A stretch of 64,000 bases of DNA from Ruminococcus sp. (GTDB taxonomy: Bacteria; Bacillota; Clostridia; Oscillospirales; Ruminococcaceae). The DNA is taken from the NCBI RefSeq assembly GCF_017464355.1, contig NZ_JAFUAG010000038.1, positions 39,392 through 103,391 on the forward strand, read 5' to 3'. A program made the position numbers and the translations under genes. Numbering within the stretch: position 1 is the stretch's first letter; each line of letters begins with the position of its first letter. The notes under the pieces are model-generated. The model did no database searches and was not told the DNA's origin. It saw only the letters and a program-made list of their open reading frames with translations. Below, piece by piece: positions 1-64,000 of this stretch.

Positions 1-1559
1 TTCTCATCGCTCTCGTCATCTGTCCATTCCAGCAGTATGAAACAATTATGCTGGGGTGCTTCGACCCTGGAGTAGTCACCCAGCACACATTCGCAGTAGA
101 TCTTTTTATCATCGTAGAATTCTTCCTTCCAACGGTCGTAGTAAGATCTTACTACCAGATATCCCTTGATCTTCAGCGCCTCTCTGCCGTCAAGCACCTG
201 CACGGTCTCCTGACTTATAGGTTCGATGTAGTCAGGTGTGTTGCCGTGGAAATCCTGGTTCTCAAAGGTCAGACCCATATTGGTGCGGTCAAAGAATTCA
301 TCTCTTAAAAACTCCAGGTCTGACTGTCCCTCTTCCTTTTCATCCATATACGGAGCGAAAGTATATCCTTCATAGTGTATGGAAATGGTGCGTAATGGCG
401 CCAGATATTCAGGACCTTCTGCAAGTATCTCCGCAGGGGTAGGGTAGGTCTCTTCCCATACACCACCTGAGTCACGAAACTGGTCTATATCACCCTCAAG
501 TTTTTGTTTTCCCGGCAGCAGATACCTCAGATCTCCCCCGCCCAGTGTGGCATAGTCCTTTATAAAGAACAGGTTGCTGTCATCTTCGGTCACAGCTTCG
601 CTGTTGGCCTCGCTGCTTTCTTCGTTGACTTCTTCTTCCACTGTTTCGGAAACTTCCTCATTTGCTGAAGTCACTTCCTCAGCCTTGCTTTCCTCCGCCG
701 AAGAAACGCTCACCGTCTTCACATCGTCCTTGCTGCTGTTGAGCAGAACTGCGGTAGTCACACCGCCTACTGCTATAACACCTGTGGCTATGGCTGCTAT
801 GATTTTTCCTGTTATCATTTTCGTAGTACCTCCTGCAACACTCGTTGTCAATGTATTTGTTGCAGAAGCAGCTGCAGTGCTGAAAAAGTCCGCCTGTAAA
901 AGTATCTTCGATATGTCGGGTACCGGGATACGCTGTGCCTCCAGACGGAGTATCTTTGTGAGTACGGGAACAGGTACCAGTGCGTGGAGCCTGTCGTCGT
1001 TTTCCTTTTCGTAAATAAGCACCGCCCCCCTGATCTTCTCTCTGGCGGCGCAGAGCCGTGAAGACACCGTCTTCAAAGGGCAGCCCATGACCTCAGCTAT
1101 CTCCTCCAGGCTCATCTCGTCATAATAGTAAAGTATGACAGCCTGCCGCTGAACGTCAGATAATTCCTCGTTTATCATGCGCACTATGATCTGCCGTCTT
1201 GTTTCATCGGTGACATATTCCTCGGGAATGAACTTTTCATCGTCCCTGAAATCAGCCCCCTGCTCCAGCTGTTCGTCTATGGACTCATGACCTGCTTTCC
1301 TGAAACTGTCCCTGCATTTGTTGACAGCTATCCTGTTCACCCACATGGGGAACTTGCTGCCGTCCTCAAGACTGTCCAGCCTGTCAAGCGCCGTCATGAA
1401 AGTGTCCTGCATAAGGTCCTTGGCGCTGTCCTCGTTGGCCACAAGCTTAAGGCAGGTGAAGTATACTGCCCGTTCGGTAGCACGGTACAGCTTTTCAAAG
1501 GCCTGCTTGTCGCCCCTGCGGGTGGCCTCCACCAGCTCCCGCCATTGAATTTCTTCCAT
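1..1559 (-). CDS. ECF sigma-70 factor fused to a transmembrane and extracellular domain (partial, runs off left edge)
   Basis: I read one uninterrupted reverse frame from ATG at 1559 (ribosome site AAAGGAGG just upstream) to the window edge, at least 519 codons. Residues about 10-90 are a sigma region 2 (ESWs such as 'AYxxxY..', 'DLMQDTFMTALDRL') and about 128-178 a region 4 helix-turn-helix ('EEIAEVMGCPLKTVSSRL'). Ordinary ECF factors stop near 180 residues. Here a linker, a single membrane segment (about 247-272, Ile/Ala/Val-rich), a Glu/Ser-rich stretch and a soluble C-terminal region follow in the same frame. So the sigma factor appears tethered to the membrane with its tail outside the cell, and could act as its own sensor, released by proteolysis. 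The latter is inference. The true C-terminus is not visible. The sigma identity is secure; the role of the tail is unknown. Confidence 0.85.
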   Translation of the reverse strand, partial: MEEIQWRELVEATRRGDKQAFEKLYRATERAVYFTCLKLVANEDSAKDLMQDTFMTALDRLDSLEDGSKFPMWVNRIAVNKCRDSFRKAGHESIDEQLEQGADFRDDEKFIPEEYVTDETRRQIIVRMINEELSDVQRQAVILYYYDEMSLEEIAEVMGCPLKTVSSRLCAAREKIRGAVLIYEKENDDRLHALVPVPVLTKILRLEAQRIPVPDISKILLQADFFSTAAASATNTLTTSVAGGTTKMITGKIIAAIATGVIAVGGVTTAVLLNSSKDDVKTVSVSSAEESKAEEVTSANEEVSETVEEEVNEESSEANSEAVTEDDSNLFFIKDYATLGGGDLRYLLPGKQKLEGDIDQFRDSGGVWEETYPTPAEILAEGPEYLAPLRTISIHYEGYTFAPYMDEKEEGQSDLEFLRDEFFDRTNMGLTFENQDFHGNTPDYIEPISQETVQVLDGREALKIKGYLVVRSYYDRWKEEFYDDKKIYCECVLGDYSRVEAPQHNCFILLEWTDDESDE

Positions 1560-2001
1560 GTTGCCTCCTTTGCTTTTTTCCGACATTCATTATCCTGCAA
1601 AGCACTGCTGTTTGCCTCTGCATACAATAGACGAATGAACATCGGAAAATTCCCGATTTTTTTCGGATATTTCTTCACTTTGTATCATTGCACTATTCTT
1701 GCGGCGAAACACATCTGCTGCTTGTGCAAAACTCACAGTGAGACAGCTTTCTTCCGCCCAAAGCATTATATCACAATATCCCACTCTAGTCAATCTTTAT
1801 AGGCAGCTGCGCCATTTTCTTGTGAATTATGTATACCGCACAAACTCTCCGCAGAAATTTTGTCGCCAAAAGTCCCTGAAAAACAGCTTGTGTCCAATAA
1901 AGTTCCCCGCAAATCTCAGCGGATATGCTATAATGATAAAAAGCAGAGCATAGCTTTTTATCCGCAGTATAGTCCTAAAAATACCCGAAGGAGGGGATAC
2001 C
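1560..2001. other. Divergent intergenic region with two promoters
   Basis: This gap separates the divergent sigma-factor gene and the 180-residue hypothetical gene. It holds the reverse promoter described separately and, on the forward strand, an extended -10 element TGcTATAAT (1926-1934) without a convincing -35 box. I see no credible gene; short open frames here have no ribosome sites. Confidence 0.55.
1765..1793 (-). promoter_or_regulatory. Promoter of the sigma-factor gene
   Basis: On the reverse strand TTGACT (1793-1788), a 17-bp spacer and TATAAT (1770-1765) make a near-consensus vegetative promoter. It predicts a start near 1758 and a leader of about 200 bases before the ATG at 1559. 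Confidence 0.7.
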
Positions 2002-2544
2002 ATGTGTAAGTGCGAAGATAACTACGTTCAGGTCAGACTGATAACAGGGGAGGTAGTCACCGTAAAAGAAGAAAACGTAGTGGGCTTTTGTCATTGCTCC
2101 ACCCATAAAGGCTATGTGACAAAAACTGTCATGAAGAACCATAACTGTCTTGAAAAAAACTGTCATCATCTGAAAAAATTTAGTGAGAAGGCCTACTGGG
2201 AGAATTATGAAGCGAGCCTGAAAAGCAAAAAGGAAGAAAAACAGCTGCTGTCTGCCCGCAAAAAGCCGGAGCAGGAAAGGGAACAGCGCTGGAAAAGAGA
2301 ATGCCAGCGCATAGCCGAACTCTCGGAATACCCCATAACCATAATCAGCGTGCGCAAACTGGCGGACAAGAGCAAGGTCATGATATTCTTCGTTTCCGAT
2401 GAAAGCATAGATGACAGCCGCAGATACATAATGCTCGCCAGGGAGTTTGCAGACACCCATATGATAAAGTCCGAGATACGTCATATCAGGGATATCGACG
2501 GCGAATATGTTACCATGTCCCATACTTATAGCAATCCGCCTTAA
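2002..2544 (+). CDS. Hypothetical protein, 180 residues
   Basis: I do not recognise a family. The start is well supported by GAAGGAGGGGATACC directly before ATG. The N-terminal half carries six Cys and several His between residues 1 and 55 (CxC, CHC, CLEKNCHH), which could bind a metal. The middle (about 70-105) is Lys/Glu/Arg-rich and probably helical. The C-terminal half (about 110-175, 'YPITIISVRKLADKSKVMIFFVS') has alternating hydrophobic residues like a small alpha/beta domain. There is no signal peptide or membrane segment, so it is probably cytoplasmic. The last codons lie inside a large inverted repeat (2527-2629), so the C-terminal residues may have come from that element. Confidence 0.7.
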   Translation: MCKCEDNYVQVRLITGEVVTVKEENVVGFCHCSTHKGYVTKTVMKNHNCLEKNCHHLKKFSEKAYWENYEASLKSKKEEKQLLSARKKPEQEREQRWKRECQRIAELSEYPITIISVRKLADKSKVMIFFVSDESIDDSRRYIMLAREFADTHMIKSEIRHIRDIDGEYVTMSHTYSNPP

Positions 2545-2629
2545 AATTCAGACAAAATCCAGTCACAAAACCCATAAATCCCAGCTTTTGCGACTGGATT
2601 TTGTGAATTTAAAAAGTTGGATTGCTATA
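2527..2629. repeat. Large interrupted palindrome overlapping the end of the upstream gene
   Basis: The left arm (about 2527-2570) and right arm (about 2586-2629) are reverse complements over roughly 44 bases with a few mismatches and small gaps. The best block is ACAAAATCCAGTC paired with GACTGGATTTTGT. The loop is about 15 bases. The outermost TATAGCAATCC lies in the coding region. It could act as a terminator, but its size and terminal repeats suggest a small palindromic or MITE-like insertion. Confidence 0.65.
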
Positions 2630-2669
2630 GTATGGCAGCATTGTTTGCAGATGAATAACTGAAACGGGG

Positions 2670-2698
2670 TTGACAAACAGAAAATAATGTGATATTTT
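2670..2698 (+). promoter_or_regulatory. Promoter of the 2814 gene
   Basis: TTGACA (2670-2675), a 17-bp spacer and TATTTT (2693-2698) predict a start near 2705, giving a leader of about 109 bases. Confidence 0.6.
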
Positions 2699-2726
2699 AA
2701 TTAAAGCAGAATATCATAACATTTTA

Positions 2727-2776
2727 GCAGACCATCTTTTCGGGAACGCAAGCTCCCTGAGAGGCTTAAGGTCTGC
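2727..2776 (+). promoter_or_regulatory. Structured 5' leader hairpin
   Basis: GCAGACC (2727-2733) pairs with GGTCTGC (2770-2776), enclosing a second stem GGGA/TCCC (2742-2745, 2754-2757). There is no U-run, so it is not a terminator. It may be a stabilising or regulatory leader element; its function is unknown. Confidence 0.4.
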
Positions 2777-2813
2777 GAAGAACGACTTTTACTCAGGAAA
2801 GGAAAGACATAAA

Positions 2814-3188
2814 ATGGTTTTCAGGGCGATGAAAGATCTGTTCGATGAGTACCGCGGCATTGATGTCGAGGCACGCTACAGGGCAGAGCGTGAGGCCAGA
2901 AAAAAAGAACTCAGCGAATACAAAGCGAACAACTTCATATCCAAAAGCGGCAGGCGCTATCTCACTTTCATAAGCGGAGCGTTCCTGTTTTACGGAATAT
3001 TCATGCTCCTGGGTGAGATAAAGAACGGTATGGCAGGAAAGGCTGCCCTTACTGTGGCGGAGCTGCTGATGTGTCTGGCGTCGGTCATACTTCTGCGGAT
3101 AAAAAACAAGGGCGTGCAGAAGGTGGGCTGCATAATGTTCTGGGCTTTTGTGGCAGTGCAGCTCCTCAGGTCGCTGATGTTAATATAA
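2814..3188 (+). CDS. Small membrane protein, unknown function
   Basis: This 124-residue protein has a charged cytoplasmic N-terminus (about 1-45, Arg/Lys/Glu-rich) and then three hydrophobic segments, about residues 49-68, 73-95 and 102-124. The ribosome site AGGAAAGGAAAG precedes the ATG. I recognise no family. It sits 20 bases upstream of another small unknown gene on the same strand and is probably co-transcribed with it from the promoter at 2670-2698. Confidence 0.7.
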   Translation: MVFRAMKDLFDEYRGIDVEARYRAEREARKKELSEYKANNFISKSGRRYLTFISGAFLFYGIFMLLGEIKNGMAGKAALTVAELLMCLASVILLRIKNKGVQKVGCIMFWAFVAVQLLRSLMLI

Positions 3189-3208
3189 GCAGAAGAAAGG
3201 GGCAGTTT

Positions 3209-3637
3209 ATGAAAGCGAATATCCCCGGGAGCAAGCGTACCGTGATTGACCTGAAAGAAGCTTTGGGTGACAGCAAGAAAGTCACTGAGGAACTGGAGAA
3301 TATAGTTGCGAATTTTGAAAAGTGGCTGGAGATATCTTCACTCACCCTCGGGACCTTCACCGAAGCCTACAGCAGTGCGGAAAATTTCTCGTTATTAAAA
3401 AAACAGGCCGATGACTACACAGTCATATGCATGGTGCATGAAACGGACAGAGGCTATGCCAATATCGGCGAGACCCTGGCTTACCCCACTGCTGATGAGT
3501 CGGCAAGATATGATATGATACTGCTGCTGATGTATATAGCCTGCCGCCTTGATGAACATGACAAGACAGGCCGCAGGAATTATTTCTTTGATATAACAAA
3601 GAAATTCTGCATGACACTGGACGACAAGCATATATGA
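3209..3637 (+). CDS. Hypothetical protein, 142 residues
   Basis: I chose ATG 3209 because GAAAGGGGCAG lies just before it; longer in-frame extensions would overlap the preceding gene heavily. The protein is soluble and mostly helical with no recognisable motif. Residues about 25-60 look like a helical hairpin, and 90-125 contain a hydrophobic helix ('DMILLLMYIACRL'). It ends a two-gene operon and runs into a strong hairpin terminator shared with the convergent regulator gene. Function is unknown. Confidence 0.65.
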   Translation: MKANIPGSKRTVIDLKEALGDSKKVTEELENIVANFEKWLEISSLTLGTFTEAYSSAENFSLLKKQADDYTVICMVHETDRGYANIGETLAYPTADESARYDMILLLMYIACRLDEHDKTGRRNYFFDITKKFCMTLDDKHI

Positions 3638-3641
3638 ACAT

Positions 3642-3677
3642 AACACCGTACCCTACTTGAAAGGGTACGGTGTTTTT
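3642..3677. terminator. Bidirectional terminator between convergent genes
   Basis: AACACCGTACCC (3642-3653) pairs perfectly with GGGTACGGTGTT (3663-3674), followed by a T-run. The stop codon of the reverse-strand regulator (3653-3655) lies inside the hairpin, so the two convergent genes are packed against one shared terminator. Confidence 0.85.
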
Positions 3678-3877
3678 ATTTTCGTCCTTCCGAGAATGTA
3701 GTCGGTGCTGGTGCTGTAGATATCAGCCAGCTGTATCAGCAGGGCAATGGGTATCTCGCGGCTTTCGTTCTCATACCTGCAGTAGGCTGCCCTTGAAATG
3801 TGCAGCACATCAGCAAGGTCCTCCTGAGTCAGGGTCTTTTCTGTGCGAAGTTTTTTCAGCATATAGTTGTATCTCAT
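3653..3877 (-). CDS. Cro/C1-type (XRE) helix-turn-helix regulator
   Basis: The 74-residue protein consists almost entirely of an XRE helix-turn-helix domain: 'LKKLRTEKTLTQEDLADVL' and 'ISRAAYCRYENESREIP' are the recognition helices, followed by 'LADIYSTSTDYILGR', typical of this family. ATG 3877 is preceded by AGGAGGAAGTGTAAA; longer frames lack a site. It should be a DNA-binding transcription factor with no separate sensing domain. Its reverse promoter is TTGACA/TATAAT at 4111-4083, giving a leader of about 200 bases that carries a structured element repeated at 37 kb. It lies beside the T4SS locus but faces away from it, so a link is only possible. Confidence 0.85.
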   Translation of the reverse strand: MRYNYMLKKLRTEKTLTQEDLADVLHISRAAYCRYENESREIPIALLIQLADIYSTSTDYILGRTKIKTPYPFK

Positions 3878-3915
3878 TTTACACTTCCTCCTGTTTGTGT
3901 TAGTTGTTTTTTTTC

Positions 3916-3965
3916 TCCCAATTTTGAAGTGTATTGCTGATGATACAGGGGGAAACAATACACAA
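3916..3965 (-). repeat. Leader stem-loop element, copy 1 (see 37059-37090)
   Basis: Bases 3916-3947 match 37059-37090 on the opposite strand at 31 of 32 positions. In this copy the conserved part forms the 3' arm of an imperfect hairpin in the XRE leader: TCCCAATTTGGTTGTGTATT... pairs with ...AATACACTTCAAAATTGGGA. Both copies lie downstream of a promoter and upstream of a gene. Confidence 0.6.
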
Positions 3966-4082
3966 CCAAATTGGGATTAAATTTTTTGACAATTCATTTC
4001 GTAAAATCATTTGATCTGTTTTTGATGGGTTCATCAGCGCAGAGCCCCTTGTTATACGCCTAAAAGCAGTTATCCTGATGAT

Positions 4083-4111
4083 ATTATACCATAGATGTGA
4101 CAAAATGTCAA
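4083..4111 (-). promoter_or_regulatory. Promoter of the XRE regulator gene
   Basis: Reverse-strand TTGACA (4111-4106), 17 bp, TATAAT (4088-4083). The predicted start is near 4076. Confidence 0.7.
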
Positions 4112-4363
4112 CGAAAATTTTCAAAAACGATTACGGAAGTTGAAATAAATGAAAGCTATTTGATAATATTAAACTAAACAAATGGTGATTGTAACTAAAG
4201 GTCCGAAAAAATTAATCAATAGTTTTTTACTTGGAATACATATTTTACAAAATACGGTGATATAAACTAGGGACTTTAGCGGCTTGTTTACGCGATAAAG
4301 TTAAGATAAAATAATTAATTAAATCAATATTAAGTTTATTTTGAATTTTTAACGAAAAAAAGC

Positions 4364-4392
4364 TTGCAAAGGTATGAAAAATGTGATATAAT
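4364..4392 (+). promoter_or_regulatory. Promoter of T4SS operon 1
   Basis: TTGCAA (4364-4369), 17-bp spacer and TATAAT (4387-4392). The predicted start is near 4399, 11 bases before the operator. Confidence 0.75.
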
Positions 4393-4409
4393 CGTATCGA
4401 AAAACGGAA

Positions 4410-4427
4410 AGTAAAATTGATTTTACT
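4410..4427. promoter_or_regulatory. Palindromic operator A
   Basis: AGTAAAATTGATTTTACT has perfect 8-bp arms (AGTAAAAT/ATTTTACT) around a 2-bp centre. It sits about 11-28 bases after the predicted start of operon 1, where a bound repressor would block initiation or elongation. Near-identical palindromes sit at the equivalent place before operon 2 and, weaker, before the GntR-like gene. Confidence 0.7.
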
Positions 4428-4453
4428 AACTAATACAGCGGAGGGCGATAAGG

Positions 4454-4693
4454 ATGTACAGTTTGTATGACAGGATAATGGCAAACGATTTTTTGTCCGT
4501 TTGTGACGAATTGGATCCATCGGAGTACAAGATCGAAAGTTTCAGGCACATGAAAAGATTTCTCATATCTGAAGAAACATCTGATGCGGCCAGAAAACTG
4601 CTGACCAAAACATCGGCGATGATAAGGAATGACCCCGAACACGCCAGGGATATACTTGAAAAGTCCTGCAAGGTCATAATCACGGGACACTGA
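4454..4693 (+). CDS. Small helical protein, first gene of T4SS operon 1
   Basis: This 79-residue protein begins nine bases after GGAGG. It is soluble and predicted helical throughout, with a dense mix of Asp/Glu/Lys/Arg and no motif that I recognise. It is the first gene behind the palindromic operator and lies 26 bases before the next gene, so it is part of the secretion operon. In conjugative elements this position often holds small accessory proteins, but nothing in the sequence specifies a role. Confidence 0.65.
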   Translation: MYSLYDRIMANDFLSVCDELDPSEYKIESFRHMKRFLISEETSDAARKLLTKTSAMIRNDPEHARDILEKSCKVIITGH

Positions 4694-4719
4694 GAAAAAC
4701 GTAAAAGGAGGTCATCGCA

Positions 4720-5718
4720 ATGGCAGCAGATCAGGGCGCAGAATTTTTAGCGATGTATATGAAGCTTCTGGAGTACAAGCTCCAGCTCATTCGTGATATA
4801 CTGAAAAATCTGGTACGTTTTGCTAAAGTAAGTGCGCCGATTGTGGCAAAACTGGTAGAGAAGTACAAAGAGACCAAAGCCGCCAAAGAGGCTGCAATGG
4901 AAAAAGGCACCGTGGATCTGGAGGTGCTTTCCGAGAACGAACAAAAACAGCTCGGGATCGCAGGACGCGGACCTGAGCTGATAGATGCAAGAGGATATGA
5001 GCAGGGGGAAGCTCCTCTCATGCTGGACGGCAATATGCCTCCCGCCATTCTCACCCCGGAAGAACGGGAAACAACAAGAGTAAAATTAGAGCAGCACGGA
5101 TTTGCAAGCAAACGGCTCCTCAATGATAAGTCAGCTATCCGCGGTACTGAGTCGCAGCTCAGGGCTGATGTGGAAAATATCCTGTCAAATGCTGATGATC
5201 TCTTTGAAACAGCCCGTAAGGCAGGCTGGAGCAAAGAGGAATTCGGCGCTCTGACTGAAGGGCTGACCGCAGGCACTGTATCTCCTGCGATAAAGGACAA
5301 GATCAATGGTGATATGCAGCGTGACATCGACGGACTCAATGCTGCCCACAGAAGCTTTGAACGGAATTTCCGCATATATGTATTGAACCGTGAAGCAGCC
5401 AGAGAGGACTTTGGAGACAGCGTGAGAGATCGGGCGGGAAGAAACGATCCGTTCCGTTCGGGGGCTGATGACAAGGTGATCGACGTTGATGTCCTTGATG
5501 CCCGTGAGTATAAGCAGATCGAGATGAACCAGGCTGTATCAGATATCCACAGCGGCAGCAGTGACATAGACAGAGGATATACCAAAGGCAAGGATACTCT
5601 CGATTCCTACAGAGATAGGATAAAGGCTGAAAGGGAAAGAAAGTCCATGACCAATGCAGGTGATCTTGGTGTGCGTGATAAGCAGAAGCAGCTGTCTGTG
5701 AGAGATCACGAACGCTGA
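4720..5718 (+). CDS. Hypothetical T4SS-operon protein, 332 residues
   Basis: AAAAGGAGG precedes the ATG. Residues 1-75 form a hydrophobic-amphipathic helical region with no clear membrane span. The middle (about 110-225) is helical and acidic, and the C-terminal third is rich in Arg, Asp and Ser and looks disordered ('DRAGRNDPFRSGADD'). There is no signal peptide. The gene lies directly upstream of virD4 (18-base gap). A soluble, charged protein next to the coupling protein could be a substrate adaptor or a relaxosome-type accessory factor, but I see no DNA-binding or nuclease motif, so this is only positional inference. Confidence 0.65.
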   Translation: MAADQGAEFLAMYMKLLEYKLQLIRDILKNLVRFAKVSAPIVAKLVEKYKETKAAKEAAMEKGTVDLEVLSENEQKQLGIAGRGPELIDARGYEQGEAPLMLDGNMPPAILTPEERETTRVKLEQHGFASKRLLNDKSAIRGTESQLRADVENILSNADDLFETARKAGWSKEEFGALTEGLTAGTVSPAIKDKINGDMQRDIDGLNAAHRSFERNFRIYVLNREAAREDFGDSVRDRAGRNDPFRSGADDKVIDVDVLDAREYKQIEMNQAVSDIHSGSSDIDRGYTKGKDTLDSYRDRIKAERERKSMTNAGDLGVRDKQKQLSVRDHER

Positions 5719-5736
5719 TAGGGGGCTGATGTTATC

Positions 5737-8001
5737 TTGAAGAAAAAGACGTCATCAACATATATTGTAACTGTGGTCATTGTGATGCTGGCTGTAGCTT
5801 TCGCGGCACTGCACCTGTCCTGCTCGGTAGATACCTGGAAAAAGCATTCGTCACAGGCTGCCGTATCGACAGGGGAAACGCCGGGAACGGTAAAGTTCCC
5901 CGGGCAGGAGATATTGGAAGATTTTTCGGGCAGGCTGAAAGCTCCTACAAAAAATATCTATTACAACAGCTATACACTTAAATTCCTGCTGGTGGGAGAG
6001 CTGGTGTGCTTCCTTGCTTTCCAGTACAACAAGCTGAATAAGAAGAAGTACATGGACGGAAAGGAGTACGGCTCGGCTGAATGGGCGAAAAGCGAAACTC
6101 TGCGCACCCTGCAAAGCGGCTATCTCTACAAGCAGGCTCTGAAAAAGGCTAAGACAAAGGAGAAAAAAGAGAAGCTGAAAGAGATGTATGAGCTGCCCGA
6201 TATCAAGAAGAAAAACTGGTACAGAACAGACCGCATATTTACCAGTACCGAGAGGATATGTATGTTCAACTATGAACTGAACAATAATACCCTCATCATA
6301 GGCGGTGCGGGTGCAGGTAAATCCAGGGGCTATGTGCTTCCCAACCTGCTGCAGTCGAATACATCCAATATAGTCACCGACCCCAAGGGCGAGCTTTACG
6401 GCAAGGTAGGCTACTTCCTGACCAGGATCAAGGGTCACAAGGTAAGGGTGCTGGAACTTGGAGATTTCAAGGGGCGCAGCGACTGTTTCAATCCGCTGTA
6501 TTATGTTCACCGCGACCGTGACGGCTGGGAGGAAAGAGTGCTTACACTTATAGAAACACTTATTTCCAACACCGACGGCGGACAGGAACAAAAGGGCTCA
6601 GACCCCTTTTGGCCAAAAGCGGAAAGACTTTTCCTTCAGGCCATAATCTTTGCAGTGGTACAGGCTTTCCCCGATGAAGAAGTAAACTTTGAAACGGTCA
6701 ATACCCTGATAAGCTGGCTCTCCATTGAGGAGGACGGCGATGATTACAACAGCGACCTGGACATCTTCTTTAAGGAATTTGCCAAGATGTACGGCGAAAA
6801 CAACATAGCTGTAAGGCAGTTCAATGAGTTTCGTTCCAAGGCCAGCGGCAAAACCGCAAAATCCATAGTTATCTCGGCGGTGGCAAGGCTTTCCTCCATG
6901 AAGATACCCGAGATACAGAGGATACTCAGCCGTGACGATATGCACCTTGACCTGGTAGGTGAGGAACTTACGACCATATTCGTGGTAAAGCCGCCTACGG
7001 TAGATGAATGCAACTATATCGCAGGTATGTTCTTCACCATACTTTTCCAGGAGCTGAACTACTGTGCTACAGTAAAGCACCGCGAAGACCAGCGTTGTCC
7101 CGTGCCCGTGCATTTCTATCTCGATGAATTTGCGACCACCTGCCGCATACCAAAGTTCGTTGAGATACAGTCCTATGCACGTTCACTGGGCATAGGCATA
7201 ACAGTGATATTGCAGTCGCTGGATCAGCTGAAAAATATCTACGAAAAGGAGTGGGGCGTTGTTATAGATAACTCCAACACCTTCCTTTATCTGGGCAATA
7301 TAGGTTCAATGGAAACGCTGAAATATGTGTCTGAGCTGCTGGGCAAGGCGACGATAGACAAGCGGTCTTCATCGCGTTCAAGAGGCAAATCGGGAAGTTC
7401 CTCGCAGAGCTTTGACAGAATGGGCCGTGAACTCATGATGCCCGATGAGATAAAAAAGCTTCCCAAGAAGGAGTGCCTGCTGTTCGTCAGCGGTAAAGCA
7501 CCTTTCCGCAGTGTAAAGTTCGATTACAGCCAACACCCTTATTACAAGTACAGTTCTGACTACGATAAGAGCCTGTTCTATGAGCATATACCCCAGTACC
7601 TCAAGGACAAGGAGAAGGAAAAGGACGAGCTTGAAAATGTCATTCCCGAAAAGGAAAGAGTTGACCTCGGCAATGCAGCTGCGGCAAAAGTGCCTGCGGA
7701 GCAGAAAGCCGATGAAAGACCTGTGCCTGATGACCGGGCTATAGAGGCGCTGCTGGACGATATACTCGGTGATGCAGATGTTTCGTCTGCGAACCATGAT
7801 ATGCACCCTGACAGCGTTGACTCCCTTATAGATGACCTGCTGGACGAAAACGGCAGGCTGGATGAAGAAGCACTTGATACAAAACTCGATGAGATAGCAG
7901 ATGATACAAGCAAGAACGGAGTTATCTCCGATGAGGACCTTGACGCACTGCTCGGATTGCTTGATCTCAGCGAAAGCCCTGCGGTGGATACCGCAAGCTG
8001 A
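5737..8001 (+). CDS. virD4: VirD4/TraG-type type IV coupling protein
   Basis: This is a 754-residue membrane ATPase that delivers substrates to the secretion channel. Two N-terminal membrane segments lie at about residues 8-27 and 82-96. Walker A is 'GGAGAGKSRG' (about 189-198) followed by 'VLPNLLQSNTSNIVTDPKGEL', typical of the TraG/VirD4 family. Walker B is 'VHFYLDEFAT' (about 455-464), and the family 'LQSLDQLKNIYEKEWG' motif follows. The last about 130 residues are a strongly acidic extension beyond the ATPase core, possibly for substrate recognition. The start is TTG 5737 behind GGGGG; a nearby ATG at 5729 is out of frame. It is the clearest sign that this locus moves macromolecules between cells. 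Confidence 0.93.
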   Translation: MKKKTSSTYIVTVVIVMLAVAFAALHLSCSVDTWKKHSSQAAVSTGETPGTVKFPGQEILEDFSGRLKAPTKNIYYNSYTLKFLLVGELVCFLAFQYNKLNKKKYMDGKEYGSAEWAKSETLRTLQSGYLYKQALKKAKTKEKKEKLKEMYELPDIKKKNWYRTDRIFTSTERICMFNYELNNNTLIIGGAGAGKSRGYVLPNLLQSNTSNIVTDPKGELYGKVGYFLTRIKGHKVRVLELGDFKGRSDCFNPLYYVHRDRDGWEERVLTLIETLISNTDGGQEQKGSDPFWPKAERLFLQAIIFAVVQAFPDEEVNFETVNTLISWLSIEEDGDDYNSDLDIFFKEFAKMYGENNIAVRQFNEFRSKASGKTAKSIVISAVARLSSMKIPEIQRILSRDDMHLDLVGEELTTIFVVKPPTVDECNYIAGMFFTILFQELNYCATVKHREDQRCPVPVHFYLDEFATTCRIPKFVEIQSYARSLGIGITVILQSLDQLKNIYEKEWGVVIDNSNTFLYLGNIGSMETLKYVSELLGKATIDKRSSSRSRGKSGSSSQSFDRMGRELMMPDEIKKLPKKECLLFVSGKAPFRSVKFDYSQHPYYKYSSDYDKSLFYEHIPQYLKDKEKEKDELENVIPEKERVDLGNAAAAKVPAEQKADERPVPDDRAIEALLDDILGDADVSSANHDMHPDSVDSLIDDLLDENGRLDEEALDTKLDEIADDTSKNGVISDEDLDALLGLLDLSESPAVDTAS

Positions 8002-8068
8002 ATAGTTTCACTAAAAATGATATCCGGTCATAAAGTATTTAGTCATGAAGAGAAAGGAAATGTTAAGT

Positions 8069-8446
8069 ATGAAAAATATCGATATGAAAAAGTTTAATGG
8101 GATCAAAAAGAAGACCTATAAGTATCTCTGGGTAGTGTCAGCTGTGTTCTGCTCAGTGACGGCTTCAACTATCTTTGCTTTTGCAGATGATGGTGTACCG
8201 TCCTCTATGTTTACTGCGGTCCTTGGAACGATCTGTAAATTTGTTACTGCACTTGGCGGTGTGGTCGCTCTTATAGGCGGTATCAACTGGGCTCTCGGAT
8301 TTAAGAGTGAGGATTCGGACGCTCAGGTCAGGGGTATCAGAACACTCATTGCCGGTGCCGCAGTAATTGCTGTTGTGCAGGCAGCAAAGACTTTTGTCTC
8401 GGATCCTACGCCCGCTACAGGGTTCATCACGTTCCTGGGGCTTTAA
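8069..8446 (+). CDS. Small membrane protein, VirB2/Maff2-like pilin candidate
   Basis: I prefer ATG 8069 because AGAAAGGA lies 10 bases before it; ATG 8045 in frame lacks a ribosome site. The protein (125 residues) has a basic N-terminus, a signal-like segment ending 'TIFAFADD', then two hydrophobic helices ('ICKFVTALGGVVALIGGINWAL' region and 'LIAGAAVIAVVQAA') joined by a short polar loop with 'DSDAQVRGIR'. This two-helix layout with a polar turn is that of VirB2-type pilins and of the small Maff2-type proteins found in the same place in Firmicutes conjugative elements. It is likely a subunit of the transfer channel or pilus. Stem-loops follow the gene, which would favour high expression. 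Confidence 0.7.
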   Translation: MKNIDMKKFNGIKKKTYKYLWVVSAVFCSVTASTIFAFADDGVPSSMFTAVLGTICKFVTALGGVVALIGGINWALGFKSEDSDAQVRGIRTLIAGAAVIAVVQAAKTFVSDPTPATGFITFLGL

Positions 8447-8483
8447 TAGCAAGAAGATCAATGACCGGATATAAAGAGCGTGC

Positions 8484-8598
8484 TTGTGCAGCCTGTCTGC
8501 GGGCTGCACGGACATGATCTCTGAACATTAAAAATACTTTATCATCATGCACCGCGGCTTAAGGGCAGCAGCGCATGGTCATAAGGTATTTTTTAAGG
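8484..8598 (+). terminator. Intra-operon stem-loops, partial terminator after the pilin-like gene
   Basis: GTGCAGCC/GGGCTGCAC forms one hairpin (about 8484-8508). A second, long-range stem joins about 8533-8550 to 8573-8590 (AATAC.TTAT...CATGC) and runs into TTTTTT. No promoter is evident afterwards, so downstream genes probably depend on read-through, lowering their expression relative to the pilin-like gene. Confidence 0.45.
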
Positions 8599-8670
8599 CA
8601 GATATATGTTAAAAGAATAAATAAATGTCCCGATGACACGGGGCAAAACGGGAAAGAAAAGAGGAAAAGA

Positions 8671-9930
8671 ATGAAAAAAAAAGTAGCGCTGCTTGCGGCA
8701 GCAGCCTGTTTATCCATGCTGATCTCTCCCTTTCAGGCTTATGCAGATGAAAGCAGCAAGGCTGAGAGCAAGAGCAGTTCAGCTCCAAAGTCCGACAGCA
8801 GCAAGTCCGATCGGTCATCGAAGGCTGAAACGAAGAAGGAGTCGGATAAAAGCACGGTGGGGATCATGGCTGTAATGCCGCAGGAATGGCTTGACGATGA
8901 TAACTATGAGTTCGAGGTCACATTTTCAAACGCAAGTGAGAGAAAAAGTGTTTACCTTGATGTGGATAACAGTTTCACGTCGGAAATAGAGCTGAAAAAA
9001 TATCAGATGTATGAGGTCACATTTTCAGACGATATCGCGGGCTACGATGTGGGCGGTATTGACCCTGACGGCTTTATGGCGGAACGGGATAATGAAATGA
9101 AGGTGCTGACTTTCAGACGTCATCAGGATATCTCGGCTGCTGCAGGGGACGGTGTCATAACCGCTGAACAGGCAGATGAACTTGAAGCGGCAAGAAATGT
9201 CGTTCAGCAATTTATCAGCAACACAAAAAAGATAGGCCTTGACGAGAACAACAATGACCAGAAGCTGCTCTTCAATCTTAACAAGGATATGATAAAGGAC
9301 AGGTTTTTTGAGGGGACAGGTAAATATTACACCCCGGAGGTATACAAGGAACTGACAAAAACAGATGCTTTCTACTGTTACTGGCTTTCCTATAATGCCT
9401 ACAAGGTAATAGATACCTCAGACCCCTATGTGGAGGAAAGCATAGATGAAGAGCTTTCATTTTTCAAGGACTATGACAGCCATGAACAGGTATATGAGGG
9501 TCTGCGCACTGCCGTTGGCAAGGAGGTAAGGAGCGTCTGGGAATGGCTGAAGACCCAGGCCGATGAAACAGGAGCCATGCCCGATCTTTTCATAGTGTAT
9601 ATGGATATGAAAAACAATGTGGAATATCAGATAGAAAATGCGGGAGTCACCAAAACAGAAGAAGTTTCTGCGGACGAAGATGTGGTGCATATCGAAGACA
9701 AGGTGGAATTGTTTATAGATGAAACCGAAGTCCCGGAAAGTGAACGTATCGATTTTACAGATGATCTTCCGAAGGAAGAAACGATCGCAAAGCGTACATC
9801 GTCAAGATTTCTGCGGCTGATCAAGGATAATTCAGTTACGCTGATATTTCTTGCTGTGACAGGTGCGGCGGTGCTGCTTACAAGACGTATCAGCAAAAAG
9901 GTAAAGGAAGATAGTGATGAAGATGATTAA
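8671..9930 (+). CDS. Secreted, C-terminally membrane-anchored protein of the T4SS operon
   Basis: ATG 8671 follows AGAGGAAAAG and begins a clear signal peptide (Lys-rich start, Ala/Leu core, cleavage near 'AYADES'). Residues about 28-65 are a Ser/Lys linker. The body (about 70-370) is soluble and of no family that I recognise. Near the C-terminus a hydrophobic helix ('SVTLIFLAVTGAAVLL') followed by basic residues anchors the protein, leaving a short cytoplasmic tail. The topology predicts a 419-residue surface protein standing in the cell wall zone. In this operon it could help contact the recipient or brace the channel; no adhesion domain is visible, so this is inference. Confidence 0.75.
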   Translation: MKKKVALLAAAACLSMLISPFQAYADESSKAESKSSSAPKSDSSKSDRSSKAETKKESDKSTVGIMAVMPQEWLDDDNYEFEVTFSNASERKSVYLDVDNSFTSEIELKKYQMYEVTFSDDIAGYDVGGIDPDGFMAERDNEMKVLTFRRHQDISAAAGDGVITAEQADELEAARNVVQQFISNTKKIGLDENNNDQKLLFNLNKDMIKDRFFEGTGKYYTPEVYKELTKTDAFYCYWLSYNAYKVIDTSDPYVEESIDEELSFFKDYDSHEQVYEGLRTAVGKEVRSVWEWLKTQADETGAMPDLFIVYMDMKNNVEYQIENAGVTKTEEVSADEDVVHIEDKVELFIDETEVPESERIDFTDDLPKEETIAKRTSSRFLRLIKDNSVTLIFLAVTGAAVLLTRRISKKVKEDSDEDD

Positions 9931-9944
9931 GGAGAGTGAAAAAA

Positions 9945-10868
9945 ATGTTTGATACTGCATTCAGCGGGACTTTTACAGCAGGTATAACGGCCAAATCAGC
10001 CTTTGCAAAGGGCGTAAAGAAATTTTTTGAGTCCCTCCTGGAGTCCATACCGAGCCAGAAGGAAGAACTGCTTGCTGTGCTGCAGCTTGATGGAAGTAAA
10101 AATCCCTTTGAGGGCGTGTCAATTCAGCTGACCACTACGCTGACGAATTATGCTTATATCATATGTGCCATAGTTTTTATGATAGAATTTCTGAAATACA
10201 CCATAAAGATAGAGGGTGTAAAGCTTGAATATGTGGCAGGTCTCGGCTTCAAATTCGCAGTGGCAAGATCGGCTCTGGATATAGGCAGAGATCTGCTGCT
10301 GGCCATTACCGCTACGGCAAACAGCCTCGTACTTTCAGCTGTGAATACCCAGGCAGTATACTATGCCTATGACAGCAGCGGTAAGCTTGTATCCCAGAGT
10401 GTGACGGGCGGTATCAGCGAGAATATAGAAGCTATCAAAACTCTGATCAACAAAACTCTTGAAGACGCGGGGATGTTTGATGCCATAGTACCGCTGATAA
10501 CACTTTCGCTGCCCTTTATCGCAATAAAGGTCATAATGTTTATCGGTATCATCATGGCATACGGCAGAATGTTCGAGATGACTATATACCAGATAATGTA
10601 CCCCCTGCCCTGCGGCATGATGCTGCTCGATCAGGGCAGGATACCCAAAAGGTTCTTTGCTTCATACTGTGCCTGCGCATTGCAGGGGCCTATCATGATA
10701 ATGTCGGTATCGCTTTTCGAGGGCTTCATGACAAGGGCAGTCGCAGAAGCGGAAACAGTCCAGGATCTCAGCGCTGTGGCATTCACCACCCTTATGGCTG
10801 CGCTGATGATGCTGATGGGAATGCTCAAATCAGGACAGTGGGCTAACAGGGTACTCGGTGAAAGTTAA
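9945..10868 (+). CDS. VirB6/TrbL-like polytopic membrane protein
   Basis: ATG 9945 lies nine bases after AAGGAGA; a GTG at 9936 would be too close to it. The 307-residue protein has about five or six membrane helices (for example around 'YIICAIVFMIEFLKY', 'ITLSLPFIAIKVIMFIGII', 'LQGPIMIMSVSLFEGF' and 'LMAALMMLMGML') and an extracellular loop between the first helices. This arrangement and its place between the pilin-like gene and prgI-virB4 match VirB6/TrbL-type inner-membrane channel components of Gram-positive conjugation systems. It would form part of the translocation pore. Family assignment rests on topology and synteny rather than on a catalytic motif. Confidence 0.75.
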   Translation: MFDTAFSGTFTAGITAKSAFAKGVKKFFESLLESIPSQKEELLAVLQLDGSKNPFEGVSIQLTTTLTNYAYIICAIVFMIEFLKYTIKIEGVKLEYVAGLGFKFAVARSALDIGRDLLLAITATANSLVLSAVNTQAVYYAYDSSGKLVSQSVTGGISENIEAIKTLINKTLEDAGMFDAIVPLITLSLPFIAIKVIMFIGIIMAYGRMFEMTIYQIMYPLPCGMMLLDQGRIPKRFFASYCACALQGPIMIMSVSLFEGFMTRAVAEAETVQDLSAVAFTTLMAALMMLMGMLKSGQWANRVLGES

Positions 10869-10880
10869 GGAGAGCTGGTT

Positions 10881-13800
10881 ATGATACAAATAGTTATCCC
10901 AAAGGATATTCGGGAATATAAGGAGAAGGTAGTCCTCGGCCTGACTTTGCGCCAGGCTGTGACCATAGGCTCCGCATTGGCAATAGGCATACCTATGCAC
11001 ATTATCGGAAAGCGCTATATAAGCGGAGATATCCTGCCTTTCATCATAGTGCTGCTGTGTACGCCTATAGTGGTCTGCGGTTTTGTTACGGTAAACGGTA
11101 TGCCCTTTGAGAAATTTCTGGTAGTGGGCATAGCCAAGTTTTTGAAATTTCCCGTAAAAAGACTGTACAAAAGCGATAACAAGTGGCGCAGAGATCTCAG
11201 GGAACTATACCCGGTAAAACCCCTTGACAAAAAGGAAAAAAAGCTGAAGACCGAAGCAAGCTTTGAAAAACTGTTTCTTTGTCTTGAAGCAGAGGAGAAT
11301 GGAGAGATGCTCAGTATGAAAGATATCAAAAACAGTGACCTGTTGACAGTAAAGATAAAGGAAAGGGCAGAAAAGGTAAAAAAAGAAGCTGCTCAGAAAA
11401 AGAAATCTTCCAAGGACTCAAAGTTTGAAAAACTCAAAAGCAGGGCTGATGAGATAGCCGCAAAGCAGGAGGCAGATCCCGAGTATGTGCCCGACAAAAA
11501 GGAAGGCGCTGTACTGAGAAAATACAACAACGCTGTACTGGTCAGACGTAAGAAGGTGGTCAAGGACGGCGTCAAGGATGTAAAGAAAAAGAACAATGAA
11601 ATGCTCAAAAGGAAAAAGGCCAAGACCTTTATCCCCAGATCAGCCCAGGATACTCTGCCCTATATAACAGATTTTGACAACGGTCTTTTTGAGGTGGAGG
11701 AGGGAGTCTACTCCAAGTGCTACCGCCTTAAGGACGTCAATTTCACCAATGTAAAAGAGGAGGAGCAGGAGCAGATCTTTGTGAAGTGGGGCGAATTCCT
11801 CAACTTCTTCTCAGAGGATATTTACCTTTCGGTGACTATCGACAACAGGATAGTCAGTGAGTCTGAGATGCTGGAAAACGTTCATTACCATATGCATAAT
11901 GATGACTTTGATGTACACAGAAGAGAATATAACCGTGTTATGGACGTGGCTGTGGCAAAGTCCAAAAAGAATATCCGTCAGGAAAAGATGTTCACCCTTT
12001 CGCTGAAAGCGGACAGCCCGCTGGAGGCAGAGATGAAGTTCCTGAGAATGGAAAATGCTATCCAGAAGAACCTGACCCCCATGGGAAGCAATGCAAAACT
12101 CATGAGTACCACCGAACGTCTTGAAATGCTCCACGACAAGTTCCGCAAGGGCAGGGAGGGGACTTTCAGGGTGAATTATCCGTTCCTTGAAAAGCAGGGG
12201 CTTTCCAGCAAAGACTATGTGGCACCCTCCAGCTTCTCCAGAATGGACAAGAAGGATTATTTCAAGATAGATAACGGCTTCTACAGATGTATGTATATCT
12301 CAAATCTTCCCGCCAGCATGAGCACCGATTTCATACAGGAGTTCGTCGATGTGGATTTCCCGCTGATGACAACTGTATGCATCGAGCCTATCGCCAGCGA
12401 CAAGACTCTCAAAATGGTAGGCAGAAATTATGCCTCCATGAAAAATGATGAGATCAAATACGAAAAGCGTGCAGCAAAAAGCGGCTATTCAAAAGCCTTT
12501 TTGCCCCCGAACCTTGAAAGGTCTATCGAGCAGGCTGCAGAGCTTATGGACTTTATACAGAACAAGTCCCAGAAGATGTTTTTCATCACCCTGACCTGCA
12601 TGGTATACGGCAAGACCAAGGAGGAACTTGAAGAGAACTGCGGCATTGTCATGAGCGTGGCAAGAAAGTTCACCTGCCAGATGTCCAGCTTTGATTTCCA
12701 GCAGGAGGAAGCCATGAAGATAACCTTCCCCATGGGTATCAGCCCCAAGGGAAAGACTTATGTTGACAAGACCATGACCACTGAGGCAGCTTCGCTGTTC
12801 CTGCCTTTCAACTCCACCGAGCTGTACCACAAGAACGGTTTCTACTATGGCATAAATCAGGTATCCAACAACATAATCCTCTGCGACAGGACACAGTTCA
12901 AGACCCCCTCGGGCTTCGTGCTGGGTTCGGCGGGCTCAGGTAAATCCTTTGCCGTCAAGCGTGAGATATTCAATGTTCTGTTCAGAGATGATGAGACCAG
13001 CGTTATAGTTATCGACCCTGAGGCAGAGTATGTTGATTTCTGCGAGATATTCATGGGCGTGCCTATAACAGTCTCGCCGGGCTCTGACATTCATATCAAT
13101 CCTATGGATATGAGTGAGAACTACGGACTTGATGTCACAGACGATGTCATGAGTACTCCTCTTGAAGTGAAGAAGAAGAAAGCCCTCGTCAAGAAGAGCG
13201 ACTATATCATGTCGATCGTTCAGTCCATGATGCAGGACGCTAACGGCTATGTCAGCATAACCCCTGCCCAGAGGACTATCATCGACCGTGCGGTCCAGAA
13301 CGCTTACTATGAGTACATGACACACAATTTCGACAGCCAGTACCTGCCTACGCTGAAGGATCTGTATAATGAGATACAGTCCATGAGGCTGACCACCGAG
13401 GGCGCAGCTGAGATAGCTGACGGTATTGACTATTACATCAACGGCTCCATGGGCGTTTTCGCAGATTATTCCAACGTTGACTACAACAACAGGTTCGTGG
13501 TCTTCAATATCAAGGAACTTGGCGAGCAGCTGAGGCAGATAGCTCTGCTGATAATCCTGGATTTCATCTGGGATAAGATGTCCACTAACTTCACCGAGGG
13601 CAAGAGAACATATACCTATGCCGATGAGATACACGTCCTGTTCAGGAACGACTTTGCTGCACAGTATCTCCGTCAGCTTTACAAGCGCGGAAGAAAGTTC
13701 GGTCTTGTTATCACAGGCATAACTCAGGACTGTGAAGACCTGCTCTCGAATACGGTAGCAAGGGGCATGATAAGCAACTCAGACTTCGTGCTGATGCTTT

Positions 13801-14132
13801 CTCAGAAGTCTGAGAACCTGAAAGCACTGGCTGATATGCTCAAGCTTTCAGAGGACGAGCAGAGATATGTTACACAATCTGCCCCCGGCAGCGGCCTGCT
13901 GTTTGCTGAGCAGGTGGTAGTTCCTTTTGAGGACGATTTCCCCTCATCAAGCTATCTGTATAAGCTTATCTCCACAAAGTTCGGCGAGGACAGAAATATC
14001 AATGATATCAGGGAATATGTTGCAAAGCTCATCGAAAACAAAGACTGCGAAGAGGAAACGGAGAGCCTGGAAGGGATCAGGAGCAGCATAGTAAAGGAAG
14101 AGCGTAAGAGGGAGTCCCTCGAAGCCGTATAA
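10881..14132 (+). CDS. PrgI-VirB4 fusion, T4SS ATPase
   Basis: This 1083-residue protein begins with a PrgI-type membrane module (residues 1 to about 115: 'IPKDIREYKEKVVLGLTLRQ', two adjacent membrane helices). A basic Lys-rich linker (about 115-250) follows, then a full VirB4/TrsE ATPase. Walker A is 'GSAGSGKSFAVK' (about 682-693), Walker B is 'YADEIHVLF' (about 914-922), and 'KRGRKFGLVITGITQD' is the conserved C-terminal motif. PrgI and VirB4 are normally encoded by two adjacent genes; here they are one frame with no interruption. VirB4 energises channel assembly and substrate transfer at the membrane. The fusion would anchor the ATPase covalently. AAGGAGAG precedes ATG 10881. Confidence 0.92.
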   Translation: MIQIVIPKDIREYKEKVVLGLTLRQAVTIGSALAIGIPMHIIGKRYISGDILPFIIVLLCTPIVVCGFVTVNGMPFEKFLVVGIAKFLKFPVKRLYKSDNKWRRDLRELYPVKPLDKKEKKLKTEASFEKLFLCLEAEENGEMLSMKDIKNSDLLTVKIKERAEKVKKEAAQKKKSSKDSKFEKLKSRADEIAAKQEADPEYVPDKKEGAVLRKYNNAVLVRRKKVVKDGVKDVKKKNNEMLKRKKAKTFIPRSAQDTLPYITDFDNGLFEVEEGVYSKCYRLKDVNFTNVKEEEQEQIFVKWGEFLNFFSEDIYLSVTIDNRIVSESEMLENVHYHMHNDDFDVHRREYNRVMDVAVAKSKKNIRQEKMFTLSLKADSPLEAEMKFLRMENAIQKNLTPMGSNAKLMSTTERLEMLHDKFRKGREGTFRVNYPFLEKQGLSSKDYVAPSSFSRMDKKDYFKIDNGFYRCMYISNLPASMSTDFIQEFVDVDFPLMTTVCIEPIASDKTLKMVGRNYASMKNDEIKYEKRAAKSGYSKAFLPPNLERSIEQAAELMDFIQNKSQKMFFITLTCMVYGKTKEELEENCGIVMSVARKFTCQMSSFDFQQEEAMKITFPMGISPKGKTYVDKTMTTEAASLFLPFNSTELYHKNGFYYGINQVSNNIILCDRTQFKTPSGFVLGSAGSGKSFAVKREIFNVLFRDDETSVIVIDPEAEYVDFCEIFMGVPITVSPGSDIHINPMDMSENYGLDVTDDVMSTPLEVKKKKALVKKSDYIMSIVQSMMQDANGYVSITPAQRTIIDRAVQNAYYEYMTHNFDSQYLPTLKDLYNEIQSMRLTTEGAAEIADGIDYYINGSMGVFADYSNVDYNNRFVVFNIKELGEQLRQIALLIILDFIWDKMSTNFTEGKRTYTYADEIHVLFRNDFAAQYLRQLYKRGRKFGLVITGITQDCEDLLSNTVARGMISNSDFVLMLSQKSENLKALADMLKLSEDEQRYVTQSAPGSGLLFAEQVVVPFEDDFPSSSYLYKLISTKFGEDRNINDIREYVAKLIENKDCEEETESLEGIRSSIVKEERKRESLEAV

Positions 14133-14140
14133 CAGACATT

Positions 14141-14163
14141 CACCGCACTTAAGCAGTGCGGTG
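14141..14163 (+). terminator. Intercistronic hairpin
   Basis: CACCGCACT (14141-14149) pairs with AGTGCGGTG (14155-14163), followed by only a short T-rich stretch. It may be a weak terminator or an mRNA-stabilising element between virB4 and the VirB1-like gene. Confidence 0.5.
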
Positions 14164-14223
14164 TTGTCATAAGCGGGATATCCCTGAAACAAATTGCAGG
14201 GCAAGATACAAGGAAGTGAGAAC

Positions 14224-17076
14224 ATGGCACGGGGAAGACCCATAGTTATAGATGAGACCAGGATAAAAAAAGGCCGCACAGGCAGCGCAGGCCCAATAAG
14301 ATCATACTCAGCTGCGGCAAAGGATCTGTCAAGGCAGATGAAAAATGCAGCCTATTCAGCAAGCGGAGATTCAGGCGGAGGCTCCATGATGAAATATACC
14401 GTCAACGGTGCGGGCTCAGCTGTCAGGGTCTACAAGGCTATTGACAGAACGTGCAATTCTGTGATAAACACAGCCGCCAAAACAGCCTCGACGGTAAACA
14501 AGCTTGTAAATAACCCTCGTGTAACTGTGAAGACCACCATGGATCTCGGCCCTCTCTGTGAAAGGGTCAAAAAATATGGTGCGGCAGGTATCATAAATAA
14601 AAAGTCGGAACTGCAGCACAGCACCACTTACTACGGCTATATCAGGAGTAAGGCAGTCCGCGGACTGAAGAACACAGGCGTATACAAAGCGGCGCATATG
14701 ATGAAGAAGGATATAAAAGACTTCTCCCGTGATATAAAGGTCGCTAAGGGTGCCATAAGAAGAAATACCCGTATCACCGCCAAAGGTGTGAAGCACCTGA
14801 AAACGGGTACCTGTAAGGTGATCCTTAAAACAGGTAGTAAGATAATGGTAAGAACTGTCGGAAAGGTAACTGTCAGGACGCTTAAGCTTCAGTATCATAT
14901 CACCGCAACGATCATAAAAAACACGCCTAAAGCGGCAAAGTATACCATCAAAGGTGCTTCAAAGCTGACCGAGATAACATCTGATGCCCTTATAGCAGGC
15001 GAAAACGCCATGCTGGAAACGACGGGATATACCATCAAGACTGTGCATACCTCTGCAAGGCTGACCAAGGACACTGTAAAAACAGGTGCTAAAGTTGCGG
15101 TGAAAACAGGAAAGGTCGCAGGAAAGGGCTTCAGAGCTGCAAGAACAGGCATAAGCTATGCCAGGAAGAACGGCTTGAAAAAGGCAGCTGCCAGGGCGGG
15201 CGAAAAGGCAGTAAAGGGCATAGCTTCTGCTGCAAGGAACGGGTTCTCGCTTGTGACCAAAGCTGTGTTCCGCCGCCTGCTGGTGCCCGTTGTAGTAACG
15301 GTGCTTATAGCGGCAGGTGCTTTTGTCATGATAGGCGGAGGCGGCGCTGTTGTGGGCTCTATATTCAGCGGAGTCACATCTGTGGTCAGCGGAGTAAAGG
15401 AGAAAGTCGCAAGCTTTTTCGGCGGAGGCGAAGATGAAGAGGACGGCCCTGCTGATATCGACATGGATGAATATCTCCGCGGAAGAATAAAGAAGTCCCG
15501 AAATGAACTGCGTGATGACGTGATAAAGTCACTTAAGAAAAAGGGTTCTTATTTTGAGGTGAGATTTTACAACAAAGAGCTTGACATGGATATCCCCGTT
15601 GACCCGGAACTTGCCAGAAGCAAGAACAAGGTAAGCAGAATGATATATTCCGAGGAAGCTATACTCCGTATTATCGAACCTGTGTTCAACGCCCGTGTGG
15701 TGGCGGAATACGGTCTTGAAGTTCCGAAGATGAAAGACCTGGACGATATGTATGACGATATCGCAAAGGATATTTTTGTCATAAAGTCAGAGGAATTCAT
15801 CGAGTACTGTACTCCCGATATCTGCCCCTCCTGCGGTAATCACCATTCGTCGGACGGCTGTCCCTCGGTAAACCAAGGATCCCATTCAGACACAAGCCTG
15901 TGTCACGACTGCTGCCGCACAACTCATATGATCTGTGAAGGTCATTTGTCGGGTTATGAATGCGGCTGTGAAGAACATGACCATTCGGGGAAAGATCTGG
16001 ATGATGCCTTTGATTATTTTATGGACAATGATTCTGATGTTGATACGGTCTGGTACAACTGGAAACTTACCGGGAAAACATATGAGAGAAATGGCCGTAT
16101 CACATACTATGCACGCTGCGCAAAGGGAGGCGACGGCGACTGTAATGGGCACCGCCACAGCGACGGATGCCGCAAGACCAGATATCACTGGGCAGACGGC
16201 TCCTTCCGTGAGGAAAGACCGGGGGGCGGAGATTCCTATATCGAAGGCAGTCCATGTGACCATACATCTGCTGTAGATGTATGCGGAGGTTACAGCTACT
16301 GCGAAGGACATAAGATAAAGCGCATATATATCCAGCCCAAGGAACTGGATGAGTTCATCGATGATAACTACACCAAAAAGATCGAGAAGCTTGAAAAAGA
16401 GGTCGCAAAAAAGTCCAAAAAGCTTGATAAAGCCAAGGACAAGAAAAAGCCTGACGAGGAAGATATAGCGGAAAAGGAAGACGAACTCACTGACCTTGAG
16501 AAAAAACTGGACGACCTTGAACAGGCCCGTGACCTTACATATAATTTCCTTGAACTTATAGATGATGAACTGGGCCTTGGAGAAGAGGGGGAAGATGCAG
16601 ATGCCAAGAAGTTAGCAAACATGGATATCAGCAACCTCTATGCTCAGAAAGCGGCGGGGCAGACAGGCAAACCCTTTGTGTTCGAGGGTGAGGACCCCAA
16701 TGTGGGATTTGATGATATCGGCCTTGTGAAATATGTCTACGGTCAGGCACTGAACGATGTGGACTCTTATAAGGCGCTTGCTTCCCACGGTGCCTTTGAT
16801 TTTTCCCATTCCTATGAGGACGATCGTGAGGGGGCACTTATACTGTATACCTACGGTGTGAAAAAAGTGAATTCTCAGGGTGTGGAAGATTACAGCGATG
16901 TATTCGATCCCGAGAATATCTACCATGTGGGGATATCCCTGGGCAACGGCTATATGGTACACGCTGCGGGTGCGCCTGCGGTCGGCGGCAAGCAGGGGGG
17001 CAGAGTCAGGGTGTCAAGGGTATCGGCCGATGCTGTCATGAAGATAGGCATACCCAGGCAGGAGGTCCTCGGCTGA
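14224..17076 (+). CDS. VirB1-like T4SS protein with Cys/His-rich region and inactivated NlpC/P60 domain
   Basis: ATG 14224 follows AAGGAAGTGAG. The 950-residue protein has a long basic, Thr/Lys/Ala-rich N-terminal region (1-355, amphipathic repeats of 'KTGAKVAVKTGKVAGKG' type), one membrane helix (about 360-383), an extracellular domain, a Cys/His-rich region (about 535-690 with CPSCGNHH, CHDCC, CGCEEHDH, HRHSDGC), a coiled coil (about 715-780) and a C-terminal domain like NlpC/P60 peptidoglycan hydrolases. The expected catalytic D-C-S-G is D-D-I-G here (Asp831 instead of Cys), while the histidines in 'YHVGISLGNGYMVHA' (901, 913) remain. So the fold seems kept but cell-wall cleavage is probably lost. 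In related elements this gene opens the wall for the channel. It is the last gene of operon 1. Confidence 0.8.
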   Translation: MARGRPIVIDETRIKKGRTGSAGPIRSYSAAAKDLSRQMKNAAYSASGDSGGGSMMKYTVNGAGSAVRVYKAIDRTCNSVINTAAKTASTVNKLVNNPRVTVKTTMDLGPLCERVKKYGAAGIINKKSELQHSTTYYGYIRSKAVRGLKNTGVYKAAHMMKKDIKDFSRDIKVAKGAIRRNTRITAKGVKHLKTGTCKVILKTGSKIMVRTVGKVTVRTLKLQYHITATIIKNTPKAAKYTIKGASKLTEITSDALIAGENAMLETTGYTIKTVHTSARLTKDTVKTGAKVAVKTGKVAGKGFRAARTGISYARKNGLKKAAARAGEKAVKGIASAARNGFSLVTKAVFRRLLVPVVVTVLIAAGAFVMIGGGGAVVGSIFSGVTSVVSGVKEKVASFFGGGEDEEDGPADIDMDEYLRGRIKKSRNELRDDVIKSLKKKGSYFEVRFYNKELDMDIPVDPELARSKNKVSRMIYSEEAILRIIEPVFNARVVAEYGLEVPKMKDLDDMYDDIAKDIFVIKSEEFIEYCTPDICPSCGNHHSSDGCPSVNQGSHSDTSLCHDCCRTTHMICEGHLSGYECGCEEHDHSGKDLDDAFDYFMDNDSDVDTVWYNWKLTGKTYERNGRITYYARCAKGGDGDCNGHRHSDGCRKTRYHWADGSFREERPGGGDSYIEGSPCDHTSAVDVCGGYSYCEGHKIKRIYIQPKELDEFIDDNYTKKIEKLEKEVAKKSKKLDKAKDKKKPDEEDIAEKEDELTDLEKKLDDLEQARDLTYNFLELIDDELGLGEEGEDADAKKLANMDISNLYAQKAAGQTGKPFVFEGEDPNVGFDDIGLVKYVYGQALNDVDSYKALASHGAFDFSHSYEDDREGALILYTYGVKKVNSQGVEDYSDVFDPENIYHVGISLGNGYMVHAAGAPAVGGKQGGRVRVSRVSADAVMKIGIPRQEVLG

Positions 17077-17087
17077 TCGTTAAATAC

Positions 17088-17116
17088 TTGACAAAGATGA
17101 AAAAATGTATTACAAT
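17088..17116 (+). promoter_or_regulatory. Promoter of the GntR-like regulator
   Basis: TTGACA (17088-17093), 17 bp, TACAAT (17111-17116). The predicted start is near 17123, overlapping the degenerate operator C. Confidence 0.75.
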
Positions 17117-17121
17117 AAAAG

Positions 17122-17139
17122 TGTAAAACCGACTTTTCA
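17122..17139. promoter_or_regulatory. Degenerate operator C (candidate autoregulation site)
   Basis: TGTAAAACCGACTTTTCA resembles operators A and B (GTAAAA...CTTTTC against GTAAAATTGAYTTTAC) and sits just downstream of the -10 box of the regulator gene. The weaker match would fit looser autoregulation. Confidence 0.5.
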
Positions 17140-17168
17140 TTTATAGTTCGAGCGAATAGAGGTAAAAC

Positions 17169-17705
17169 ATGAGGTACAATTTTTACAGCAATAAAAACAA
17201 GGATATCAAGCTTGCAGTGGCTATAGACATAGTCAGGGGCAAATATCCTATCGGAGAAAAACTTTCCTATAAAAACCATATGGCGGAAGAATATGGTGTT
17301 TCAAGGCCGACTTTCCACAATATCTGCAAGGAGCTTTCAGATGAGAACATAATCGAAGCCTGTGACAAGGGGCGTAGCTTCTATGTCCCCAGCAACACAA
17401 AGGCTGCAAAATATGTGGTGACTTACCTGGCTGAGCAGCTGAAGCAATGCTCAAGGTTGCTGGAACTTATAGGCTTTGGCGCCAGAGAGGCCAGAAATCA
17501 GCTTTACCTGAAACAGATAGTGAATACCCTGCCTACCAAGCTCAGTGAAATGGAGGAGGAAGGCAGGATACAGATCTACGGAAAGAAGAATGAAGAGGAT
17601 AATGACCTGGCATTGCTGGAGCAGATAAAGGTCATGCAGGAGGATGTGGTCATTTCTTCTCCTGAGCTGCAGGACATCATCGAGGCTCTTGAAGATATGC
17701 TGTGA
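17169..17705 (+). CDS. GntR-like winged-helix regulator of the T4SS locus
   Basis: The 178-residue protein has an N-terminal GntR-type winged helix (about residues 13-75): 'LAVAIDIVRGKYPIGEKLS' followed by 'MAEEYGVSRPTFHNICKEL', the usual recognition helix, and 'NIIEACDKGRSFYV' as the wing. The remaining about 100 residues are helical, with a Glu/Asp-rich tail, and do not match a known effector-binding domain that I can name. GAGGTAAAAC before ATG is a modest ribosome site. It stands between the two T4SS operons and behind the same type of promoter/palindrome. I infer that it binds AGTAAAATTGAYTTTAC and represses both operons and itself. The single-gene transcript ends at the terminator at 17744. 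Confidence 0.82.
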   Translation: MRYNFYSNKNKDIKLAVAIDIVRGKYPIGEKLSYKNHMAEEYGVSRPTFHNICKELSDENIIEACDKGRSFYVPSNTKAAKYVVTYLAEQLKQCSRLLELIGFGAREARNQLYLKQIVNTLPTKLSEMEEEGRIQIYGKKNEEDNDLALLEQIKVMQEDVVISSPELQDIIEALEDML

Positions 17706-17743
17706 TACTCTGCCGTCATGTTTGCGGGAGGGTGCGGTATCTC

Positions 17744-17775
17744 AACGGCTGCCGAGCATAACGGCGGCCGTTTTT
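17744..17775 (+). terminator. Terminator after the regulator gene
   Basis: AACGGCTGCCG (17744-17754) pairs with CGGCGGCCGTT (17762-17772), with one T-G wobble, followed by TTTTT. Confidence 0.8.
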
Positions 17776-17858
17776 CTGTGCCTGAAAATATTGCAGACGC
17801 AGTTTATACTTGTACTCTGAGTGAAAAAAACGATGTTATCCACTGTAATGGACAAAAT

Positions 17859-17878
17859 AAGTAAAATCTGCTTTACTT
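17859..17878. promoter_or_regulatory. Palindromic operator D, upstream of operon 2 promoter
   Basis: AAGTAAA (17859-17865) and TTTACTT (17872-17878) are perfect 7-bp arms around ATCTGC. The inner 18 bases agree with operator A at 14 positions. It lies about 85-100 bases upstream of the operon 2 start, a distance at which a repressor dimer of dimers could loop to operator B. Confidence 0.6.
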
Positions 17879-17923
17879 AAAATACAAAAAGTGTAAAATT
17901 CATAATTTTTTATGCTAAAACTA

Positions 17924-17953
17924 TTGACTTTTCGGGGTGAGGTGTGTTATAAT
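17924..17953 (+). promoter_or_regulatory. Promoter of T4SS operon 2
   Basis: TTGACT (17924-17929), 18 bp, TATAAT (17948-17953). The predicted start is near 17960. Confidence 0.75.
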
Positions 17954-17973
17954 GTAATAGAAGAAACGAGTAA

Positions 17974-17991
17974 AGTAAAATTGACTTTACA
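17974..17991. promoter_or_regulatory. Palindromic operator B
   Basis: AGTAAAATTGACTTTACA matches operator A at 16 of 18 positions and lies about 14 bases after the predicted start of operon 2, the same relative place as A. An overlapping arm pair GTAAAGT/ACTTTAC (17970-17990) is also present. Confidence 0.7.
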
Positions 17992-18015
17992 AAATATCAA
18001 AAAGGAGATACAGCG

Positions 18016-18270
18016 ATGTCTTCAGAAAACAGACGAGAGGGACTGTCCAACGCAGCCGGGGTAAAAGCGGATATCATAAACCGTGATGACAGCTATGTTA
18101 CTTCAAAAGAACTGGCCATGGATGCTGAAAAGCAGCAGCAGATCACCCGTACAAAACTTGAATGGGAGATGGCAATAAACGCTGAACGCAAACGCATGAA
18201 AGCCGATAAGCAGCTCCGACAAGAAAAGCACGAACAGTCCGGGAAAAACGAAATTTTTGAAAGAACATGA
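18016..18270 (+). CDS. Small charged protein, first gene of T4SS operon 2
   Basis: This 84-residue protein starts after AAAAAGGAGATACAGCG. The second half (about 38-75) is a strongly charged helix rich in Lys, Arg, Glu and Gln, able to form a coiled coil. It has no Cys, no membrane segment and no recognisable motif. As first gene of operon 2 it is directly behind operator B and lies 46 bases before the large ArdC/LtrC-like gene. Function is unknown. Confidence 0.65.
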   Translation: MSSENRREGLSNAAGVKADIINRDDSYVTSKELAMDAEKQQQITRTKLEWEMAINAERKRMKADKQLRQEKHEQSGKNEIFERT

Positions 18271-18316
18271 CAGGCCGTAAAGGCTGTATGTATTATCAAG
18301 AGGGAAAACGTGTTTT

Positions 18317-21300
18317 ATGGATCATTTTGAGAAATATATAAATGCCCTTCCACAGGCAGCAGCTCTCAGCTTCGGGGAAAATGGGGCTGAAAAATGCATT
18401 ATAGCTGTATGTGATGAGGGAAACAGCGGGGAGTTGAAAGCATACAAGGGAAAGACATACGAAAGCCCCGAAAAGGCAAGGACAGCACTGAAAAATGCAG
18501 GGCTGTATGAAGTGACCCTTGATGAACTAAAAAAATACGGTACTGAGGCTGCAAAGAAAAGAGCGCAGTTTTTCAGGGATATATATATAAATACTCCGCC
18601 TGTGGTCGTTGTGGAAAAAAGCGGCCATGAACTTGTAAGGTCAGGCAGAAGATACACACCGGCTGTGTTCTCGCACCTCCTTGAAGAGGCTGAGGCCGAA
18701 TGGGAAAAAGGCAAGAGCGCAGGGAGCAATACTCATCTGGGCTATGCCAGGATAAACTACACTATAACGAACATTCCGTTCAATGATAAAGAGCTTGGAG
18801 AGCTTAAGTGCCGCCAGGCTATAGGCGACGGTGACAGGTCGCTGGTAAACCATGTCAGAAATGTCTCCGATGATAACATAGAGATGCTGAAAGAATGGGG
18901 CAGGACCGATAAGGACCGTGATGCCCTGACAGAAGCCAGGCTCAGAGCCTGCTGGATAGAGCCCTTTATTGAGTTTGCGGTAATGCTGGGGGACCTTGAA
19001 CAAGAAAACGCTCAGATAAACGCAGACAATGACAGGGAAGGCTGCTCTGCTGAGCAGAAAAAAAAGAGCAGCTTTGATGAGCGCTACGGAAATGTCCGTA
19101 TCTCAGAACTCAAAAAAATAGTCTACCTCAGGTTCAGCGCAGCTGCAGCCAGGCTGATGTCGCTGATACTGGAGGGTGAAAAGATAAGCTATAACACTGC
19201 TTTGCGAGGTGGCTTGGGCGTTGTGGCCGTTTCAGGTGAGGATGAGCTGAGAGTAAGGCAGCTTATGAGAATACATGAACTAAGCACAGGCCTTGGCAGA
19301 CAGCAGGACAAAAATGATCCCCTGGCCGATAAGCAGAGCGCTGAGAGATTTCTCAACGACAGGATAACAGATATCATGAAGAACGACGGCCTTGAAGGCT
19401 TCTGCAAACTGCCCTCGCTCTATTCCCTGAGAAACCACAGTTTTGCAAATGCAGTGCTGATAACCAGCATGATGCCCGAAGCCTCGTTCTGCTGCTCCAA
19501 CAGGGTCTGGCAGATATACGGCAGGACCTGTAAAGAAGGCAGCGAGCCACTCAGGATCTTCCAGCCCGTGGTACTTGGCGAAAACAATATCGCAGCTTTC
19601 TGGGAAAGGCTGAAAAAGGATATAGTCCGTTCCTATTCACCTGAGAAGAATTATGGTGAAGCGGTCATACCTGATACGGATGTCACCATAACAGGCAATA
19701 ACGACAGCTATGATATCAGGATAAAGGGCAAGATACTTGTGGCTAACCAGCCCAGTAAGGTCATAAAGAATTGGATGTCGAAGGTCATGCTGAATAAGGT
19801 GACTATCGACCATACCATGGGCAATGTCTATGATATCTCCCAGACTGTCCCTGCAGAGGACTATCTCTGGGTCAGGTCGGGCTTTGAGTGGAAGGAGCTG
19901 GTGCTTGAAAACAACGGCAAGCCCGTGCGCGACGCAAACGGCTTCTATAAGGTGAATAATACTCCCGAAAGGATAAAAAGCTTTGTGCCCGATGTTTCAT
20001 GCACGCTGAAAAGACGGGACAAGGGCAGGCTCGAACTGCTTTATGATGTACTCAGAGCCGTGGCTGAGGATATGGATCTCCATGTACATGAGATAAGCAG
20101 CGATGAAGCCGCTGAAGAAAAGAGGGAAGGCTTCTATTCACCCAAGGAAGGCATGATAAAAATATGCCGCGATGAAGATATGTATGATAAGGTGAGCATG
20201 GTCATACATGAACTGGCTGCTGCTGAGATACAGCGCTCCTACAGCCAGAAAAACATAAACGCTTATGAAACTGATATCCAGTCTGAAGCAGCAGCCTGCA
20301 TAGTAGCTGCAAGATTTGGCATAAACACCGATATAGGTTCTTTCAGAAGCTGTCCCCAGATGTTCAAGGTGAGAACTGTTGAAGTCATACGGGGATACCT
20401 TGAGAATATGTGGTCAGCTGCAAGGCACATATCGGCGCAGATAAATGATGAACTGGAGGCCAGAGGGCTGACGGCTGCCATTGAACCCGCAGACCGCAGC
20501 GAGGGACTGATGTCTGAGGAGGCCGTGGAGGAAAAGATAAAGGGCTACATTGAAACTCTGGCAGAGATAAGAACTAATAATATCGCAGAAGCTAAGCGAA
20601 GCAAGGAAGAGTATGAGAAATGCGTCGTCAATAATGTAAGACAGCTTCTGGAAGAACTGCGTAAAAAACAGACTGCCATAGATAAGGAGATAATGGCCAC
20701 TGATGAGCATATCAGAAGGCTCAGGGATTGTATCACCGCAGGCCAGCAGAAGAAAGCTCTGAGAATGATAAAAGCAGGCCTGGGACGGATAGCCATTATG
20801 GAGGACGAATGCATAAAGCTCCGCAATGCCATAGATATCATGCCTCAGCCGCACACTCCTTTGCAGGAGTTCAAGGCTGCACCCATGAATTTTATGGGGA
20901 AGCTGCATGAGTTTGAAAATGTAAGTGATGAACTTAAGGTCATCATAGCACAATCAAAGTTCATAAGGGTAAGGTACGCACCTCTCCTTGAAAGCTCTGT
21001 GAGTGCTTTTGCTGAGGCTGCTGTAAAGCAGGCTGAAAATATAAAAAAGGTAATGTCCAGAAACGAAACGGCCGTTGAGATAGTGAAGTTTGAATATCTT
21101 GATACCGACACCAGACTTTCAGCAGGCATGGTAATGCATCCCAGATATGCCGATGATATCTTCAAACGCCTGGAATGCGAGATAAAAAGTGCAAAAAAGG
21201 AAGCTGAGCGCAGGGACAGCTACTATCCGAGCCTTGCGGCGGAGATAACTGTCTACAGCTATATCAAGTCTTTCAACGTCGATGGCGTAGTTGCCATGAA

Positions 21301-21580
21301 CAGTATAATATTCGTGGGGGACGGCCGCCAGAACAGCCTTTCAGAGCATATCTCGGGTATCAGAAAGGGTATAGAAAGGACAGAGGTATGTGACAACTTC
21401 TTTGACTCACTGAAAGAAAAGGGAAAAAACGTGCAGTGCCTTCTTCCTGAGGAGAGCCCTGAGGTCGCAAAGCTGTTGAGAGATACCTCGGACAGCACCC
21501 GTGATATGGAGGACTGGAATTATTTTCTGATGAGAAGCGATGATGAAAAAAGAAAAAAAGGGAACCACACCCGGGGGTAA
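18317..21580 (+). CDS. Large ArdC/LtrC-like protein with a degenerate zincin motif
   Basis: This 1087-residue cytoplasmic protein has a central segment (about residues 335-430: 'SLRNHSFANAVLITSM', 'NRVWQIYGRTCKEGS', 'LRIFQPVV') like the N-terminal, single-strand-DNA-binding domain of ArdC antirestriction and LtrC-type conjugation proteins. About 200 residues later comes the partner metallopeptidase-like domain ('GFYSPKEGMIKICRD ... HELAAAEI ... SEAAACIVAARFGINTD'). There the expected HExxH is H631-E-L-A-A635, lacking the second His, so zinc proteolysis is probably lost. The N-terminal 330 residues and the helical C-terminal 400 residues are not recognisable. In conjugative elements such proteins protect incoming DNA or act in transfer. 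It is the largest gene of operon 2. I searched it for relaxase His-cluster and Tyr motifs and found none. Confidence 0.7.
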   Translation: MDHFEKYINALPQAAALSFGENGAEKCIIAVCDEGNSGELKAYKGKTYESPEKARTALKNAGLYEVTLDELKKYGTEAAKKRAQFFRDIYINTPPVVVVEKSGHELVRSGRRYTPAVFSHLLEEAEAEWEKGKSAGSNTHLGYARINYTITNIPFNDKELGELKCRQAIGDGDRSLVNHVRNVSDDNIEMLKEWGRTDKDRDALTEARLRACWIEPFIEFAVMLGDLEQENAQINADNDREGCSAEQKKKSSFDERYGNVRISELKKIVYLRFSAAAARLMSLILEGEKISYNTALRGGLGVVAVSGEDELRVRQLMRIHELSTGLGRQQDKNDPLADKQSAERFLNDRITDIMKNDGLEGFCKLPSLYSLRNHSFANAVLITSMMPEASFCCSNRVWQIYGRTCKEGSEPLRIFQPVVLGENNIAAFWERLKKDIVRSYSPEKNYGEAVIPDTDVTITGNNDSYDIRIKGKILVANQPSKVIKNWMSKVMLNKVTIDHTMGNVYDISQTVPAEDYLWVRSGFEWKELVLENNGKPVRDANGFYKVNNTPERIKSFVPDVSCTLKRRDKGRLELLYDVLRAVAEDMDLHVHEISSDEAAEEKREGFYSPKEGMIKICRDEDMYDKVSMVIHELAAAEIQRSYSQKNINAYETDIQSEAAACIVAARFGINTDIGSFRSCPQMFKVRTVEVIRGYLENMWSAARHISAQINDELEARGLTAAIEPADRSEGLMSEEAVEEKIKGYIETLAEIRTNNIAEAKRSKEEYEKCVVNNVRQLLEELRKKQTAIDKEIMATDEHIRRLRDCITAGQQKKALRMIKAGLGRIAIMEDECIKLRNAIDIMPQPHTPLQEFKAAPMNFMGKLHEFENVSDELKVIIAQSKFIRVRYAPLLESSVSAFAEAAVKQAENIKKVMSRNETAVEIVKFEYLDTDTRLSAGMVMHPRYADDIFKRLECEIKSAKKEAERRDSYYPSLAAEITVYSYIKSFNVDGVVAMNSIIFVGDGRQNSLSEHISGIRKGIERTEVCDNFFDSLKEKGKNVQCLLPEESPEVAKLLRDTSDSTRDMEDWNYFLMRSDDEKRKKGNHTRG

Positions 21581-21643
21581 TTATGATATGAAACTCAAAG
21601 ACTAAACAGACAGCGGCAAAACTGCTGTCAAGGAGTATCAGAT

Positions 21644-21838
21644 ATGGAAGAGAAAAAAGAACAGCCAAATGCTGTGAAGGATATCAAATTGAAGTCAGCA
21701 GAGAATAAGCTCGGGAAAATGCCTGCCACTTTCACAATGAGAAAGGAAAGAGAAGATATGATAAAAAAAGGCATAGTGTTCCCCAGGACCTCTGAACTGA
21801 CATATATCGACGATAACGGAAACCTGATCGAGATATAA
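21644..21838 (+). CDS. Small hypothetical protein, 64 residues
   Basis: CAAGGAGTATCAGAT precedes the ATG, giving a well-supported start. The protein is basic and soluble. Its second half ('MPATFTMRKEREDMIKKGIVFPRTSELTYI', shown only in part) reads like a short helix followed by a beta hairpin. It lies 12 bases before the next gene in operon 2. No family is recognised. Confidence 0.6.
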   Translation: MEEKKEQPNAVKDIKLKSAENKLGKMPATFTMRKEREDMIKKGIVFPRTSELTYIDDNGNLIEI

Positions 21839-21850
21839 GGAAGTGATATA

Positions 21851-22186
21851 ATGAAAAATGCTGTCGGTACATCATTCAGCTATGATGAGATGATAGTGTT
21901 GAATAACGTAGGCATAAACGTCAGCCTGAAAGACGCAATGAACAGTGTGCTGACCCAGGTGGTCATCACAAGGGATAAGACGGTAAAGGTGATGCTGCTG
22001 GATCTGAACACGAAACTCAGACAGATGAGCGAGGAGGAGTGGGAGGATATGCAGAAGTCTATGCCCTTTGAGATAGCCTACATGAATGAAGATCATTATG
22101 ACGATCCCATGGATCTGAACGATGAGGATATGGCAAAGTTCGATAAAATAATAGAAGATATGGAAAAGGAGGGCAGCAGTTCTTAA
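21851..22186 (+). CDS. Hypothetical protein, 111 residues
   Basis: AAGGAAGTGATA precedes the ATG. The protein appears to be a small alpha/beta domain (residues 1-65) followed by an acidic helical tail rich in Asp, Glu and Met ('DDPMDLNDEDMAKFDKIIED'). There is no signal or membrane segment. It is co-directional and closely spaced inside T4SS operon 2. I do not recognise a family. Confidence 0.6.
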   Translation: MKNAVGTSFSYDEMIVLNNVGINVSLKDAMNSVLTQVVITRDKTVKVMLLDLNTKLRQMSEEEWEDMQKSMPFEIAYMNEDHYDDPMDLNDEDMAKFDKIIEDMEKEGSSS

Positions 22187-22241
22187 GGTGTCGGGGAGAC
22201 GCCCTTGTAAGAATACCTTTGTATTTAAGGAGTGAACAAAA

Positions 22242-23531
22242 ATGGATAAAGAACAGACACAGGAAGTGAAAAAAACCATAAGCGAAAGGCTTAAGGAGAT
22301 CGCCGCTGAAAAGAACGGTATCATGGATGATATAGGAAAGCAGAAAGCTGATTTTGCCCCTGATATAGACAAAGAAGGCCTTACAGACCTTTTTAGGCGA
22401 TCCTGCACCTCTCTGGCAGGGCTCAATGAACTCTCATATGAACTTAAGGAGATGCAGACAGACCTTGAACAGAAGATCGCAGGGATAAAAGAGGCATCAG
22501 GTCTTGAGAGTGAGATAGCAAGCAAGAAAAAGGAACTGACAAAGGTCCACGATCAGCTGAGAGATGGTTTCCTGCAGTGGAGCATGATGGATCATGAACT
22601 GCAAAAACAGGGCATAACCCACGATTCTCCCATGACCCCCGAGATACTGCCCAAGGTAGGCGCGGTGGAGAACCAGGGCGCTAAGGTGGATAATATAAAA
22701 GCCCGTAAGGATGAACTTGAAGCTGAGATCAAAGGTCTTGAAGCCAAAAAAGACAGCATGAAGGAGGAGATCAGCCGACTCCCTGAGCTTGAAAGCCGGC
22801 TGGAGGAAGTAAAGGTCCTCAGCGAAGAAATGGAAAAGGCCGCCGATATCGCAGTGGAAAATGCCGATTTTTACTTTGATGACCTGAAGGTACAGATAGG
22901 TATCGTGCCGCCCACAGAGGAACACCCGCAGAGAGGTCAGCAGGTCTCCGAGAAAGATGCCATTCGTGAAAAATATCAGGCAGAAAACGGCCTTTCTGCA
23001 GAGGAATTCAAGAAGCTGGGGCAGGCTGCCCACAGAGAAAATGATGAGCTGAAGGCCGCCATCTCCCTTGAAGCAAAGGTTACTATCGAGAATTCATCGC
23101 ACGGTGCATTAGGCGCTGTAAAGGATATGCTCAAAAAAGGCCTTGAAGCCGCTGCCAAGAGCTATGAGGGCTTCAGAGACAGTCTGTTGAGCAGCATTAC
23201 CATTGCCCCACTCCGCCCTGACCTTGAGTCACAAGCACCTGAGAAGGGCAATGGAAGATCGCTGAGCGATATCGTTAAGACCGCCGGCGAGATACACCGC
23301 AATAATGCGGATATAAACTACCATAAAGGACAGATAAGGTCGCTGAGAGCAGAGATGACGAGGGAACAGCAGGAACGCAAGTATCTGAGTACCGATGAAA
23401 GGAACGGCGCTGTGAACCTGCAGGCTTTCAGAGATGAGATATCCAGAAAAGAGACCCGCATAGATGAACTTAAGGATAAGAACAGCGAGCTGAAAAAGGG
23501 TTTGACAAAGTCAGATGACATGACCAGATGA
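22242..23531 (+). CDS. Coiled-coil protein, 429 residues
   Basis: ATG follows AAGGAGTGAACAAAA. Long heptad-like helices occupy about residues 5-30, 60-115, 155-210 and 355-425, rich in Glu, Lys, Leu and Ile. The section between (about 225-330) has a mixed composition. No Walker motif, membrane segment or signal peptide is present, so it is not an SMC-type ATPase. It is the first of three successive coiled-coil genes in operon 2 and may form a filament or scaffold with them. That idea comes from composition and context only. Confidence 0.7.
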   Translation: MDKEQTQEVKKTISERLKEIAAEKNGIMDDIGKQKADFAPDIDKEGLTDLFRRSCTSLAGLNELSYELKEMQTDLEQKIAGIKEASGLESEIASKKKELTKVHDQLRDGFLQWSMMDHELQKQGITHDSPMTPEILPKVGAVENQGAKVDNIKARKDELEAEIKGLEAKKDSMKEEISRLPELESRLEEVKVLSEEMEKAADIAVENADFYFDDLKVQIGIVPPTEEHPQRGQQVSEKDAIREKYQAENGLSAEEFKKLGQAAHRENDELKAAISLEAKVTIENSSHGALGAVKDMLKKGLEAAAKSYEGFRDSLLSSITIAPLRPDLESQAPEKGNGRSLSDIVKTAGEIHRNNADINYHKGQIRSLRAEMTREQQERKYLSTDERNGAVNLQAFRDEISRKETRIDELKDKNSELKKGLTKSDDMTR

Positions 23532-23589
23532 TGTCATGAGAACATAAGTAAGAAACTAAAGAATAATAAACAGAAGGAGCGAATTGAAA

Positions 23590-24222
23590 ATGGCAAAGAA
23601 AAATATGGAAAATGAAGATTTCGCAAGAATAGGCAAGAATTCTTACGGCGCATCAAGAAAAGATCTTGGCGCTCTGGGTAGCGATAAGCTGAACGGGATC
23701 ATCAAAGAAGTTAATCAGGAAGTAAGTAATATCGATAAGAAGATCAGCAATGTTTACCTGAACGGCAGGATGGTCGCAGGTCATGATGTCGTTCTGCAGG
23801 ACATGGAGAGCCAGAGAGAAAAGCTCACTAAATACCTCGATAAGCTTTATGACGTAAGAGGCGGCATTGATGAACATATCGCTGTGCTGGAGGCTAAGAT
23901 AAAAACTGCCGAGAGCAAGGTAAAGAGCAACGAAGAGGAGATCAGCACAAAGACCTCCCTGATGAAGGAGCTTGGAAAGAAAGTCACCAGAATGGATAAT
24001 GACAACAGGGTCGGTATCCCGATAAATGAGTCCGAGAAGGATTCCGCTCTGAGTCAGATTGGCAAGCTCGAGACCCGTCTTGAAGCTATCAATGAGGAAA
24101 ATTCTGCACTTAAGCAGAATATCTCTGATTTTAAGCGTCAGATAGATGAACTGAAAAAGGGTACGTCTTCCAACAAGAAGAAGGCAGGCCCCAAGAAAGA
24201 TGAACAGAATTTAGGAGAATAA
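23590..24222 (+). CDS. Coiled-coil protein, 210 residues
   Basis: AGAAGGAG lies ten bases before ATG 23590; an upstream TTG at 23584 would sit closer to it but gains little. After a basic N-terminus the protein is almost all helix, with two long coiled-coil segments (about 25-130 and 150-195) and a Lys-rich tail ('SSNKKKAGPKKDEQ'). It is similar in character to the genes on either side, and only five bases separate it from the next. No catalytic motif is visible. Confidence 0.7.
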   Translation: MAKKNMENEDFARIGKNSYGASRKDLGALGSDKLNGIIKEVNQEVSNIDKKISNVYLNGRMVAGHDVVLQDMESQREKLTKYLDKLYDVRGGIDEHIAVLEAKIKTAESKVKSNEEEISTKTSLMKELGKKVTRMDNDNRVGIPINESEKDSALSQIGKLETRLEAINEENSALKQNISDFKRQIDELKKGTSSNKKKAGPKKDEQNLGE

Positions 24223-24227
24223 GTGAA

Positions 24228-24629
24228 ATGGCTAAAAAGATCACATATGAGGATTTTATAGCGATAGATAAAAAGATCGACGTCATAAATGATGAGATAA
24301 GCGAGCTTATACAGCAGGGCGCTTCTGATGAGGTGCTGGAGGAAAAGTATATACAGCTCGGCAAGGCTGTCATCGGCAGGGATCTTGCAGAGGCACGTCT
24401 GAAAGAGGATATGACCGAAGAGGAGAAAGCAGATTTCGATAAACTCATCTCCCTCTATCAGCGGCAGAAAATGCTGGAGCTCAGGCTGAGCATCATGGAA
24501 AAGGAACTGGATGAAACTATGGCATCAAAGGCACAGCTCGATGAGACCATAGCAGACGGTGAGCGTGTGCTGGAACTGGTGGAGAAGACTATCAGGGCTG
24601 TAGAGAATCAGTCCTCTGCCGTAAACTGA
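24228..24629 (+). CDS. Coiled-coil protein, 133 residues
   Basis: TTAGGAGAATAAGTGAA precedes the ATG, and the gene starts five bases after the previous stop, indicating tight coupling. The whole protein is predicted as two or three antiparallel helices with Leu/Ile heptads and many Glu/Lys. There is no membrane segment. It forms, with the two genes before it, a run of coiled-coil proteins in operon 2. Function is unknown. Confidence 0.68.
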   Translation: MAKKITYEDFIAIDKKIDVINDEISELIQQGASDEVLEEKYIQLGKAVIGRDLAEARLKEDMTEEEKADFDKLISLYQRQKMLELRLSIMEKELDETMASKAQLDETIADGERVLELVEKTIRAVENQSSAVN

Positions 24630-24651
24630 ACTGTGGGAAAGGGGCAGAGAA

Positions 24652-24921
24652 ATGGAAGACGAGATCATACGGCTTGATACTCCCGAGGGACAGATCGAGG
24701 CTAATGTGGTGGCCGCTTATTCGGTGGAGGATAAGGACTATATCGCACTGGTACCCACCGCCATGCTTAACAAAGGTGATCCCGATGTCATACTTTACCG
24801 CTATAAGGATATAGATGACGGCATCGAACTTCTTGACCTGACCGATGAGGAATTCGACAGCGCGAGAAATGCCCTTGAAGCCATACTGGCCGATGAAGAA
24901 GAGGGCGAAGCACTCAGCTGA
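24652..24921 (+). CDS. Small acidic DUF1292-like protein, 89 residues
   Basis: This short protein reads as a beta-rich N-terminal part ('DTPEGQIEANVVAAYSVEDK', 'YIALVPTA', 'VILYRYKD') followed by 'LTDEEFDSARNALEAIL', an arrangement strongly reminiscent of the DUF1292 family of small Firmicutes proteins whose function is unknown. The ribosome site (GGGAAAGGGG) is adequate. It is the last gene of T4SS operon 2 and is followed directly by two stem-loops. The DUF1292 call is by pattern and should be treated as likely rather than proven. Confidence 0.65.
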   Translation: MEDEIIRLDTPEGQIEANVVAAYSVEDKDYIALVPTAMLNKGDPDVILYRYKDIDDGIELLDLTDEEFDSARNALEAILADEEEGEALS

Positions 24922-24942
24922 AAAGTCACAGTATAAAACGAT

Positions 24943-25024
24943 ACCGAAGCAGACCGTCGGGTCGGCTTCGGTACTTCTTATGAACATGAAAAACGGCACG
25001 GCTGCAAAGGGCAGCTGTGCCGTT
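24943..25024. terminator. Tandem terminators between convergent genes
   Basis: Hairpin 1 pairs ACCGAAGCAGACC with GGTCGGCTTCGGT (24943-24972) after operon 2. Hairpin 2 (24992-25024) pairs AACGGCACGGCTGC with GGCAGCTGTGCCGTT; on the reverse strand it is followed by TTTTT and so terminates the dockerin gene. They mark the right border of the T4SS locus. Confidence 0.8.
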
Positions 25025-25051
25025 GTCATTATCCTCCGCTTATGAGATATA

Positions 25052-27730
25052 TCATCTTTTCAGCGGTCTGATGCCCTTTACATGGGCGGCTATGGAAGTC
25101 AGGTCCGTTACGTTTACATCGCCGTTGCCGTCAACGTCAGCTGCTTCCATGCGGTCATCGGTGAGAGCCCTTATGGCCTTTACGTGGGAAGCTATGAGCA
25201 TAACGTCGGTAACATCTATTTCGCCGTCACCGTTCAGGTCGCCGTAGATGATATCGGGTACAGCAGGCTCATCGGTCGGCTCGTCTTCCTGACCTGTGGT
25301 GTCCTCCTGCGGGGTGGTGTCACCCTCCGCGGGGTCGCCGGGTTCATCATCGGGTCTCTGGTCGATGGGCTTGGAAGGCTTCGGTATGGGCGCAGGTATG
25401 ATGATCTCGCCCATAGCGTACATCCTATCCACAAGCTCGGCAAACTCCTCAATGCTCAGCTGGTGGTCACTGTAAAAACCTTCCCATATGCAGGCTTCAA
25501 GGTTGCCGTAACCGAACAGCTTCTGCTTTTCATCAAGGTCATAGCCTCCGTTGATATCAGCCCCCGAAAGGCTTTCCCTTATGCCGAAGGCAGGTGTGGT
25601 GTTCATGCCGAAGAACATGGTGTTAGCCATAAGTGCGTCGGACATGGTTATCTTCCCGTCCATGTTAAGGTCGCCGTTTCTTATATCGAAGTTAAGGTCG
25701 CCGTTATCATCAAAGTATACCAGCTGCTGACCTGCCCTGTTGCCATACTCATAGCAGGCTTCCACCGTGTCAAAGGCCTTCTTTTCCTCAGCGGTCAGCT
25801 CCTGTCCTGCCAGCAGCTTTTCCTGAATGGCAGCGGGCAGCACCAGATAGCTCTGTATCAGCTTCATGTCAGTTTCGTCACGGATAAAGTCCCCGTTCAC
25901 ATCGCCGTAGTAGGGTGCGTCCGCATTCACAGCCGAACGCTCCATTGTCTGATAGGACTCGTCCCAGTCAGGGTTCAAAGCCACAGCGACCTCGTTGTCC
26001 AGATATACCTGCTTGCCCTCATGCTTTGCAAGTCCCATAGTAAACATGAAGCTGTCGTAGCTTATCCTGCCGTTGCTGCTGTTTTTCATATCTTCAAGAG
26101 CATTTGCAGGGTCGAGAAAATAGAGGTCGTTGTTTTCACCGAGGTATACCGATACCCAGCAGCGGCTGCTGTTGAAATAGCTGTTTGGTGTTTCCGCATC
26201 TACTCCCGCACACTCCAGCATGAATGCCAGCAGTCTGGAATATGTGTAGAAGTTGTCTGCATCTGCACCGAGGTTCAGCATATATTCTATATCTTCAGTG
26301 CCCTCATCACTTATGCGGAATTCTTTCACTACAGTTTCATAAAGCTTCTGTGTGATGAATATTTCGTCCTCGCGGGAAAGGGTGCCCACTTTGTCGTTGA
26401 AAGGCCCGTAATACTCAATGCCCAACTCATCGAAGATAAGCTTCACTCTCTCATCAGCCAGGGTGTGGGTGAAGGGTGAGTCTTCAAACAGCTTGTAGTG
26501 ATCCCTTATTTCCCCGGGAAGAACTTCATTGATATCAGTAACTGTCACTTTTTCCCCGTCGATATATACTTCCTCCAGCTGACCCATAATTCCGTTCCTG
26601 TCAAAAGATGACCTCTCCCTTACGGGCAGATATTTCAGCAGAGGTTCGTTCCTGCGTATCTTCAGCACCTTCGGGAAGTCCAGACTCAGATTTTCAAAAG
26701 CATCGGGCTCAGCGCTCGTAACGTTCCTGAATTTGTCTGAGGTGAAGTCCAGGGTCTCATCGAGCATCCCGTCCAGGTGGAAGATATGGTCGCCCAGTAT
26801 CAGTGTGCTGAGATCCTTGTTGGCCTCGTACCATGCCGACCTCTTTACAGCCTCGGGGTCAATGTGCTTAAGGTCGCCCTTGCCCTTGAATTTTGTAAGC
26901 TTGCCGCAGCGATTGAGGGCATCGGCACTCAGGGTCTGCACCCCTGTTATATCCAGTTCCTCCAGCGCCAGATAGTCGTCATCAGCCGCATTTTCTTCGG
27001 TGACAAAGCAATCTCCCGCCAGCACGGTCACAGGTGTGTCGGAAAGGTCCTGCACCTTGAGCGTTGTCACATTCTCCCCCGAATAATTCAGCAGACAGCC
27101 GCTTACTACCACAGCGCCCCTGTCGTTGGCCTTGTATATGTCAGTGCCCACAAAGGCGCCTCTGCCCAGATCCTCCAGAGAAGATGTGTCGATCTTCACG
27201 TAGTCCGCAATAAGGTTTTTAGCCCCGTAGAAGAAGTTCACACCGATGTTCTTAACGCCGCCCTCAACATTCAGCTTGCCTACGGAAGAGTTGCTGAAAA
27301 CGTTGTTGCCTATGTCGGTGACAGTATCGGGGATATAAACGCTCTCCGCCGAAATGCCTGTACCGAAGCTGCTGCACAGGGCATTTACCGTGTGGGTAAC
27401 GCCGTCGATGACAACTGTGCGCGGTATGGAAAGGGTCCTGCCGCCCATGGTGACATTTATCAGCATAAAAGCCTCGCTGCTGCCATTGCCGACCTCTGTT
27501 TCTGTCACAGGCTTGCAGGCATATTCAAAAATGTGTCCGCCCTCTTTAAAGCTGCCGAAGGTCCAGCCCTGAGCCTCAAGGTCGTAACTGCCCTCCGTGA
27601 TCTCAGCCGCATAAACGCTCAGCACATTGCCTGCCATGCCCTGCATAGCAGGTGCCGCCGCCCCGAAAGCCATGGTAATACTCATAATAGCTGCCGCAGT
27701 CCTCTTTAACATTGCTCTCTTCGTTTCCAT
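25052..27730 (-). CDS. Secreted leucine-rich-repeat protein with transglutaminase-like segment and C-terminal dockerin
   Basis: ATG 27730 follows CAGGAGGACATCATC. The 892-residue protein has a signal peptide (about 1-40, ending near 'SVYAAE'), BspA-type leucine-rich repeats (about 95-330), a segment about 455-590 resembling a transglutaminase-like fold ('LLAFMLECAGVDAETP', 'CWVSVYLGENNDLYFLDP'), an internal EF-hand/dockerin-like module (about 640-760, 'GDVNGDFIRDETDMKLIQSY' and 'GDLNMDGKITMSDALMAN'), a Pro/Glu/Thr linker, and a C-terminal type I dockerin ('GDLNGDGEIDVTDVMLIASHVK' split over two loops). It should be exported and docked through calcium-dependent cohesin binding. The transglutaminase-like core lacks an obvious complete Cys-His-Asp triad order, so catalysis is doubtful. 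Transcribed alone from a promoter at 27864-27892. Confidence 0.85.
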   Translation of the reverse strand: METKRAMLKRTAAAIMSITMAFGAAAPAMQGMAGNVLSVYAAEITEGSYDLEAQGWTFGSFKEGGHIFEYACKPVTETEVGNGSSEAFMLINVTMGGRTLSIPRTVVIDGVTHTVNALCSSFGTGISAESVYIPDTVTDIGNNVFSNSSVGKLNVEGGVKNIGVNFFYGAKNLIADYVKIDTSSLEDLGRGAFVGTDIYKANDRGAVVVSGCLLNYSGENVTTLKVQDLSDTPVTVLAGDCFVTEENAADDDYLALEELDITGVQTLSADALNRCGKLTKFKGKGDLKHIDPEAVKRSAWYEANKDLSTLILGDHIFHLDGMLDETLDFTSDKFRNVTSAEPDAFENLSLDFPKVLKIRRNEPLLKYLPVRERSSFDRNGIMGQLEEVYIDGEKVTVTDINEVLPGEIRDHYKLFEDSPFTHTLADERVKLIFDELGIEYYGPFNDKVGTLSREDEIFITQKLYETVVKEFRISDEGTEDIEYMLNLGADADNFYTYSRLLAFMLECAGVDAETPNSYFNSSRCWVSVYLGENNDLYFLDPANALEDMKNSSNGRISYDSFMFTMGLAKHEGKQVYLDNEVAVALNPDWDESYQTMERSAVNADAPYYGDVNGDFIRDETDMKLIQSYLVLPAAIQEKLLAGQELTAEEKKAFDTVEACYEYGNRAGQQLVYFDDNGDLNFDIRNGDLNMDGKITMSDALMANTMFFGMNTTPAFGIRESLSGADINGGYDLDEKQKLFGYGNLEACIWEGFYSDHQLSIEEFAELVDRMYAMGEIIIPAPIPKPSKPIDQRPDDEPGDPAEGDTTPQEDTTGQEDEPTDEPAVPDIIYGDLNGDGEIDVTDVMLIASHVKAIRALTDDRMEAADVDGNGDVNVTDLTSIAAHVKGIRPLKR

Positions 27731-27863
27731 GATGATGTCCTCCTGTTTTGTCCTTTTCGGCACAGCATGAAACGTCTGCCGCACCGTTCACTGTCCCTCG
27801 GGGGAAACCTGTCTTTTTCCTAAACCCCCGAAAAAGCTTGGCTCAGATTACCAAGTTTATAAT

Positions 27864-27892
27864 AATATATCATAATCTTAACATTTTGTCAA
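27864..27892 (-). promoter_or_regulatory. Promoter of the dockerin gene
   Basis: Reverse-strand TTGACA (27892-27887), 17 bp, TATATT (27869-27864). The leader is about 125 bases. Confidence 0.7.
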
Positions 27893-28063
27893 TATTATTT
27901 TTTCATATATTCGCATATCATTTTAAACTCGGTTTTGTATATAAATGATGATAAAAAAATAAACCGAGAACTCCCGAAAAATCACCGATACAGCGCTAAT
28001 ATTCAAATCCTGTGCAACTCTCTGAAACCGCCGTATCTATAATGATATGAAAGTGATATCTCC

Positions 28064-28126
28064 AAAAAAGAACTGCCCCCCTCCGCCGCCTGCAAATATC
28101 TCCGCAAACGCCGAAAGGAGGGCAGT
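28064..28126 (-). terminator. Terminator of the suf operon
   Basis: On the reverse strand ACTGCCCTCC (28126-28117) pairs with GGAGGGGGGCAGT (about 28084-28072), followed by TCTTTTTT (28071-28064). The loop is about 30 bases. Confidence 0.7.
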
Positions 28127-28143
28127 ACCTGATAGTCCTGTCC

Positions 28144-28596
28144 TCATATATAGTACATGAATTCGCCTTCGCTCTCACCGCTGTCACTGCGGTGCAGCTC
28201 AATGAAATCCGCCAGGGTCATCTTAGCCGTGAACTCCCGCATATAGCCGTTGAGCTTCTCCCAGATACAGCTGTTCACAGTCTCCCGCAGATCCCCCGAT
28301 GAGCCGTCATCGTTTATGTAGGTGTCCGCCAGGATATTGTTGTCCAGCCCGTCCAGTATCTCAGCAAAGGTTATCCCCGAGGCAGGCCGTGCCAGGGTGT
28401 AGCCGCCCCGTGAGCCTTTCTGTCCCCGTATGAACCCCGCCTGCCGCAGGGCTACCAGTATCTGTTCCAGATATTTCTGCGAGATGTTCTGCCTGCGGGA
28501 AATGTCCGCCGAGGACACAGTGTCCCCGTTCTCTGAGTATATGGCGATATCCGCCAGCGCCACTATGCCGAACTCTACCTTTGTGGATATCTTCAT
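28144..28596 (-). CDS. Rrf2-family regulator of the suf operon (IscR/SufR-like)
   Basis: This 150-residue protein has the Rrf2 winged helix (about residues 1-85: 'KVEFGIVALADIA', 'QNISQKYLEQILVALRQAG', 'GSRGGYTLAR'). It is the last gene of the suf operon, overlapping sufU by four bases, and so should respond to iron-sulfur status and control the operon. IscR-type proteins carry three Cys in the 90-105 region to hold a cluster; here only one Cys (Cys110 in 'VNSCIWEKL') is present in this area. It may bind a cluster differently, take ligands from a partner, or sense something else. A palindrome just after the suf promoter (33441-33457) is a candidate target. Confidence 0.88.
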   Translation of the reverse strand: MKISTKVEFGIVALADIAIYSENGDTVSSADISRRQNISQKYLEQILVALRQAGFIRGQKGSRGGYTLARPASGITFAEILDGLDNNILADTYINDDGSSGDLRETVNSCIWEKLNGYMREFTAKMTLADFIELHRSDSGESEGEFMYYI

Positions 28597-29027
28597 GGCG
28601 CACCTCCCTCACTGTCCAGCAGGGTCTCCATGGTGCGCCAACCCAGCATGGCACATTTTACTCTCGCAGGCATTTTGGAAACGTTCTGCAAAGCGCCTGC
28701 TTCTTCCAGCTCTTCAAGCTCATCATCGTTTATCTCGCCGTGTATCATCTTGTTGAACAGCTCGTTCAGATGTCTTGCTTCTTCCAGCCCCTTGCCAATG
28801 ACCAGCTCCAGCATTATGTCTGCCGATGCCTGGGATATGGCGCAGCCGCTGCCCGTGTAGGAACCGTTCACGATAATGCCGTCCTTTATCTCCAGATTAA
28901 GCACGATGTCATCACCGCAGGTGGAATTCACTCCCTCATGACAGCAGGTGGCAGTGGGCAGGTCGTGCTTGTGCAGAGGGTGCAGATTGTGGTCGGTCAG
29001 CACCTCTCCGTAAAAATTATCCGTCAT
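28593..29027 (-). CDS. sufU: SufU, iron-sulfur scaffold / sulfur acceptor
   Basis: The 144-residue protein has the three Cys of SufU/IscU-type proteins: 'STCGDD' (about 37), 'GCAISQAS' (about 62) and 'RVKCAMLGWR' (about 125). It also has the short insertion between the second and third that is typical of Gram-positive SufU. SufU takes persulfide sulfur from SufS, through a zinc-bound Cys, for cluster assembly on SufBCD. AGGAGGAAAATGGGCT precedes ATG. It overlaps sufS by 11 bases and the Rrf2 gene by 4, which suggests translational coupling. Confidence 0.93.
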   Translation of the reverse strand: MTDNFYGEVLTDHNLHPLHKHDLPTATCCHEGVNSTCGDDIVLNLEIKDGIIVNGSYTGSGCAISQASADIMLELVIGKGLEEARHLNELFNKMIHGEINDDELEELEEAGALQNVSKMPARVKCAMLGWRTMETLLDSEGGAP

Positions 29028-30237
29028 AGCCCATTTTCCTCCTCAGTGTTCCAAGCACCCCGATAAAGCGCCTTATGTCCTCTTCGTCATTGTAAAATGC
29101 CAGGCTCATCCTCGCCGTTGAAGCCACCCGCAGAAACTGGTGCAGGGGCTGGGCGCAGTGGTGTCCCGCCCTTATGGCCACGTTCTCCGCATCGAAGATA
29201 GCAGCGATGTCGTGGGGGTGTACCCCCTCCACCGTAAAGGTCAGTATCCCGTGATGTTCCTGCCACTCCTTCGCCCCTATGATGTTCACATGGGGTATGG
29301 CCTGCATTTCCTCGAAGGCCAGCTTCGTCAACTCGTTCTCCCTGCGCTCTATCTCCTCAAAGCCCAGTTCGTTTATGTAATCAATGGCCGCATGGAGCCC
29401 CGCAGCCCCGCCTGCGTTCACCGTGCCTGCCTCGAACTTGTGGGGCAGCTCCGCAAAGCTTGCACCGCAGCGGGTGACAGTGTCTATCATCTCACCGCCG
29501 TACAGGAAAGGCGGCATAGCCTCCAGCAGTTCTTCCTTGCCGTAAAGCACACCTATCCCCATGGGTCCCAGCATTTTGTGTCCCGAAAATACCAGGAAAT
29601 CCACCCCCAGCTGCTGTACATCAACAGCCGTGTGGGGCACGCTCTGGGCGCCGTCGCAGACTATCAGCGTGCCGTTATCATGGCAGATCTGCGTAAACTT
29701 CTTTATGGGGTTCAGCCGCCCGAATACGTTGGATATCTGGGCTATGGCAAACAGCTTCGTCCTCGGCGAGAGCGCAGCCCTCAGCCCCTCGGCCGTGTAT
29801 CTGCCCTCTTCGTCGCATTCAAGGTACTTAAGCTCTGCACCCTTTTCCTTGCAGAGTATCTGCCAGGGCAGCAGGTCGCTGTGGTGCTCCGATATGGCCA
29901 CCAGTATCTCGTCGCCCTCTTTTATGTTCGCCCTGCCCCAGCTGTAGGCTATAAGGTTCAGGCTCTCGGTGGCATTTCGGGAGAAAACTATCTCCCTCAC
30001 CGTCTTCGCCCCGATGAATGCCCGCACAGCCTCACGGGCATTCTCGTAAGCGTCCGTGGCTTTCACGCTCAGCTCGTAAAGCCCCCGCAGAGGATTTGCG
30101 TTCTCCTCTCTGTAATACCTTTCCGCCCTCTCCAGCACCGCCGCAGGCTTCTGCTGGGTGGCAGAATTATCCAGATAGACCAGACCCTTGTATCTCTCAA
30201 AAACAGGGAAGTCTCTCTTGTCAAAATAGTTACTCAC
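29017..30237 (-). CDS. sufS: SufS cysteine desulfurase
   Basis: This PLP enzyme releases sulfur from cysteine and passes it to SufU. The PLP lysine lies in 'FSGHKMLGPMGIG', upstream 'NATESLNLIAYS' and 'SDGAQS'-type ('VCDGAQSVPH') motifs are present, and the catalytic Cys is in 'RAGHHCAQPLH', the class II desulfurase pattern. I chose GTG 30237 because GGAGG stands eight bases upstream and the resulting 406 residues equal the usual SufS length. An ATG at 30267 would add ten residues and overlap sufD further. The start overlaps the end of sufD by 8 bases. Confidence 0.93.
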   Translation of the reverse strand: MSNYFDKRDFPVFERYKGLVYLDNSATQQKPAAVLERAERYYREENANPLRGLYELSVKATDAYENAREAVRAFIGAKTVREIVFSRNATESLNLIAYSWGRANIKEGDEILVAISEHHSDLLPWQILCKEKGAELKYLECDEEGRYTAEGLRAALSPRTKLFAIAQISNVFGRLNPIKKFTQICHDNGTLIVCDGAQSVPHTAVDVQQLGVDFLVFSGHKMLGPMGIGVLYGKEELLEAMPPFLYGGEMIDTVTRCGASFAELPHKFEAGTVNAGGAAGLHAAIDYINELGFEEIERRENELTKLAFEEMQAIPHVNIIGAKEWQEHHGILTFTVEGVHPHDIAAIFDAENVAIRAGHHCAQPLHQFLRVASTARMSLAFYNDEEDIRRFIGVLGTLRRKMGYDG

Positions 30238-31132
30238 TTTCCTCACCTCCGCCGATGAGTCCTGCAATGCGCTGCTCGGTGGCCTCGTGGCCTATCTTTG
30301 CCGCCACCTGCGCTATCTTTGCTCTTGCCATCAGCTCATATATCTTCTCTCTCGGTATCCCCCGGGACTCCATGTAAAACACCTGTCCCTCGTCTATCCG
30401 TCCTATGGAAGCCCCGTGGGAGCCCTCCACATCTTCCTCCGCACAAAGTATCAGCGGAACTGTCTTGTTGCGGACCTTTTCGTCCATCAGCAGGACTTCC
30501 TCGTTCTCCGCACCCTTGGCGCCCACCGCACCGTTTTTGAAGTCTATGGTGCCGCGGAAGACCTTCTCAGCCTCGTCCCCCAGCACACCTCTCACATTTA
30601 TCTCCGAGCTGCTCTTCTTCCCCCTGTGGTCAGCCACAAGGTTTATGTCCAGCTTTTCTTTGCCCTCCAGCAGATATCCTATGTCCGCCGTGAATTCAGC
30701 GTTCCTGCCCGTAAGCTTCGCATCTGTCCCGCTGACTATATCCTTTCCGCCGATGTAAAGCTGCACCAGCTCAAAGCCTGCGCCCTCACCGATGTCTGCC
30801 TTTACTTCATTAAGCACAGCCCCGCTGTGTTCAAAGACCTCTACCAGCTTCACCCGTGAACCGGCCTGTGCCTTTACTTCGATGTCAAGGGTCGCACCCT
30901 CGTCGCCGCTTATGTATATTATCGCCTTTTTCTCAGCGCCGTTTTTCGCATTTATAAGAAATCTCTGCCTGCCGCCCGATATCTCAGCCTCAGCAGGGGA
31001 GCCCGCTGTCCCCGTCAGCTCCGTGAAGACCTCTTCTCCTGTCCCGAAGCTCTCTATGTCCCTTTCAGCCCCGTTGACATTCAGCCAGCCAAAGGTAGCC
31101 ACGGGAAGCTTGTTCAGTATCACTTTTTCCAT
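30230..31132 (-). CDS. sufD: SufD, SufBCD complex subunit
   Basis: At 300 residues this is a short SufD of the SufBD family. The C-terminal beta-helix region and the family signature are present ('GSHGASIGRIDEGQVFYMESRGIP', read in two parts), with the helical end 'IAQVAAKIGHEATEQRI'. SufD pairs with SufB to form the cluster assembly scaffold on the SufC ATPase. It follows sufB after 12 bases. The N-terminal helical domain is reduced compared with enterobacterial SufD, as in many Clostridia. Confidence 0.9.
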   Translation of the reverse strand: MEKVILNKLPVATFGWLNVNGAERDIESFGTGEEVFTELTGTAGSPAEAEISGGRQRFLINAKNGAEKKAIIYISGDEGATLDIEVKAQAGSRVKLVEVFEHSGAVLNEVKADIGEGAGFELVQLYIGGKDIVSGTDAKLTGRNAEFTADIGYLLEGKEKLDINLVADHRGKKSSSEINVRGVLGDEAEKVFRGTIDFKNGAVGAKGAENEEVLLMDEKVRNKTVPLILCAEEDVEGSHGASIGRIDEGQVFYMESRGIPREKIYELMARAKIAQVAAKIGHEATEQRIAGLIGGGEESE

Positions 31133-31144
31133 TTTCTTTCCTCC

Positions 31145-32554
31145 CTAACCTATGCTGCCTTTCATCTCCAGTCCGATGAGGTTGTTCATCTCCACTGCAT
31201 ATTCCAGGGGCAGTTCCTTTGAAACATTGTCAGCAAAGCCCCGTACTATCATGGCCTTTGCCTCCTCCTCACTGAGCCCTCTGGACATCAGGTAGAATAC
31301 AGTTTCATCGCTTATGCGGCCAATCCTCGCCTCGTGACCCACATCTGCCTTGTCCGTGCGTATGTCCATTACAGGTATGGTGTCAGACCTGGATATCCTG
31401 TCCAGCATCAGCGATTCACAGCTTACCGCCGACTTGCTGCCCACCGCCTTCTCGTTCACCGTCACCGCACTCCTGAAAGTGCTTATGCCGCCGCTTTTCG
31501 ATATGGACTTGGTGTTCATGTATGAAGACGTATCGGGCGCATTGTGTACTATCTTCGCACCCGTGTCCAGGTTCTGCCCCTCGCCTGCAAAGGTTATCCC
31601 CGTGAATTCCGCACGGGCACCTCTGCCGTTTAAAATGCTCATGGGGTAAAGATAGCTCACATGAGAACCAAAGCTGCCCGATACCCACTCTATCTTTCCG
31701 CCCTCGTCCACCAGCGCCCGCTTGGTGTTCAGGTTGTACATATTCTTCGACCAGTTCTCTATGGTGGAATATCTCAGCGTTGCGTTCTTTCCCACATAAA
31801 GCTCCACACAACCTGCGTGCAGCCCCGCCTCGTAATACTTTGGCGCCGAGCAGCCCTCGATGAAATGCAGGTAGCTGTCCTCCTCCAGTATTATCAGCGT
31901 ATGCTCGAACTGCCCCGCACCTCTGGCATTCAGCCTGAAATAAGACTGCAGCGGTATCTCCAGCTTTACTCCCCTGGGAACATAAACAAAGCTTCCTCCC
32001 GACCACACAGCCCCATGCAGTGCCGCGAATTTGTGGTCGGTGGGCGGCACCAGCTTCATGAAGTGGCTGCGTATCATCTCCGCATATCTCTCATCATGCA
32101 TGGCGCTTTCCAGGTCGGTGTAAACTACCCCCGATTCTGCCACCTCTTTCCTGACATTGTGGTATACCAGCTCCGAATCGTACTGGGCGCCCACTCCCGC
32201 CAGGCTCTCCCTTTCCGCCTGAGGTATCCCCAGCTTCTCAAAGGTGTCCTTAACGTCCTCAGGAACTTCCTCCCAGTCATTGCTCATGCGGCTCTTTGTC
32301 CTTATGTAGGTGACTATATTGTCCACGTCCAGCCCCTCTATGGAAGGCCCCCATTCTACCATGGGCGTCCTGTTGTATATCTCCATAGACCTCAGCCTGA
32401 ACTCTCTCATCCATTCCGTGTCGTTCTTCTCCTCGGATATCTCCCTGATTATCTCAGCAGTTATGCCGCTGCCCAGATAGTTGCTCTCGTCCTCCTCGTA
32501 ACGGAAGTCGTACAGCGAACGGTCGATATCCTCAACCTGTGTCTTTTCTTTCAT
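31145..32554 (-). CDS. sufB: SufB, iron-sulfur cluster assembly scaffold
   Basis: This 469-residue protein is a typical SufB: 'FAALHGAVWSGGSFVYVPRG', 'LHFIEGCSAPKY', 'KNMYNLNTKRA', 'GSKSAVSCESLMLD' with conserved Cys residues, and the C-terminal 'DETVFYLMSRGLSEEEA' signature. SufB carries the nascent cluster in the SufBC2D complex. I use ATG 32554, eight bases after GGGAAG. A GTG at 32563, overlapping the sufC stop codon by four bases, is an in-frame alternative three residues longer. Confidence 0.93.
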   Translation of the reverse strand: MKEKTQVEDIDRSLYDFRYEEDESNYLGSGITAEIIREISEEKNDTEWMREFRLRSMEIYNRTPMVEWGPSIEGLDVDNIVTYIRTKSRMSNDWEEVPEDVKDTFEKLGIPQAERESLAGVGAQYDSELVYHNVRKEVAESGVVYTDLESAMHDERYAEMIRSHFMKLVPPTDHKFAALHGAVWSGGSFVYVPRGVKLEIPLQSYFRLNARGAGQFEHTLIILEEDSYLHFIEGCSAPKYYEAGLHAGCVELYVGKNATLRYSTIENWSKNMYNLNTKRALVDEGGKIEWVSGSFGSHVSYLYPMSILNGRGARAEFTGITFAGEGQNLDTGAKIVHNAPDTSSYMNTKSISKSGGISTFRSAVTVNEKAVGSKSAVSCESLMLDRISRSDTIPVMDIRTDKADVGHEARIGRISDETVFYLMSRGLSEEEAKAMIVRGFADNVSKELPLEYAVEMNNLIGLEMKGSIG

Positions 32555-32559
32555 ATTGC

Positions 32560-33309
32560 TCACTTCCCGCCGTTTATGTATCTCTCAAAACCGTTCTCCA
32601 GTACGTCCTCCACCAGAGTCCCGTCACCTTCTGTAACTACCTTGCCTGCGGCCAGTATGTGGGTCTTGTCCACATTCAGCGCCTCCAGTATCTTGGTGTT
32701 GTGGGTGATCACGATGAGGGTGCCCCCCGTCCGCTTCCTGTATTCTTCTATGCCCGCAGATACCGTCTTAACAGCGTCCACGTCCAGCCCCGAGTCTGTT
32801 TCGTCCAGTATGGCAAGCTTAGGCTCCAGTATGAGCAGCTGCAGTATCTCAGCCTTTTTCTTCTCGCCTCCCGAGAAACCTGCGTTCAGGTCACGGTCAG
32901 CATAGGCGCTGTCCATGCCCAGTATCTCCATGGCAGCCTTCAGCTTTTTCTTGAAATCCCAAAGCTTCATGTGCTTGCCCGTTATCTGCTCCAGGGCATT
33001 TCTCAGGAACTCCGAAAGGCTTATGCCGCTTATCTCCACAGGGTTCTGGAAGGATAAGAACAGCCCCCGCTTAGCCCGCTTGTCAGCGCTTTCCTCGGTG
33101 ATGTCCTCACCCTCGAAAAAAATGCTGCCGCTTGTTACCTCGTATTCGGGCGAACCCATTATAACACTGCCCAGGGTGGATTTTCCCGCACCGTTAGGCC
33201 CCATCAGCACATGAGTTTCCCCCGCACCTACACTGAGGTTTACCCCGTGCAGCAGCTCCTTTTCCTCGACCCCCGCACGCAGGCCCTTTATTTCCAGTAA
33301 TTGTGACAT
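32560..33309 (-). CDS. sufC: SufC, ABC-type ATPase of the SUF complex
   Basis: The 249-residue cytosolic ATPase has Walker A 'GPNGAGKSTLG', the ABC signature 'FSGGEKKKAEI', Walker B 'LAILDETDSGLDVDA', and the H-loop 'VITHN'. It powers SufBD during cluster assembly. ATG 33309 follows AAAGGACTGATAGAT; upstream in-frame codons have no ribosome site and would run over the leader. It is the first gene of the six-gene operon sufC-sufB-sufD-sufS-sufU-rrf2, all with overlaps or very short gaps. Confidence 0.95.
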   Translation of the reverse strand: MSQLLEIKGLRAGVEEKELLHGVNLSVGAGETHVLMGPNGAGKSTLGSVIMGSPEYEVTSGSIFFEGEDITEESADKRAKRGLFLSFQNPVEISGISLSEFLRNALEQITGKHMKLWDFKKKLKAAMEILGMDSAYADRDLNAGFSGGEKKKAEILQLLILEPKLAILDETDSGLDVDAVKTVSAGIEEYRKRTGGTLIVITHNTKILEALNVDKTHILAAGKVVTEGDGTLVEDVLENGFERYINGGK

Positions 33310-33440
33310 ATCTATCAGTCCTTTACAGTTTTTCCTCCGACCGACTATTCCGATACGAGCCCCAAAAAACACCGTCATTTCACAGACAGCCCCAGGCTCC
33401 GCCCGATATCATCACAGCCGTAATACCTTTTGTAACTATT

Positions 33441-33457
33441 CCTATTAGCTAAATAGG
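33441..33457. promoter_or_regulatory. Palindromic candidate operator of the suf operon
   Basis: CCTATT (33441-33446) and AATAGG (33452-33457) form perfect arms around AGCTA. It lies about 4-20 bases downstream of the predicted suf transcription start, a good repressor position. The Rrf2 protein encoded at the operon end is the likely ligand; this is inference. Confidence 0.55.
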
Positions 33458-33467
33458 ATTTATATGT

Positions 33468-33496
33468 ATTATAACACTTATTTCCTAGTATGTCAA
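33468..33496 (-). promoter_or_regulatory. Promoter of the suf operon
   Basis: Reverse-strand TTGACA (33496-33491), 17-bp spacer, TATAAT (33473-33468): a full consensus promoter. The predicted start is near 33461, about 150 bases before sufC. Confidence 0.8.
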
Positions 33497-33601
33497 TAGG
33501 CTTTTTGAAATATTTTATTAACTCCCGCAACCAATATATAATGAACAATGTACAACACAGCACCCCCGAGCAAGTCTCCCCCTATAAAAGAACAACTTCC
33601 T

Positions 33602-33635
33602 CCCGCCCCTGCCAACAATTATGAATTATGAATTA
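33602..33635. repeat. Dispersed repeat, copy 1 (CCCGCCCCTGCCAA + AATTATGAATTA)
   Basis: The stretch CCCGCCCCTGCCAACAATT followed by ATGAATTATGAATTA recurs at 41878-41910 and, slightly diverged, at 43622-43655. Here it lies between divergent genes; in the other two places it abuts stop codons. Confidence 0.7.
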
Positions 33636-33648
33636 AATAGACCCGCTC

Positions 33649-33677
33649 TTTACAATCTAAAAAAAATGTGCTATAAT
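33649..33677 (+). promoter_or_regulatory. Promoter of the PHP phosphatase gene
   Basis: TTTACA (33649-33654), 17 bp, TATAAT (33672-33677). The predicted start is near 33684. Confidence 0.7.
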
Positions 33678-33726
33678 AACTCACAGATATCAAACGGCAT
33701 ATGCCGATAGTCTGGAGAAAATATTT

Positions 33727-34446
33727 ATGCTGATCGATTTTCATTCCCACTTCCTGCCGCAGATAGATGACGGCTCCCGCAATATCGAGGAGTCGGTGGG
33801 CATACTGGATATAATGGCGGAAAATGATACCGATATCATCATCGCCACCCCCCATTTCTATTGTACCGAGCAGTCGGTGGAAAAGTTCCTTGAACGCCGT
33901 GACCATGCCTATGAACGGCTCAAACCCCACCTCAAAGAGGGGCACCCCCGTATCGGTTTCGGGGCTGAGGTGCTGTATGACCATTCACTGGTCAACTACG
34001 ATAAGCTCCCCGACCTCTGTATCAGGGGCACCAAATGGCTGCTGCTTGAAATGCCCTATACCGACCTTGACGATAAGATACTTGACGGTGTCGAAGCTAT
34101 CACCAACCGCGGCGACCTTAAAGTCCTCGTCGCCCATATAGAAAGATACCTGAACTTCACCTCCATGAAGCGCCTTGACGAGCTTATGAGCATGGACCTC
34201 ATCGGCCAGATAAATGCCAAGTCCCTCACCTCGTTCAAGACTAAGCGCCGCTGCATGAAGCTCATCGAGAAAGGCTATGTGCAGGTGCTGGGCTCTGATT
34301 ATCACCGTATCGGCAGGGGAGATGTCACTGTCAACCACGGCTTCGAGATAATCACTAAAAACAAGAAGTTCGATGACTTCGCCGAGTATGCCGAGGAAAA
34401 CGGCATGAAGATACTCAAGGATGAGTCCCTCAGCAGCATACGCTGA
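33727..34446 (+). CDS. PHP-domain protein-tyrosine phosphatase (CpsB/YwqE-like)
   Basis: This 239-residue protein has the metal-binding pattern of bacterial PHP phosphatases of the CpsB/YwqE family: 'DFHSHFLPQIDDGSRN' at the N-terminus, 'ATPHFY' near 40, 'LVAHIERY' near 140, and 'LGSDYHR' near 195. Such enzymes remove phosphate from BY-kinases and their substrates and so control capsule or exopolysaccharide production. No tyrosine kinase or capsule cluster is next to it, so its substrate here is open. It has its own promoter and is followed by a strong terminator, so it is probably a single-gene transcript. Confidence 0.88.
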   Translation: MLIDFHSHFLPQIDDGSRNIEESVGILDIMAENDTDIIIATPHFYCTEQSVEKFLERRDHAYERLKPHLKEGHPRIGFGAEVLYDHSLVNYDKLPDLCIRGTKWLLLEMPYTDLDDKILDGVEAITNRGDLKVLVAHIERYLNFTSMKRLDELMSMDLIGQINAKSLTSFKTKRRCMKLIEKGYVQVLGSDYHRIGRGDVTVNHGFEIITKNKKFDDFAEYAEENGMKILKDESLSSIR

Positions 34447-34460
34447 CAGCTGTATATCCA

Positions 34461-34490
34461 CTGCCGCCTGCGGGCGGCAGTTTTGTTTTC
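34461..34490 (+). terminator. Terminator of the PHP phosphatase gene
   Basis: CTGCCGCC (34461-34468) pairs with GGCGGCAG (34473-34480), followed by TTTTGTTTT. Confidence 0.8.
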
Positions 34491-34517
34491 AATGCAGGGT
34501 GCTGTGCCGCCTCATGC

Positions 34518-34546
34518 TTGACAATCCCGCTGTTTTCGTGTAAAAT
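34518..34546 (+). promoter_or_regulatory. Promoter of the clostripain-like gene
   Basis: TTGACA (34518-34523), 17 bp, TAAAAT (34541-34546). Confidence 0.7.
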
Positions 34547-34585
34547 ATAAATGTTATAGTGATATCATAAACGGAGGTCATAAAT

Positions 34586-36913
34586 ATGGATAATAATAAT
34601 CGTCCCCGTGCCAGACAAAAGAATTACCAGTCAGGGGGCAGCGGCGCCTACCGCCGCGGCAGCGGATTGGGTACAGGTCCCGTCGGCTCGGGCACAGGCG
34701 GAAGAACTTCCTCGGGAGGCGGCATAAACCGTGCGGCCGCAGGCGGCGGAGGTACTCTCCTCATCGTCATCGCAGTGGTGCTGTTCAAACTCCTGGGCGG
34801 CAGCGGCGCTGGGGGCGGAAGCTCCGTGGGCAGCCTTACCGATTACGGCACAGCCCCCGCAGGCTACGAGGCTATAGATACCTCAGGCTATTCCGCTTCG
34901 GGCGAAAGCAAGCTGGATACCACCGTGGCTGCAGGCTCCCGTGAAAAGCGCACCGTGATAAAGGGCGGCGGCAAGGATAAAGTCACCCTCATGGTATATA
35001 TGTGCGGTACCGACCTTGAAAGCAAGTACGGCATGGCTTCCTCCGACCTTTCGGAAATGGCCGCTGCCAAGTTCGGCGACAATGTGAACATCATCGTCTA
35101 CACAGGCGGCTGCAAGGGCTGGAAGACCAAGGGTGTAAGCAGCAACGTCAACCAGATATATCAGGTAACTTCCGGCGGAATGAAGGTGCTTGTAAAGGAC
35201 GACGGCGCAAAGGTCATGACAGACCCCTCCACCCTCTCGTCTTTCATCAAGTATTGTAACAAGAATTATCCTGCTGACCGCAACGACCTTATCCTCTGGG
35301 ATCACGGCGGCGGATCCGTCAGCGGCTACGGCTACGACGAGAAGAACAAGTCCGCAGGCTCTATGGACCTTGCAGGCATAAACAAGGCTCTTAAGGACGG
35401 CGGCGTCAAGTTCGATCTCGTAGGCTTCGATGCCTGCCTTATGGCTACCGCCGAAACTGCCCTCATGCTCAACGAACACGCAGATTATCTGGTGGCCTCC
35501 GAGGAAACCGAGCCCGGTATCGGCTGGTACTACACCAACTGGCTTACCAAGCTGGGTGAAAATACCTCCATGCCCACTATCGAGATAGGCAAAAATATCG
35601 TCGATGACTTCGTGGTCGCCTGCGGCAAAAAGTGCCCCAGCTCCGCTACCACCCTCTCCGTTATCGACCTGGCAGAGTTTGCAAATACCGTTCCCTCAAA
35701 TCTTTCTGCTTTCGCAAATTCCGTCAGCAATAAGATAACTGCCGATGACTACAAGTCGGTGTCCTCCGCCAGAAATAATACCCGTGAGTTCGCAAAAAGC
35801 TCCAGGATAGATCAGGTAGACCTGGTAGACCTGGCCGAAAAGGTAGGCACCCCCGAGGGTCAGGCGCTCAGCTCTGCACTTAAGGGCGCTGTGAAGTATA
35901 ACCGCACCTCCTCCAGCATGACCAATGCTTACGGTGTGTCTATCTACTTCCCATACCAGCGTACTTCCTATGTGGACACTGCCTGCAGCACCTACAGCGC
36001 TATCGGTATGACCGATGACTACAGCAGATGTATCAGACAGTTCGCTAAGCTTGAAACAGGCGGTCAGGTGGCAGCAGGCGGCACAGGTTCTCCCCTGGGC
36101 TCCCTCTTCGGTACAGGCAGCAGCGGTTCCAGCGGAAGCGCCGATGTCATAGGCAGCCTCCTCAGTTCCTTCCTCGGCTCAGGCAGAAGCATTGACGGCC
36201 TTGACCGTGCAAATACCGACTTCATGACAGAGAACACCCTCTCCGATGAGGATACCACCGAGTACCTCTCCATGAACTACTTTGACGTCAACAACCTCGT
36301 GTGGGAAGAAGACAAGGGCAAGTATACCATGGAGCTTCCCGAAAATCAGTGGGAACTGGTGCAGACCCTTGACCTCAATATGTTCTACGATGACGGCTCA
36401 GGCTATATCGATATGGGTCTTGATAATATGTATTCCTTCGAGGACGGCAAGCTGCTGGCAGATACCGACAAGACCTGGGTGTCCATAAACGGACAGCCCG
36501 TAGCTTACTACCACACCGATACCGTCGAGAACGGCGATGATGACTACACTATCAGCGGCTACGTTCCCGCCCTGCTCAATGGCGAAAGGGTGAACCTTAT
36601 CCTTAAGTTCACCGATGAAAAGCCCGAGGGCGAAGTCATAGGCGCTACCGATAACTACGTCAACGGCGAGACCGATACTATCGCCAAGGGCGAGATAGAG
36701 ATCAATAAGGGTGATACCATTGATTTCATCTGCGATTTCTACGACTACGACGGCAACTACCAGGACAGCTATATGCTGGGCGAACAGCTCAAGGTAGACG
36801 GTGCCCTGAAAATATCCGATACCGATATCGGCGACGGCGATGTGAGATTGATGTACAAATTTACGGACATCTATAACGAGGCCTACTGGACCCCCTACAT
36901 CACCCTGAACTGA
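34586..36913 (+). CDS. Membrane-anchored clostripain-family (C11) cysteine peptidase
   Basis: This 775-residue protein begins with a Gly/Arg/Ser-rich cytoplasmic tail (1-55), followed by one membrane helix (about 56-70, 'LLIVIAVVLFKLL') and a Gly/Ser linker. The clostripain domain follows (about 130-490): 'VTLMVYMCGTDLES', the catalytic His240 in 'WDHGGGS' and catalytic Cys284 in 'GFDACLMA'. C11 enzymes cleave after Arg/Lys. The C-terminal about 250 residues are acidic, with beta-rich segments and no named family. The topology puts the peptidase outside the cell, fixed by its N-terminus. ACGGAGG precedes ATG. Own promoter and terminator. Confidence 0.88.
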   Translation: MDNNNRPRARQKNYQSGGSGAYRRGSGLGTGPVGSGTGGRTSSGGGINRAAAGGGGTLLIVIAVVLFKLLGGSGAGGGSSVGSLTDYGTAPAGYEAIDTSGYSASGESKLDTTVAAGSREKRTVIKGGGKDKVTLMVYMCGTDLESKYGMASSDLSEMAAAKFGDNVNIIVYTGGCKGWKTKGVSSNVNQIYQVTSGGMKVLVKDDGAKVMTDPSTLSSFIKYCNKNYPADRNDLILWDHGGGSVSGYGYDEKNKSAGSMDLAGINKALKDGGVKFDLVGFDACLMATAETALMLNEHADYLVASEETEPGIGWYYTNWLTKLGENTSMPTIEIGKNIVDDFVVACGKKCPSSATTLSVIDLAEFANTVPSNLSAFANSVSNKITADDYKSVSSARNNTREFAKSSRIDQVDLVDLAEKVGTPEGQALSSALKGAVKYNRTSSSMTNAYGVSIYFPYQRTSYVDTACSTYSAIGMTDDYSRCIRQFAKLETGGQVAAGGTGSPLGSLFGTGSSGSSGSADVIGSLLSSFLGSGRSIDGLDRANTDFMTENTLSDEDTTEYLSMNYFDVNNLVWEEDKGKYTMELPENQWELVQTLDLNMFYDDGSGYIDMGLDNMYSFEDGKLLADTDKTWVSINGQPVAYYHTDTVENGDDDYTISGYVPALLNGERVNLILKFTDEKPEGEVIGATDNYVNGETDTIAKGEIEINKGDTIDFICDFYDYDGNYQDSYMLGEQLKVDGALKISDTDIGDGDVRLMYKFTDIYNEAYWTPYITLN

Positions 36914-36930
36914 CCCACCGTCATAAAAAC

Positions 36931-36965
36931 ACACCCTCGTTCCAGCGGACGGGGGTGTATTTTTT
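36931..36965 (+). terminator. Terminator of the clostripain-like gene
   Basis: ACACCCTCGT (36931-36940) pairs with ACGGGGGTGT (36949-36958), with one T-G pair, followed by ATTTTTT. Confidence 0.8.
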
Positions 36966-37002
36966 GTGACGGCGTACCGCGGGAGAAAATCCCGTGGTGC
37001 TA

Positions 37003-37031
37003 TTGCTTTTGCGGTGAAACCGTGCTATAAT
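37003..37031 (+). promoter_or_regulatory. Promoter upstream of nspC
   Basis: TTGCTT (37003-37008), 17 bp, TATAAT (37026-37031), predicted start near 37038. Confidence 0.6.
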
Positions 37032-37043
37032 TATATAAGTATT

Positions 37044-37098
37044 ATCCCGATCTTGTTTTGTATCATCAGCAATACACTTAAAAATTGGGATCATTTTT
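37044..37098 (+). repeat. Leader stem-loop element, copy 2 (see 3916-3947)
   Basis: ATCCCGATCTT (37044-37054) can pair with AAAAATTGGGAT (37080-37091), and TCATTTTTTTT follows, so this copy looks like an intrinsic terminator. Bases 37059-37090 agree with the XRE leader element at 31 of 32 positions on the opposite strand. It begins only a few bases after the predicted transcript start. Confidence 0.6.
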
Positions 37099-37161
37099 TT
37101 TATGACTATCCCTTTAGCACACCAAATAAAAATGCGGTAAACAAAAGGATAATTGAGCGTT

Positions 37162-37200
37162 GTATATCTTTCCCCCGCCGCAGGCGGGGGAAAGATATAC
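37162..37200. repeat. Perfect 18-bp inverted repeat in the nspC leader
   Basis: GTATATCTTTCCCCCGCC (37162-37179) and its exact complement (37183-37200) flank a GCA loop. There is no U-run. Its stability would make a very strong RNA hairpin or a DNA cruciform. Confidence 0.8.
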
Positions 37201-37225
37201 GCCAAGAACCTTAAGTTCCGTATAG

Positions 37226-37270
37226 CCGCTGTTTTTGTGGTGTGTCAGCGGGATAACCACAATTTTTTTT
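37226..37270 (+). promoter_or_regulatory. Candidate attenuator directly before nspC
   Basis: TTGTGGT (37235-37241) pairs with ACCACAA (37256-37262), followed by eight T: a terminator ending three bases before the ACGGAGG ribosome site. CCGCTG (37226-37231) can instead pair with CAGCGG (37246-37251), which is incompatible with the terminator stem. This is the layout of a terminator/antiterminator switch. The ligand, if any, is unknown. Confidence 0.5.
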
Positions 37271-37285
37271 ACGGAGGTAACTGCC

Positions 37286-38431
37286 ATGGCTATGCCCTTT
37301 GAGACCGATATAAATTCCCTGAACACACCCTGTTATCTTGTCAGCGAGAAAGCATTGAAGCACAATATGGAGATACTGCTTTCCGTCCGCAAGCGCACGG
37401 GCTGCAAGATACTTCTGGCGCAGAAAGCTTTTTCAATGTATTCAGCCTACCCCCTCATGCGCCCCTACCTTGACGGCACCACTGCCAGCGGCCTTTACGA
37501 AGCCCGCCTCGGCAAGGAAGAATTCGGCGGCGAGACCCACGTTTTCAGCCCCGCCTATAAAAAAGAGGACATGGCCGAGCTTGTGAAGATATGCGATGAC
37601 ATCATCTTCAACAGCTTCTCCCAGTGGCGGCTCCACCGTGACACCGTGAAAAACAGCGGCCGCAGGATATCCTGCGGTATCAGGTGCAACCCCCTCTACT
37701 CCGAGATAGATACCGATATTTATAACCCCTGCTTCACAGGCTCCCGCCTGGGTGTCACCCCAGAGCAGTTTGAAAGCGGCGAGCTTGACGGTATCGAGGG
37801 TCTGCATTTTCATACCATGTGCGAGCAGGGCGCCGATGTTCTCGCCCGTACCGTCCCCCATATCGAGGAGCATTTCGGCCCATACCTCAGCCGCATGAAA
37901 TGGCTGAATTTCGGCGGCGGCCACCACATCACCAGGCAGGGTTATGACCTTGACCTGCTCTGTAAAACGGTGGACTACGTTCAGCAGAAATACGGCGTGC
38001 AGGTCTACCTTGAACCCGGTGAGGCCTGCGCCCTCAACGCAGGCTGGCTGGTAACGGAAGTCCTTGATACGGGCAAAAACGGCATAAACTTCGCTATAGT
38101 CGATACCTCTGCCGCCTGCCATATGCCCGATGTCCTTGAAATGCCCTACCGCCCCGAGCTCATAGGCTCGGGCAAGGCCGATGAAAAGCCCCATACCTAC
38201 CGCCTTGGGGGGCCTACCTGTCTGGCAGGGGATATCATCGGCGATTACTCCTTCGATGAGCCCCTTAAAGCAGGAGACAGGCTGGTCTTCTGCGACATGG
38301 CTATATATTCCATGTGCAAGAACAATACCTTCAACGGTATGCCCCTGCCCGATATCTGTCTTGAAAAGCTGGACGGCTCCCTTGTGCGCACCAAGCATTT
38401 TTCCTACGAGGATTTCAAGTCCCGCCTGTGA
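37286..38431 (+). CDS. nspC: Carboxynorspermidine decarboxylase
   Basis: This 381-residue enzyme is a fold-type III PLP decarboxylase that makes norspermidine or spermidine from its carboxy form, the last step of the alternative polyamine route. The PLP lysine is in 'LLAQKAFSM' (about 46). Other family features are 'GIRCNPLYSEI', 'GLHFHTMCEQ', 'NFGGGHHIT', 'YLEPGEACAL' and 'CDMAIYSMCKNNTFNGMPLP'. ATG 37286 follows ACGGAGGTAACTGCC. The partner gene lys1-like carboxynorspermidine dehydrogenase, often adjacent, is not here. The gene stands alone between a structured leader and a terminator. Confidence 0.92.
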   Translation: MAMPFETDINSLNTPCYLVSEKALKHNMEILLSVRKRTGCKILLAQKAFSMYSAYPLMRPYLDGTTASGLYEARLGKEEFGGETHVFSPAYKKEDMAELVKICDDIIFNSFSQWRLHRDTVKNSGRRISCGIRCNPLYSEIDTDIYNPCFTGSRLGVTPEQFESGELDGIEGLHFHTMCEQGADVLARTVPHIEEHFGPYLSRMKWLNFGGGHHITRQGYDLDLLCKTVDYVQQKYGVQVYLEPGEACALNAGWLVTEVLDTGKNGINFAIVDTSAACHMPDVLEMPYRPELIGSGKADEKPHTYRLGGPTCLAGDIIGDYSFDEPLKAGDRLVFCDMAIYSMCKNNTFNGMPLPDICLEKLDGSLVRTKHFSYEDFKSRL

Positions 38432-38452
38432 GCCATATGACAGATCATAACA

Positions 38453-38484
38453 AAAAGAGCGTGAACTGCTGTTCACGCTCTTTT
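38453..38484. terminator. Bidirectional terminator between nspC and pyrD
   Basis: AAAAGAGCGTGAAC (38453-38466) pairs exactly with GTTCACGCTCTTTT (38471-38484) around TGCT. The A- and T-flanks make it work in both directions for the convergent genes. Confidence 0.88.
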
Positions 38485-38496
38485 AAATTTGCCATA

Positions 38497-39408
38497 TCAC
38501 CAGGGCTTTACCGTACCAACTATCTCGCTGATATTGTTTATGCCGTTGTCCTCGCAGTATTTCTGCAAGCCGTCAACTATCTTTACAGGGGCAAAGGGGT
38601 CGTTGAAGATAGCTGCGCCTACCTGCACAAGGCTCGCACCTGCCATCATTATCTCCACCGCATCTTCCCAGGTGGAAACACCGCCCATGCCGCAGACAGG
38701 TATGTTCACCGCGTTGGCGACCTGCCATACCATTCTCACTGCCACAGGGAATACCGCAGGCCCCGAAAGTCCGCCCACGTTGTTTTTAAGTATGGGTCTG
38801 CCCGTCTTAATGTCTATCCTCATGCCCAGCAGGGTGTTTATCAGTGATACCGCATCAGCACCGTTGGCCTCAACGCTCTTTGCAATGTCCACAATGCTGG
38901 TAACATTGGGCGAAAGCTTTACCATCACAGGCTTGTCCGAGTTGTCCTTGACTATCTTTGTCACCTGTCCCGCAATAGCGCAGTCAGTGCCGAAAGCCGC
39001 GCCGCCCTGCTTTACGTTGGGGCAGGAAATGTTCAGCTCTATCATGTCAACAGCGCTGCCCCTGAGCTTTGCTGCCAGCTCACCGCATTCCTCCACGGTG
39101 GAGCCCGCTATGTTTGCGATTATCCTTGTGTCCTTAGTCACCAGATTTGGCAGCTCGTAGCTCAAAAACTTGTCCACGCCGCCGTTCTGCAGCCCCACCG
39201 AGTTCAGCATACCCGCAGGAGTCTCCGCAACTCTGGGGGCAGGGTTGCCCTCTCTCCTGTGCAGGGTGGTGCCCTTTACCGATATGCCACCAAGCTTTGA
39301 AAGGGGATACAGACATTCATACTCTCTGCCGTAGCCATAGGTGCCGCTGGCAGGAACGATAGGGTTCTTGAAATCAACTCCGCAGAAATTCACATTCAGT
39401 CTGTTCAT
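38497..39408 (-). CDS. pyrD: Dihydroorotate dehydrogenase B, catalytic subunit
   Basis: The 303-residue flavoprotein oxidises dihydroorotate to orotate in pyrimidine synthesis. It has the type 1B features: 'NPIVPASGTYGYG', 'GISVKGTT', 'NSVGLQNGGVD', the catalytic Cys in 'LNISCPNVKQGG', and 'VGGLSGPAVFPVA', 'GMGGVSTWEDA' in the FMN site. It works with PyrK, which transfers electrons to NAD; the pyrK gene lies directly upstream with a 4-base overlap (38497 end of operon). It ends in the terminator shared with nspC. Confidence 0.95.
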   Translation of the reverse strand: MNRLNVNFCGVDFKNPIVPASGTYGYGREYECLYPLSKLGGISVKGTTLHRREGNPAPRVAETPAGMLNSVGLQNGGVDKFLSYELPNLVTKDTRIIANIAGSTVEECGELAAKLRGSAVDMIELNISCPNVKQGGAAFGTDCAIAGQVTKIVKDNSDKPVMVKLSPNVTSIVDIAKSVEANGADAVSLINTLLGMRIDIKTGRPILKNNVGGLSGPAVFPVAVRMVWQVANAVNIPVCGMGGVSTWEDAVEIMMAGASLVQVGAAIFNDPFAPVKIVDGLQKYCEDNGINNISEIVGTVKPW

Positions 39409-40172
39409 TCAAAAACCACCTCCTTGCTGTCGAATACAGGGCCGTCCTTGCATACATGAGAATGTATCTCAGCCCCGTTCTTAACTGTCCTGCAGGCGCA
39501 TACAAGACAGGCGCCCACACCGCAGGCCATTCTCTGTTCCAGGCTGACCTGACATTCTATACCGTGTTTCTCAGCTATGTCTGCCACTCTTTTCAGCATT
39601 ACCATGGGGCCGCAGGCAACGACCAGGTCAGGCTTTTCAGCCGCTATCTGTTCCTCCAGCGCCTCGGTGACAAAGCCCTTTCTTCCCGCAGAACCGTCAT
39701 CGGTGCAGAGTATGGTCTTCGCCCCCGCAGCCTCAAAGTCCTCCTGCAAGATGACCGCAGCCATGTTCCTGAAGCCGCTGATAGCCACAGCGTTTTCGCC
39801 GTAAGCCTTTGCAACGCCTACCATGGGGGGCACACCTATCCCTCCGCCTACGCAGATGACCTTCCTGCCCTCCATTACCTTGAAGCCCTTGCCCAGGGGC
39901 GCAATGATATCTATCAGCTGTCCGCAGCAGAGGTCAGCCAGCTTTTCTGTGCCCTTGCCCCTTATCTCGAACACCAGCCTTATCGTGCCCTTGTCCTTGT
40001 CAATGTCGCAGATAGATATGGGTCTGCGCAGGAAAAATCCCTCCGCCGCCACCTGTGCGAACTGTCCCGCCTCGGCCAGCGCCGCTATTTCGGGACAAAG
40101 TATCTCTATGTCAAAAATGCCCTTTGCGGGGTTCTTTTTTGACACTATCTGATATTTGCCTTGCTTGTACAT
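39405..40172 (-). CDS. pyrK: Dihydroorotate dehydrogenase B, electron-transfer subunit
   Basis: This 255-residue FAD/[2Fe-2S] protein passes electrons from PyrD to NAD+. It shows 'RRPISICD' (FAD), 'CVGGGIGVPPMVGVAKA' (nucleotide binding), and the C-terminal cluster motif 'CGVGACLVCACR' plus a later Cys. I chose ATG 40172 because GGGGCTGATAAG stands before it; an upstream in-frame extension would run into the leader. The first gene of a pyrK-pyrD operon with a consensus promoter at 40281-40309 and a leader of about 100 bases. Confidence 0.94.
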   Translation of the reverse strand: MYKQGKYQIVSKKNPAKGIFDIEILCPEIAALAEAGQFAQVAAEGFFLRRPISICDIDKDKGTIRLVFEIRGKGTEKLADLCCGQLIDIIAPLGKGFKVMEGRKVICVGGGIGVPPMVGVAKAYGENAVAISGFRNMAAVILQEDFEAAGAKTILCTDDGSAGRKGFVTEALEEQIAAEKPDLVVACGPMVMLKRVADIAEKHGIECQVSLEQRMACGVGACLVCACRTVKNGAEIHSHVCKDGPVFDSKEVVFE

Positions 40173-40199
40173 CTTATCAGCCCCTAATAGTATTTGTGC

Positions 40200-40221
40200 A
40201 GTGTCCGCTTTTTGGGACACT
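40200..40221 (-). promoter_or_regulatory. Hairpin in the pyrKD leader
   Basis: AGTGTCC and GGACACT form 7-bp arms around CCAAAAAGC. On the reverse-strand transcript this lies about 30-50 bases before the pyrK start. It is not followed by a U-run; it might affect translation or be a protein-binding site. Confidence 0.4.
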
Positions 40222-40280
40222 TTGCCCCGCCTCACCACACATCATCTTCGGCAGGGAACTTTCCCCGTCCCGCCTATACT

Positions 40281-40309
40281 ATTATACCAACTATCCCGCC
40301 CCTTGTCAA
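40281..40309 (-). promoter_or_regulatory. Promoter of pyrK-pyrD
   Basis: Reverse-strand TTGACA (40309-40304), 17 bp, TATAAT (40286-40281). The -35 box overlaps the last codons of the gene upstream. Confidence 0.8.
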
Positions 40310-41682
40310 GACGGCGCTTTCTGCTCCCTCAGAAAATCCTCAGCCATATCCCCGTATACAGCATACATCTCCCCGTTTTTCAGTATACCGATGAATATGT
40401 CCCGCACCTGCTCATCTTCTCTGAACATCGTCTGATACCTCAGCGCTTCTGCGGTCAGCTCTTTTTTAAGGCCAAGCCCTGCCGCCGCCAATGCCGCAGA
40501 CCTCAGCTGCCTGTCTTTCAGCCGCCGCCCCTTTCTGAATATCAGGCAGAGCGCCGCATATGTCCCCTTGTCATTTTCAACTCTGCTGCCCAGCCCCAGG
40601 GGGTCTTCCTCAAGATACTTTCTCAGGCTCACCTCATCGCTGACATTTTCTTCAAGATGATCCGCCGCCTCATCATATCTGCGGTGCAGCCCGAAATACT
40701 TTTCAAGAGCCCTCTCCTCAGCCGCAGGGTATTCTCCCACCGTCACCAGATACTCTTTTTCCCATTCCCGCCTGCGGTACCTTATCTCCTCGTACCCCGC
40801 TATCTTCGGCAGCTCCTCCCATGAGCGCTGCCCGCTGCTGATGATATCTTCGATACATTCATCTGTTTTTTTTCGGGCAAAGTAAATGTCCTCCGTGAAC
40901 TTTATCCGTTCCGCCGTCCTGCCTCTGCATTCCTCATATTCCGCCCTGCCCTTTATTATCAAAAGACATTTCAGCGGTATCCCCAGCTTTGCGGCCGCAG
41001 CCGCCTTGTGGTGGCCGTCCAGCAGCAGAGCCATGCCCCCCATGATGTTGTAGGCTATGGCGCGGGGCGGCTCCTTTTCCCTCGTGAAAAGCTCAACATA
41101 ATGCTCCGCCCTCTCTCTGTTGAAAAGCGCCGCTGACTGGCTCGGGTAAAGGTATATGGGGTCTGTGTGGACAGTGCTGTATATCCCCAACCCTCGTACC
41201 TCCCCAAGATAATAGTCACGGGCAGTGCAGCTGTATCCCGAGAAGTGCGGGTCTATATCCCAGAAGAACCTGCCCTCGCCGTCAGTTGGTGTCACCTCAG
41301 CATCAGCCAGCAAATAACAGCCGTCCTCCAGAAGCCCCAGCAAAGGCCTGATATCCTTAAAGGAATGCTCCACATCTGCAAAAGGGGAGTTTATAGCCGT
41401 ATCTATCGCTCTCAGCTCCTCGCTGTCAGCATTCTCTATGCCGTATCCCGCCGCCAGCAGATAGGGCGTCGTTGAAGATACACCGCCGTCAAACTGTACC
41501 AGCGGTGTGTCCCCAAGATAAAACACCCCCTGCGAAGCCCACTCGTCCTCGTCTATCCACTTTTTTCTAAGCTTCCCAAGCCCGCCCCGCACAGTAAAGA
41601 TGACCCCGCTTTTAACAAACCCGGTCCGCCCCATACAGCTTACCTCCTCTATCTCAGGCAGCCGCCCGCCAAAACTTCCCAT
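40306..41682 (-). CDS. DGHHK-motif hypothetical protein, paralogue 1
   Basis: ATG 41682 lies directly after GGAAGGAGGAACAAGT; further upstream the frame only reads through a repeat. The 458-residue protein and its neighbour at 41907-43304 are paralogues (shared 'GYGIE', 'VFxLGDTPL', 'LYPSQSAALFNRERAEHY'). Around residues 218-236 it has 'LLDGHHKAAAAAKLG', a motif like that of ParB/sulfiredoxin-type nucleotide-binding proteins ('DGHHR..AA...G'). The rest is unrecognised; the C-terminal half is helical and Glu/Arg-rich. There is no signal or membrane segment. I would call it a cytosolic protein of unknown function, possibly nucleotide-binding through the DGHHK segment. Confidence 0.72.
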   Translation of the reverse strand: MGSFGGRLPEIEEVSCMGRTGFVKSGVIFTVRGGLGKLRKKWIDEDEWASQGVFYLGDTPLVQFDGGVSSTTPYLLAAGYGIENADSEELRAIDTAINSPFADVEHSFKDIRPLLGLLEDGCYLLADAEVTPTDGEGRFFWDIDPHFSGYSCTARDYYLGEVRGLGIYSTVHTDPIYLYPSQSAALFNRERAEHYVELFTREKEPPRAIAYNIMGGMALLLDGHHKAAAAAKLGIPLKCLLIIKGRAEYEECRGRTAERIKFTEDIYFARKKTDECIEDIISSGQRSWEELPKIAGYEEIRYRRREWEKEYLVTVGEYPAAEERALEKYFGLHRRYDEAADHLEENVSDEVSLRKYLEEDPLGLGSRVENDKGTYAALCLIFRKGRRLKDRQLRSAALAAAGLGLKKELTAEALRYQTMFREDEQVRDIFIGILKNGEMYAVYGDMAEDFLREQKAPS

Positions 41683-41739
41683 ACTTGTTCCTCCTTCCAA
41701 AAAAATCACAATGTCCCCAAAGGGTAGGGGGGGCTCGCT

Positions 41740-41793
41740 CCCGCCGCTTTCCCACATATGATCCGCCTGACCGCCCCGCAGACTTCTTCTTCC
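41740..41793. repeat. 54-bp direct repeat, copy 1, upstream of paralogue 1
   Basis: These 54 bases are identical to 43342-43395 (begins CCCGCCGCTTTCCC, ends ACTTCTTCTTCC). Each copy lies 40-60 bases upstream of one of the two paralogue start codons and is followed by the hairpin GGGCGGGGGCTTGCCCCCGC. Confidence 0.85.
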
Positions 41794-41799
41794 ATGGTA

Positions 41800-41821
41800 G
41801 GGCGGGGGCTTGCCCCCGCTC
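41800..41821. repeat. GC-rich hairpin repeat, copy 1
   Basis: GGGCGGGGGCTTGCCCCCGC forms a strong short-loop hairpin. A second copy lies at about 43401-43422 and an inverted related copy at about 43557-43580 (GGGAGCAAGCCCCCGCCC). Confidence 0.7.
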
Positions 41822-41877
41822 TACAATATAAAACAATATAGATCACAAACCCAAAACGATAAGAAAAACAAATATCC

Positions 41878-41910
41878 CGCCCCTGCCAATAATTATGAAT
41901 TATGAATTAT
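41878..41910. repeat. Dispersed repeat, copy 2, abutting a stop codon
   Basis: CCCGCCCCTGCCAATAATT followed by ATGAATTATGAATTA is nearly identical to copy 1 at 33602-33635. It overlaps the stop codon of the reverse gene that ends at 41907. Confidence 0.75.
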
Positions 41911-43304
41911 TCTTCGTCTTCCCAGAAATCCACCGCCGTATCTCCCAGCCTCTCGTATTTGTCAGCATCTGAGATGATACCGATGAACCTGTCTTCAACT
42001 TCCTCATCACCCCTGAACATCATCAGGTACCGCATGGCAGCCACCGCAAGATAGTAGGCTTCATGGTCCATGCAGGCCATAGCCGCGTATTTCAGCCGCC
42101 TGTCCCCCATAAAAAGCCCCCGCCTGAAGATCAGCTTAAGCCCCGTGTATACAGCATTTGTCCCCTCTTTCATGCTCAGCTCAAAGGGGTCATTCTCTGC
42201 GAACCTTGCAAGCTTGCCCCTGTCCGTCACAAATTTTTCCAGATATGCCGCTATCTCCCCGTAACGCTTGTCTATTCCCCATATCCTCTCCAGCACCAGC
42301 TGCCGTGCCGTGGGATATCTCTTCGCACTTTCGGAAAACTCCTCCTCCCACGCCCGCCTTTCAAAACGGCAGAGGGCTCGCTCTCCTCCCAAGGCTTTTT
42401 CTTTGCGGGACTTCATCTGCCTTAACTCCCAGCGCTTCACTATCCCCGCAAATTCAAGGGTGCTTATCTGTTCTCTCGTGAACTCTGCCGCCCCGCCGAA
42501 CATCTGCCGCTTGAATTCCCGGGCAGATGTGGGGCTTTTCATAACAAAGTCAAGTACCTCGGGTATTATCAGCAGACATCTCACAGGCCTGCCCTCCAGC
42601 GCCGCCGCAGCCGCCTTGTGGTGCCCGTCTATAAGAAAACTCAGCCCGTCCGCATAATTCAGCGCCACCGCCCTTGGGGCATTCTCCCCGCCTATGATCC
42701 CCCTGTAATGCTCCACTCTCTCCCTGTTCATCATGGCCGCAGACTGGGTCGGGTAGAGGAACAGGGGCGGCACAACGTCACCGCTGAAAAGGTACACCCC
42801 GTCCTCCGAGCCTATGTACATCCAGCTTACAGCAGCCTCGTACAACTTCTTCTTCGGTTCTATGTCCCAGAAAAATCCGCCCTGTCCGTCCGTGGGATAG
42901 CATTCAGCGTCCGCCAGCATATATACCCCGTCTTCTAAAAGCCCCAGCACGGGCGCCAGTACCTCCAGGGAATTTTCCACACTGATAAACTCAGCATTCA
43001 CTCCGTCAGCTATCCTGCGAAGCTCACCGCATTCCGCCTGTTCAATGCCGTACCCCGCCCCCAGCAGACTTTCGCAGGTAGGGCAGTAGGGTCTTTCTAT
43101 CTCAGTTAAAGGCTTGTCCCCCAGCATAAGCTGAGATACCATGTACTGATCATAGTCCTCAGTTTCAATAGTTCCTGTCCGCTTCAACTTTAGCCTGCCC
43201 CTGCCATTTTTCAAACTGAATATCACTCCGCTGTCAACACAGCCCATTTTCCCCACACTTCTTATCTTCTTTATCACAGGCTCGTTTCCTCCGAAAATAC
43301 CCAT
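41907..43304 (-). CDS. DGHHK-motif hypothetical protein, paralogue 2
   Basis: ATG 43304 follows GGAAGGAGGAACAGAT, the same ribosome site as paralogue 1. The 465-residue protein shares with it the N-terminus ('MGxFGG'), 'GMLxxGYGIEQ', 'ADAE..PTDGxGxFFWDI', 'LYPTQSAAMMNRERVEHY' and the 'FLIDGHHKAAAAALEG' motif (about 223-238). The C-terminal half is helical with Arg/Lys/Glu-rich stretches. The two genes, with their upstream repeats, are a tandem duplication. Function is unknown; the DGHHK segment is the only hint, pointing to a ParB/sulfiredoxin-like nucleotide site. Confidence 0.72.
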   Translation of the reverse strand: MGIFGGNEPVIKKIRSVGKMGCVDSGVIFSLKNGRGRLKLKRTGTIETEDYDQYMVSQLMLGDKPLTEIERPYCPTCESLLGAGYGIEQAECGELRRIADGVNAEFISVENSLEVLAPVLGLLEDGVYMLADAECYPTDGQGGFFWDIEPKKKLYEAAVSWMYIGSEDGVYLFSGDVVPPLFLYPTQSAAMMNRERVEHYRGIIGGENAPRAVALNYADGLSFLIDGHHKAAAAALEGRPVRCLLIIPEVLDFVMKSPTSAREFKRQMFGGAAEFTREQISTLEFAGIVKRWELRQMKSRKEKALGGERALCRFERRAWEEEFSESAKRYPTARQLVLERIWGIDKRYGEIAAYLEKFVTDRGKLARFAENDPFELSMKEGTNAVYTGLKLIFRRGLFMGDRRLKYAAMACMDHEAYYLAVAAMRYLMMFRGDEEVEDRFIGIISDADKYERLGDTAVDFWEDEE

Positions 43305-43341
43305 ATCTGTTCCTCCTTCCACGGTATGGCAGGTGATTGCC

Positions 43342-43395
43342 CCCGCCGCTTTCCCACATATGATCCGCCTGACCGCCCCGCAGACTTCTTCTTCC
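43342..43395. repeat. 54-bp direct repeat, copy 2, upstream of paralogue 2
   Basis: Identical to 41740-41793 over all 54 bases, followed by a further copy of the GGGCGGGGGCTTGCCCCCGC hairpin. The near-perfect identity in non-coding DNA, while the proteins have diverged greatly, suggests the repeat spread or was homogenised later than the gene duplication. Confidence 0.85.
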
Positions 43396-43621
43396 CTGGT
43401 AGGGCGGGGGCTTGCCCCCGCCGCTTTCCACCACATAAGCCGCTCAAATATATCCGCAGACCTTTCAGTAAAGTATTACAGTATACCACACAAAATAAAA
43501 AAAGTCAACCCCAAAAATACGTCCGCCGCCAATGCCCCGCCAAACAAAAAAATACGGCGGGAGCAAGCCCCCGCCCTACAATATTATCACAAACCCCCAA
43601 GCGATAAGAACAACAATTCTT

Positions 43622-43655
43622 CCGCCCATGCCAATAATTATGAATTATAAATTGC
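43622..43655. repeat. Dispersed repeat, copy 3, abutting a stop codon
   Basis: CCGCCCATGCCAATAATT followed by ATGAATTATAAATT is a slightly diverged copy of the repeat at 33602 and 41878. It overlaps the last codons and stop of the acetyltransferase gene at 43638. Confidence 0.7.
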
Positions 43656-44090
43656 CAGCCGCATGGCCACATGAGGAAACCCGTCCTCCATAAATTCCCC
43701 CGAGCATACCCTGAAACCCTCTTTTTCGTAAAACCCGACAGCGTAGGTCTGTGCCTCGATGTAAAGCTCCTCTATGCCTTCCATGCGGGCACCCTCCAGC
43801 ACAGCCTCGTGCAGTATCTTCCGCCCCAGATCTTTGCCGCGCTCCGTCGTCACTACCCGTCCTATCCTCGCCGCCGTGGGCTCGTCAGGCTTCCTGAATA
43901 TCCTCAGGCAGGCCGCACATCTTCCGTCCTCTGTCATTATGAAAATGTGCCTGCTTGTCGGGTCAAGGCCGTCAATGTCAGCGCAGACACAGTTCTGCTC
44001 CACCACAAAAACATCGCACCTCGCCTTTAGTATAGCGTGCAGCTCCCATACCGTCAGTTCGCTGAAATCCTTGTTCCTCAGATCGTACAT
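43638..44090 (-). CDS. ElaA-type GNAT N-acetyltransferase
   Basis: ATG 44090 follows GGGGGAAGAGGACAAG and gives 150 residues, the usual ElaA size; the frame is open further upstream but without a ribosome site. ElaA/GNAT features are 'LTVWELHAILKARCDVFVVEQNC' (split in two here: LTVWELHAILKA, RCDVFVVEQNC), 'DIDGLDPTSRH', 'ARIGRVVTTERGKDLGRKIL' as the acetyl-CoA loop, and 'AQTYAVGFYEKEGFRV'. The acceptor substrate is unknown in this family. The last residues fall within the dispersed repeat, so they may be recent. Confidence 0.85.
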   Translation of the reverse strand: MYDLRNKDFSELTVWELHAILKARCDVFVVEQNCVCADIDGLDPTSRHIFIMTEDGRCAACLRIFRKPDEPTAARIGRVVTTERGKDLGRKILHEAVLEGARMEGIEELYIEAQTYAVGFYEKEGFRVCSGEFMEDGFPHVAMRLAIYNS

Positions 44091-44246
44091 CTTGTCCTCT
44101 TCCCCCATAAATGCCGATAGTGAATGCCATGGCTCCCCACGGCTATCCACTATCCTCAATAACAATTTTCTTTTCGATACTATCCGTATCTCATCGCCCG
44201 AGTTCAGCACTAAGCCCTATGGACCTGTAGTCGTGCAGCCTACATA

Positions 44247-45182
44247 TCACTCAGGAAAAGCTATCCTTGGCAGATAGGAGATTATATCCTCCTTCATGCG
44301 TATAACTTCGCGCCTTGCTGCCTTTGCAAAATCCTGCTCGTCGCACTCTTCCTTCTTGTATGCGCACATAACACCTCTGGAAGAATTTACTATCGCACCC
44401 AGACCATTCTTGTCAAAGCCCTTGCTGACACCCTCAGCACCGCCGCCCTGGGCGCCGTAGCCTGGTACCAGGAAGAATGTGTGGGGCAGCGCAGCTCTCA
44501 TCTCAGCCAGCTGCTCGGGGTAGGTCGCACCTACCACAGCACCTACACCGCTGTAGCCGTACTTGCCCATGACATCAGCGCCCCACTTCTCGCACATATC
44601 GCCCATGGTAGCATAAACGGTCTTGTCGCCTATCTTAAGGTCCTGCAATTCGCCCGAGGACTTGTTCGAGGTCTTCACCAGCACGAAAATGCCCTTGTCA
44701 TACAGCTTGCACTGCTCCAGCAGAGGGCTGATACCATCAGTACCCAGGTAGCCGTTCACAGTAAGTGCGTCCGCACCGAAAGCCTCTATCTTCTCACCGC
44801 CTACGTCAGTAAGGCCCAGGTGCGCAGCCGCATAAGCCTCCATAGTTGCCCCGATGTCGTTGCGCTTGCCGTCGGTCATTACGAACATACCTTTTTCCTT
44901 AGCGTACTGTATGGTCTTGTACAGGGTCTTGACGCCCTCGTAGCCGTACATCTCGTAGTAAGCAGCCTGGGGCTTTATTGCAGGGCAGATGTCGTGTATC
45001 TCATCTATTATAGCCTTGTTGAATTCCAGTATAGCCTTGGCCGCAGCCTTTAGTGTGCGGTCGTATTTCTTGAACTTCTTCTCCTTGATGAATTCGGGCA
45101 CATACTCCAGCTTAGGGTCAAGTCCCACCACCGAGGGGTTCTGTGTCTTCACGATGTTTTCAATAAGTCTGTCCATTGACAT
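44247..45182 (-). CDS. pyrF: Orotidine 5'-phosphate decarboxylase
   Basis: The 311-residue protein converts OMP to UMP. It belongs to the longer (type 2) subfamily and shows 'NPSVVGLDPKLE', 'AIKPQAAYYE', the catalytic 'MTDGKRNDIGAT' (Lys and Asp), 'ALTVNGYLG', 'FVLVKTSNKSS' and 'GAVVGATYPEQ', 'FLVPGYGAQGG'. AGGAGGAATTTTAA precedes ATG. It lies downstream of pyrC, the K+ channel and two small genes on the same strand, so it may be in one long transcript with them. Confidence 0.95.
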   Translation of the reverse strand: MSMDRLIENIVKTQNPSVVGLDPKLEYVPEFIKEKKFKKYDRTLKAAAKAILEFNKAIIDEIHDICPAIKPQAAYYEMYGYEGVKTLYKTIQYAKEKGMFVMTDGKRNDIGATMEAYAAAHLGLTDVGGEKIEAFGADALTVNGYLGTDGISPLLEQCKLYDKGIFVLVKTSNKSSGELQDLKIGDKTVYATMGDMCEKWGADVMGKYGYSGVGAVVGATYPEQLAEMRAALPHTFFLVPGYGAQGGGAEGVSKGFDKNGLGAIVNSSRGVMCAYKKEECDEQDFAKAARREVIRMKEDIISYLPRIAFPE

Positions 45183-45232
45183 TTAAAATTCCTCCTTGGT
45201 TCAATTATTTCCGTTGTATATCGATGATGAGC

Positions 45233-45637
45233 TCAGTACGGATATATCCCCACCTTTTCGCAGGGAAAAGAGAACCTCACCATATCTCCGATATTTATCC
45301 TGCCGCGTTCGTTCACTGCAAGCATTTCAAGCCCGTCAGGGGAAAACCGCAGATACAGCACCGCACCGTCCCCGTCCTCCTCTATATCCTCGCATACAGC
45401 CGTAAAACTGTCCGTACTGCCGTCGGTCGAAAATGAAGCACGCTTACCCTCAACAACGGCTATCTCGGATATATCCGTATCTTCATTCCCGCCGAATGTG
45501 AACTCTATCCTGTAAGTGCCGTCCTTTATCGGCGCCTCATGAAAGTGCCATATGCCGCACACTTCCCCAAGTCCGTTACGGGCAGTTACTATCGTACTGC
45601 CGTTTACCTCCTTCACATCTGTAAGGAAAACGTTCAT
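45233..45637 (-). CDS. Hypothetical protein, 134 residues
   Basis: The start ATG 45637 overlaps the stop of the preceding gene by one base (TGATG), with GAGGTGATGTG as ribosome site. A GTG at 45640 is an alternative. The protein is beta-rich with an acidic C-terminal half and ends 'VRFSFPCEKVGIYPY'. It has no signal or membrane segment. It appears translationally coupled to the gene upstream. No family is recognised. Confidence 0.6.
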   Translation of the reverse strand: MNVFLTDVKEVNGSTIVTARNGLGEVCGIWHFHEAPIKDGTYRIEFTFGGNEDTDISEIAVVEGKRASFSTDGSTDSFTAVCEDIEEDGDGAVLYLRFSPDGLEMLAVNERGRINIGDMVRFSFPCEKVGIYPY

Positions 45638-46023
45638 CACATCACCTCTTTCAGCCTGCCGTCATCGGGGTCGCACCAATGGGGTATGCCCATTTCGTCC
45701 AGCCATGCTTCCAGCCTGTCAAGCAGATACCTCATCTCAAATCTGCGGTACTCAGCCACACGCTCAAATTCTCCGCTTTCAAACACCGCCCAGAACATGG
45801 CAGGCAGCTCCGCCCCGCGGAAAAGGCTGTCTATGCGCCTGTCGTTCTGCGCCTTTATGAATGCTTCCATGACCTCAGCTTCGGGTATGTGAGGGTAATC
45901 TATAAAGCCCTCCTCCGAGCAGCACATAGCCCTTTCAACTACCTCACATTCCGTGGGGTCGAAAAGGTATCTGTCCCCGTTTTCCTGAGCCAAAACATGG
46001 AAAGCTGTTATCATCAGTGCCAT
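45637..46023 (-). CDS. Hypothetical protein, 128 residues (UPF0158-like impression)
   Basis: The protein is acidic and helical, with several Trp/Phe/Tyr, Cys pairs ('MCCSEEG') and a 'WCDPDD' near the C-terminus. There is no membrane segment. Composition and length vaguely resemble UPF0158-type proteins, but I cannot confirm this. It starts 9 bases after the stop of the K+ channel gene and runs directly into the next gene, so the three are almost certainly co-transcribed. Confidence 0.55.
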   Translation of the reverse strand: MALMITAFHVLAQENGDRYLFDPTECEVVERAMCCSEEGFIDYPHIPEAEVMEAFIKAQNDRRIDSLFRGAELPAMFWAVFESGEFERVAEYRRFEMRYLLDRLEAWLDEMGIPHWCDPDDGRLKEVM

Positions 46024-46032
46024 GCCATTACC

Positions 46033-46821
46033 TCACTCCACAGTGTATTTGTCAGGTAGAGCATTCTGCGTGCTTTCAGCCTCCGCCTTGTTCTTACCGT
46101 TCAGCGCCGAAAGATACCCTCCCGTTATAATGCCCGAGGGCAGAGCGATTATCGCAATGCCGAACAGGGAAGATACCATGGTCACTACCCGTCCCATGGT
46201 GGTGGTGGGATATATGTCCCCGTAGCCCACCGTGGTCAGCGATACCGTCGCCCAGTATACCGCGTCAAAAAAGTTCCCGAAGGAATCGGGCTCCACATTG
46301 AATATCACCAGCGCCGATACCGTTATGTAGGCCGCCGCCAGGGTGGCCACCGCCGTAAGCGCCTTGCGCTCACGCTTAAGTACCTCCACAAGTATCATCA
46401 GGTTCTTAGAGTACCTGAGTATCTTCGCCGCCCGAAATACCCTGAAAGTCCTGGTCAGCCTGAATATTTTCAGTATCCTGAACCCGTCGTTCATAAACGA
46501 GAAAAAGGGGAGTATGGCTAAAAGGTCTATGACCGCCATAGGCGTAAAGGGATAAATGAGAAATGCCGCAGGCGCCTTGACCTTAAGCTTTAAGTCCGCC
46601 GTCATCAGCCTCAGCAGGTAGTCTATGATAAACACTATGGTCGAGATAAGGTCTATCATCTCAAAGACCCTGTTGCTCTCCTTGAAAGCCAGGGGCACAA
46701 TGCTCGTCACTATAACTATCAGCATGAAGGTATCGTAAATGTCGCTCGCCTTGTTTTCCTCGCTGATGACCTCAATTATGTCGAATATCTTCTTCCTCAT
46801 TTTCCTCTCATACCTGCGCAT
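46033..46821 (-). CDS. Voltage-gated potassium channel
   Basis: The 262-residue protein has six membrane helices. The fourth is an Arg-rich voltage sensor ('RILKIFRLTRTFRVFRAAKI'), and the pore loop contains the K+ selectivity filter 'TVGYGDIYP', with 'YWATVSLT' before it. It forms tetrameric K+ channels in the cytoplasmic membrane, gated by voltage. ATG 46821 has GGGGAG seven bases upstream, better than ATG 46827. It lies 43 bases downstream of pyrC on the same strand. A short C-terminal tail follows the last helix; no RCK/TrkA-N domain is attached. Confidence 0.9.
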   Translation of the reverse strand: MRRYERKMRKKIFDIIEVISEENKASDIYDTFMLIVIVTSIVPLAFKESNRVFEMIDLISTIVFIIDYLLRLMTADLKLKVKAPAAFLIYPFTPMAVIDLLAILPFFSFMNDGFRILKIFRLTRTFRVFRAAKILRYSKNLMILVEVLKRERKALTAVATLAAAYITVSALVIFNVEPDSFGNFFDAVYWATVSLTTVGYGDIYPTTTMGRVVTMVSSLFGIAIIALPSGIITGGYLSALNGKNKAEAESTQNALPDKYTVE

Positions 46822-46864
46822 AAACATTCTCCCCGCCGCAGCAGGGAGAACAGTTTACATATAT

Positions 46865-48139
46865 TTATAAGCTGTATACCACCTTGCCTCGGCAGATAGT
46901 ATACATATTCCGTCCCCTGAGATGCTCCCCCTTGAACACAGTGTTCTTGCTCTTCGAGTTCAGCTCCTCGGGTATTACCTCCCATTCGTAGTCGGGGTCG
47001 AAGATGCAAAGGTCGCACCTCTCACCCTCAGCTATCTTTATGGGCTCCAGTCCCAGTATCTTCCTGGGATTTACGCTCATGACCTCCACCAGCTTGTCAA
47101 GGCTAAGCTTGCCCGTGTGGTAAAGCTGTGTCAGCGTCACCGCCAGGGAAGTCTCCAGCCCTACAACACCGTTGGGAGCCTTCTCAAAGTCAGCCTTTTC
47201 CTCCGCCGAATGGGGCGCGTGGTCGGTTATTATGCAGTCGATGGTGCCGTCCAGCAGGGCTTCCTCCACCGCCTGCCTGTCCCTCTCTGTCCTCAGGGGG
47301 GGCGACATACGGTAGTCCGCATCTCTGCTCAGCAGCTTTTCATCAGTGTAGGTGAAGTAGTGGGGCGCAGTCTCGCAGGTGACTTTCACGCCGTCCCGCT
47401 TGGCAGCCCTTATAATGTTCACCGAGCCCCAGGTGGAAACATGGCAAATGTGTATCCGCGCGTCACAGCTCATGGCAAGGGTTATCTCCCTGGCAGTTAT
47501 GCTGTCCTCGCTGGCTCTGTCCATGCCTCTTACGCCCAGCTTCTCTGATACCTCACCCTTGTTGATTATGCCCCCGTTTATGATCTTGAGATCCTCGCAG
47601 TGGCTGGTGATGATAAGCCCGTTCTTATTTGAAAACTCCAGCGCCTGCCTCATCAGCTCCGCATTCTCCACAGGCCTGCCGTCGTCTGAAATGGCAGTTA
47701 TCCCCGCTTTGATAAGCTCATCGTAGTCGCAAAGCTCCTCGCCCTTCATGCCCTTGGTGACAGTGGCATAGGGTATAACATCGATGCCCGTCTTCTTCGC
47801 CTTGTCGAAAACATACTTTACCCCCTCGGGGGAATCTATGGGCGGCTTGGTGTTCGGCATACAAGCCACCCCCGTGAAGCCGCCCGCCTTAGCAGCATTG
47901 GCTCCCGTGAGTATGTCCTCCTTGTAGGTAAGCCCCGGGTCACGGAAATGAACGTGCATATCGAACAGCCCGGGCACAGCGCAAAGCCTGCCCTTGCCGT
48001 CGATGACCCTGGTGTTTTCCTCAGCCTTGATATCATCGCCGATGGCGGTTATCACACCGCCGTCAACAGCAATATCAGTCACTTTGTCCAGCCCGCACTG
48101 AGGGTCGCAGGCACGGACATTTTTAATAAGCAGTTCCAT
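46865..48139 (-). CDS. pyrC: Dihydroorotase
   Basis: The 424-residue zinc enzyme cyclises carbamoyl aspartate to dihydroorotate. It has the class I dihydroorotase signature 'DMHVHFRDPGLTYKED', 'GFTGVACMPNTKP', 'SHCEDL', 'ICHVSTWGS', and 'DCIITDHAPHSAEEK', which contain the metal ligands and the catalytic Asp. Together with pyrKD and pyrF in this window it gives three steps of the UMP pathway; carA/carB, pyrB and pyrE are not visible. It lies 21 bases after the small membrane-protein gene at 48161 and ahead of the K+ channel gene. Confidence 0.95.
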   Translation of the reverse strand: MELLIKNVRACDPQCGLDKVTDIAVDGGVITAIGDDIKAEENTRVIDGKGRLCAVPGLFDMHVHFRDPGLTYKEDILTGANAAKAGGFTGVACMPNTKPPIDSPEGVKYVFDKAKKTGIDVIPYATVTKGMKGEELCDYDELIKAGITAISDDGRPVENAELMRQALEFSNKNGLIITSHCEDLKIINGGIINKGEVSEKLGVRGMDRASEDSITAREITLAMSCDARIHICHVSTWGSVNIIRAAKRDGVKVTCETAPHYFTYTDEKLLSRDADYRMSPPLRTERDRQAVEEALLDGTIDCIITDHAPHSAEEKADFEKAPNGVVGLETSLAVTLTQLYHTGKLSLDKLVEVMSVNPRKILGLEPIKIAEGERCDLCIFDPDYEWEVIPEELNSKSKNTVFKGEHLRGRNMYTICRGKVVYSL

Positions 48140-48160
48140 TATATAGCCTTATCTATCCAA

Positions 48161-48724
48161 TTACTTGGTCTTGTCAATTCTGTCTTCGGCCTTCTCGTCG
48201 CCGTTGAATTCCTTGACAGTTCTTGTTCTCTCGCAGTTGTAAACATTCTCATCAGCGTTTGACATTATGAACTTGCAGCTTGCAGGAGCTTCCATGATCT
48301 CCTGACGCTGCCTGTCAGTCAGGAAAGTCCAGCCCTTATCGCTGTAAGGTTCCTCTGCTTCCAGGTTCTTGTAGGTGATCTCTGCGAACATACCCAGCTT
48401 CTCGCCCAGGTCGTAGGACTCATCTCTTTCCTTGTTGGGCATTATCATTACCTTGATCTTGCTTGTGCTCTCGTTGATCTTGAAGTAGCCCTGTGCATAG
48501 ATATGCTCTTCATCGCTGGCCTTGACCATTTTGAATTCGCCGCTCTGGTCAAAGTAAAATCTCATGTCATGCTTTTCGTCTGTCCAGTAGCCAAGTATCA
48601 GCTTTCTTGAGTCAGAGTTCTTGTCGTGGCTGGGCTCGTTGAAAACATAGGTGCATACAAAAACGCCGCAGATGACGATGAGCACGAAAAGTATGCCCAG
48701 AAAACCAGAAATAAATTTCTTCAT
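48161..48724 (-). CDS. Hypothetical membrane-anchored protein, 187 residues
   Basis: An N-terminal hydrophobic segment (about residues 5-28, 'FLGILFVLIVICGVFVCTYV') acts as signal anchor; there is no lipobox that fits well, although Cys residues are nearby. The remaining about 155 residues are outside, with 'LILGYWTDEKHDMRFYFDQSG' and 'GYFKINES', a pattern seen in small beta-rich lipocalin-like or DUF-type proteins that report stress, but I cannot name a family. Located between ilvD and pyrC. Confidence 0.65.
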   Translation of the reverse strand: MKKFISGFLGILFVLIVICGVFVCTYVFNEPSHDKNSDSRKLILGYWTDEKHDMRFYFDQSGEFKMVKASDEEHIYAQGYFKINESTSKIKVMIMPNKERDESYDLGEKLGMFAEITYKNLEAEEPYSDKGWTFLTDRQRQEIMEAPASCKFIMSNADENVYNCERTRTVKEFNGDEKAEDRIDKTK

Positions 48725-48761
48725 GTCAAATTCCTCCGTTCATTCTATAAGGGTGTATGGT

Positions 48762-50426
48762 TTACTTTATTTCCAGCACAGCGCCCCTGTTAGCCGAAGT
48801 GACCAGTGACGCATAACGTGCAAGATAACCTGTCTTGATCTTGGGCTCTCTGGGAGTCCATTTTGCTCTTCTTTCAGCCAGGACTTCATCGGATACCTTA
48901 AGCTCGATGCTGTGTGCGTTGATGTCTATAGCGATGATGTCGCCCTCTTCTACCAGGGCGATGTTGCCGCCCAGTGCAGCCTCGGGAGAAACGTGGCCGA
49001 TAGCCGCACCTCTCGTAGCGCCGCTGAAACGTCCGTCAGTGATGAGCGCAACTGTGGAGCCCAGACCCATGCCCTGTATAGCAGAGGTGGGGTTGAGCAT
49101 CTCTCTCATGCCGGGGCCGCCCTTGGGTCCCTCGTACCTGATGACCACAACGTCCCCGGGAACTATCTTGCCGCCTCTGATAGAAGTTATAGCCTCCTCC
49201 TCGCTGTCGAATACCCTTGCAGGTCCCTCGTGCCTGAGCATCTCGGGTGCCACCGCAGATCTCTTTACAACGCAGGTGTCAGGTGCCAGGTTGCCCCTGA
49301 GAACAGCTATGCCGCCGTTGGGCATAAAGGGATCGTCGATAGACCTGATTATAGATGTATCCTTGTTCTCCACACCTGCAATGTTCTCTGCTACGGTCTT
49401 GCCTGTGCAGGTCATGCATTCGGTGTTGATGAGATCCTTCTTTGCCAGCTCGTTCAGTACAGCGTAAACGCCGCCTGCTTCATTCAGGTCCTCCATGTAG
49501 GTGTGGCCTGCAGGTGCCAGGTGACACAGGTTAGGTGTCCTCTCGGAGATCTCGTTTACCAGTTCCAGATCCAGATCAATGCCGCACTCATGAGCGATAG
49601 CGGGCAGGTGCAGCATGGAGTTGGTCGAGCAGCCCAGTGCCATGTCCGCAGCTATAGCGTTCTTGAAAGCTTCCTCTGTCATTATATCTCTGGGACGAAT
49701 GTTCTTCTTCAGCAGTTCCATTACCTGCATACCGGCCTGCTTGGCCAGCTTCAGTCTTGCTGAGTAAACTGCGGGTATAGTGCCGTTTCCTCTCAGACCC
49801 ATGCCCAGTACCTCTGTCAGGCAGTTCATGGAGTTTGCAGTGTACATACCCGAGCAGGAGCCGCATGACGGACAGGCCTTGTCCTCAAACTCCTGTACAT
49901 CGTCCAGCGTAAAGGTGCCCGCATTGTAAGAGCCCACAGCCTCAAACATACTCGAAAGGGAAGTCTTCTTACCCTTTACATGGCCTGCCAGCATAGGGCC
50001 GCCCGATACGAAAACAGTAGGTATGTTCACCCTTGCCGCAGCCATCAGCAGACCGGGTACGTTCTTGTCGCAGTTGGGTACCATTACCAGCGCATCAAAG
50101 TGGTGTGCCAGCGCCATGCACTCAGTAGAGTCAGCTATCAGGTCTCTTGTCACCAGCGAATACTTCATGCCCTGATGACCCATAGCTATACCGTCGCATA
50201 CTGCTATAGCAGGGAATACCACAGGTGTGCCGCCTGCCATGGCAACCCCCATCTTAACAGCATCAACTATCTTGTCGATGTTCATGTGACCGGGAACTAT
50301 CTCGTTGTAGGAGGAAACTATGCCGACCAGTGGTCTTTCCATTTCTTCCTTGGTGAAGCCCAGTGCGTTGAATAATGATCTCTGCGGAGCCTTGTCGGCA
50401 CCCTCGCAAAAATAGTTACTTGACAT
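48762..50426 (-). CDS. ilvD: Dihydroxy-acid dehydratase
   Basis: The 554-residue enzyme makes 2-oxo acids in valine, leucine and isoleucine synthesis using an iron-sulfur cluster. The family signatures '[11 protein letters not shown]', '[20 protein letters not shown]' (cluster Cys), '[12 protein letters not shown]' and '[13 protein letters not shown]' are present. ATG 50426 follows GAAGGTAATAGAT; an upstream ATG at 50459 would add eleven residues over the gap. The two-Cys motif makes it dependent on the iron-sulfur assembly genes also present here. No other ilv gene is next to it. Confidence 0.96.
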
Positions 50427-50477
50427 ATCTATTACCTTCTTTATAAATATTTTTATCACCCACAGGTGAATGATGTC

Positions 50478-51161
50478 TTACTTTTTCTTCTTCGAGGGCT
50501 TGCCCTCCAGTATGAACATAGCGCTGCCCGCAAACAGCAGCGGTATCGAGAACAGCCACCAGAGCTTCCTCGCCCCCGGTTCTTTCATTTTTATGAAATA
50601 CGGGGATATGGTCTCTTTGCTGAGCCCGTCAGAATTCGTATTGATGTAATACAGATCCTGATAGGTGTCCTGCCAGTTCTCGGCAAAATCGGTTATGCGC
50701 TTTTCGTCTTCCGCATCGTAGGTTATCTGCCCCACGAACTCATGGGAAGTATCATAGGCCGAGCCCTCGGTCAGTGCGTCAGAGTGCAGCTGAAAATAAA
50801 TGTCCGTGCTGAGATATTCGTCCACCGCGATAGTCATGTATTCACCACTGCCCTCACCAAGCTCCAGCAGATAGTAGGTGGTCTCTGCATAGTCATCTGT
50901 TGCATCTGACTGCTCAGTGTATATCTCTATGGGCCTGGGTGCGTAATCCCCCGGTTCAGGGTCAACAAGATAGCCGTTCACCACTGACCTGACCGTTCCC
51001 TTTACGAACATACCCTCCTCAAAGTCTGCGAGTTTCATATCCGAGATATCTCTGAGGTGTGTGCATCTGTAAAAGTCCGCCAGCCCGAAGCCCAGCACTG
51101 CCAACCCCGCTACGAAAGCCGCAATGCCCGCAATGTGCAGCGGCCTTAGTTTAAACTTCAA
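50478..51161 (-). CDS. Hypothetical membrane protein, 227 residues
   Basis: There are two membrane helices, one near the N-terminus (about 9-28) and one near the C-terminus (about 200-218), with a Lys-rich tail after it. The 170-residue loop between them would be outside the cell and is acidic and beta-rich. No family is recognised. It lies between the repeat protein gene and ilvD and is co-directional with both; the hairpin CACCTGTGGGTG just after it may weakly terminate. Confidence 0.65.
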   Translation of the reverse strand: MKFKLRPLHIAGIAAFVAGLAVLGFGLADFYRCTHLRDISDMKLADFEEGMFVKGTVRSVVNGYLVDPEPGDYAPRPIEIYTEQSDATDDYAETTYYLLELGEGSGEYMTIAVDEYLSTDIYFQLHSDALTEGSAYDTSHEFVGQITYDAEDEKRITDFAENWQDTYQDLYYINTNSDGLSKETISPYFIKMKEPGARKLWWLFSIPLLFAGSAMFILEGKPSKKKK

Positions 51162-51197
51162 TCATCATCATCCCGATCCCTGTCTGTCAGACAGATT

Positions 51198-51728
51198 TTA
51201 TTGCTTCTCTTCGCTGTCATCAGGCACAGTGTCCTCAGGCTCGACCTCAACTATCTCCCCTGTAGGTATGCCCTTTTCCTCAGCCTTGCGCTTAGCGACC
51301 ACATCTTCGCCGCTTATCACGCTCTTGAAGGTGTCCACCGTGCGGGAAGCATCTTCCTTCAGCTTGCCCCCTGTCACATACTCCTTCATAGGTGCCACCG
51401 TCCGTCCCAGGTCTTCCTTAAGACGTCCGCTGCCCACATATTCCCTGGCGCCCTTTACCGCAGCGCCTGCCTTGTCCTGTATCTTGCCGCTGGTCACGAA
51501 GTCCTTGGTCTTCTGCACAGCCTTGCCTGCTTCCTCGCCCAGCTTGCCGCTGCCCACAAATTCCTTCGCCGACTTCACTGTCCTGTCTGCATCGTCCTTC
51601 AGCCTGCCGCTCTGCACATATTCTCTCATAGGTGCCACGGTCCTGTCAATGCTGTCCTTGAGCTTTCCGCTCTCCACGAATTCCTTTGCGTTTCCCGCAG
51701 CGTTCGTTATCTTGTCTTTTAAACTCAT
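51198..51728 (-). CDS. Protein of six 20-residue amphipathic repeats
   Basis: ATG 51728 follows AGGAGGCTTGACG. Residues about 16-136 are six tandem units of exactly 20 residues, pattern 'E-[FY]-V-x-[ST]-G-[KR]-[LI]-[KQG]-[DE]-x-x-x-[RKA]-x-V-x-x-x-[KR]'. Examples are 'EFVESGKLKDSIDRTVAPMR', 'EYVQSGRLKDDADRTVKSAK', 'DFVTSGKIQDKAGAAVKGAR' and 'EYVGSGRLKEDLGRTVAPMK'. The repeats would form amphipathic helices, as in LEA- or apolipoprotein-like stress proteins. After a short Lys-rich segment the last about 25 residues are very acidic (Glu/Asp/Pro). There is no signal peptide. Function is unknown; membrane association or desiccation/stress protection would be plausible. Confidence 0.78.
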   Translation of the reverse strand: MSLKDKITNAAGNAKEFVESGKLKDSIDRTVAPMREYVQSGRLKDDADRTVKSAKEFVGSGKLGEEAGKAVQKTKDFVTSGKIQDKAGAAVKGAREYVGSGRLKEDLGRTVAPMKEYVTGGKLKEDASRTVDTFKSVISGEDVVAKRKAEEKGIPTGEIVEVEPEDTVPDDSEEKQ

Positions 51729-51960
51729 CGTCAAGCCTCCTGTTTTCTGAGCCTGTATGTCAGCACAGGCCTGTTGTTTCCTTGTTCATAAACATATATG
51801 CTTTTACATTCAGTACACCGCCATACCTCACATCGGGGACACGGTATCTTCCGCGGCACCAAAGCCTCACAGCTGCATATCCTCCAGCTGACGGTCGTTA
51901 TACTCATCAGTTGTCTGCCCCTTTGAAAGCAGAGCAGTCAGCCCGCCGCGGCAGCGAATC

Positions 51961-52917
51961 TTACTGCTTGTTCAGCCCCAGGAATGCCGCACCGATTATG
52001 CCCGCATCATTGCCAAGCTCTGCAATAACGACCTCGGTGTTCTTCTCAGAGTTCCTTGTGTAAACTTCCTTTGCCACCAGTTCCTTAAGGGGAAGCAGCA
52101 GCGGGTCGCCCTCGTTGCATACACCTCCGCCAATGCAGAGTATGTCGGGCTGGAAGATATTTATGGTGTTTGCAATGCCGCAGGCCAGATACTTTATGTA
52201 ATCATCAACCACCTGCTTGGCAGTGGCATCGCCCTTTCTCATAGCGTTGAAAGCTGTCCTTGCAGATACCTTGCCATGCTCCGCAGCCTCAGCGTGCAGC
52301 GCACTTTCAGGGTGTGCCTCCATAGCTTCCTTAGTCATTCTTATAAGTCCCGTAGCCGAGGAATATACCTCAAAGCAGCCCTTTCTTCCGCAGGTACACT
52401 GAGGACCGTCCACATTGATAACGGTGTGGCCTATCTCAGCCCCCGCAAAGTTGAAGCCTGAGTATATCTTCTTGTTTATGATAATGCCGCCGCCGACACC
52501 TGTGCCAAGGGTAATGCATACAGCATCGTTTGCACCCTTTGCAGCGCCTGCCACGAACTCACCGTAAGCCGCAGCGTTAGCGTCGTTCTCAACATAGCAG
52601 GGCTTGTCGATGTGGGTCTTCATCAGCTCCACAACAGGGAAGTTCAGAAATCCCAGGTTGTTTGAATACTCTATAACACCTGTCTCCGAATTTGCAGTGC
52701 CTGGTGTGCCTATGCCCACCGCTTCGATGTCATCAAGGGTCAGCCCTGCTTCCTTTACAGCCTCCAGAGCCACCTTAGCCATGTCCGCACAGATCTCCTC
52801 ACCGGGTCTGGGCAGGTCGGTCTTGCAGCTTGCCTTGGCAACTATCTCAAAATCCTCGCTCACAACTCCCGCCTTGATGTTTGTTCCGCCAAGGTCGATA
52901 CCAATGTAGTACTTCAT
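51961..52917 (-). CDS. ROK-family glucokinase
   Basis: The 318-residue sugar kinase has the ROK features 'DLGGTNIKAGVV' (phosphate loop), 'VGIGTPG', 'ENDANAAAYGE', 'TLGTGVGGGIIINKKI' and the zinc motif 'CTCGRKGCFEVYSSATGL'. It phosphorylates glucose or a related hexose in the cytoplasm. ATG 52917 follows AAGGAGAATTGGAAG; more upstream codons have no ribosome site. It is close to the mannose-6-phosphate isomerase gene, consistent with hexose use. Whether the substrate is glucose or mannose cannot be told from sequence alone. Confidence 0.92.
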   Translation of the reverse strand: MKYYIGIDLGGTNIKAGVVSEDFEIVAKASCKTDLPRPGEEICADMAKVALEAVKEAGLTLDDIEAVGIGTPGTANSETGVIEYSNNLGFLNFPVVELMKTHIDKPCYVENDANAAAYGEFVAGAAKGANDAVCITLGTGVGGGIIINKKIYSGFNFAGAEIGHTVINVDGPQCTCGRKGCFEVYSSATGLIRMTKEAMEAHPESALHAEAAEHGKVSARTAFNAMRKGDATAKQVVDDYIKYLACGIANTINIFQPDILCIGGGVCNEGDPLLLPLKELVAKEVYTRNSEKNTEVVIAELGNDAGIIGAAFLGLNKQ

Positions 52918-53063
52918 CTTCCAATTCTCCTTATTCCTTATAAATAATGTATAACAGACCCCGCCGCACTGACGCGGCAAGTCATATCTGCTGTTCGTCA
53001 GAACTGCCCCTCATATCAGAGAGTATTCCCTATGTTTCCTCGCCGCAGCTGAACCGCTTTATC

Positions 53064-53549
53064 TCAACAGCCCTGTTCTCCTGCCGCTTCAACATCAGGC
53101 TCCCTGTCAGCAGCCACATTTACTATGTGGTCAAGACACCTTATCTCGTAATGCCTTATGCCATCTATTATCTGATGAGCAAAGCTTGCTTCCCTGAGGT
53201 AGTCCAGCCAGTCCGAGTCCTCTGTCACAACTATCCTGCCTTCTTTATCCACAGTACCCCTGTCCCCGCTCCAGTAGCTTTCGTTAAGTACCGTGGAAGC
53301 TATGCAGTTCTCAAAGGTCAGCCGCCATTTCCTGCCCTCATCGGGAACTATCCTGCGGCAACCCTTAGCAAGCTCTGCCGCCTTTTCCCCGAATTCAGCC
53401 CGCACGGCCTCATCATCTTCCACCGTGCTTTCTTCGGTCCTGGCCGCCATAAGTTCAACGATAAGGTCGTTGTCCCCCAGGTAATATATCCTGTCAAGAT
53501 AAAGATATCTCAGCTTGTCGGTCTCTTCCCTGAACTCCGCAAAAGTCAT
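53064..53549 (-). CDS. Hypothetical protein, 161 residues
   Basis: This soluble, acidic protein starts three bases after the stop of the manA-type gene (53553), so the two are one transcript. There is no signal, membrane segment or motif that I recognise; hydrophobic and charged residues alternate as in an alpha/beta domain, with a pair of Cys in the final third ('EIRCLDHIVN'). Function is unknown. Between this gene and the kinase lies only an unremarkable 146-base gap. Confidence 0.6.
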   Translation of the reverse strand: MTFAEFREETDKLRYLYLDRIYYLGDNDLIVELMAARTEESTVEDDEAVRAEFGEKAAELAKGCRRIVPDEGRKWRLTFENCIASTVLNESYWSGDRGTVDKEGRIVVTEDSDWLDYLREASFAHQIIDGIRHYEIRCLDHIVNVAADREPDVEAAGEQGC

Positions 53550-53552
53550 CTC

Positions 53553-54539
53553 TCAGACCTCGTCTATCCTCGTCAGTATCAGGCTGCACTTGCCCTCAAC
53601 AAAGAACTTTCCGCTGCCCGCAGTAACAAAGATGCTGTCACCCTTCTTGGTGTTGTAAGCCTCTTCCGCAGTGGGCTCAGGCTCACCGTCAGTTACAAAG
53701 GGCTCGCCCTCCAGTATCAGCAGGCTCACGAAAGAGCTGTCATCAGCCTCAAACTCAGCCCTCTCCTCAATGTCAACTTTGTATGTGGTGAAGTATTCGC
53801 ATTTAGCCATAAGCTTCATCTTAGCGCCGTTCTTCTCCACCGCAGGCACATCGGGATACTGCTCCGCAGGCGCCAGCCTGGTAACGTCCTTTGCCTTTTC
53901 CACATGAAGTTCCCTGGGCTTGCCGTCCTTGCCCACTCTGCCGTAATCGTAAATGCGGTAGGTGGTGTTGGAGTTCTGCTGTATCTCCGCGATAAGTATG
54001 CCCTTGCCGATAGCGTGCAGCGTACCCGACTTTATGAAGAACACATCGCCCTTGTGTACAGGAACGTTCTGTGTCACCTCCAGCAGGGTGTTGTCAGCTA
54101 TCCTCCGTGCGAACTCGTCCTTGCTTATTTCATGCTTGAAGCCGTAAAGCAGTTCGGCACCCTCGTCGCAGTCCACAACATACCACATCTCGGTCTTGCC
54201 GTACTCACCCTCCACACGCATAGCGTATTCATTGTCAGGGTGTACCTGCACCGAAAGGTTGTCTTTTGCGTCAATGAGCTTTATCAGTATGGGGAAGTTC
54301 TCGAACTTCTCGCAGTTCTTTCCCAGCACCTGTCTGCCTGCCCTTGCTATATAGTCCTCCAGCGTCATCATGCCGCCGTTCTCATAGTCATCCACCATGC
54401 TCGGGCCGTCCTTGTGGCATGAAAGCTCCCAGCTCTCAGCGACCTTGTCGTAGTCGCACTCCTTGCCGTACTCGTCTCTCAGCCTTGTGCCGCCCCACAG
54501 ATAATCCTTGAAGGCGGGCTTCAACTTAATAATTGCCAT
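53553..54539 (-). CDS. manA: Mannose-6-phosphate isomerase, type I
   Basis: The 328-residue zinc enzyme interconverts mannose-6-phosphate and fructose-6-phosphate. It has 'YLWGGTRLRDEYG' at the N-terminus, the metal site 'SVQVHPDNEYA' with 'GKTEMWYVVD', and the second-shell 'TLHAIGKGILIAEIQQNSNTTYRIYDYGRV' region (read in parts). It belongs to the short Gram-positive form of about 320 residues. The reverse promoter TTGACT/TATTAT at 54616-54588 drives it together with the small gene behind it. Confidence 0.93.
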   Translation of the reverse strand: MAIIKLKPAFKDYLWGGTRLRDEYGKECDYDKVAESWELSCHKDGPSMVDDYENGGMMTLEDYIARAGRQVLGKNCEKFENFPILIKLIDAKDNLSVQVHPDNEYAMRVEGEYGKTEMWYVVDCDEGAELLYGFKHEISKDEFARRIADNTLLEVTQNVPVHKGDVFFIKSGTLHAIGKGILIAEIQQNSNTTYRIYDYGRVGKDGKPRELHVEKAKDVTRLAPAEQYPDVPAVEKNGAKMKLMAKCEYFTTYKVDIEERAEFEADDSSFVSLLILEGEPFVTDGEPEPTAEEAYNTKKGDSIFVTAGSGKFFVEGKCSLILTRIDEV

Positions 54540-54587
54540 ATCATATACCCCTTTTCCATATCAGTGCGTCCAAACACACTCTATATA

Positions 54588-54616
54588 ATAATACCATAGT
54601 TTCGACCTTTAGTCAA
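54588..54616 (-). promoter_or_regulatory. Promoter of the manA operon
   Basis: Reverse-strand TTGACT (54616-54611), 17 bp, TATTAT (54593-54588). Confidence 0.65.
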
Positions 54617-54691
54617 TATTTTTTTAAGATTTAAAATATATCTCTCATAAATTTCCCTGCCCCTTTCATATCATCACATTTTTTCAAAATC

Positions 54692-54720
54692 TTGACAAAT
54701 ACATGATTTGGTGATATACT
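54692..54720 (+). promoter_or_regulatory. Promoter of the first LRR-dockerin gene
   Basis: TTGACA (54692-54697), 17 bp, TATACT (54715-54720). The predicted start is near 54727, within the 5' arm of the next hairpin. Confidence 0.7.
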
Positions 54721-54722
54721 AT

Positions 54723-54767
54723 TTCCTGAACGGGAGAATTTTCCATTCTCCCCCGCATTTTCAGGAA
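54723..54767 (+). promoter_or_regulatory. Nested leader hairpin before the first LRR-dockerin gene
   Basis: TTCCTGAA (54723-54730) pairs with TTCAGGAA (54760-54767), enclosing GGGAGAAT (54732-54739) paired with ATTCTCCC (54745-54752). It lies at the 5' end of the predicted transcript and could protect the mRNA. None of the other three LRR-dockerin genes has it. Confidence 0.5.
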
Positions 54768-54798
54768 CTTATATTATAATAGTATACGGAGGAACAAA

Positions 54799-56658
54799 AT
54801 GACAAAAATAAAAACCACCGCAGCCCTGCTGGCAGCCGTCCTGGCTTTCGGGACTATCGCCCCGTGCCCCGCAGGCAAGGCCCCCTTTGATACCGCCCTT
54901 ACCGCCTCGGCAGAAGACCTCGTTTCAGGGGACTACACCTACACTGTCCTTGAAGACGGCACCGCCGAGATAACAGGCTTCACTGGCACCGCCGCCGAGC
55001 TTGCCCTCCCCGCCGAGGTAAACGGCATAAAAGTTACCGCCGTGGGTGATAGTGCTTTTGAAAAACGTGATGATATCGAAAAGGTCATTATCCCCGAAGG
55101 CTGTACCGTGATCGGAAATTGTGCCTTCGATCTGTGCCCTTCCCTTAAGTCCGTGACTATCCCCGAAAGCGTCACCGATCTGGGCTATATGGCTTTCTAC
55201 TGGTGCGGTTCACTGACATCAGTCAATATCCCCTCAGGCGTGGATAACATTGGCGCCCATACCTTTTATCACTGCACAGCCCTGGAGAAGATAACTATCC
55301 CCGAGGGTGTCACCTCTATAGAGTACAATGCGTTTAAGGAATGCACCGCCCTTTCCGAGATATCCTTGCCCAAAACATTGACATTTATCGACCACGAAGT
55401 CTTCAGGGGTACCAAATGGCTGGAAAACAAGCGCCTTGAAGACCCCATGGTCATCGTCAATGATATTCTTGTCGACGGCTTTGCCTGCACAGGCGATGTG
55501 GTCGTCCCCGACCATATCACACAGATCGCAGGGGGCGCTTTCCACGGCTGCGAGGGCATCACCTCCGTGACCATAGGCGGAAATATCAGTGAAATAGAAT
55601 ACGATACCTTCTGCGGCTGCAAAAACCTTTCAAGTGTCACACTCCCCGACGGTATCACCGCTATATATAACAACGCTTTCAGTGGTACCGCCCTTACCTC
55701 AGTAACTATCCCCGAGGGTGTCCGCGCTGTATACTATGATGCTTTTGCCGATTGCGAAAACCTTGAAAGCATATCCTTCCCCGAGAGCCTTACCTATACA
55801 ACAGGCACATCCTTCCTGAATACCAAGTGGCTTGAAGACAGGCGTGCCGAAGACCCCCTGGTGTCCGTGAACGGTATCCTCATCGACGGCAAAACTGCGA
55901 AGTCAAAGGTAACTATTCCCGATGGCATAAAAATGCTCGCCCCCGATTCTTTCGGATATAATGCCGATATCACCTCCGTAACTATCCCCGAAAGCGTCAC
56001 CGAAATAGGCGCCTGGGCCTTTGAAGGCTGTACCGCCCTCAGCGAGGTGGTCAACAGGAGCAGTATCAGCAGGATCGATCTGGAAACTTTCAAGGATTGT
56101 ACCTCCCTCACCAAGATAAATATCCCCACCACCGTTATCAACATTGATGAGGGTGCTTTCTATAACTGCAAGAGCCTCCCCGTCATATCCCTGCCCTACG
56201 GTATCGTCTGTATAGAAAGAAAAGCCTTCCTTAACTGCGAAGCCCTCGATAACGTCTATATCCCCGACAGCGTCACCGAGATAGGCGACCATGCATTCGG
56301 CTATGTATGGGAAGGCAGATACTATTGTGATAACTTCGGCGGATTTTCCATCACCTGTACCGAAGGCTCCGCAGCGGACAGATATGCCGCAGAGAACAAT
56401 TTCCCCTGCGAATATCTCACCCCGCCCGAATTGACAGACCCCGTCATCGACGATGAGCCCGCCTTCTTCATGAAAGGCGATGTCAATAATGACGGCGAGA
56501 TAGATGTCACCGACCTCATGGCGGTGGCCGCCCATGTAAAATCTATCCGCCCCCTGGAACGACCCGACCTGGCAGATATCAACAGCGACGGAGATGTTAC
56601 CGTAACAGACCTCTCCGCCATAGCCGCCCATGTAAAGGGCATAAGAGCTCTCAGCTGA
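54799..56658 (+). CDS. Secreted BspA-like leucine-rich-repeat protein with C-terminal dockerin (1 of 4)
   Basis: This 619-residue protein has a signal peptide ('KTTAALLAAVLAFG', cleavage near residue 30-38) and about 20 BspA-type (LRR_5) repeats of 23 residues ('xIGxxAFxxCxxLxxVxIPxxV'). Two 46-residue variant units carry 'TKWLENKRLEDPMVIVNDIL' and 'TKWLEDRRAEDPLVSVNGIL'. A short linker is followed by a type I dockerin: 'GDVNNDGEIDVTDLMAVAAHVKSIR' and 'DINSDGDVTVTDLSAIAAHVKGIR' in two calcium-binding halves. The protein should be exported and attached to a cohesin, with the repeats for protein or carbohydrate contact. ACGGAGGAAC precedes ATG. First of four related genes; own promoter and leader hairpin. 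Confidence 0.9.
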   Translation: MTKIKTTAALLAAVLAFGTIAPCPAGKAPFDTALTASAEDLVSGDYTYTVLEDGTAEITGFTGTAAELALPAEVNGIKVTAVGDSAFEKRDDIEKVIIPEGCTVIGNCAFDLCPSLKSVTIPESVTDLGYMAFYWCGSLTSVNIPSGVDNIGAHTFYHCTALEKITIPEGVTSIEYNAFKECTALSEISLPKTLTFIDHEVFRGTKWLENKRLEDPMVIVNDILVDGFACTGDVVVPDHITQIAGGAFHGCEGITSVTIGGNISEIEYDTFCGCKNLSSVTLPDGITAIYNNAFSGTALTSVTIPEGVRAVYYDAFADCENLESISFPESLTYTTGTSFLNTKWLEDRRAEDPLVSVNGILIDGKTAKSKVTIPDGIKMLAPDSFGYNADITSVTIPESVTEIGAWAFEGCTALSEVVNRSSISRIDLETFKDCTSLTKINIPTTVINIDEGAFYNCKSLPVISLPYGIVCIERKAFLNCEALDNVYIPDSVTEIGDHAFGYVWEGRYYCDNFGGFSITCTEGSAADRYAAENNFPCEYLTPPELTDPVIDDEPAFFMKGDVNNDGEIDVTDLMAVAAHVKSIRPLERPDLADINSDGDVTVTDLSAIAAHVKGIRALS

Positions 56659-56669
56659 ATAAGATCAAA

Positions 56670-56700
56670 CGGCACATCTTTTGCAGATGTGCCGCTTTTT
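56670..56700 (+). terminator. Terminator after LRR-dockerin gene 1
   Basis: CGGCACATCT (56670-56679) pairs with AGATGTGCCG (56685-56694), followed by CTTTTT. The stem is closely related to that after gene 3. Confidence 0.8.
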
Positions 56701-56722
56701 CATCTGCCGAAGTTTACCTGCG

Positions 56723-56751
56723 TTGACGGATAAAAATAATTGTGCTATAAT
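56723..56751 (+). promoter_or_regulatory. Promoter of LRR-dockerin gene 2
   Basis: TTGACG (56723-56728), 17 bp, TATAAT (56746-56751). The surrounding sequence (GTTGACGGATAAAA...TATAATATATGAAAATATA) closely matches the gene 4 promoter at 60632-60660. Confidence 0.7.
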
Positions 56752-56843
56752 ATATGAAAATATATGTATTTATTGCTCCCGTGCCCTGATATATAACATA
56801 AACGGCAGCAATATCCCAAGACCGGAAAACGGAGGAAACGACA

Positions 56844-58562
56844 ATGAAAGCCCAAAGAACAGCCGCAGCCCTGCTGGCACTCACCCTTGTCTTCGGCGTA
56901 GGTAACGCCCTGCCCGCAGGTGCCGCCCCGACCGACCAAAGCATTTCAGCACCGTCTAAAACTACCCACATTATCGCAGGAAACATGGGCTATTACGTCG
57001 GCTACAGCTATAATGCCGATGAGAATATCCTGTACATCTACCCCAGAGATACCCACGGCGCTCCCGACACAGTCCTCACCCCCAGACCCCTTGAACTTGA
57101 ATTCAACAAGGAGATAAAAAAGATAGTTATCGATGACGGCATACGGTATCTTCCGTCCTACGCTTTCGCAGGCTGTGATTCTCTTGAAGAGATAGTTATC
57201 CCCGACTCAGTCCGCTGCATTGAGCACGATGCTTTCCCTGTCGGCTCAAAGGTGCTTCGCCACTGTGCTGAGAACCCCCGCTTCATCACCGCAGGAGGCT
57301 GGATAGTGGGCTATGACAAAGAAAAGCTCTCTGCCCAACCCTTTGATGAGGAGCTTATCTTCCCCGCAAGCGTAAAGGGCTTTGCCAATGATGCCCTCCT
57401 CGGCCTGTGGGATGATGACAGCATTTTCATCGACCGCATAACTGTCCCCGACAGTGTCCGCAGTATCGGCGCAAATACTTTCGCAGGCTGCTATGCCCGC
57501 GATATCATCTTCCCCTCGGATGACCTCTATATCGGCAGAGATGCATTCAAGGATACCCGCCTTACCTCCGTCACCATAGGTGCAGGGGATACCCTCGGTG
57601 CGAGGGCTTTCGGTGACAGCAACATCGTTTCCGTCACACTTGCGGAAGGCTTTACTGATATCCCCGATGAAGCTTTCCAAAACAGTAAGCTGGAGGATAT
57701 AACTATCCCCTCGTCGGTGGAGCACATAGGCAGGGACGCCTTCTATAATACCCCTATCACAGACTCTCAGGCCGAAAGCCGCTATGTCATGGCAGATAAC
57801 TGGGTGCTGTACGGGCACTATCCTGAGCAGAACGGCGCTTACAGGAAGAATGCCCTGCCCGCAGGTACCGTGGGTATAGCCGACTATGCCCAGCTCCGAG
57901 GCGAGGCAGACCTCCCCGATACACTCAGGAGCATAGGTGCCTTTGCCTTTTATTCCGAGGAAAATGTCAACCCCGCCCTGGATATCCCGCCCTCGGTCAG
58001 AAGGATCGAAGCAAACGCATTCTTCTCCTATCACCCCGAGAATATCACTTTCCATGAAGGCCTTGAGTATATCGGCTCATTTTCCGTATACTGCCCCAAT
58101 ACCACCGAATTGGTCATACCCTCCACAGTAAGGTACATCGGTGCTGCGGGTCTGATCTTTTCAGGTGAGAATGAGGTGAGCATAACTGTACTCAATCCCC
58201 AATGCGAGATAGGCCAGGCTGACTATTCCTTAGAACGCTGTGGGTTCGTGGTGAACAATGTCATCGGCTACGAGGGCAGCACCGCCCGGCAGCTCTGCGA
58301 AAAATACCACTCCGATCGGGATAAAAGTGCCAGTGACAATATGATGATATTCACCTCCCTCGGCTCACCTTATCCCAAAGGCGATGTCAACCATGACGGC
58401 GAAGTGAATGTCACCGACCTCATGGCAGTGGCCGCCCACGTCAAGGCTATCCGCCCCCTCAATGACCCCGATATAGCCGATATCAACGGCGACGGCGATG
58501 TCAACGTCACCGACCTCTCCGCCATAGCCGCCCATGTAAAGGGCATAAGAGCCCTCAGCTAA
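56844..58562 (+). CDS. Secreted leucine-rich-repeat protein with C-terminal dockerin (2 of 4)
   Basis: This 572-residue protein has a signal peptide ('AAALLALTLVFGVG', cleavage near residue 30) and BspA-like repeats that are more irregular than in its neighbours, interrupted by unique segments ('GHYPEQNGAYRKNALPAGTV'). It ends in a type I dockerin of two calcium-binding halves ('GDVNHDGEVNVTDLMAVAAHV', 'DINGDGDVNVTDLSAIAAHV'). The last about 180 bases are almost the same as in gene 3 and gene 1, suggesting homogenisation of the dockerin. ACGGAGGAAACGACA precedes ATG. It should be exported and docked to a cohesin. Confidence 0.88.
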   Translation: MKAQRTAAALLALTLVFGVGNALPAGAAPTDQSISAPSKTTHIIAGNMGYYVGYSYNADENILYIYPRDTHGAPDTVLTPRPLELEFNKEIKKIVIDDGIRYLPSYAFAGCDSLEEIVIPDSVRCIEHDAFPVGSKVLRHCAENPRFITAGGWIVGYDKEKLSAQPFDEELIFPASVKGFANDALLGLWDDDSIFIDRITVPDSVRSIGANTFAGCYARDIIFPSDDLYIGRDAFKDTRLTSVTIGAGDTLGARAFGDSNIVSVTLAEGFTDIPDEAFQNSKLEDITIPSSVEHIGRDAFYNTPITDSQAESRYVMADNWVLYGHYPEQNGAYRKNALPAGTVGIADYAQLRGEADLPDTLRSIGAFAFYSEENVNPALDIPPSVRRIEANAFFSYHPENITFHEGLEYIGSFSVYCPNTTELVIPSTVRYIGAAGLIFSGENEVSITVLNPQCEIGQADYSLERCGFVVNNVIGYEGSTARQLCEKYHSDRDKSASDNMMIFTSLGSPYPKGDVNHDGEVNVTDLMAVAAHVKAIRPLNDPDIADINGDGDVNVTDLSAIAAHVKGIRALS

Positions 58563-58570
58563 ATGTTTTT

Positions 58571-58603
58571 AAGCGGACGCCTCCTGCAAGTGTCCGCTTT
58601 TTT
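58571..58603 (+). terminator. Terminator after LRR-dockerin gene 2
   Basis: AAGCGGAC (58571-58578) pairs with GTCCGCTT (58592-58599), followed by TTTT. Confidence 0.75.
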
Positions 58604-58623
58604 AACTTTATATCCAATAACTG

Positions 58624-58652
58624 TTTACAAATGAAAAATAAAGTGCTATAAT
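58624..58652 (+). promoter_or_regulatory. Promoter of LRR-dockerin gene 3
   Basis: TTTACA (58624-58629), 17 bp, TATAAT (58647-58652). It differs in -35 and flanks from the other copies. Confidence 0.7.
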
Positions 58653-58703
58653 ATATTCATGTCAGATCTTTAGTTTATCAATTTTTTCAGGAGGTATAAT
58701 AAT

Positions 58704-60539
58704 ATGAACCGGAAAAGACTTCTTGCCGCCCTGCTGTCCCTGACCCTTGTCTTCGGCAGCACCATCGTTCCTGCGGCAACCGTAAACACCCAGGCCACCC
58801 TCACCGCCGCTGCCGATTCGTTCACCTATGGCGATTACGACTACACCGTCCTCAAAGATGGCACCCTTGAGATCTCCGGGTACAGAGGCACCAACACAGA
58901 AGCAACTATCCCCTCCGAGATAGACGGCAAAGCTGTTACAAGCATAGGCGACTATGCTTTTGCCAGCTGTGAAAGCCTTGAAAGCATAACTATCCCCGAT
59001 AGCGTAACGACCATCGGCTACTGTGCTTTTGAAGAATGCACAAGCCTTAAAAGCGTAACTATCCCCGATAGTGTAACGAGCATAGGTTATGGTGCTTTTA
59101 GCAGCTGCACAAACCTTACAAGCGTAACTATCCCCGATAGTGTAACGACCATCGACTACCGTGCTTTTGCCAGCTGTACCGCCCTCGAAAGCATAACTAT
59201 CCCCGATAGTGTGACGACCATAGGCGGTGAAGCTTTTGATGGTACAAAATGGCTTGAAAACAAGCGTGCCGAAAACCCTCTCGTAGTTGTAAACGGTATT
59301 CTCATCGACGGCAAGACCTGCAAAGGTGATGTGGTCATACCCGATGGTGTAAAGAGCATTGGCGAAAGAGCATTTTATTATTGTGCTGACATCACGGACA
59401 TAACTATCCCCGATAGTGTAACAAGTATCGGCGATACTGCTTTTGCAGGCTGTACCGCCCTCGAAAGCGTAACTATCTCCGATGGTGTAACGACCATCGG
59501 CTACAGTGCTTTTGAAGAATGCACAAGCCTTAAAAGCGTAACTATCCCCGATAGTGTGACGACCATCGGCGGTAATGCTTTTGCCAGATCTACTGCCCTT
59601 GAAAATATAACTATTCCCGATAGTGTGACGACCATAGGCAGTAATGCTTTTGGATGGACAAAATGGCTTGAAAACAAACGTGCCGAAAACCCTCTCGTAG
59701 TTGTAAACGGTTTTCTCATCGACGGCTTTACCTGCAAAGGCGATGTGGTCATACCTGATGGTGTCAAAGTCATAGCAAACAAAGCTTTTTCTTCTTGTGC
59801 TGACCTTACAAGTGTAAAGATCCCCGATAGTGTAACGACCATAGGAAAATATGCCTTTTGGGGCTGTTCCGGCCTTACAGACGTAACTATCCCCGATAGT
59901 GTAACGTGTGTTGATGAGGGTACTTTTATTTACTGTGCTAACCTTAAAAGCGTAAAGTTACCTGATGGGGTAACAAGTATCGGCAACGGTGCTTTTTCAG
60001 GCTGTACCAGCCTCGAAGATGTAACTATCCCCGATAGTGTAACGAGCATTGGCAGTGATGCTTTTAGGTACTGCAAAAGTCTTACAAGCGTAACTATACC
60101 CGATAGTGTAACGAGTATTGGCGTCTATGCTTTTGATAACTGTCCAAGCCTCAAAAGCGTAACTATCCCCGCGTCTGTCACATCGATAGGTGATGTAGCT
60201 TTCGGCAGATACTATGACAATGAAACCGGTGAGGACAAAAACGTCCCCGATTTCAAAATAATCTGCTACAAAGATACCGCAGGCGAAGAATACGCTAAAA
60301 AATACGGCTTCGACTACGAGTCCTTAGAAAAGCCCGATAAGCCCAACACCCTCAAAGCCGATATCAACGGCGACGGCGATATAAACGTCACCGACCTCAT
60401 GGCAGTGGCCGCCCACGTCAAGGCTATCCGTCCCCTGACAGACCCCGATATAGCCGATATCAACGGCGACGGCGATGTCAACGTCACCGACCTCTCCGCC
60501 ATAGCCGCCCATGTAAAGGGCATAAGAGCCCTCAGCTGA
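58704..60539 (+). CDS. Secreted, highly repetitive leucine-rich-repeat protein with dockerin (3 of 4)
   Basis: This 611-residue protein has a signal peptide, about 16 tandem 23-residue repeats of unusually high identity ('TIGYxAFxxCTSLKSVTIPD' with 'SVT' at the join), two 46-residue variant units ('TKWLENKRAENPLVVVNGIL'), and a C-terminal dockerin of two halves ('ADINGDGDINVTDLMAVAAHV', 'DINGDGDVNVTDLSAIAAHV'). At the DNA level the 69-base units repeat 'AACTATCCCCGATAGTGTAA' almost verbatim many times, so unit number could change by recombination. It should be exported and docked. CAGGAGGTATAATAAT precedes ATG. Its nearly identical units suggest recent expansion compared with genes 1 and 4. 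Confidence 0.9.
   Translation: MNRKRLLAALLSLTLVFGSTIVPAATVNTQATLTAAADSFTYGDYDYTVLKDGTLEISGYRGTNTEATIPSEIDGKAVTSIGDYAFASCESLESITIPDSVTTIGYCAFEECTSLKSVTIPDSVTSIGYGAFSSCTNLTSVTIPDSVTTIDYRAFASCTALESITIPDSVTTIGGEAFDGTKWLENKRAENPLVVVNGILIDGKTCKGDVVIPDGVKSIGERAFYYCADITDITIPDSVTSIGDTAFAGCTALESVTISDGVTTIGYSAFEECTSLKSVTIPDSVTTIGGNAFARSTALENITIPDSVTTIGSNAFGWTKWLENKRAENPLVVVNGFLIDGFTCKGDVVIPDGVKVIANKAFSSCADLTSVKIPDSVTTIGKYAFWGCSGLTDVTIPDSVTCVDEGTFIYCANLKSVKLPDGVTSIGNGAFSGCTSLEDVTIPDSVTSIGSDAFRYCKSLTSVTIPDSVTSIGVYAFDNCPSLKSVTIPASVTSIGDVAFGRYYDNETGEDKNVPDFKIICYKDTAGEEYAKKYGFDYESLEKPDKPNTLKADINGDGDINVTDLMAVAAHVKAIRPLTDPDIADINGDGDVNVTDLSAIAAHVKGIRALS
58945..60190 (+). repeat. 69-bp tandem repeat array inside LRR-dockerin gene 3
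   Basis: Units of 69 bases (23 codons), each with 'CTATCCCCGATAGTGTAACG'-like sequence, repeat about 16 times, broken by two longer 138-base units at about 59215-59350 and 59625-59770. The reading frame is kept throughout. This is coding repetition, not CRISPR. Confidence 0.85.
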
Positions 60540-60575
60540 TATCAGGCCGACAGCATAAATATCTGAAAATATCAA

Positions 60576-60607
60576 ACGGCACATCACGGCTGATGTGCCG
60601 TTTTTTT
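60576..60607 (+). terminator. Terminator after LRR-dockerin gene 3
   Basis: ACGGCACATCA (60576-60586) pairs with TGATGTGCCGT (60591-60601), followed by TTTTTT. The stem resembles that after gene 1 (56670-56694). Confidence 0.85.
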
Positions 60608-60631
60608 GCCCCCAACGGAAGCCCCCGCGCG

Positions 60632-60660
60632 TTGACGGATAAAACTAAATGTGTTATAAT
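60632..60660 (+). promoter_or_regulatory. Promoter of LRR-dockerin gene 4
   Basis: TTGACG (60632-60637), 17 bp, TATAAT (60655-60660), flanked by sequence closely matching the gene 2 promoter. Confidence 0.75.
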
Positions 60661-60713
60661 ATATGAAAATATACGCATTTATTGCCCGTAAAAACTTTCA
60701 AGGAGGAACATAT

Positions 60714-62117
60714 ATGAAAAGCAAAACGACCGCAGCCCTGCTGGCACTCACCCTTGTCTTCGGCGGACTAAGCACTGTTCCCGCAGGAAAGCATATCCTG
60801 CCCCAAACTATCTCTGCCTCAGCTGAAAGCAGCGACACCTTTGAACACGGCGACTTCACCTGTCAGCTGACCTCTGACGATACCGTTGTCATCTGTAAAT
60901 ATAACGGCACCACCGCCGAGGTCACTGTCCCCGCCGCCATAGACGGCCGTCTCGTCACCGAGATAGGAAGAAATGCATTCATGAACCGCAGCGATATCGT
61001 CAGCGTAACTATCCCCGAGGGTGTCAAAAAAATATCCGCCTCAGCCTTTAACTGCTGTACCTCTCTTGCGGATATCAACATACCCGCCGCTGTCACCTCC
61101 ATCAGCGCCCATGCCTTCTGCTTATGTGAAAGCCTTACCGAGATAACTGTCCCCGCCGATTGTAAATATCTGGGTGCCCACGCCTTCTCTGATTGTTCCT
61201 CCCTGGCAGATATCACCCTGCCCGAAGAAATGCTCAGTATAGGCACAAATGCCTTCGAGGGTACCAAATGGCTTGAAAATAAGCGTGCCGAAGCCCCCCT
61301 TGTCATCGTCAATGATATGCTCATCGACGGCAGCAGCTGCAAAGGCAAAGTCACTGTACCCCCTAACGTCACCTTTATGGCCGACGGCGCTTTCATCTAT
61401 AATGAAGAGCTTACAGAGGTAACTCTCCCCGATACTATCAGTGATATAAGCTGCGCCGCCTTCCTCGGCTGCACAAATCTGAAAGAGATACCTGTCCCCG
61501 AAAGCGTCACCGATATACACCTTCAGGCCTTCGCATACTGCAAGTCCCTTGAAAGCGTAGCTGTCCCCGATAATGTTCGCTATATCGACAGCAGCGCCTT
61601 TGAAGGCTGTACCGCCCTTAAGTCCGCTGTCCTCCCCGACAGCATATCCTCCATCCCCTCTGAACTTTTCAGCGACTGCACCTCCCTTGAAAAAGTCAAT
61701 ATCCCCCGCAGCGTCACCTCTGTGGGCGAGTTTGCTTTCTTCAACTGCCCCGCCCTTAAGTCCCTTACCGTCCCCGAGACCGTCACCTCTCTGGGCAGAA
61801 ATGCCGCAGGTATGTATGTCGATGAGGATACCGAAGACCTGCTGCCCGTCCCCGATTTTACATTGCTGGGCTATAAAGGCTCCGCCGCCGAGCTGTATGC
61901 AAAGGAAAACTCCCTTGCATTTTACCACCTCAAAGGCGATGTCAACCATGACGGCGAGATAGATATCACCGACCTCACCGCCCTGGCCGCCCATGTAAAA
62001 TCTATCCGATCCCTCACCTATACCGATACCGCCGATATCAACGAGGACAGCGATATCAATATCACCGACCTCATCTCTCTGGTCGCCCACGTAAAAGGTG
62101 TAAGACCCCTCAGCTGA
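60714..62117 (+). CDS. Secreted BspA-like leucine-rich-repeat protein with dockerin (4 of 4)
   Basis: ATG 60714 follows AAGGAGGAACATAT; the frame is open further upstream, over the promoter region, without a ribosome site. The 467-residue protein has a signal peptide ('TTAALLALTLVFGG', cleavage near residue 32-40), BspA-type repeats, one variant unit ('TKWLENKRAEAPLVIVNDML') and a C-terminal dockerin whose second half is more diverged ('GDVNHDGEIDITDLTALAAHV', 'DINEDSDINITDLISLVAHV'). It should be exported and docked. The weaker second calcium loop (E-D-S-D) may lower cohesin affinity. It ends in a strong terminator shared with the convergent small genes. Confidence 0.88.
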   Translation: MKSKTTAALLALTLVFGGLSTVPAGKHILPQTISASAESSDTFEHGDFTCQLTSDDTVVICKYNGTTAEVTVPAAIDGRLVTEIGRNAFMNRSDIVSVTIPEGVKKISASAFNCCTSLADINIPAAVTSISAHAFCLCESLTEITVPADCKYLGAHAFSDCSSLADITLPEEMLSIGTNAFEGTKWLENKRAEAPLVIVNDMLIDGSSCKGKVTVPPNVTFMADGAFIYNEELTEVTLPDTISDISCAAFLGCTNLKEIPVPESVTDIHLQAFAYCKSLESVAVPDNVRYIDSSAFEGCTALKSAVLPDSISSIPSELFSDCTSLEKVNIPRSVTSVGEFAFFNCPALKSLTVPETVTSLGRNAAGMYVDEDTEDLLPVPDFTLLGYKGSAAELYAKENSLAFYHLKGDVNHDGEIDITDLTALAAHVKSIRSLTYTDTADINEDSDINITDLISLVAHVKGVRPLS

Positions 62118-62122
62118 ACCTG

Positions 62123-62160
62123 AGGGGACGGTCCTTTGGCATAAGGGCCGTCCCCTTTGT
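62123..62160. terminator. Terminator between LRR-dockerin gene 4 and the convergent small genes
   Basis: AGGGGACGGTCCTT (62123-62136) pairs with AAGGGCCGTCCCCT (62143-62156), followed by TTTG. Confidence 0.82.
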
Positions 62161-62166
62161 TCGCCT

Positions 62167-62448
62167 TTAAAGCAGCAGATAACCCAGGGCGAGCAGCAGC
62201 CTGACATCTGCCCCCTGCTTGTACAGAATGAATATCAGCAGCCCGATGAGGGCTTTCTCCTCATCTATCTTTATACCGCCTGTCAGCCCGTTCAGCAGAC
62301 TTTGTTCCTGAACGGGCTTTTCTTCGTCCTTTTCCGGCAGGGGCGGGGGAGCCTGCCCCACCGCATCGCGGGAACGCTGCTGCATCTCCATAACACGGCG
62401 CACGGCCTCCTCCTGCATTTTCCCGAAATTCTCCTCAGAGTAGGCCAA
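62167..62448 (-). CDS. Hypothetical protein, 93 residues, with C-terminal hydrophobic helix
   Basis: The start is TTG 62448, eight bases after GGAGG, overlapping the previous gene by 14 bases. The protein has a polar N-terminal helix and a Pro/Glu-rich middle, then ends with a hydrophobic segment ('EKALIGLLIFILYKQGADVRLLLALGYLLL', read in parts), perhaps a membrane anchor or an amphipathic helix. It is the last of three co-directional small genes. No family is recognised with confidence; similar trios are found in related Clostridia, but I cannot state the role. Confidence 0.6.
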   Translation of the reverse strand: MAYSEENFGKMQEEAVRRVMEMQQRSRDAVGQAPPPLPEKDEEKPVQEQSLLNGLTGGIKIDEEKALIGLLIFILYKQGADVRLLLALGYLLL

Positions 62449-62788
62449 GCAGGTCGCCTCCTCCCAGACCGCTTTGTTTCAGGGCGGGGTAAAGGTTCAT
62501 CAGGCGGTATATCTTTATGACCCTGTCCAGCTTCTGCCTGCTCTCCTCTTTCAGCAGAGGTCTCAGCGCCAGCAGCAGGCGGGTGTTGTCGTCCTCGCGG
62601 GAGGCGCTTTGCAGTATCTGTCCCAGCTGCATGAGCTTCACCGTGTCAATGCCCTCCGCAGGGGGCAGGGCAGGCTTCTCTGGCTGAGGGCTGCCCTCGC
62701 CGCCCAGCATACCTGCCAGCTCCTTGATCTGCTTCATGCTCTCCTCGTCGCTCAGCACGTTCTGCAGCTTGCTCATCAGGTCGTCCAT
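62435..62788 (-). CDS. Hypothetical helical protein, 117 residues
   Basis: AGGGGAGGTGACAGA precedes ATG. The first half is polar and helical ('MSKLQNVLSDEESMKQIKEL') followed by a Pro/Glu/Gly-rich linker. The second half is helical with 'LLLALRPLLKEESRQKLDRVIKIYRLMNLYPALK' (read in two parts) and a Gly-rich end. Such paired small helical proteins are widespread in Clostridia, but I know no assigned function. It lies 27 bases after the gene at 62816 and overlaps the next one. Confidence 0.65.
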   Translation of the reverse strand: MDDLMSKLQNVLSDEESMKQIKELAGMLGGEGSPQPEKPALPPAEGIDTVKLMQLGQILQSASREDDNTRLLLALRPLLKEESRQKLDRVIKIYRLMNLYPALKQSGLGGGDLLGLL

Positions 62789-62815
62789 TCTGTCACCTCC
62801 CCTGTAAAATTATGC

Positions 62816-63064
62816 CTATTTTCCCGAAAGCTTTTTCATCAGCGCCTGCGCCTGGGGGGAACTCAGCAGCTTCTCACAGGCGGCCTTGTCGCTCAGCGCC
62901 ATGTTCAGCATGGCCTGCTGCCGTGGCGGAAGATTTTTTACCGCTTTGGCAAGTTCTCCGTTTTTCAGCTGGCTTTCCAGTTCAGCGGGGCTGGTACCCA
63001 GCTGTTTAGCCGCTTCCCGCAGCAGCGGCTGCATATTCGGCTGACTGTTATTGTTGTTTGTCAT
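62816..63064 (-). CDS. Hypothetical helical protein, 82 residues
   Basis: AAGGAGAGCGACCT precedes ATG. The protein starts with an Asn-rich polar tail ('MTNNNNSQPN') and is then all helical, with 'LGTSPAELESQLKNGE' and 'LSSPQAQALMKKLSGK'. There is no membrane segment or signal. It is the first of three reverse-strand small genes, divergent from the phosphodiesterase gene. Function is unknown. Confidence 0.65.
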   Translation of the reverse strand: MTNNNNSQPNMQPLLREAAKQLGTSPAELESQLKNGELAKAVKNLPPRQQAMLNMALSDKAACEKLLSSPQAQALMKKLSGK

Positions 63065-63116
63065 AGGTCGCTCTCCTTAAAAAATTGTAAACATTGATAA
63101 TATGACATTAATTCTA

Positions 63117-63146
63117 TTGACTTTTTGTGTGGAAATATGATATAAT
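63117..63146 (+). promoter_or_regulatory. Promoter of the YfcE-type gene
   Basis: TTGACT (63117-63122), 18 bp, TATAAT (63141-63146). Confidence 0.65.
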
Positions 63147-63173
63147 GAACAAAGCAATGGGGGAGGGCTGAAC

Positions 63174-63653
63174 TTGAGGATCGTGGTTTTTTCAGATACG
63201 CACGGCAACTATGCCGCTATGCACAAGATAATAAAGCGCAACGGCGATGCTGACCTGTTTATCTTTCTGGGGGACGGTCTTTCCGAGTTCCGCAAGCTGC
63301 GTGCCCATTACCTTGATGACAACATGATATGCGTCAAGGGCAACTGTGATTATGATAAAGATGTCCCCGAGAGCATGGTGTACGTTCTGCCCGACGGCAA
63401 GCGTATGTTTTTAGCCCACGGCGATAAGTGGGGCGTTAACTTCTCGGTGGAAAGGATATACGAAAAGGCCAAGGAGGAAGAGTGTCAGTTCGCACTTTTC
63501 GGCCACACCCACAAGCGTTTCTATGAGCAGCGGGGAAATATGATGATACTCAACCCGGGCAGCGCAGGCCAGCCCCGTGACGGCAAACCCGCCTGCTATG
63601 CATGGCTCGATGTGACCCCCATGGGTGTCATATACAACCACGTCGATCTGTAA
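63174..63653 (+). CDS. YfcE/MJ0936-type metallophosphoesterase
   Basis: The 159-residue phosphodiesterase has the metallophosphoesterase motifs 'VFSDTHGN' (start), 'FLGDG' (about 32), 'GNCDYDK' (about 62), 'AHGDK' (about 83) and 'FGHTHKR' (about 105), with 'NPGSAGQPR' at the end typical of the family. It probably hydrolyses phosphodiesters with Mn2+. The natural substrate is unknown. The start is TTG 63174, seven bases after GGGAGG; no ATG fits. The gene is followed by a perfect terminator. Confidence 0.9.
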   Translation: MRIVVFSDTHGNYAAMHKIIKRNGDADLFIFLGDGLSEFRKLRAHYLDDNMICVKGNCDYDKDVPESMVYVLPDGKRMFLAHGDKWGVNFSVERIYEKAKEEECQFALFGHTHKRFYEQRGNMMILNPGSAGQPRDGKPACYAWLDVTPMGVIYNHVDL

Positions 63654-63659
63654 ATTTAC

Positions 63660-63689
63660 AGGACACACCTCAGCAGGTGTGTCCTTTTT
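63660..63689 (+). terminator. Terminator after the YfcE-type gene
   Basis: AGGACACACCT (63660-63670) pairs exactly with AGGTGTGTCCT (63675-63685), followed by TTTT. Confidence 0.88.
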
Positions 63690-63799
63690 GTTTGCACCCG
63701 CCCCCGCTATTATAATATGCACCTGCCGCCGGAAAGTGAACCAAATAAAAAAGCGCCCCTCTATGGGTAGTTCTCATAAAGAAGCTTATATGTTCTACT

Positions 63800-63831
63800 G
63801 GGGGAGACCCTTTTGAAAAAGGGTCTCCCCC
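63800..63831. repeat. Perfect GGGGGAGACCC hairpin
   Basis: GGGGGAGACCCTTTT (63800-63814) and AAAAGGGTCTCCCCC (63817-63831) are exact complements with a 2-base loop, just left of the larger inverted repeat. A hairpin this stable and this short-looped looks like part of a small mobile repeat. Confidence 0.75.
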
Positions 63832-63878
63832 TATGTCAGCTATGCTGACATATACCCCACTCCCTAAAACTTTTTACG

Positions 63879-63969
63879 TTTTGGGGCGAAAGGGTGCTGT
63901 TCTATAGTAGTACAGTGAATGTCCGCTACACACTGTTCTATCGTAGAATAGCACCCTTTCGCCCCAAAA
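63879..63969. repeat. Large inverted repeat at the right edge (MITE-like)
   Basis: TTTTGGGGCGAAAGGGTGCT... (63879-63904) and its complement (63944-63969) agree at 25 of 26 positions, and the similarity extends outward a little. The 39-base middle has a smaller hairpin (ACAGTG/CACTGT). There is no open frame. It resembles a non-coding terminal-inverted-repeat element; the window ends 31 bases later, so its far end is not fully seen. Confidence 0.65.
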
Positions 63970-64000
63970 TATAAAAGTCTTTGGAAAGGGGTTCGGGGGA

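Follow-up and report, generated by a model that had tools for sequence, protein, structure and literature searches.

The window analyzed here, a stretch of 64,000 nucleotides from a Ruminococcus draft genome (3.48 Mb, 91% complete), contains a type IV secretion system (T4SS) locus of the CD1110/CD1115 type at positions 2814-24921 (Table 1). Both ATPases pass the curated cut-offs for this conjugative type of the Bacillota: the PrgI-VirB4 fusion matches NF045971 with 791 bits (cut-off 325), its PrgI domain comprising residues 6-86, and VirD4 matches NF045973 with 404 bits (cut-off 250). Unlike the systems of this type, the window has PrgI fused to VirB4, and the locus contains neither a relaxase nor an integrase. 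The family matches of the VirB6-like, the pilin-like, and the VirB1-like proteins stay below cut-off, yet each protein is collinear with a homologue (26-41% identity) on the plasmid pOBV01 of Oscillibacter valericigenes Sjm18-20 (AP012045.1), which upholds the machine parts named in a preliminary description of this DNA. Matches in the locus obtained with PADLOC look generic, i.e. to an ATPase or a coiled coil.

Table 1 Features of the T4SS locus (positions within the window)
Feature	Position	Strand	Remarks
u2, 124 aa	2814..3188	+	membrane protein by eye; C13 homologue (hhalign 95%); collinear in the second Ruminococcus genome, G026
u3, 142 aa	3209..3637	+	C17 homologue (hhalign 91%); 82% identical in G026
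terminator-like hairpin after u3, 13-bp stem	3642..3674	+	
XRE-like regulator, 74 aa	3653..3877	-	named by eye; divergent from the machine operon; 88% identical in G026
promoter P1, TTGCAA-17-TATAAT, with operator 4411-4426	4364..4426	+	
w0, 79 aa	4454..4693	+	open in window and G026, dN/dS 0.11
w1, 332 aa, candidate cargo	4720..5718	+	C6 position upstream of VirD4; C6-like C-terminal tail
VirD4 coupling ATPase, TTG start	5737..8001	+	NF045973
VirB2/Maff2-like pilin	8045..8446	+	41% to pOBV01 homologue; Maff2 below cut-off
w4, 419 aa	8671..9930	+	by eye, a signal peptide and a membrane segment at the C-terminus; homologous to C5, hhalign 74%
VirB6-like	9936..10868	+	26% to pOBV01; NF045848 E 1.8e-6, below cut-off
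PrgI (VirB3)-VirB4 fusion	10881..14132	+	NF045971; PrgI PF12666
VirB1-like, NlpC/P60 domain	14224..17076	+	21.8 bits, cut-off 23; pOBV01 homologue
promoter P2, TTGACA-17-TACAAT, with operator 17123-17138, before gntR	17088..17138	+	
GntR-type regulator	17169..17705	+	1 of 178 residues different from G026 at dS 1.1
terminator-like hairpin after gntR	17744..17772	+	
promoter P3 (17924-17953), flanked by operators 17861-17876 and 17975-17990	17861..17990	+	
w9, 84 aa, candidate cargo	18016..18270	+	tail motif; position of OBV_p-00460 in pOBV01
w10, 1087 aa, polyvalent protein	18317..21580	+	LPD25; ArdC-N/peptidase-aligned region; HELAA; weak tail
w11, 64 aa	21644..21838	+	gene pair compared with G026
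w12, 111 aa	21851..22186	+	OBV_p-00510 homologue, hhalign 85%
w13, 429 aa, candidate cargo	22242..23531	+	by eye a coiled coil; body variable, last ~110 aa conserved
w14, 210 aa	23590..24222	+	coiled coil by eye
w15, 133 aa	24228..24629	+	gene pair compared with G026
DUF1292 protein, last gene	24652..24921	+	
two strong hairpins after last gene	24942..25024	+	z -7.7

The left border had been placed at 4364, which is only the -35 box of promoter P1. Further left, u2 and u3 are homologues of element genes, and together with the XRE-like gene they are collinear in a second Ruminococcus genome, G026. The proposed closure by terminators on the right side holds in part: downstream of the last gene there are two strong hairpins, while a scan requiring a T-run called no terminator. 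Homology to G026 ends there at 24924, and the right neighbour of the G026 copy differs from that of the window. The preliminary description also reported no att repeat; we saw none either, because the flanks 1501-4460 and 24851-25700 have no direct 11-mer in common. The search for a clean empty site at the sigma-factor-like flank (related genomes, L093-L098) and at the 28144 flank (G018, L133) yielded none, since both flanks have other neighbours there.

The locus had been described as co-regulated, and the operators bear this out. We found four exact sites of GTAAAAYYKRYTTTWC in the window, which are at the same time all exact sites in the draft genome. Allowing up to two mismatches, the window has nine matches at five places compared to 1.1 expected (palindromes counted on both strands), while sites with one mismatch elsewhere in the genome number eight, compared to nine for a backwards control. 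Each of the four exact sites of the window has an aligned, similar counterpart in G026; two of these counterparts are exact, and one has one mismatch. Three sites lie directly downstream of -10 boxes, a position as for a repressor. The T4SS is probably under the control of its own GntR protein, which would act by repression.

In agreement with the preliminary description, none of the 17 open reading frames at 4454-24921 (a set that starts downstream of u1-u3) matches a relaxase, integrase, or replication gene in Pfam, and 2814-24921 as a whole yielded neither a relaxase nor MobC, a topoisomerase, or an integrase. A relaxase hidden in one of the locus proteins, for which a profile search had been suggested, did not show in sequence profiles either: 17 profiles, representing 15 proteins and additionally two parts of w10, were compared by hhalign with the MobC and the five relaxase profiles of the clade, and the best probability was 2.0%. 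A genome-wide search for three relaxase families (PF01076, PF03389, PF03432) yielded only a PF03432 fragment of 145 amino acids on contig C25 and one MobV element, and no match on the contig of the locus. PMC3158045 delimits protein-exporting T4SSs as VirB4 clusters, with or without a coupling protein, that have no relaxase within 60 ORFs; the locus is such a VirB4 cluster, with the three relaxase families searched genome-wide. Of the features of a conjugative element, a relaxase, an integrase or replication gene, and att sites were not found with it.

The comparison with relatives shows where these genes would be expected. Five of the seven relatives with a 46-48% identical VirB4, pOBV01 included, carry the gene for a MobA/VirD2 relaxase on the contig that bears the T4SS. 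The notion that the locus continues into an ordinary element in its relatives therefore holds in part, but the closest relative, G026 (90%), has no relaxase. The plasmid pOBV01 resembles the window in the presence and order of the genes for the PrgI-VirB4 fusion (47% identity), VirD4 (50%), the pilin, VirB6, the VirB1-like protein, GntR, and a polyvalent LPD25/ArdC protein, and in a C-terminal tail of the same kind. It differs in the place of its w4 homologue and in being a plasmid with rep, parAB, a NikA/MobC-like protein, the relaxase, and a topoisomerase, which PLSDB types as conjugative, MOBP, and MPF_T. MobC and relaxase are missing in the window between u2 and u3, whose homologues flank them in pOBV01 according to hhalign: C13, the homologue of u2, lies upstream of MobC-relaxase, and C17, that of u3, directly downstream of the relaxase, as also in L035. 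The relaxase stands directly upstream of C6/VirD4 in L035, L037, pOBV01, and L039; none is found there in the window, G026, and the Pseudobutyrivibrio locus L036. The latter groups with a relaxase-bearing member as its sister (100/100), lacks the relaxase block in the same position, and seems to have undergone a separate loss. An insert of ~110-130 amino acids in VirD4 is missing in the same three loci and present in all six other clade members. We rejected it as a general mark of relaxase loss because outgroups from genomes with a relaxase (e.g. L042, L048, and L052) are also without it.

The copy in G026 is collinear over three contigs and likewise without relaxase. All 19 measured gene pairs are open in both genomes, with dN/dS values of 0.004 (GntR) to 0.43 and 0.042 for VirB4. 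Synonymous divergence (dS 0.82-2.64) is comparable to that of three chromosomal genes (1.06-1.43). The earlier statement that the locus is kept and not decaying is therefore well supported. Close copies are confined to the source genome and G026 among 29 genomes of the genus. A search of the family (396 genomes drawn, E up to 1e-150) gave nothing above 38% identity beyond the own genome, which was also the sole match in the order (394 genomes drawn, E up to 1e-220). Scans of viral contigs with VirB4 and w10 confirmed no further members, and w10 had no match in phages. That G026, a second species, keeps the same machine intact suggests that the cargo is now something other than DNA, probably proteins.

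A motif located 35-44 residues from the C-terminus is common to different proteins of the relatives, four of them on pOBV01. The motif was first noticed by eye in a listing that included window proteins, and the training tails were chosen by hand. When the tested family was excluded from training, three of the four pOBV01 proteins (OBV450, OBV460, and OBV470) and the window proteins w1 and w9 scored above all 430 controls (w1 19.3 compared to a control maximum of 11.4; w9 16.3 compared to 10.7). The G026 version of w1 (8.0) remains under the control maximum of 11.4, and with C6 left out, the C6 tails of OBV320 (7.4), L035 (9.9), L036 (6.4), and L039 (1.8) are within the control range. The tail is weak in w10 (p 0.04), w13, and w14. 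Homology between w1 and C6 was not seen in the profile comparison, where this pair has no entry at 15% or above, and neither was homology between w9 and OBV460; both pairings therefore rest on position and tail. In w1 and w13 the bodies change fast and the C-termini are more conserved: identity to G026 is 26% in the body and 58% in the last 40 amino acids for w1, and 28% and 80%, respectively, for w13. The opposite applies to w10 (body 77%, tail 28%). Effector and toxin domains did not turn up in any candidate cargo protein in the libraries against which it was compared, and a PDB sequence search with w1 (E up to 1) returned only marginal matches (best E 0.22).

The polyvalent protein w10 carries an LPD25 domain (PF18840, 41.6 bits, cut-off 27). 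Its residues 328-1068 align with the ArdC-N-bearing OBV_p-00470; a direct ArdC-N match in w10 is absent in Pfam. The zincin site reads HELAA in the window and in G026 and is not an intact HExxH as in OBV470 and the large L101 protein. In a PDB sequence search with w10 (E up to 0.1), the matches were marginal throughout (best E 0.094). We regard w10 as the clearest predicted passenger, yet its tail is poorly conserved and its ArdC-like region would fit DNA.

Of the fates that the preliminary description had left side by side, retention as a protein or contact system on the one hand and mobilization in trans or decay on the other, we favor the first. With a confidence just short of even, we propose that a conjugation machine has turned into a protein exporter and that selection has preserved it as a contact system that translocates proteins. 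The chromosomal T4SS would descend from a pOBV01-like conjugative element that lost its DNA processing functions, i.e. MobC, relaxase, and topoisomerase. The P1 operon would provide the machine (VirD4, pilin, VirB6, PrgI-VirB4, and the VirB1-like protein) and w1, and the P3 operon the accessory proteins and the candidate cargo w9, w10, and w13. The C-terminal tail of ~40 residues might serve in cargo recognition, and VirD4 would hand the cargo into the channel, from which it might reach a recipient.

The main rival is use in trans, in which the machine still transfers DNA for IMEs with a relaxase of their own, to the benefit of host or IME. We consider this unlikely, although it is kept in play by the MobV relaxase (PF01076, 64 bits, 467 amino acids), which lies beside a gene resembling a tyrosine integrase by eye on contig C33 of the same genome. 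VirD4 and the ArdC-like protein are kept. Since the same tail occurs in the relaxase-bearing relatives, it may have been kept as an escort signal for DNA that is transferred in trans. The C-terminus of MobV ranks at the top of the 430 controls (13.3, all tail families in training; 12.5 with another background); six homologues, out of 280 matching plasmid records, score only -5.5 to 6.6, so that this rank may be due to chance, and we take it as a weak lead to the IME. A MobV scan of viral contigs confirmed none. Moreover, the three relaxase families have no match in G026 (76% complete) or in the Pseudobutyrivibrio genome (G418/L036), yet both keep relaxase-less machines. IMEs are parasites of conjugation, and they alone would not account for the machine having been under purifying selection for long.

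Rather improbable is that the element is still self-transmissible by a relaxase unrecognised in w10 or another protein, or encoded in the ~9% of the genome that is unassembled. The draft state of the genome, the restriction of the genome-wide search to three families, and the AlphaFold2 model of w10, which was made without an alignment and reached a pLDDT of only 35.5, leave room for it. The hhalign result, the empty slot upstream of C6/VirD4 in all three relaxase-less loci, and the missing integrase, replication gene, and att repeat argue against it. We give still less credence to a surface, adhesion, or exclusion structure, consisting of a pilus and a cell-wall hydrolase, that translocates no cargo. 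Pilin, VirB6, the VirB1-like protein, and w4 do diverge fast (52-63% identity to G026, compared to 83-90% for the ATPases), as expected of surface parts under changing selection. However, the VirD4 coupling ATPase, which is not expected to be necessary for a pilus alone, is kept under purifying selection, and the tail-bearing proteins are kept as well. Least probable and disfavored is a decaying ICE remnant whose pseudogenes are yet to form: the lost DNA processing and integration genes, the relaxase fragment on C25, and the occurrence of close copies in only two of the 29 genomes of the genus would fit, but open genes under purifying selection near synonymous saturation and conserved operators speak against it.

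A protein-exporting contact system would have parallels elsewhere. In the bactericidal T4SSs of proteobacteria, the cargo carries a C-terminal recognition region, the XVIPCD. The likeness to the tail lies in the concept of a common recognition region on diverse cargo, and those systems differ in their diderm machine and lethal effectors. PMC12102498 describes chromosomal VirB4-type T4SSs of the monoderm Patescibacteria, most clusters of which lack a relaxase, and proposes co-option; it reports no VirB3-VirB4 fusions in that dataset, and those systems are phylum-wide compared to two Ruminococcus genomes here. According to the review PMC12857230, the Gram-positive 89K T4SS of Streptococcus suis exports the protein SspA-1. 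It would resemble our locus as a Gram-positive protein exporter and differs in its location in a pathogenicity island and in its cargo, a subtilisin-like protease.

More generally, and as a doubtful extension, monoderm conjugation machines may at least twice, in Ruminococcus and Pseudobutyrivibrio, have become dedicated to protein injection by losing MobC and relaxase and keeping VirD4 and cargo, the latter bearing a portable C-terminal export tag of ~40 residues. The proposed tag consists of an aromatic-centred motif, together with a charged stretch up to the end. If this is true, the XVIPCD systems would have a counterpart in Gram-positive bacteria. The locus provides a concrete case of a relaxase-less machine kept by selection, with operators confined to one 20-kb locus and named candidate cargo. 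The tail is short enough to be fused to a reporter, and it may also be of use for predicting which proteins pass through the T4SS of pOBV01-like elements in general.

The T4SS locus lies in a draft genome (G000) of 3.48 Mb, in 49 contigs and 91% complete. Its VirD4 scored above the NCBI cut-off of the CD1115 family and its VirB4 above that of the CD1110 family; VirB4 carries a PrgI domain at its start. The pilin, VirB6-like and NlpC/P60 proteins gave weak family matches, yet they are collinear homologues of genes on pOBV01, the relaxase-bearing plasmid of Oscillibacter valericigenes. VirB4 and the polyvalent LPD25/ArdC-like protein w10 each have a single match in the whole genome, the window's own copy. 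The G+C content is 44-49% within the locus and mostly 50-56% to its right.

At the right border given in the preliminary description, the last gene is followed by two hairpins, and homology to a second Ruminococcus genome with a collinear copy (G026) ends at 24924. The left border, placed at promoter P1, has to be shifted, as element genes lie further left. There, the ORFs u2 and u3 and an XRE-like regulator are collinear in G026, and u2 and u3 are profile matches to two pOBV01 genes on opposite sides of the MobC-relaxase block, so the locus spans at least 2814-24921. The ORF u1 may also belong to it, as the G026 contig stops short of this ORF. A palindromic repeat may break the G026 assembly. 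Coordinates are compiled in the table.

Coordinates of the T4SS locus and of associated features (window positions unless a contig is named)
Feature	Position	Remark
T4SS locus	2814-24921	minimum extent
Run of 17 genes	4454-24921	all on the same strand
ORF u1	2002-2544
GntR gene	17169-17705
16-bp operators	4411, 17123, 17861, 17975	first, second and fourth downstream of promoters P1, P2 and P3
Imperfect palindromic repeat, ~110 bp	2522-2635	many copies; identity mostly 94-100% in G000, G004 and G018, and 80-90% in further genomes of the genus
Dispersed repeat	3903-3987	many copies elsewhere hold ~38 central nt missing here
High-copy repeat, ~170 bp	~37056-37278	present in G000, G004 and G018
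Chromosomal reference genes	29017-32563	three genes, suf-like by eye
Relaxase fragment, 145 aa (L003)	G000 contig C25, 724-1158	adjoined by a short MobC-like frame (by eye)
Candidate integrative mobilisable element (L103)	G000 contig C33, 4889-12446	cytosine methylase and tyrosine integrase (both by eye); MobV relaxase, 467 aa (PF01076)
VirB4/C5 region of L036	L036, 13279-13800	VirB1-like gene missing; VirB4 directly followed by a gene of protein group C5

The G026 copy is spread over three contigs (C187, C79 and C103). The 19 gene pairs compared (w14 excluded for its length difference, w10 truncated by 85 N-terminal residues at a contig end) showed no internal stops, with dS of 0.82-2.64 and dN/dS of 0.004-0.43. 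The chromosomal reference genes gave dS of 1.06-1.43; a fourth was dropped, having no orthologue on the same G026 contig. With dS near saturation, the values show no more than that the two copies of the locus and the species split are of roughly similar age. As the right-hand neighbours differ between the two genomes, the locus moved or was acquired separately. Identity is 83-90% for the ATPases and 52-63% for surface parts.

The exact operator pattern occurs in G000 at the four tabulated places only, and one-mismatch sites elsewhere number eight versus nine for a backwards control. G026 has two exact operators, both within the locus; its gntR operator has one mismatch, and a fourth site can be aligned yet differs more strongly from the consensus. 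GntR was the most constrained among the genes measured, with one of 178 residues differing from G026 (dS 1.1, dN/dS 0.004). From position and conservation, GntR is the putative binder of the operators.

On pOBV01, genes of the protein groups C13 and C19, one more gene, NikA/MobC, the relaxase, C17, C6 and VirD4 follow each other. In the window, u2 (C13) and u3 (C17) adjoin with 20 bases between them, followed by the XRE gene, w0, w1 (in the C6 position) and VirD4. Moreover, pOBV01 holds a topoisomerase and two other genes between GntR and OBV_p-00460, whereas the window lacks all three. The relaxase profile PF03432 matched 14 of the 20 genomes searched. In five of the nine fused-VirB4 members, relaxase and T4SS share a contig (L035, L037, pOBV01, L039 and L040; in L040 the relaxase does not adjoin VirD4), while the relaxase of L045 is on another contig. 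No PF03432 relaxase was found in G026 or in G418, the Pseudobutyrivibrio genome holding locus L036, and the only G000 match is the fragment near the end of C25 (71 bits). Among G000, G026 and G418, PF03389 matched none and PF01076 one, the MobV element of G000.

In the VirB4 and VirD4 trees, L036 pairs with the Butyrivibrio locus L035 (100/100), apart from the window and G026. The partners differ in that L035 has a relaxase and the L036 genome has no PF03432 match. In L036, C13 adjoins C17 with 228 bases between them, where no relaxase-like frame was seen by eye. The relaxase thus appears, judging from gene order and trees, to have been lost a second time in the L036 lineage. The L036 contig stops soon after VirB4. 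For two of six L036-L035 gene pairs dN/dS was computable (0.18 and 0.20), since dS was saturated in the other four.

Four different pOBV01 proteins (OBV_p-00320, 450, 460 and 470; below OBV320 to OBV470) and their kin on other contigs have in common a tail motif near [T/S/N]-M-x-[E/D]-[Y/W]-xxx-I-xxx-[R/K], 35-44 residues before the C-terminus, first spotted by eye in a listing that included window proteins. A matrix trained on hand-picked tails of relatives only was applied alongside 430 control ORFs. With the family of the tested protein removed from training, scores exceeded the control maximum (in brackets) for w1 with 19.3 (11.4), w9 with 16.3, G026 w9 with 11.4 and OBV460 with 12.0 (10.7 each), OBV450 with 20.9 (14.3), and OBV470 with 16.6 and L101 with 17.6 (15.0). 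Weaker scores under this scheme were those of G026 w1 (8.0, p 0.016) and w10 (5.7, p 0.04). OBV320 (7.4) and the C6 proteins of L035 (9.9), L036 (6.4) and L039 (1.8) fell within the control range with C6 left out. With all families in training, the scores were 5.5 for w13 (p 0.03), 8.3 for w14 (p 0.016) and -1.6 for the pOBV01 relaxase (p 0.32), which itself thus lacks the motif. Profile comparison found no homology of w1 to C6 or of w9 to OBV460. Between the window and G026, the last 40 residues are more conserved than the body in w1 (58% versus 26%) and w13 (80% versus 28%, the conserved part covering ~110 residues), not different in w9 (52% versus 55%), and less conserved in w10 (28% versus 77%).

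The main rival reading is that this T4SS transfers DNA in trans. A genuine candidate for such transfer is the MobV element on C33. No other control ORF has a tail that scores as high as that of its relaxase, although the six homologues tested do not show this score. The top-ranked open-access literature on Gram-positive C-terminal signals, relaxase-less T4SSs, Ruminococcus/Ruminococcaceae T4SSs and pOBV01 held, in titles and abstracts, no description of this locus or tail. Relaxase-less VirB4 clusters have been counted as putative protein exporters (PMC3158045), monoderm T4SSs without relaxase have been reported in Patescibacteria (PMC12102498), and conjugative elements are described as transferring proteins along with or beside DNA (PMC5512222). 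In w10, the zincin site is lost in both the window and G026 (HELAA instead of HExxH), so zincin activity is not what is kept. Because VirD4, both operons and the tail-bearing proteins have been kept while the DNA-handling genes are gone, the simplest reading of the sequences is that the machine would still move proteins, with w1, w9 and w13 as candidate cargo.
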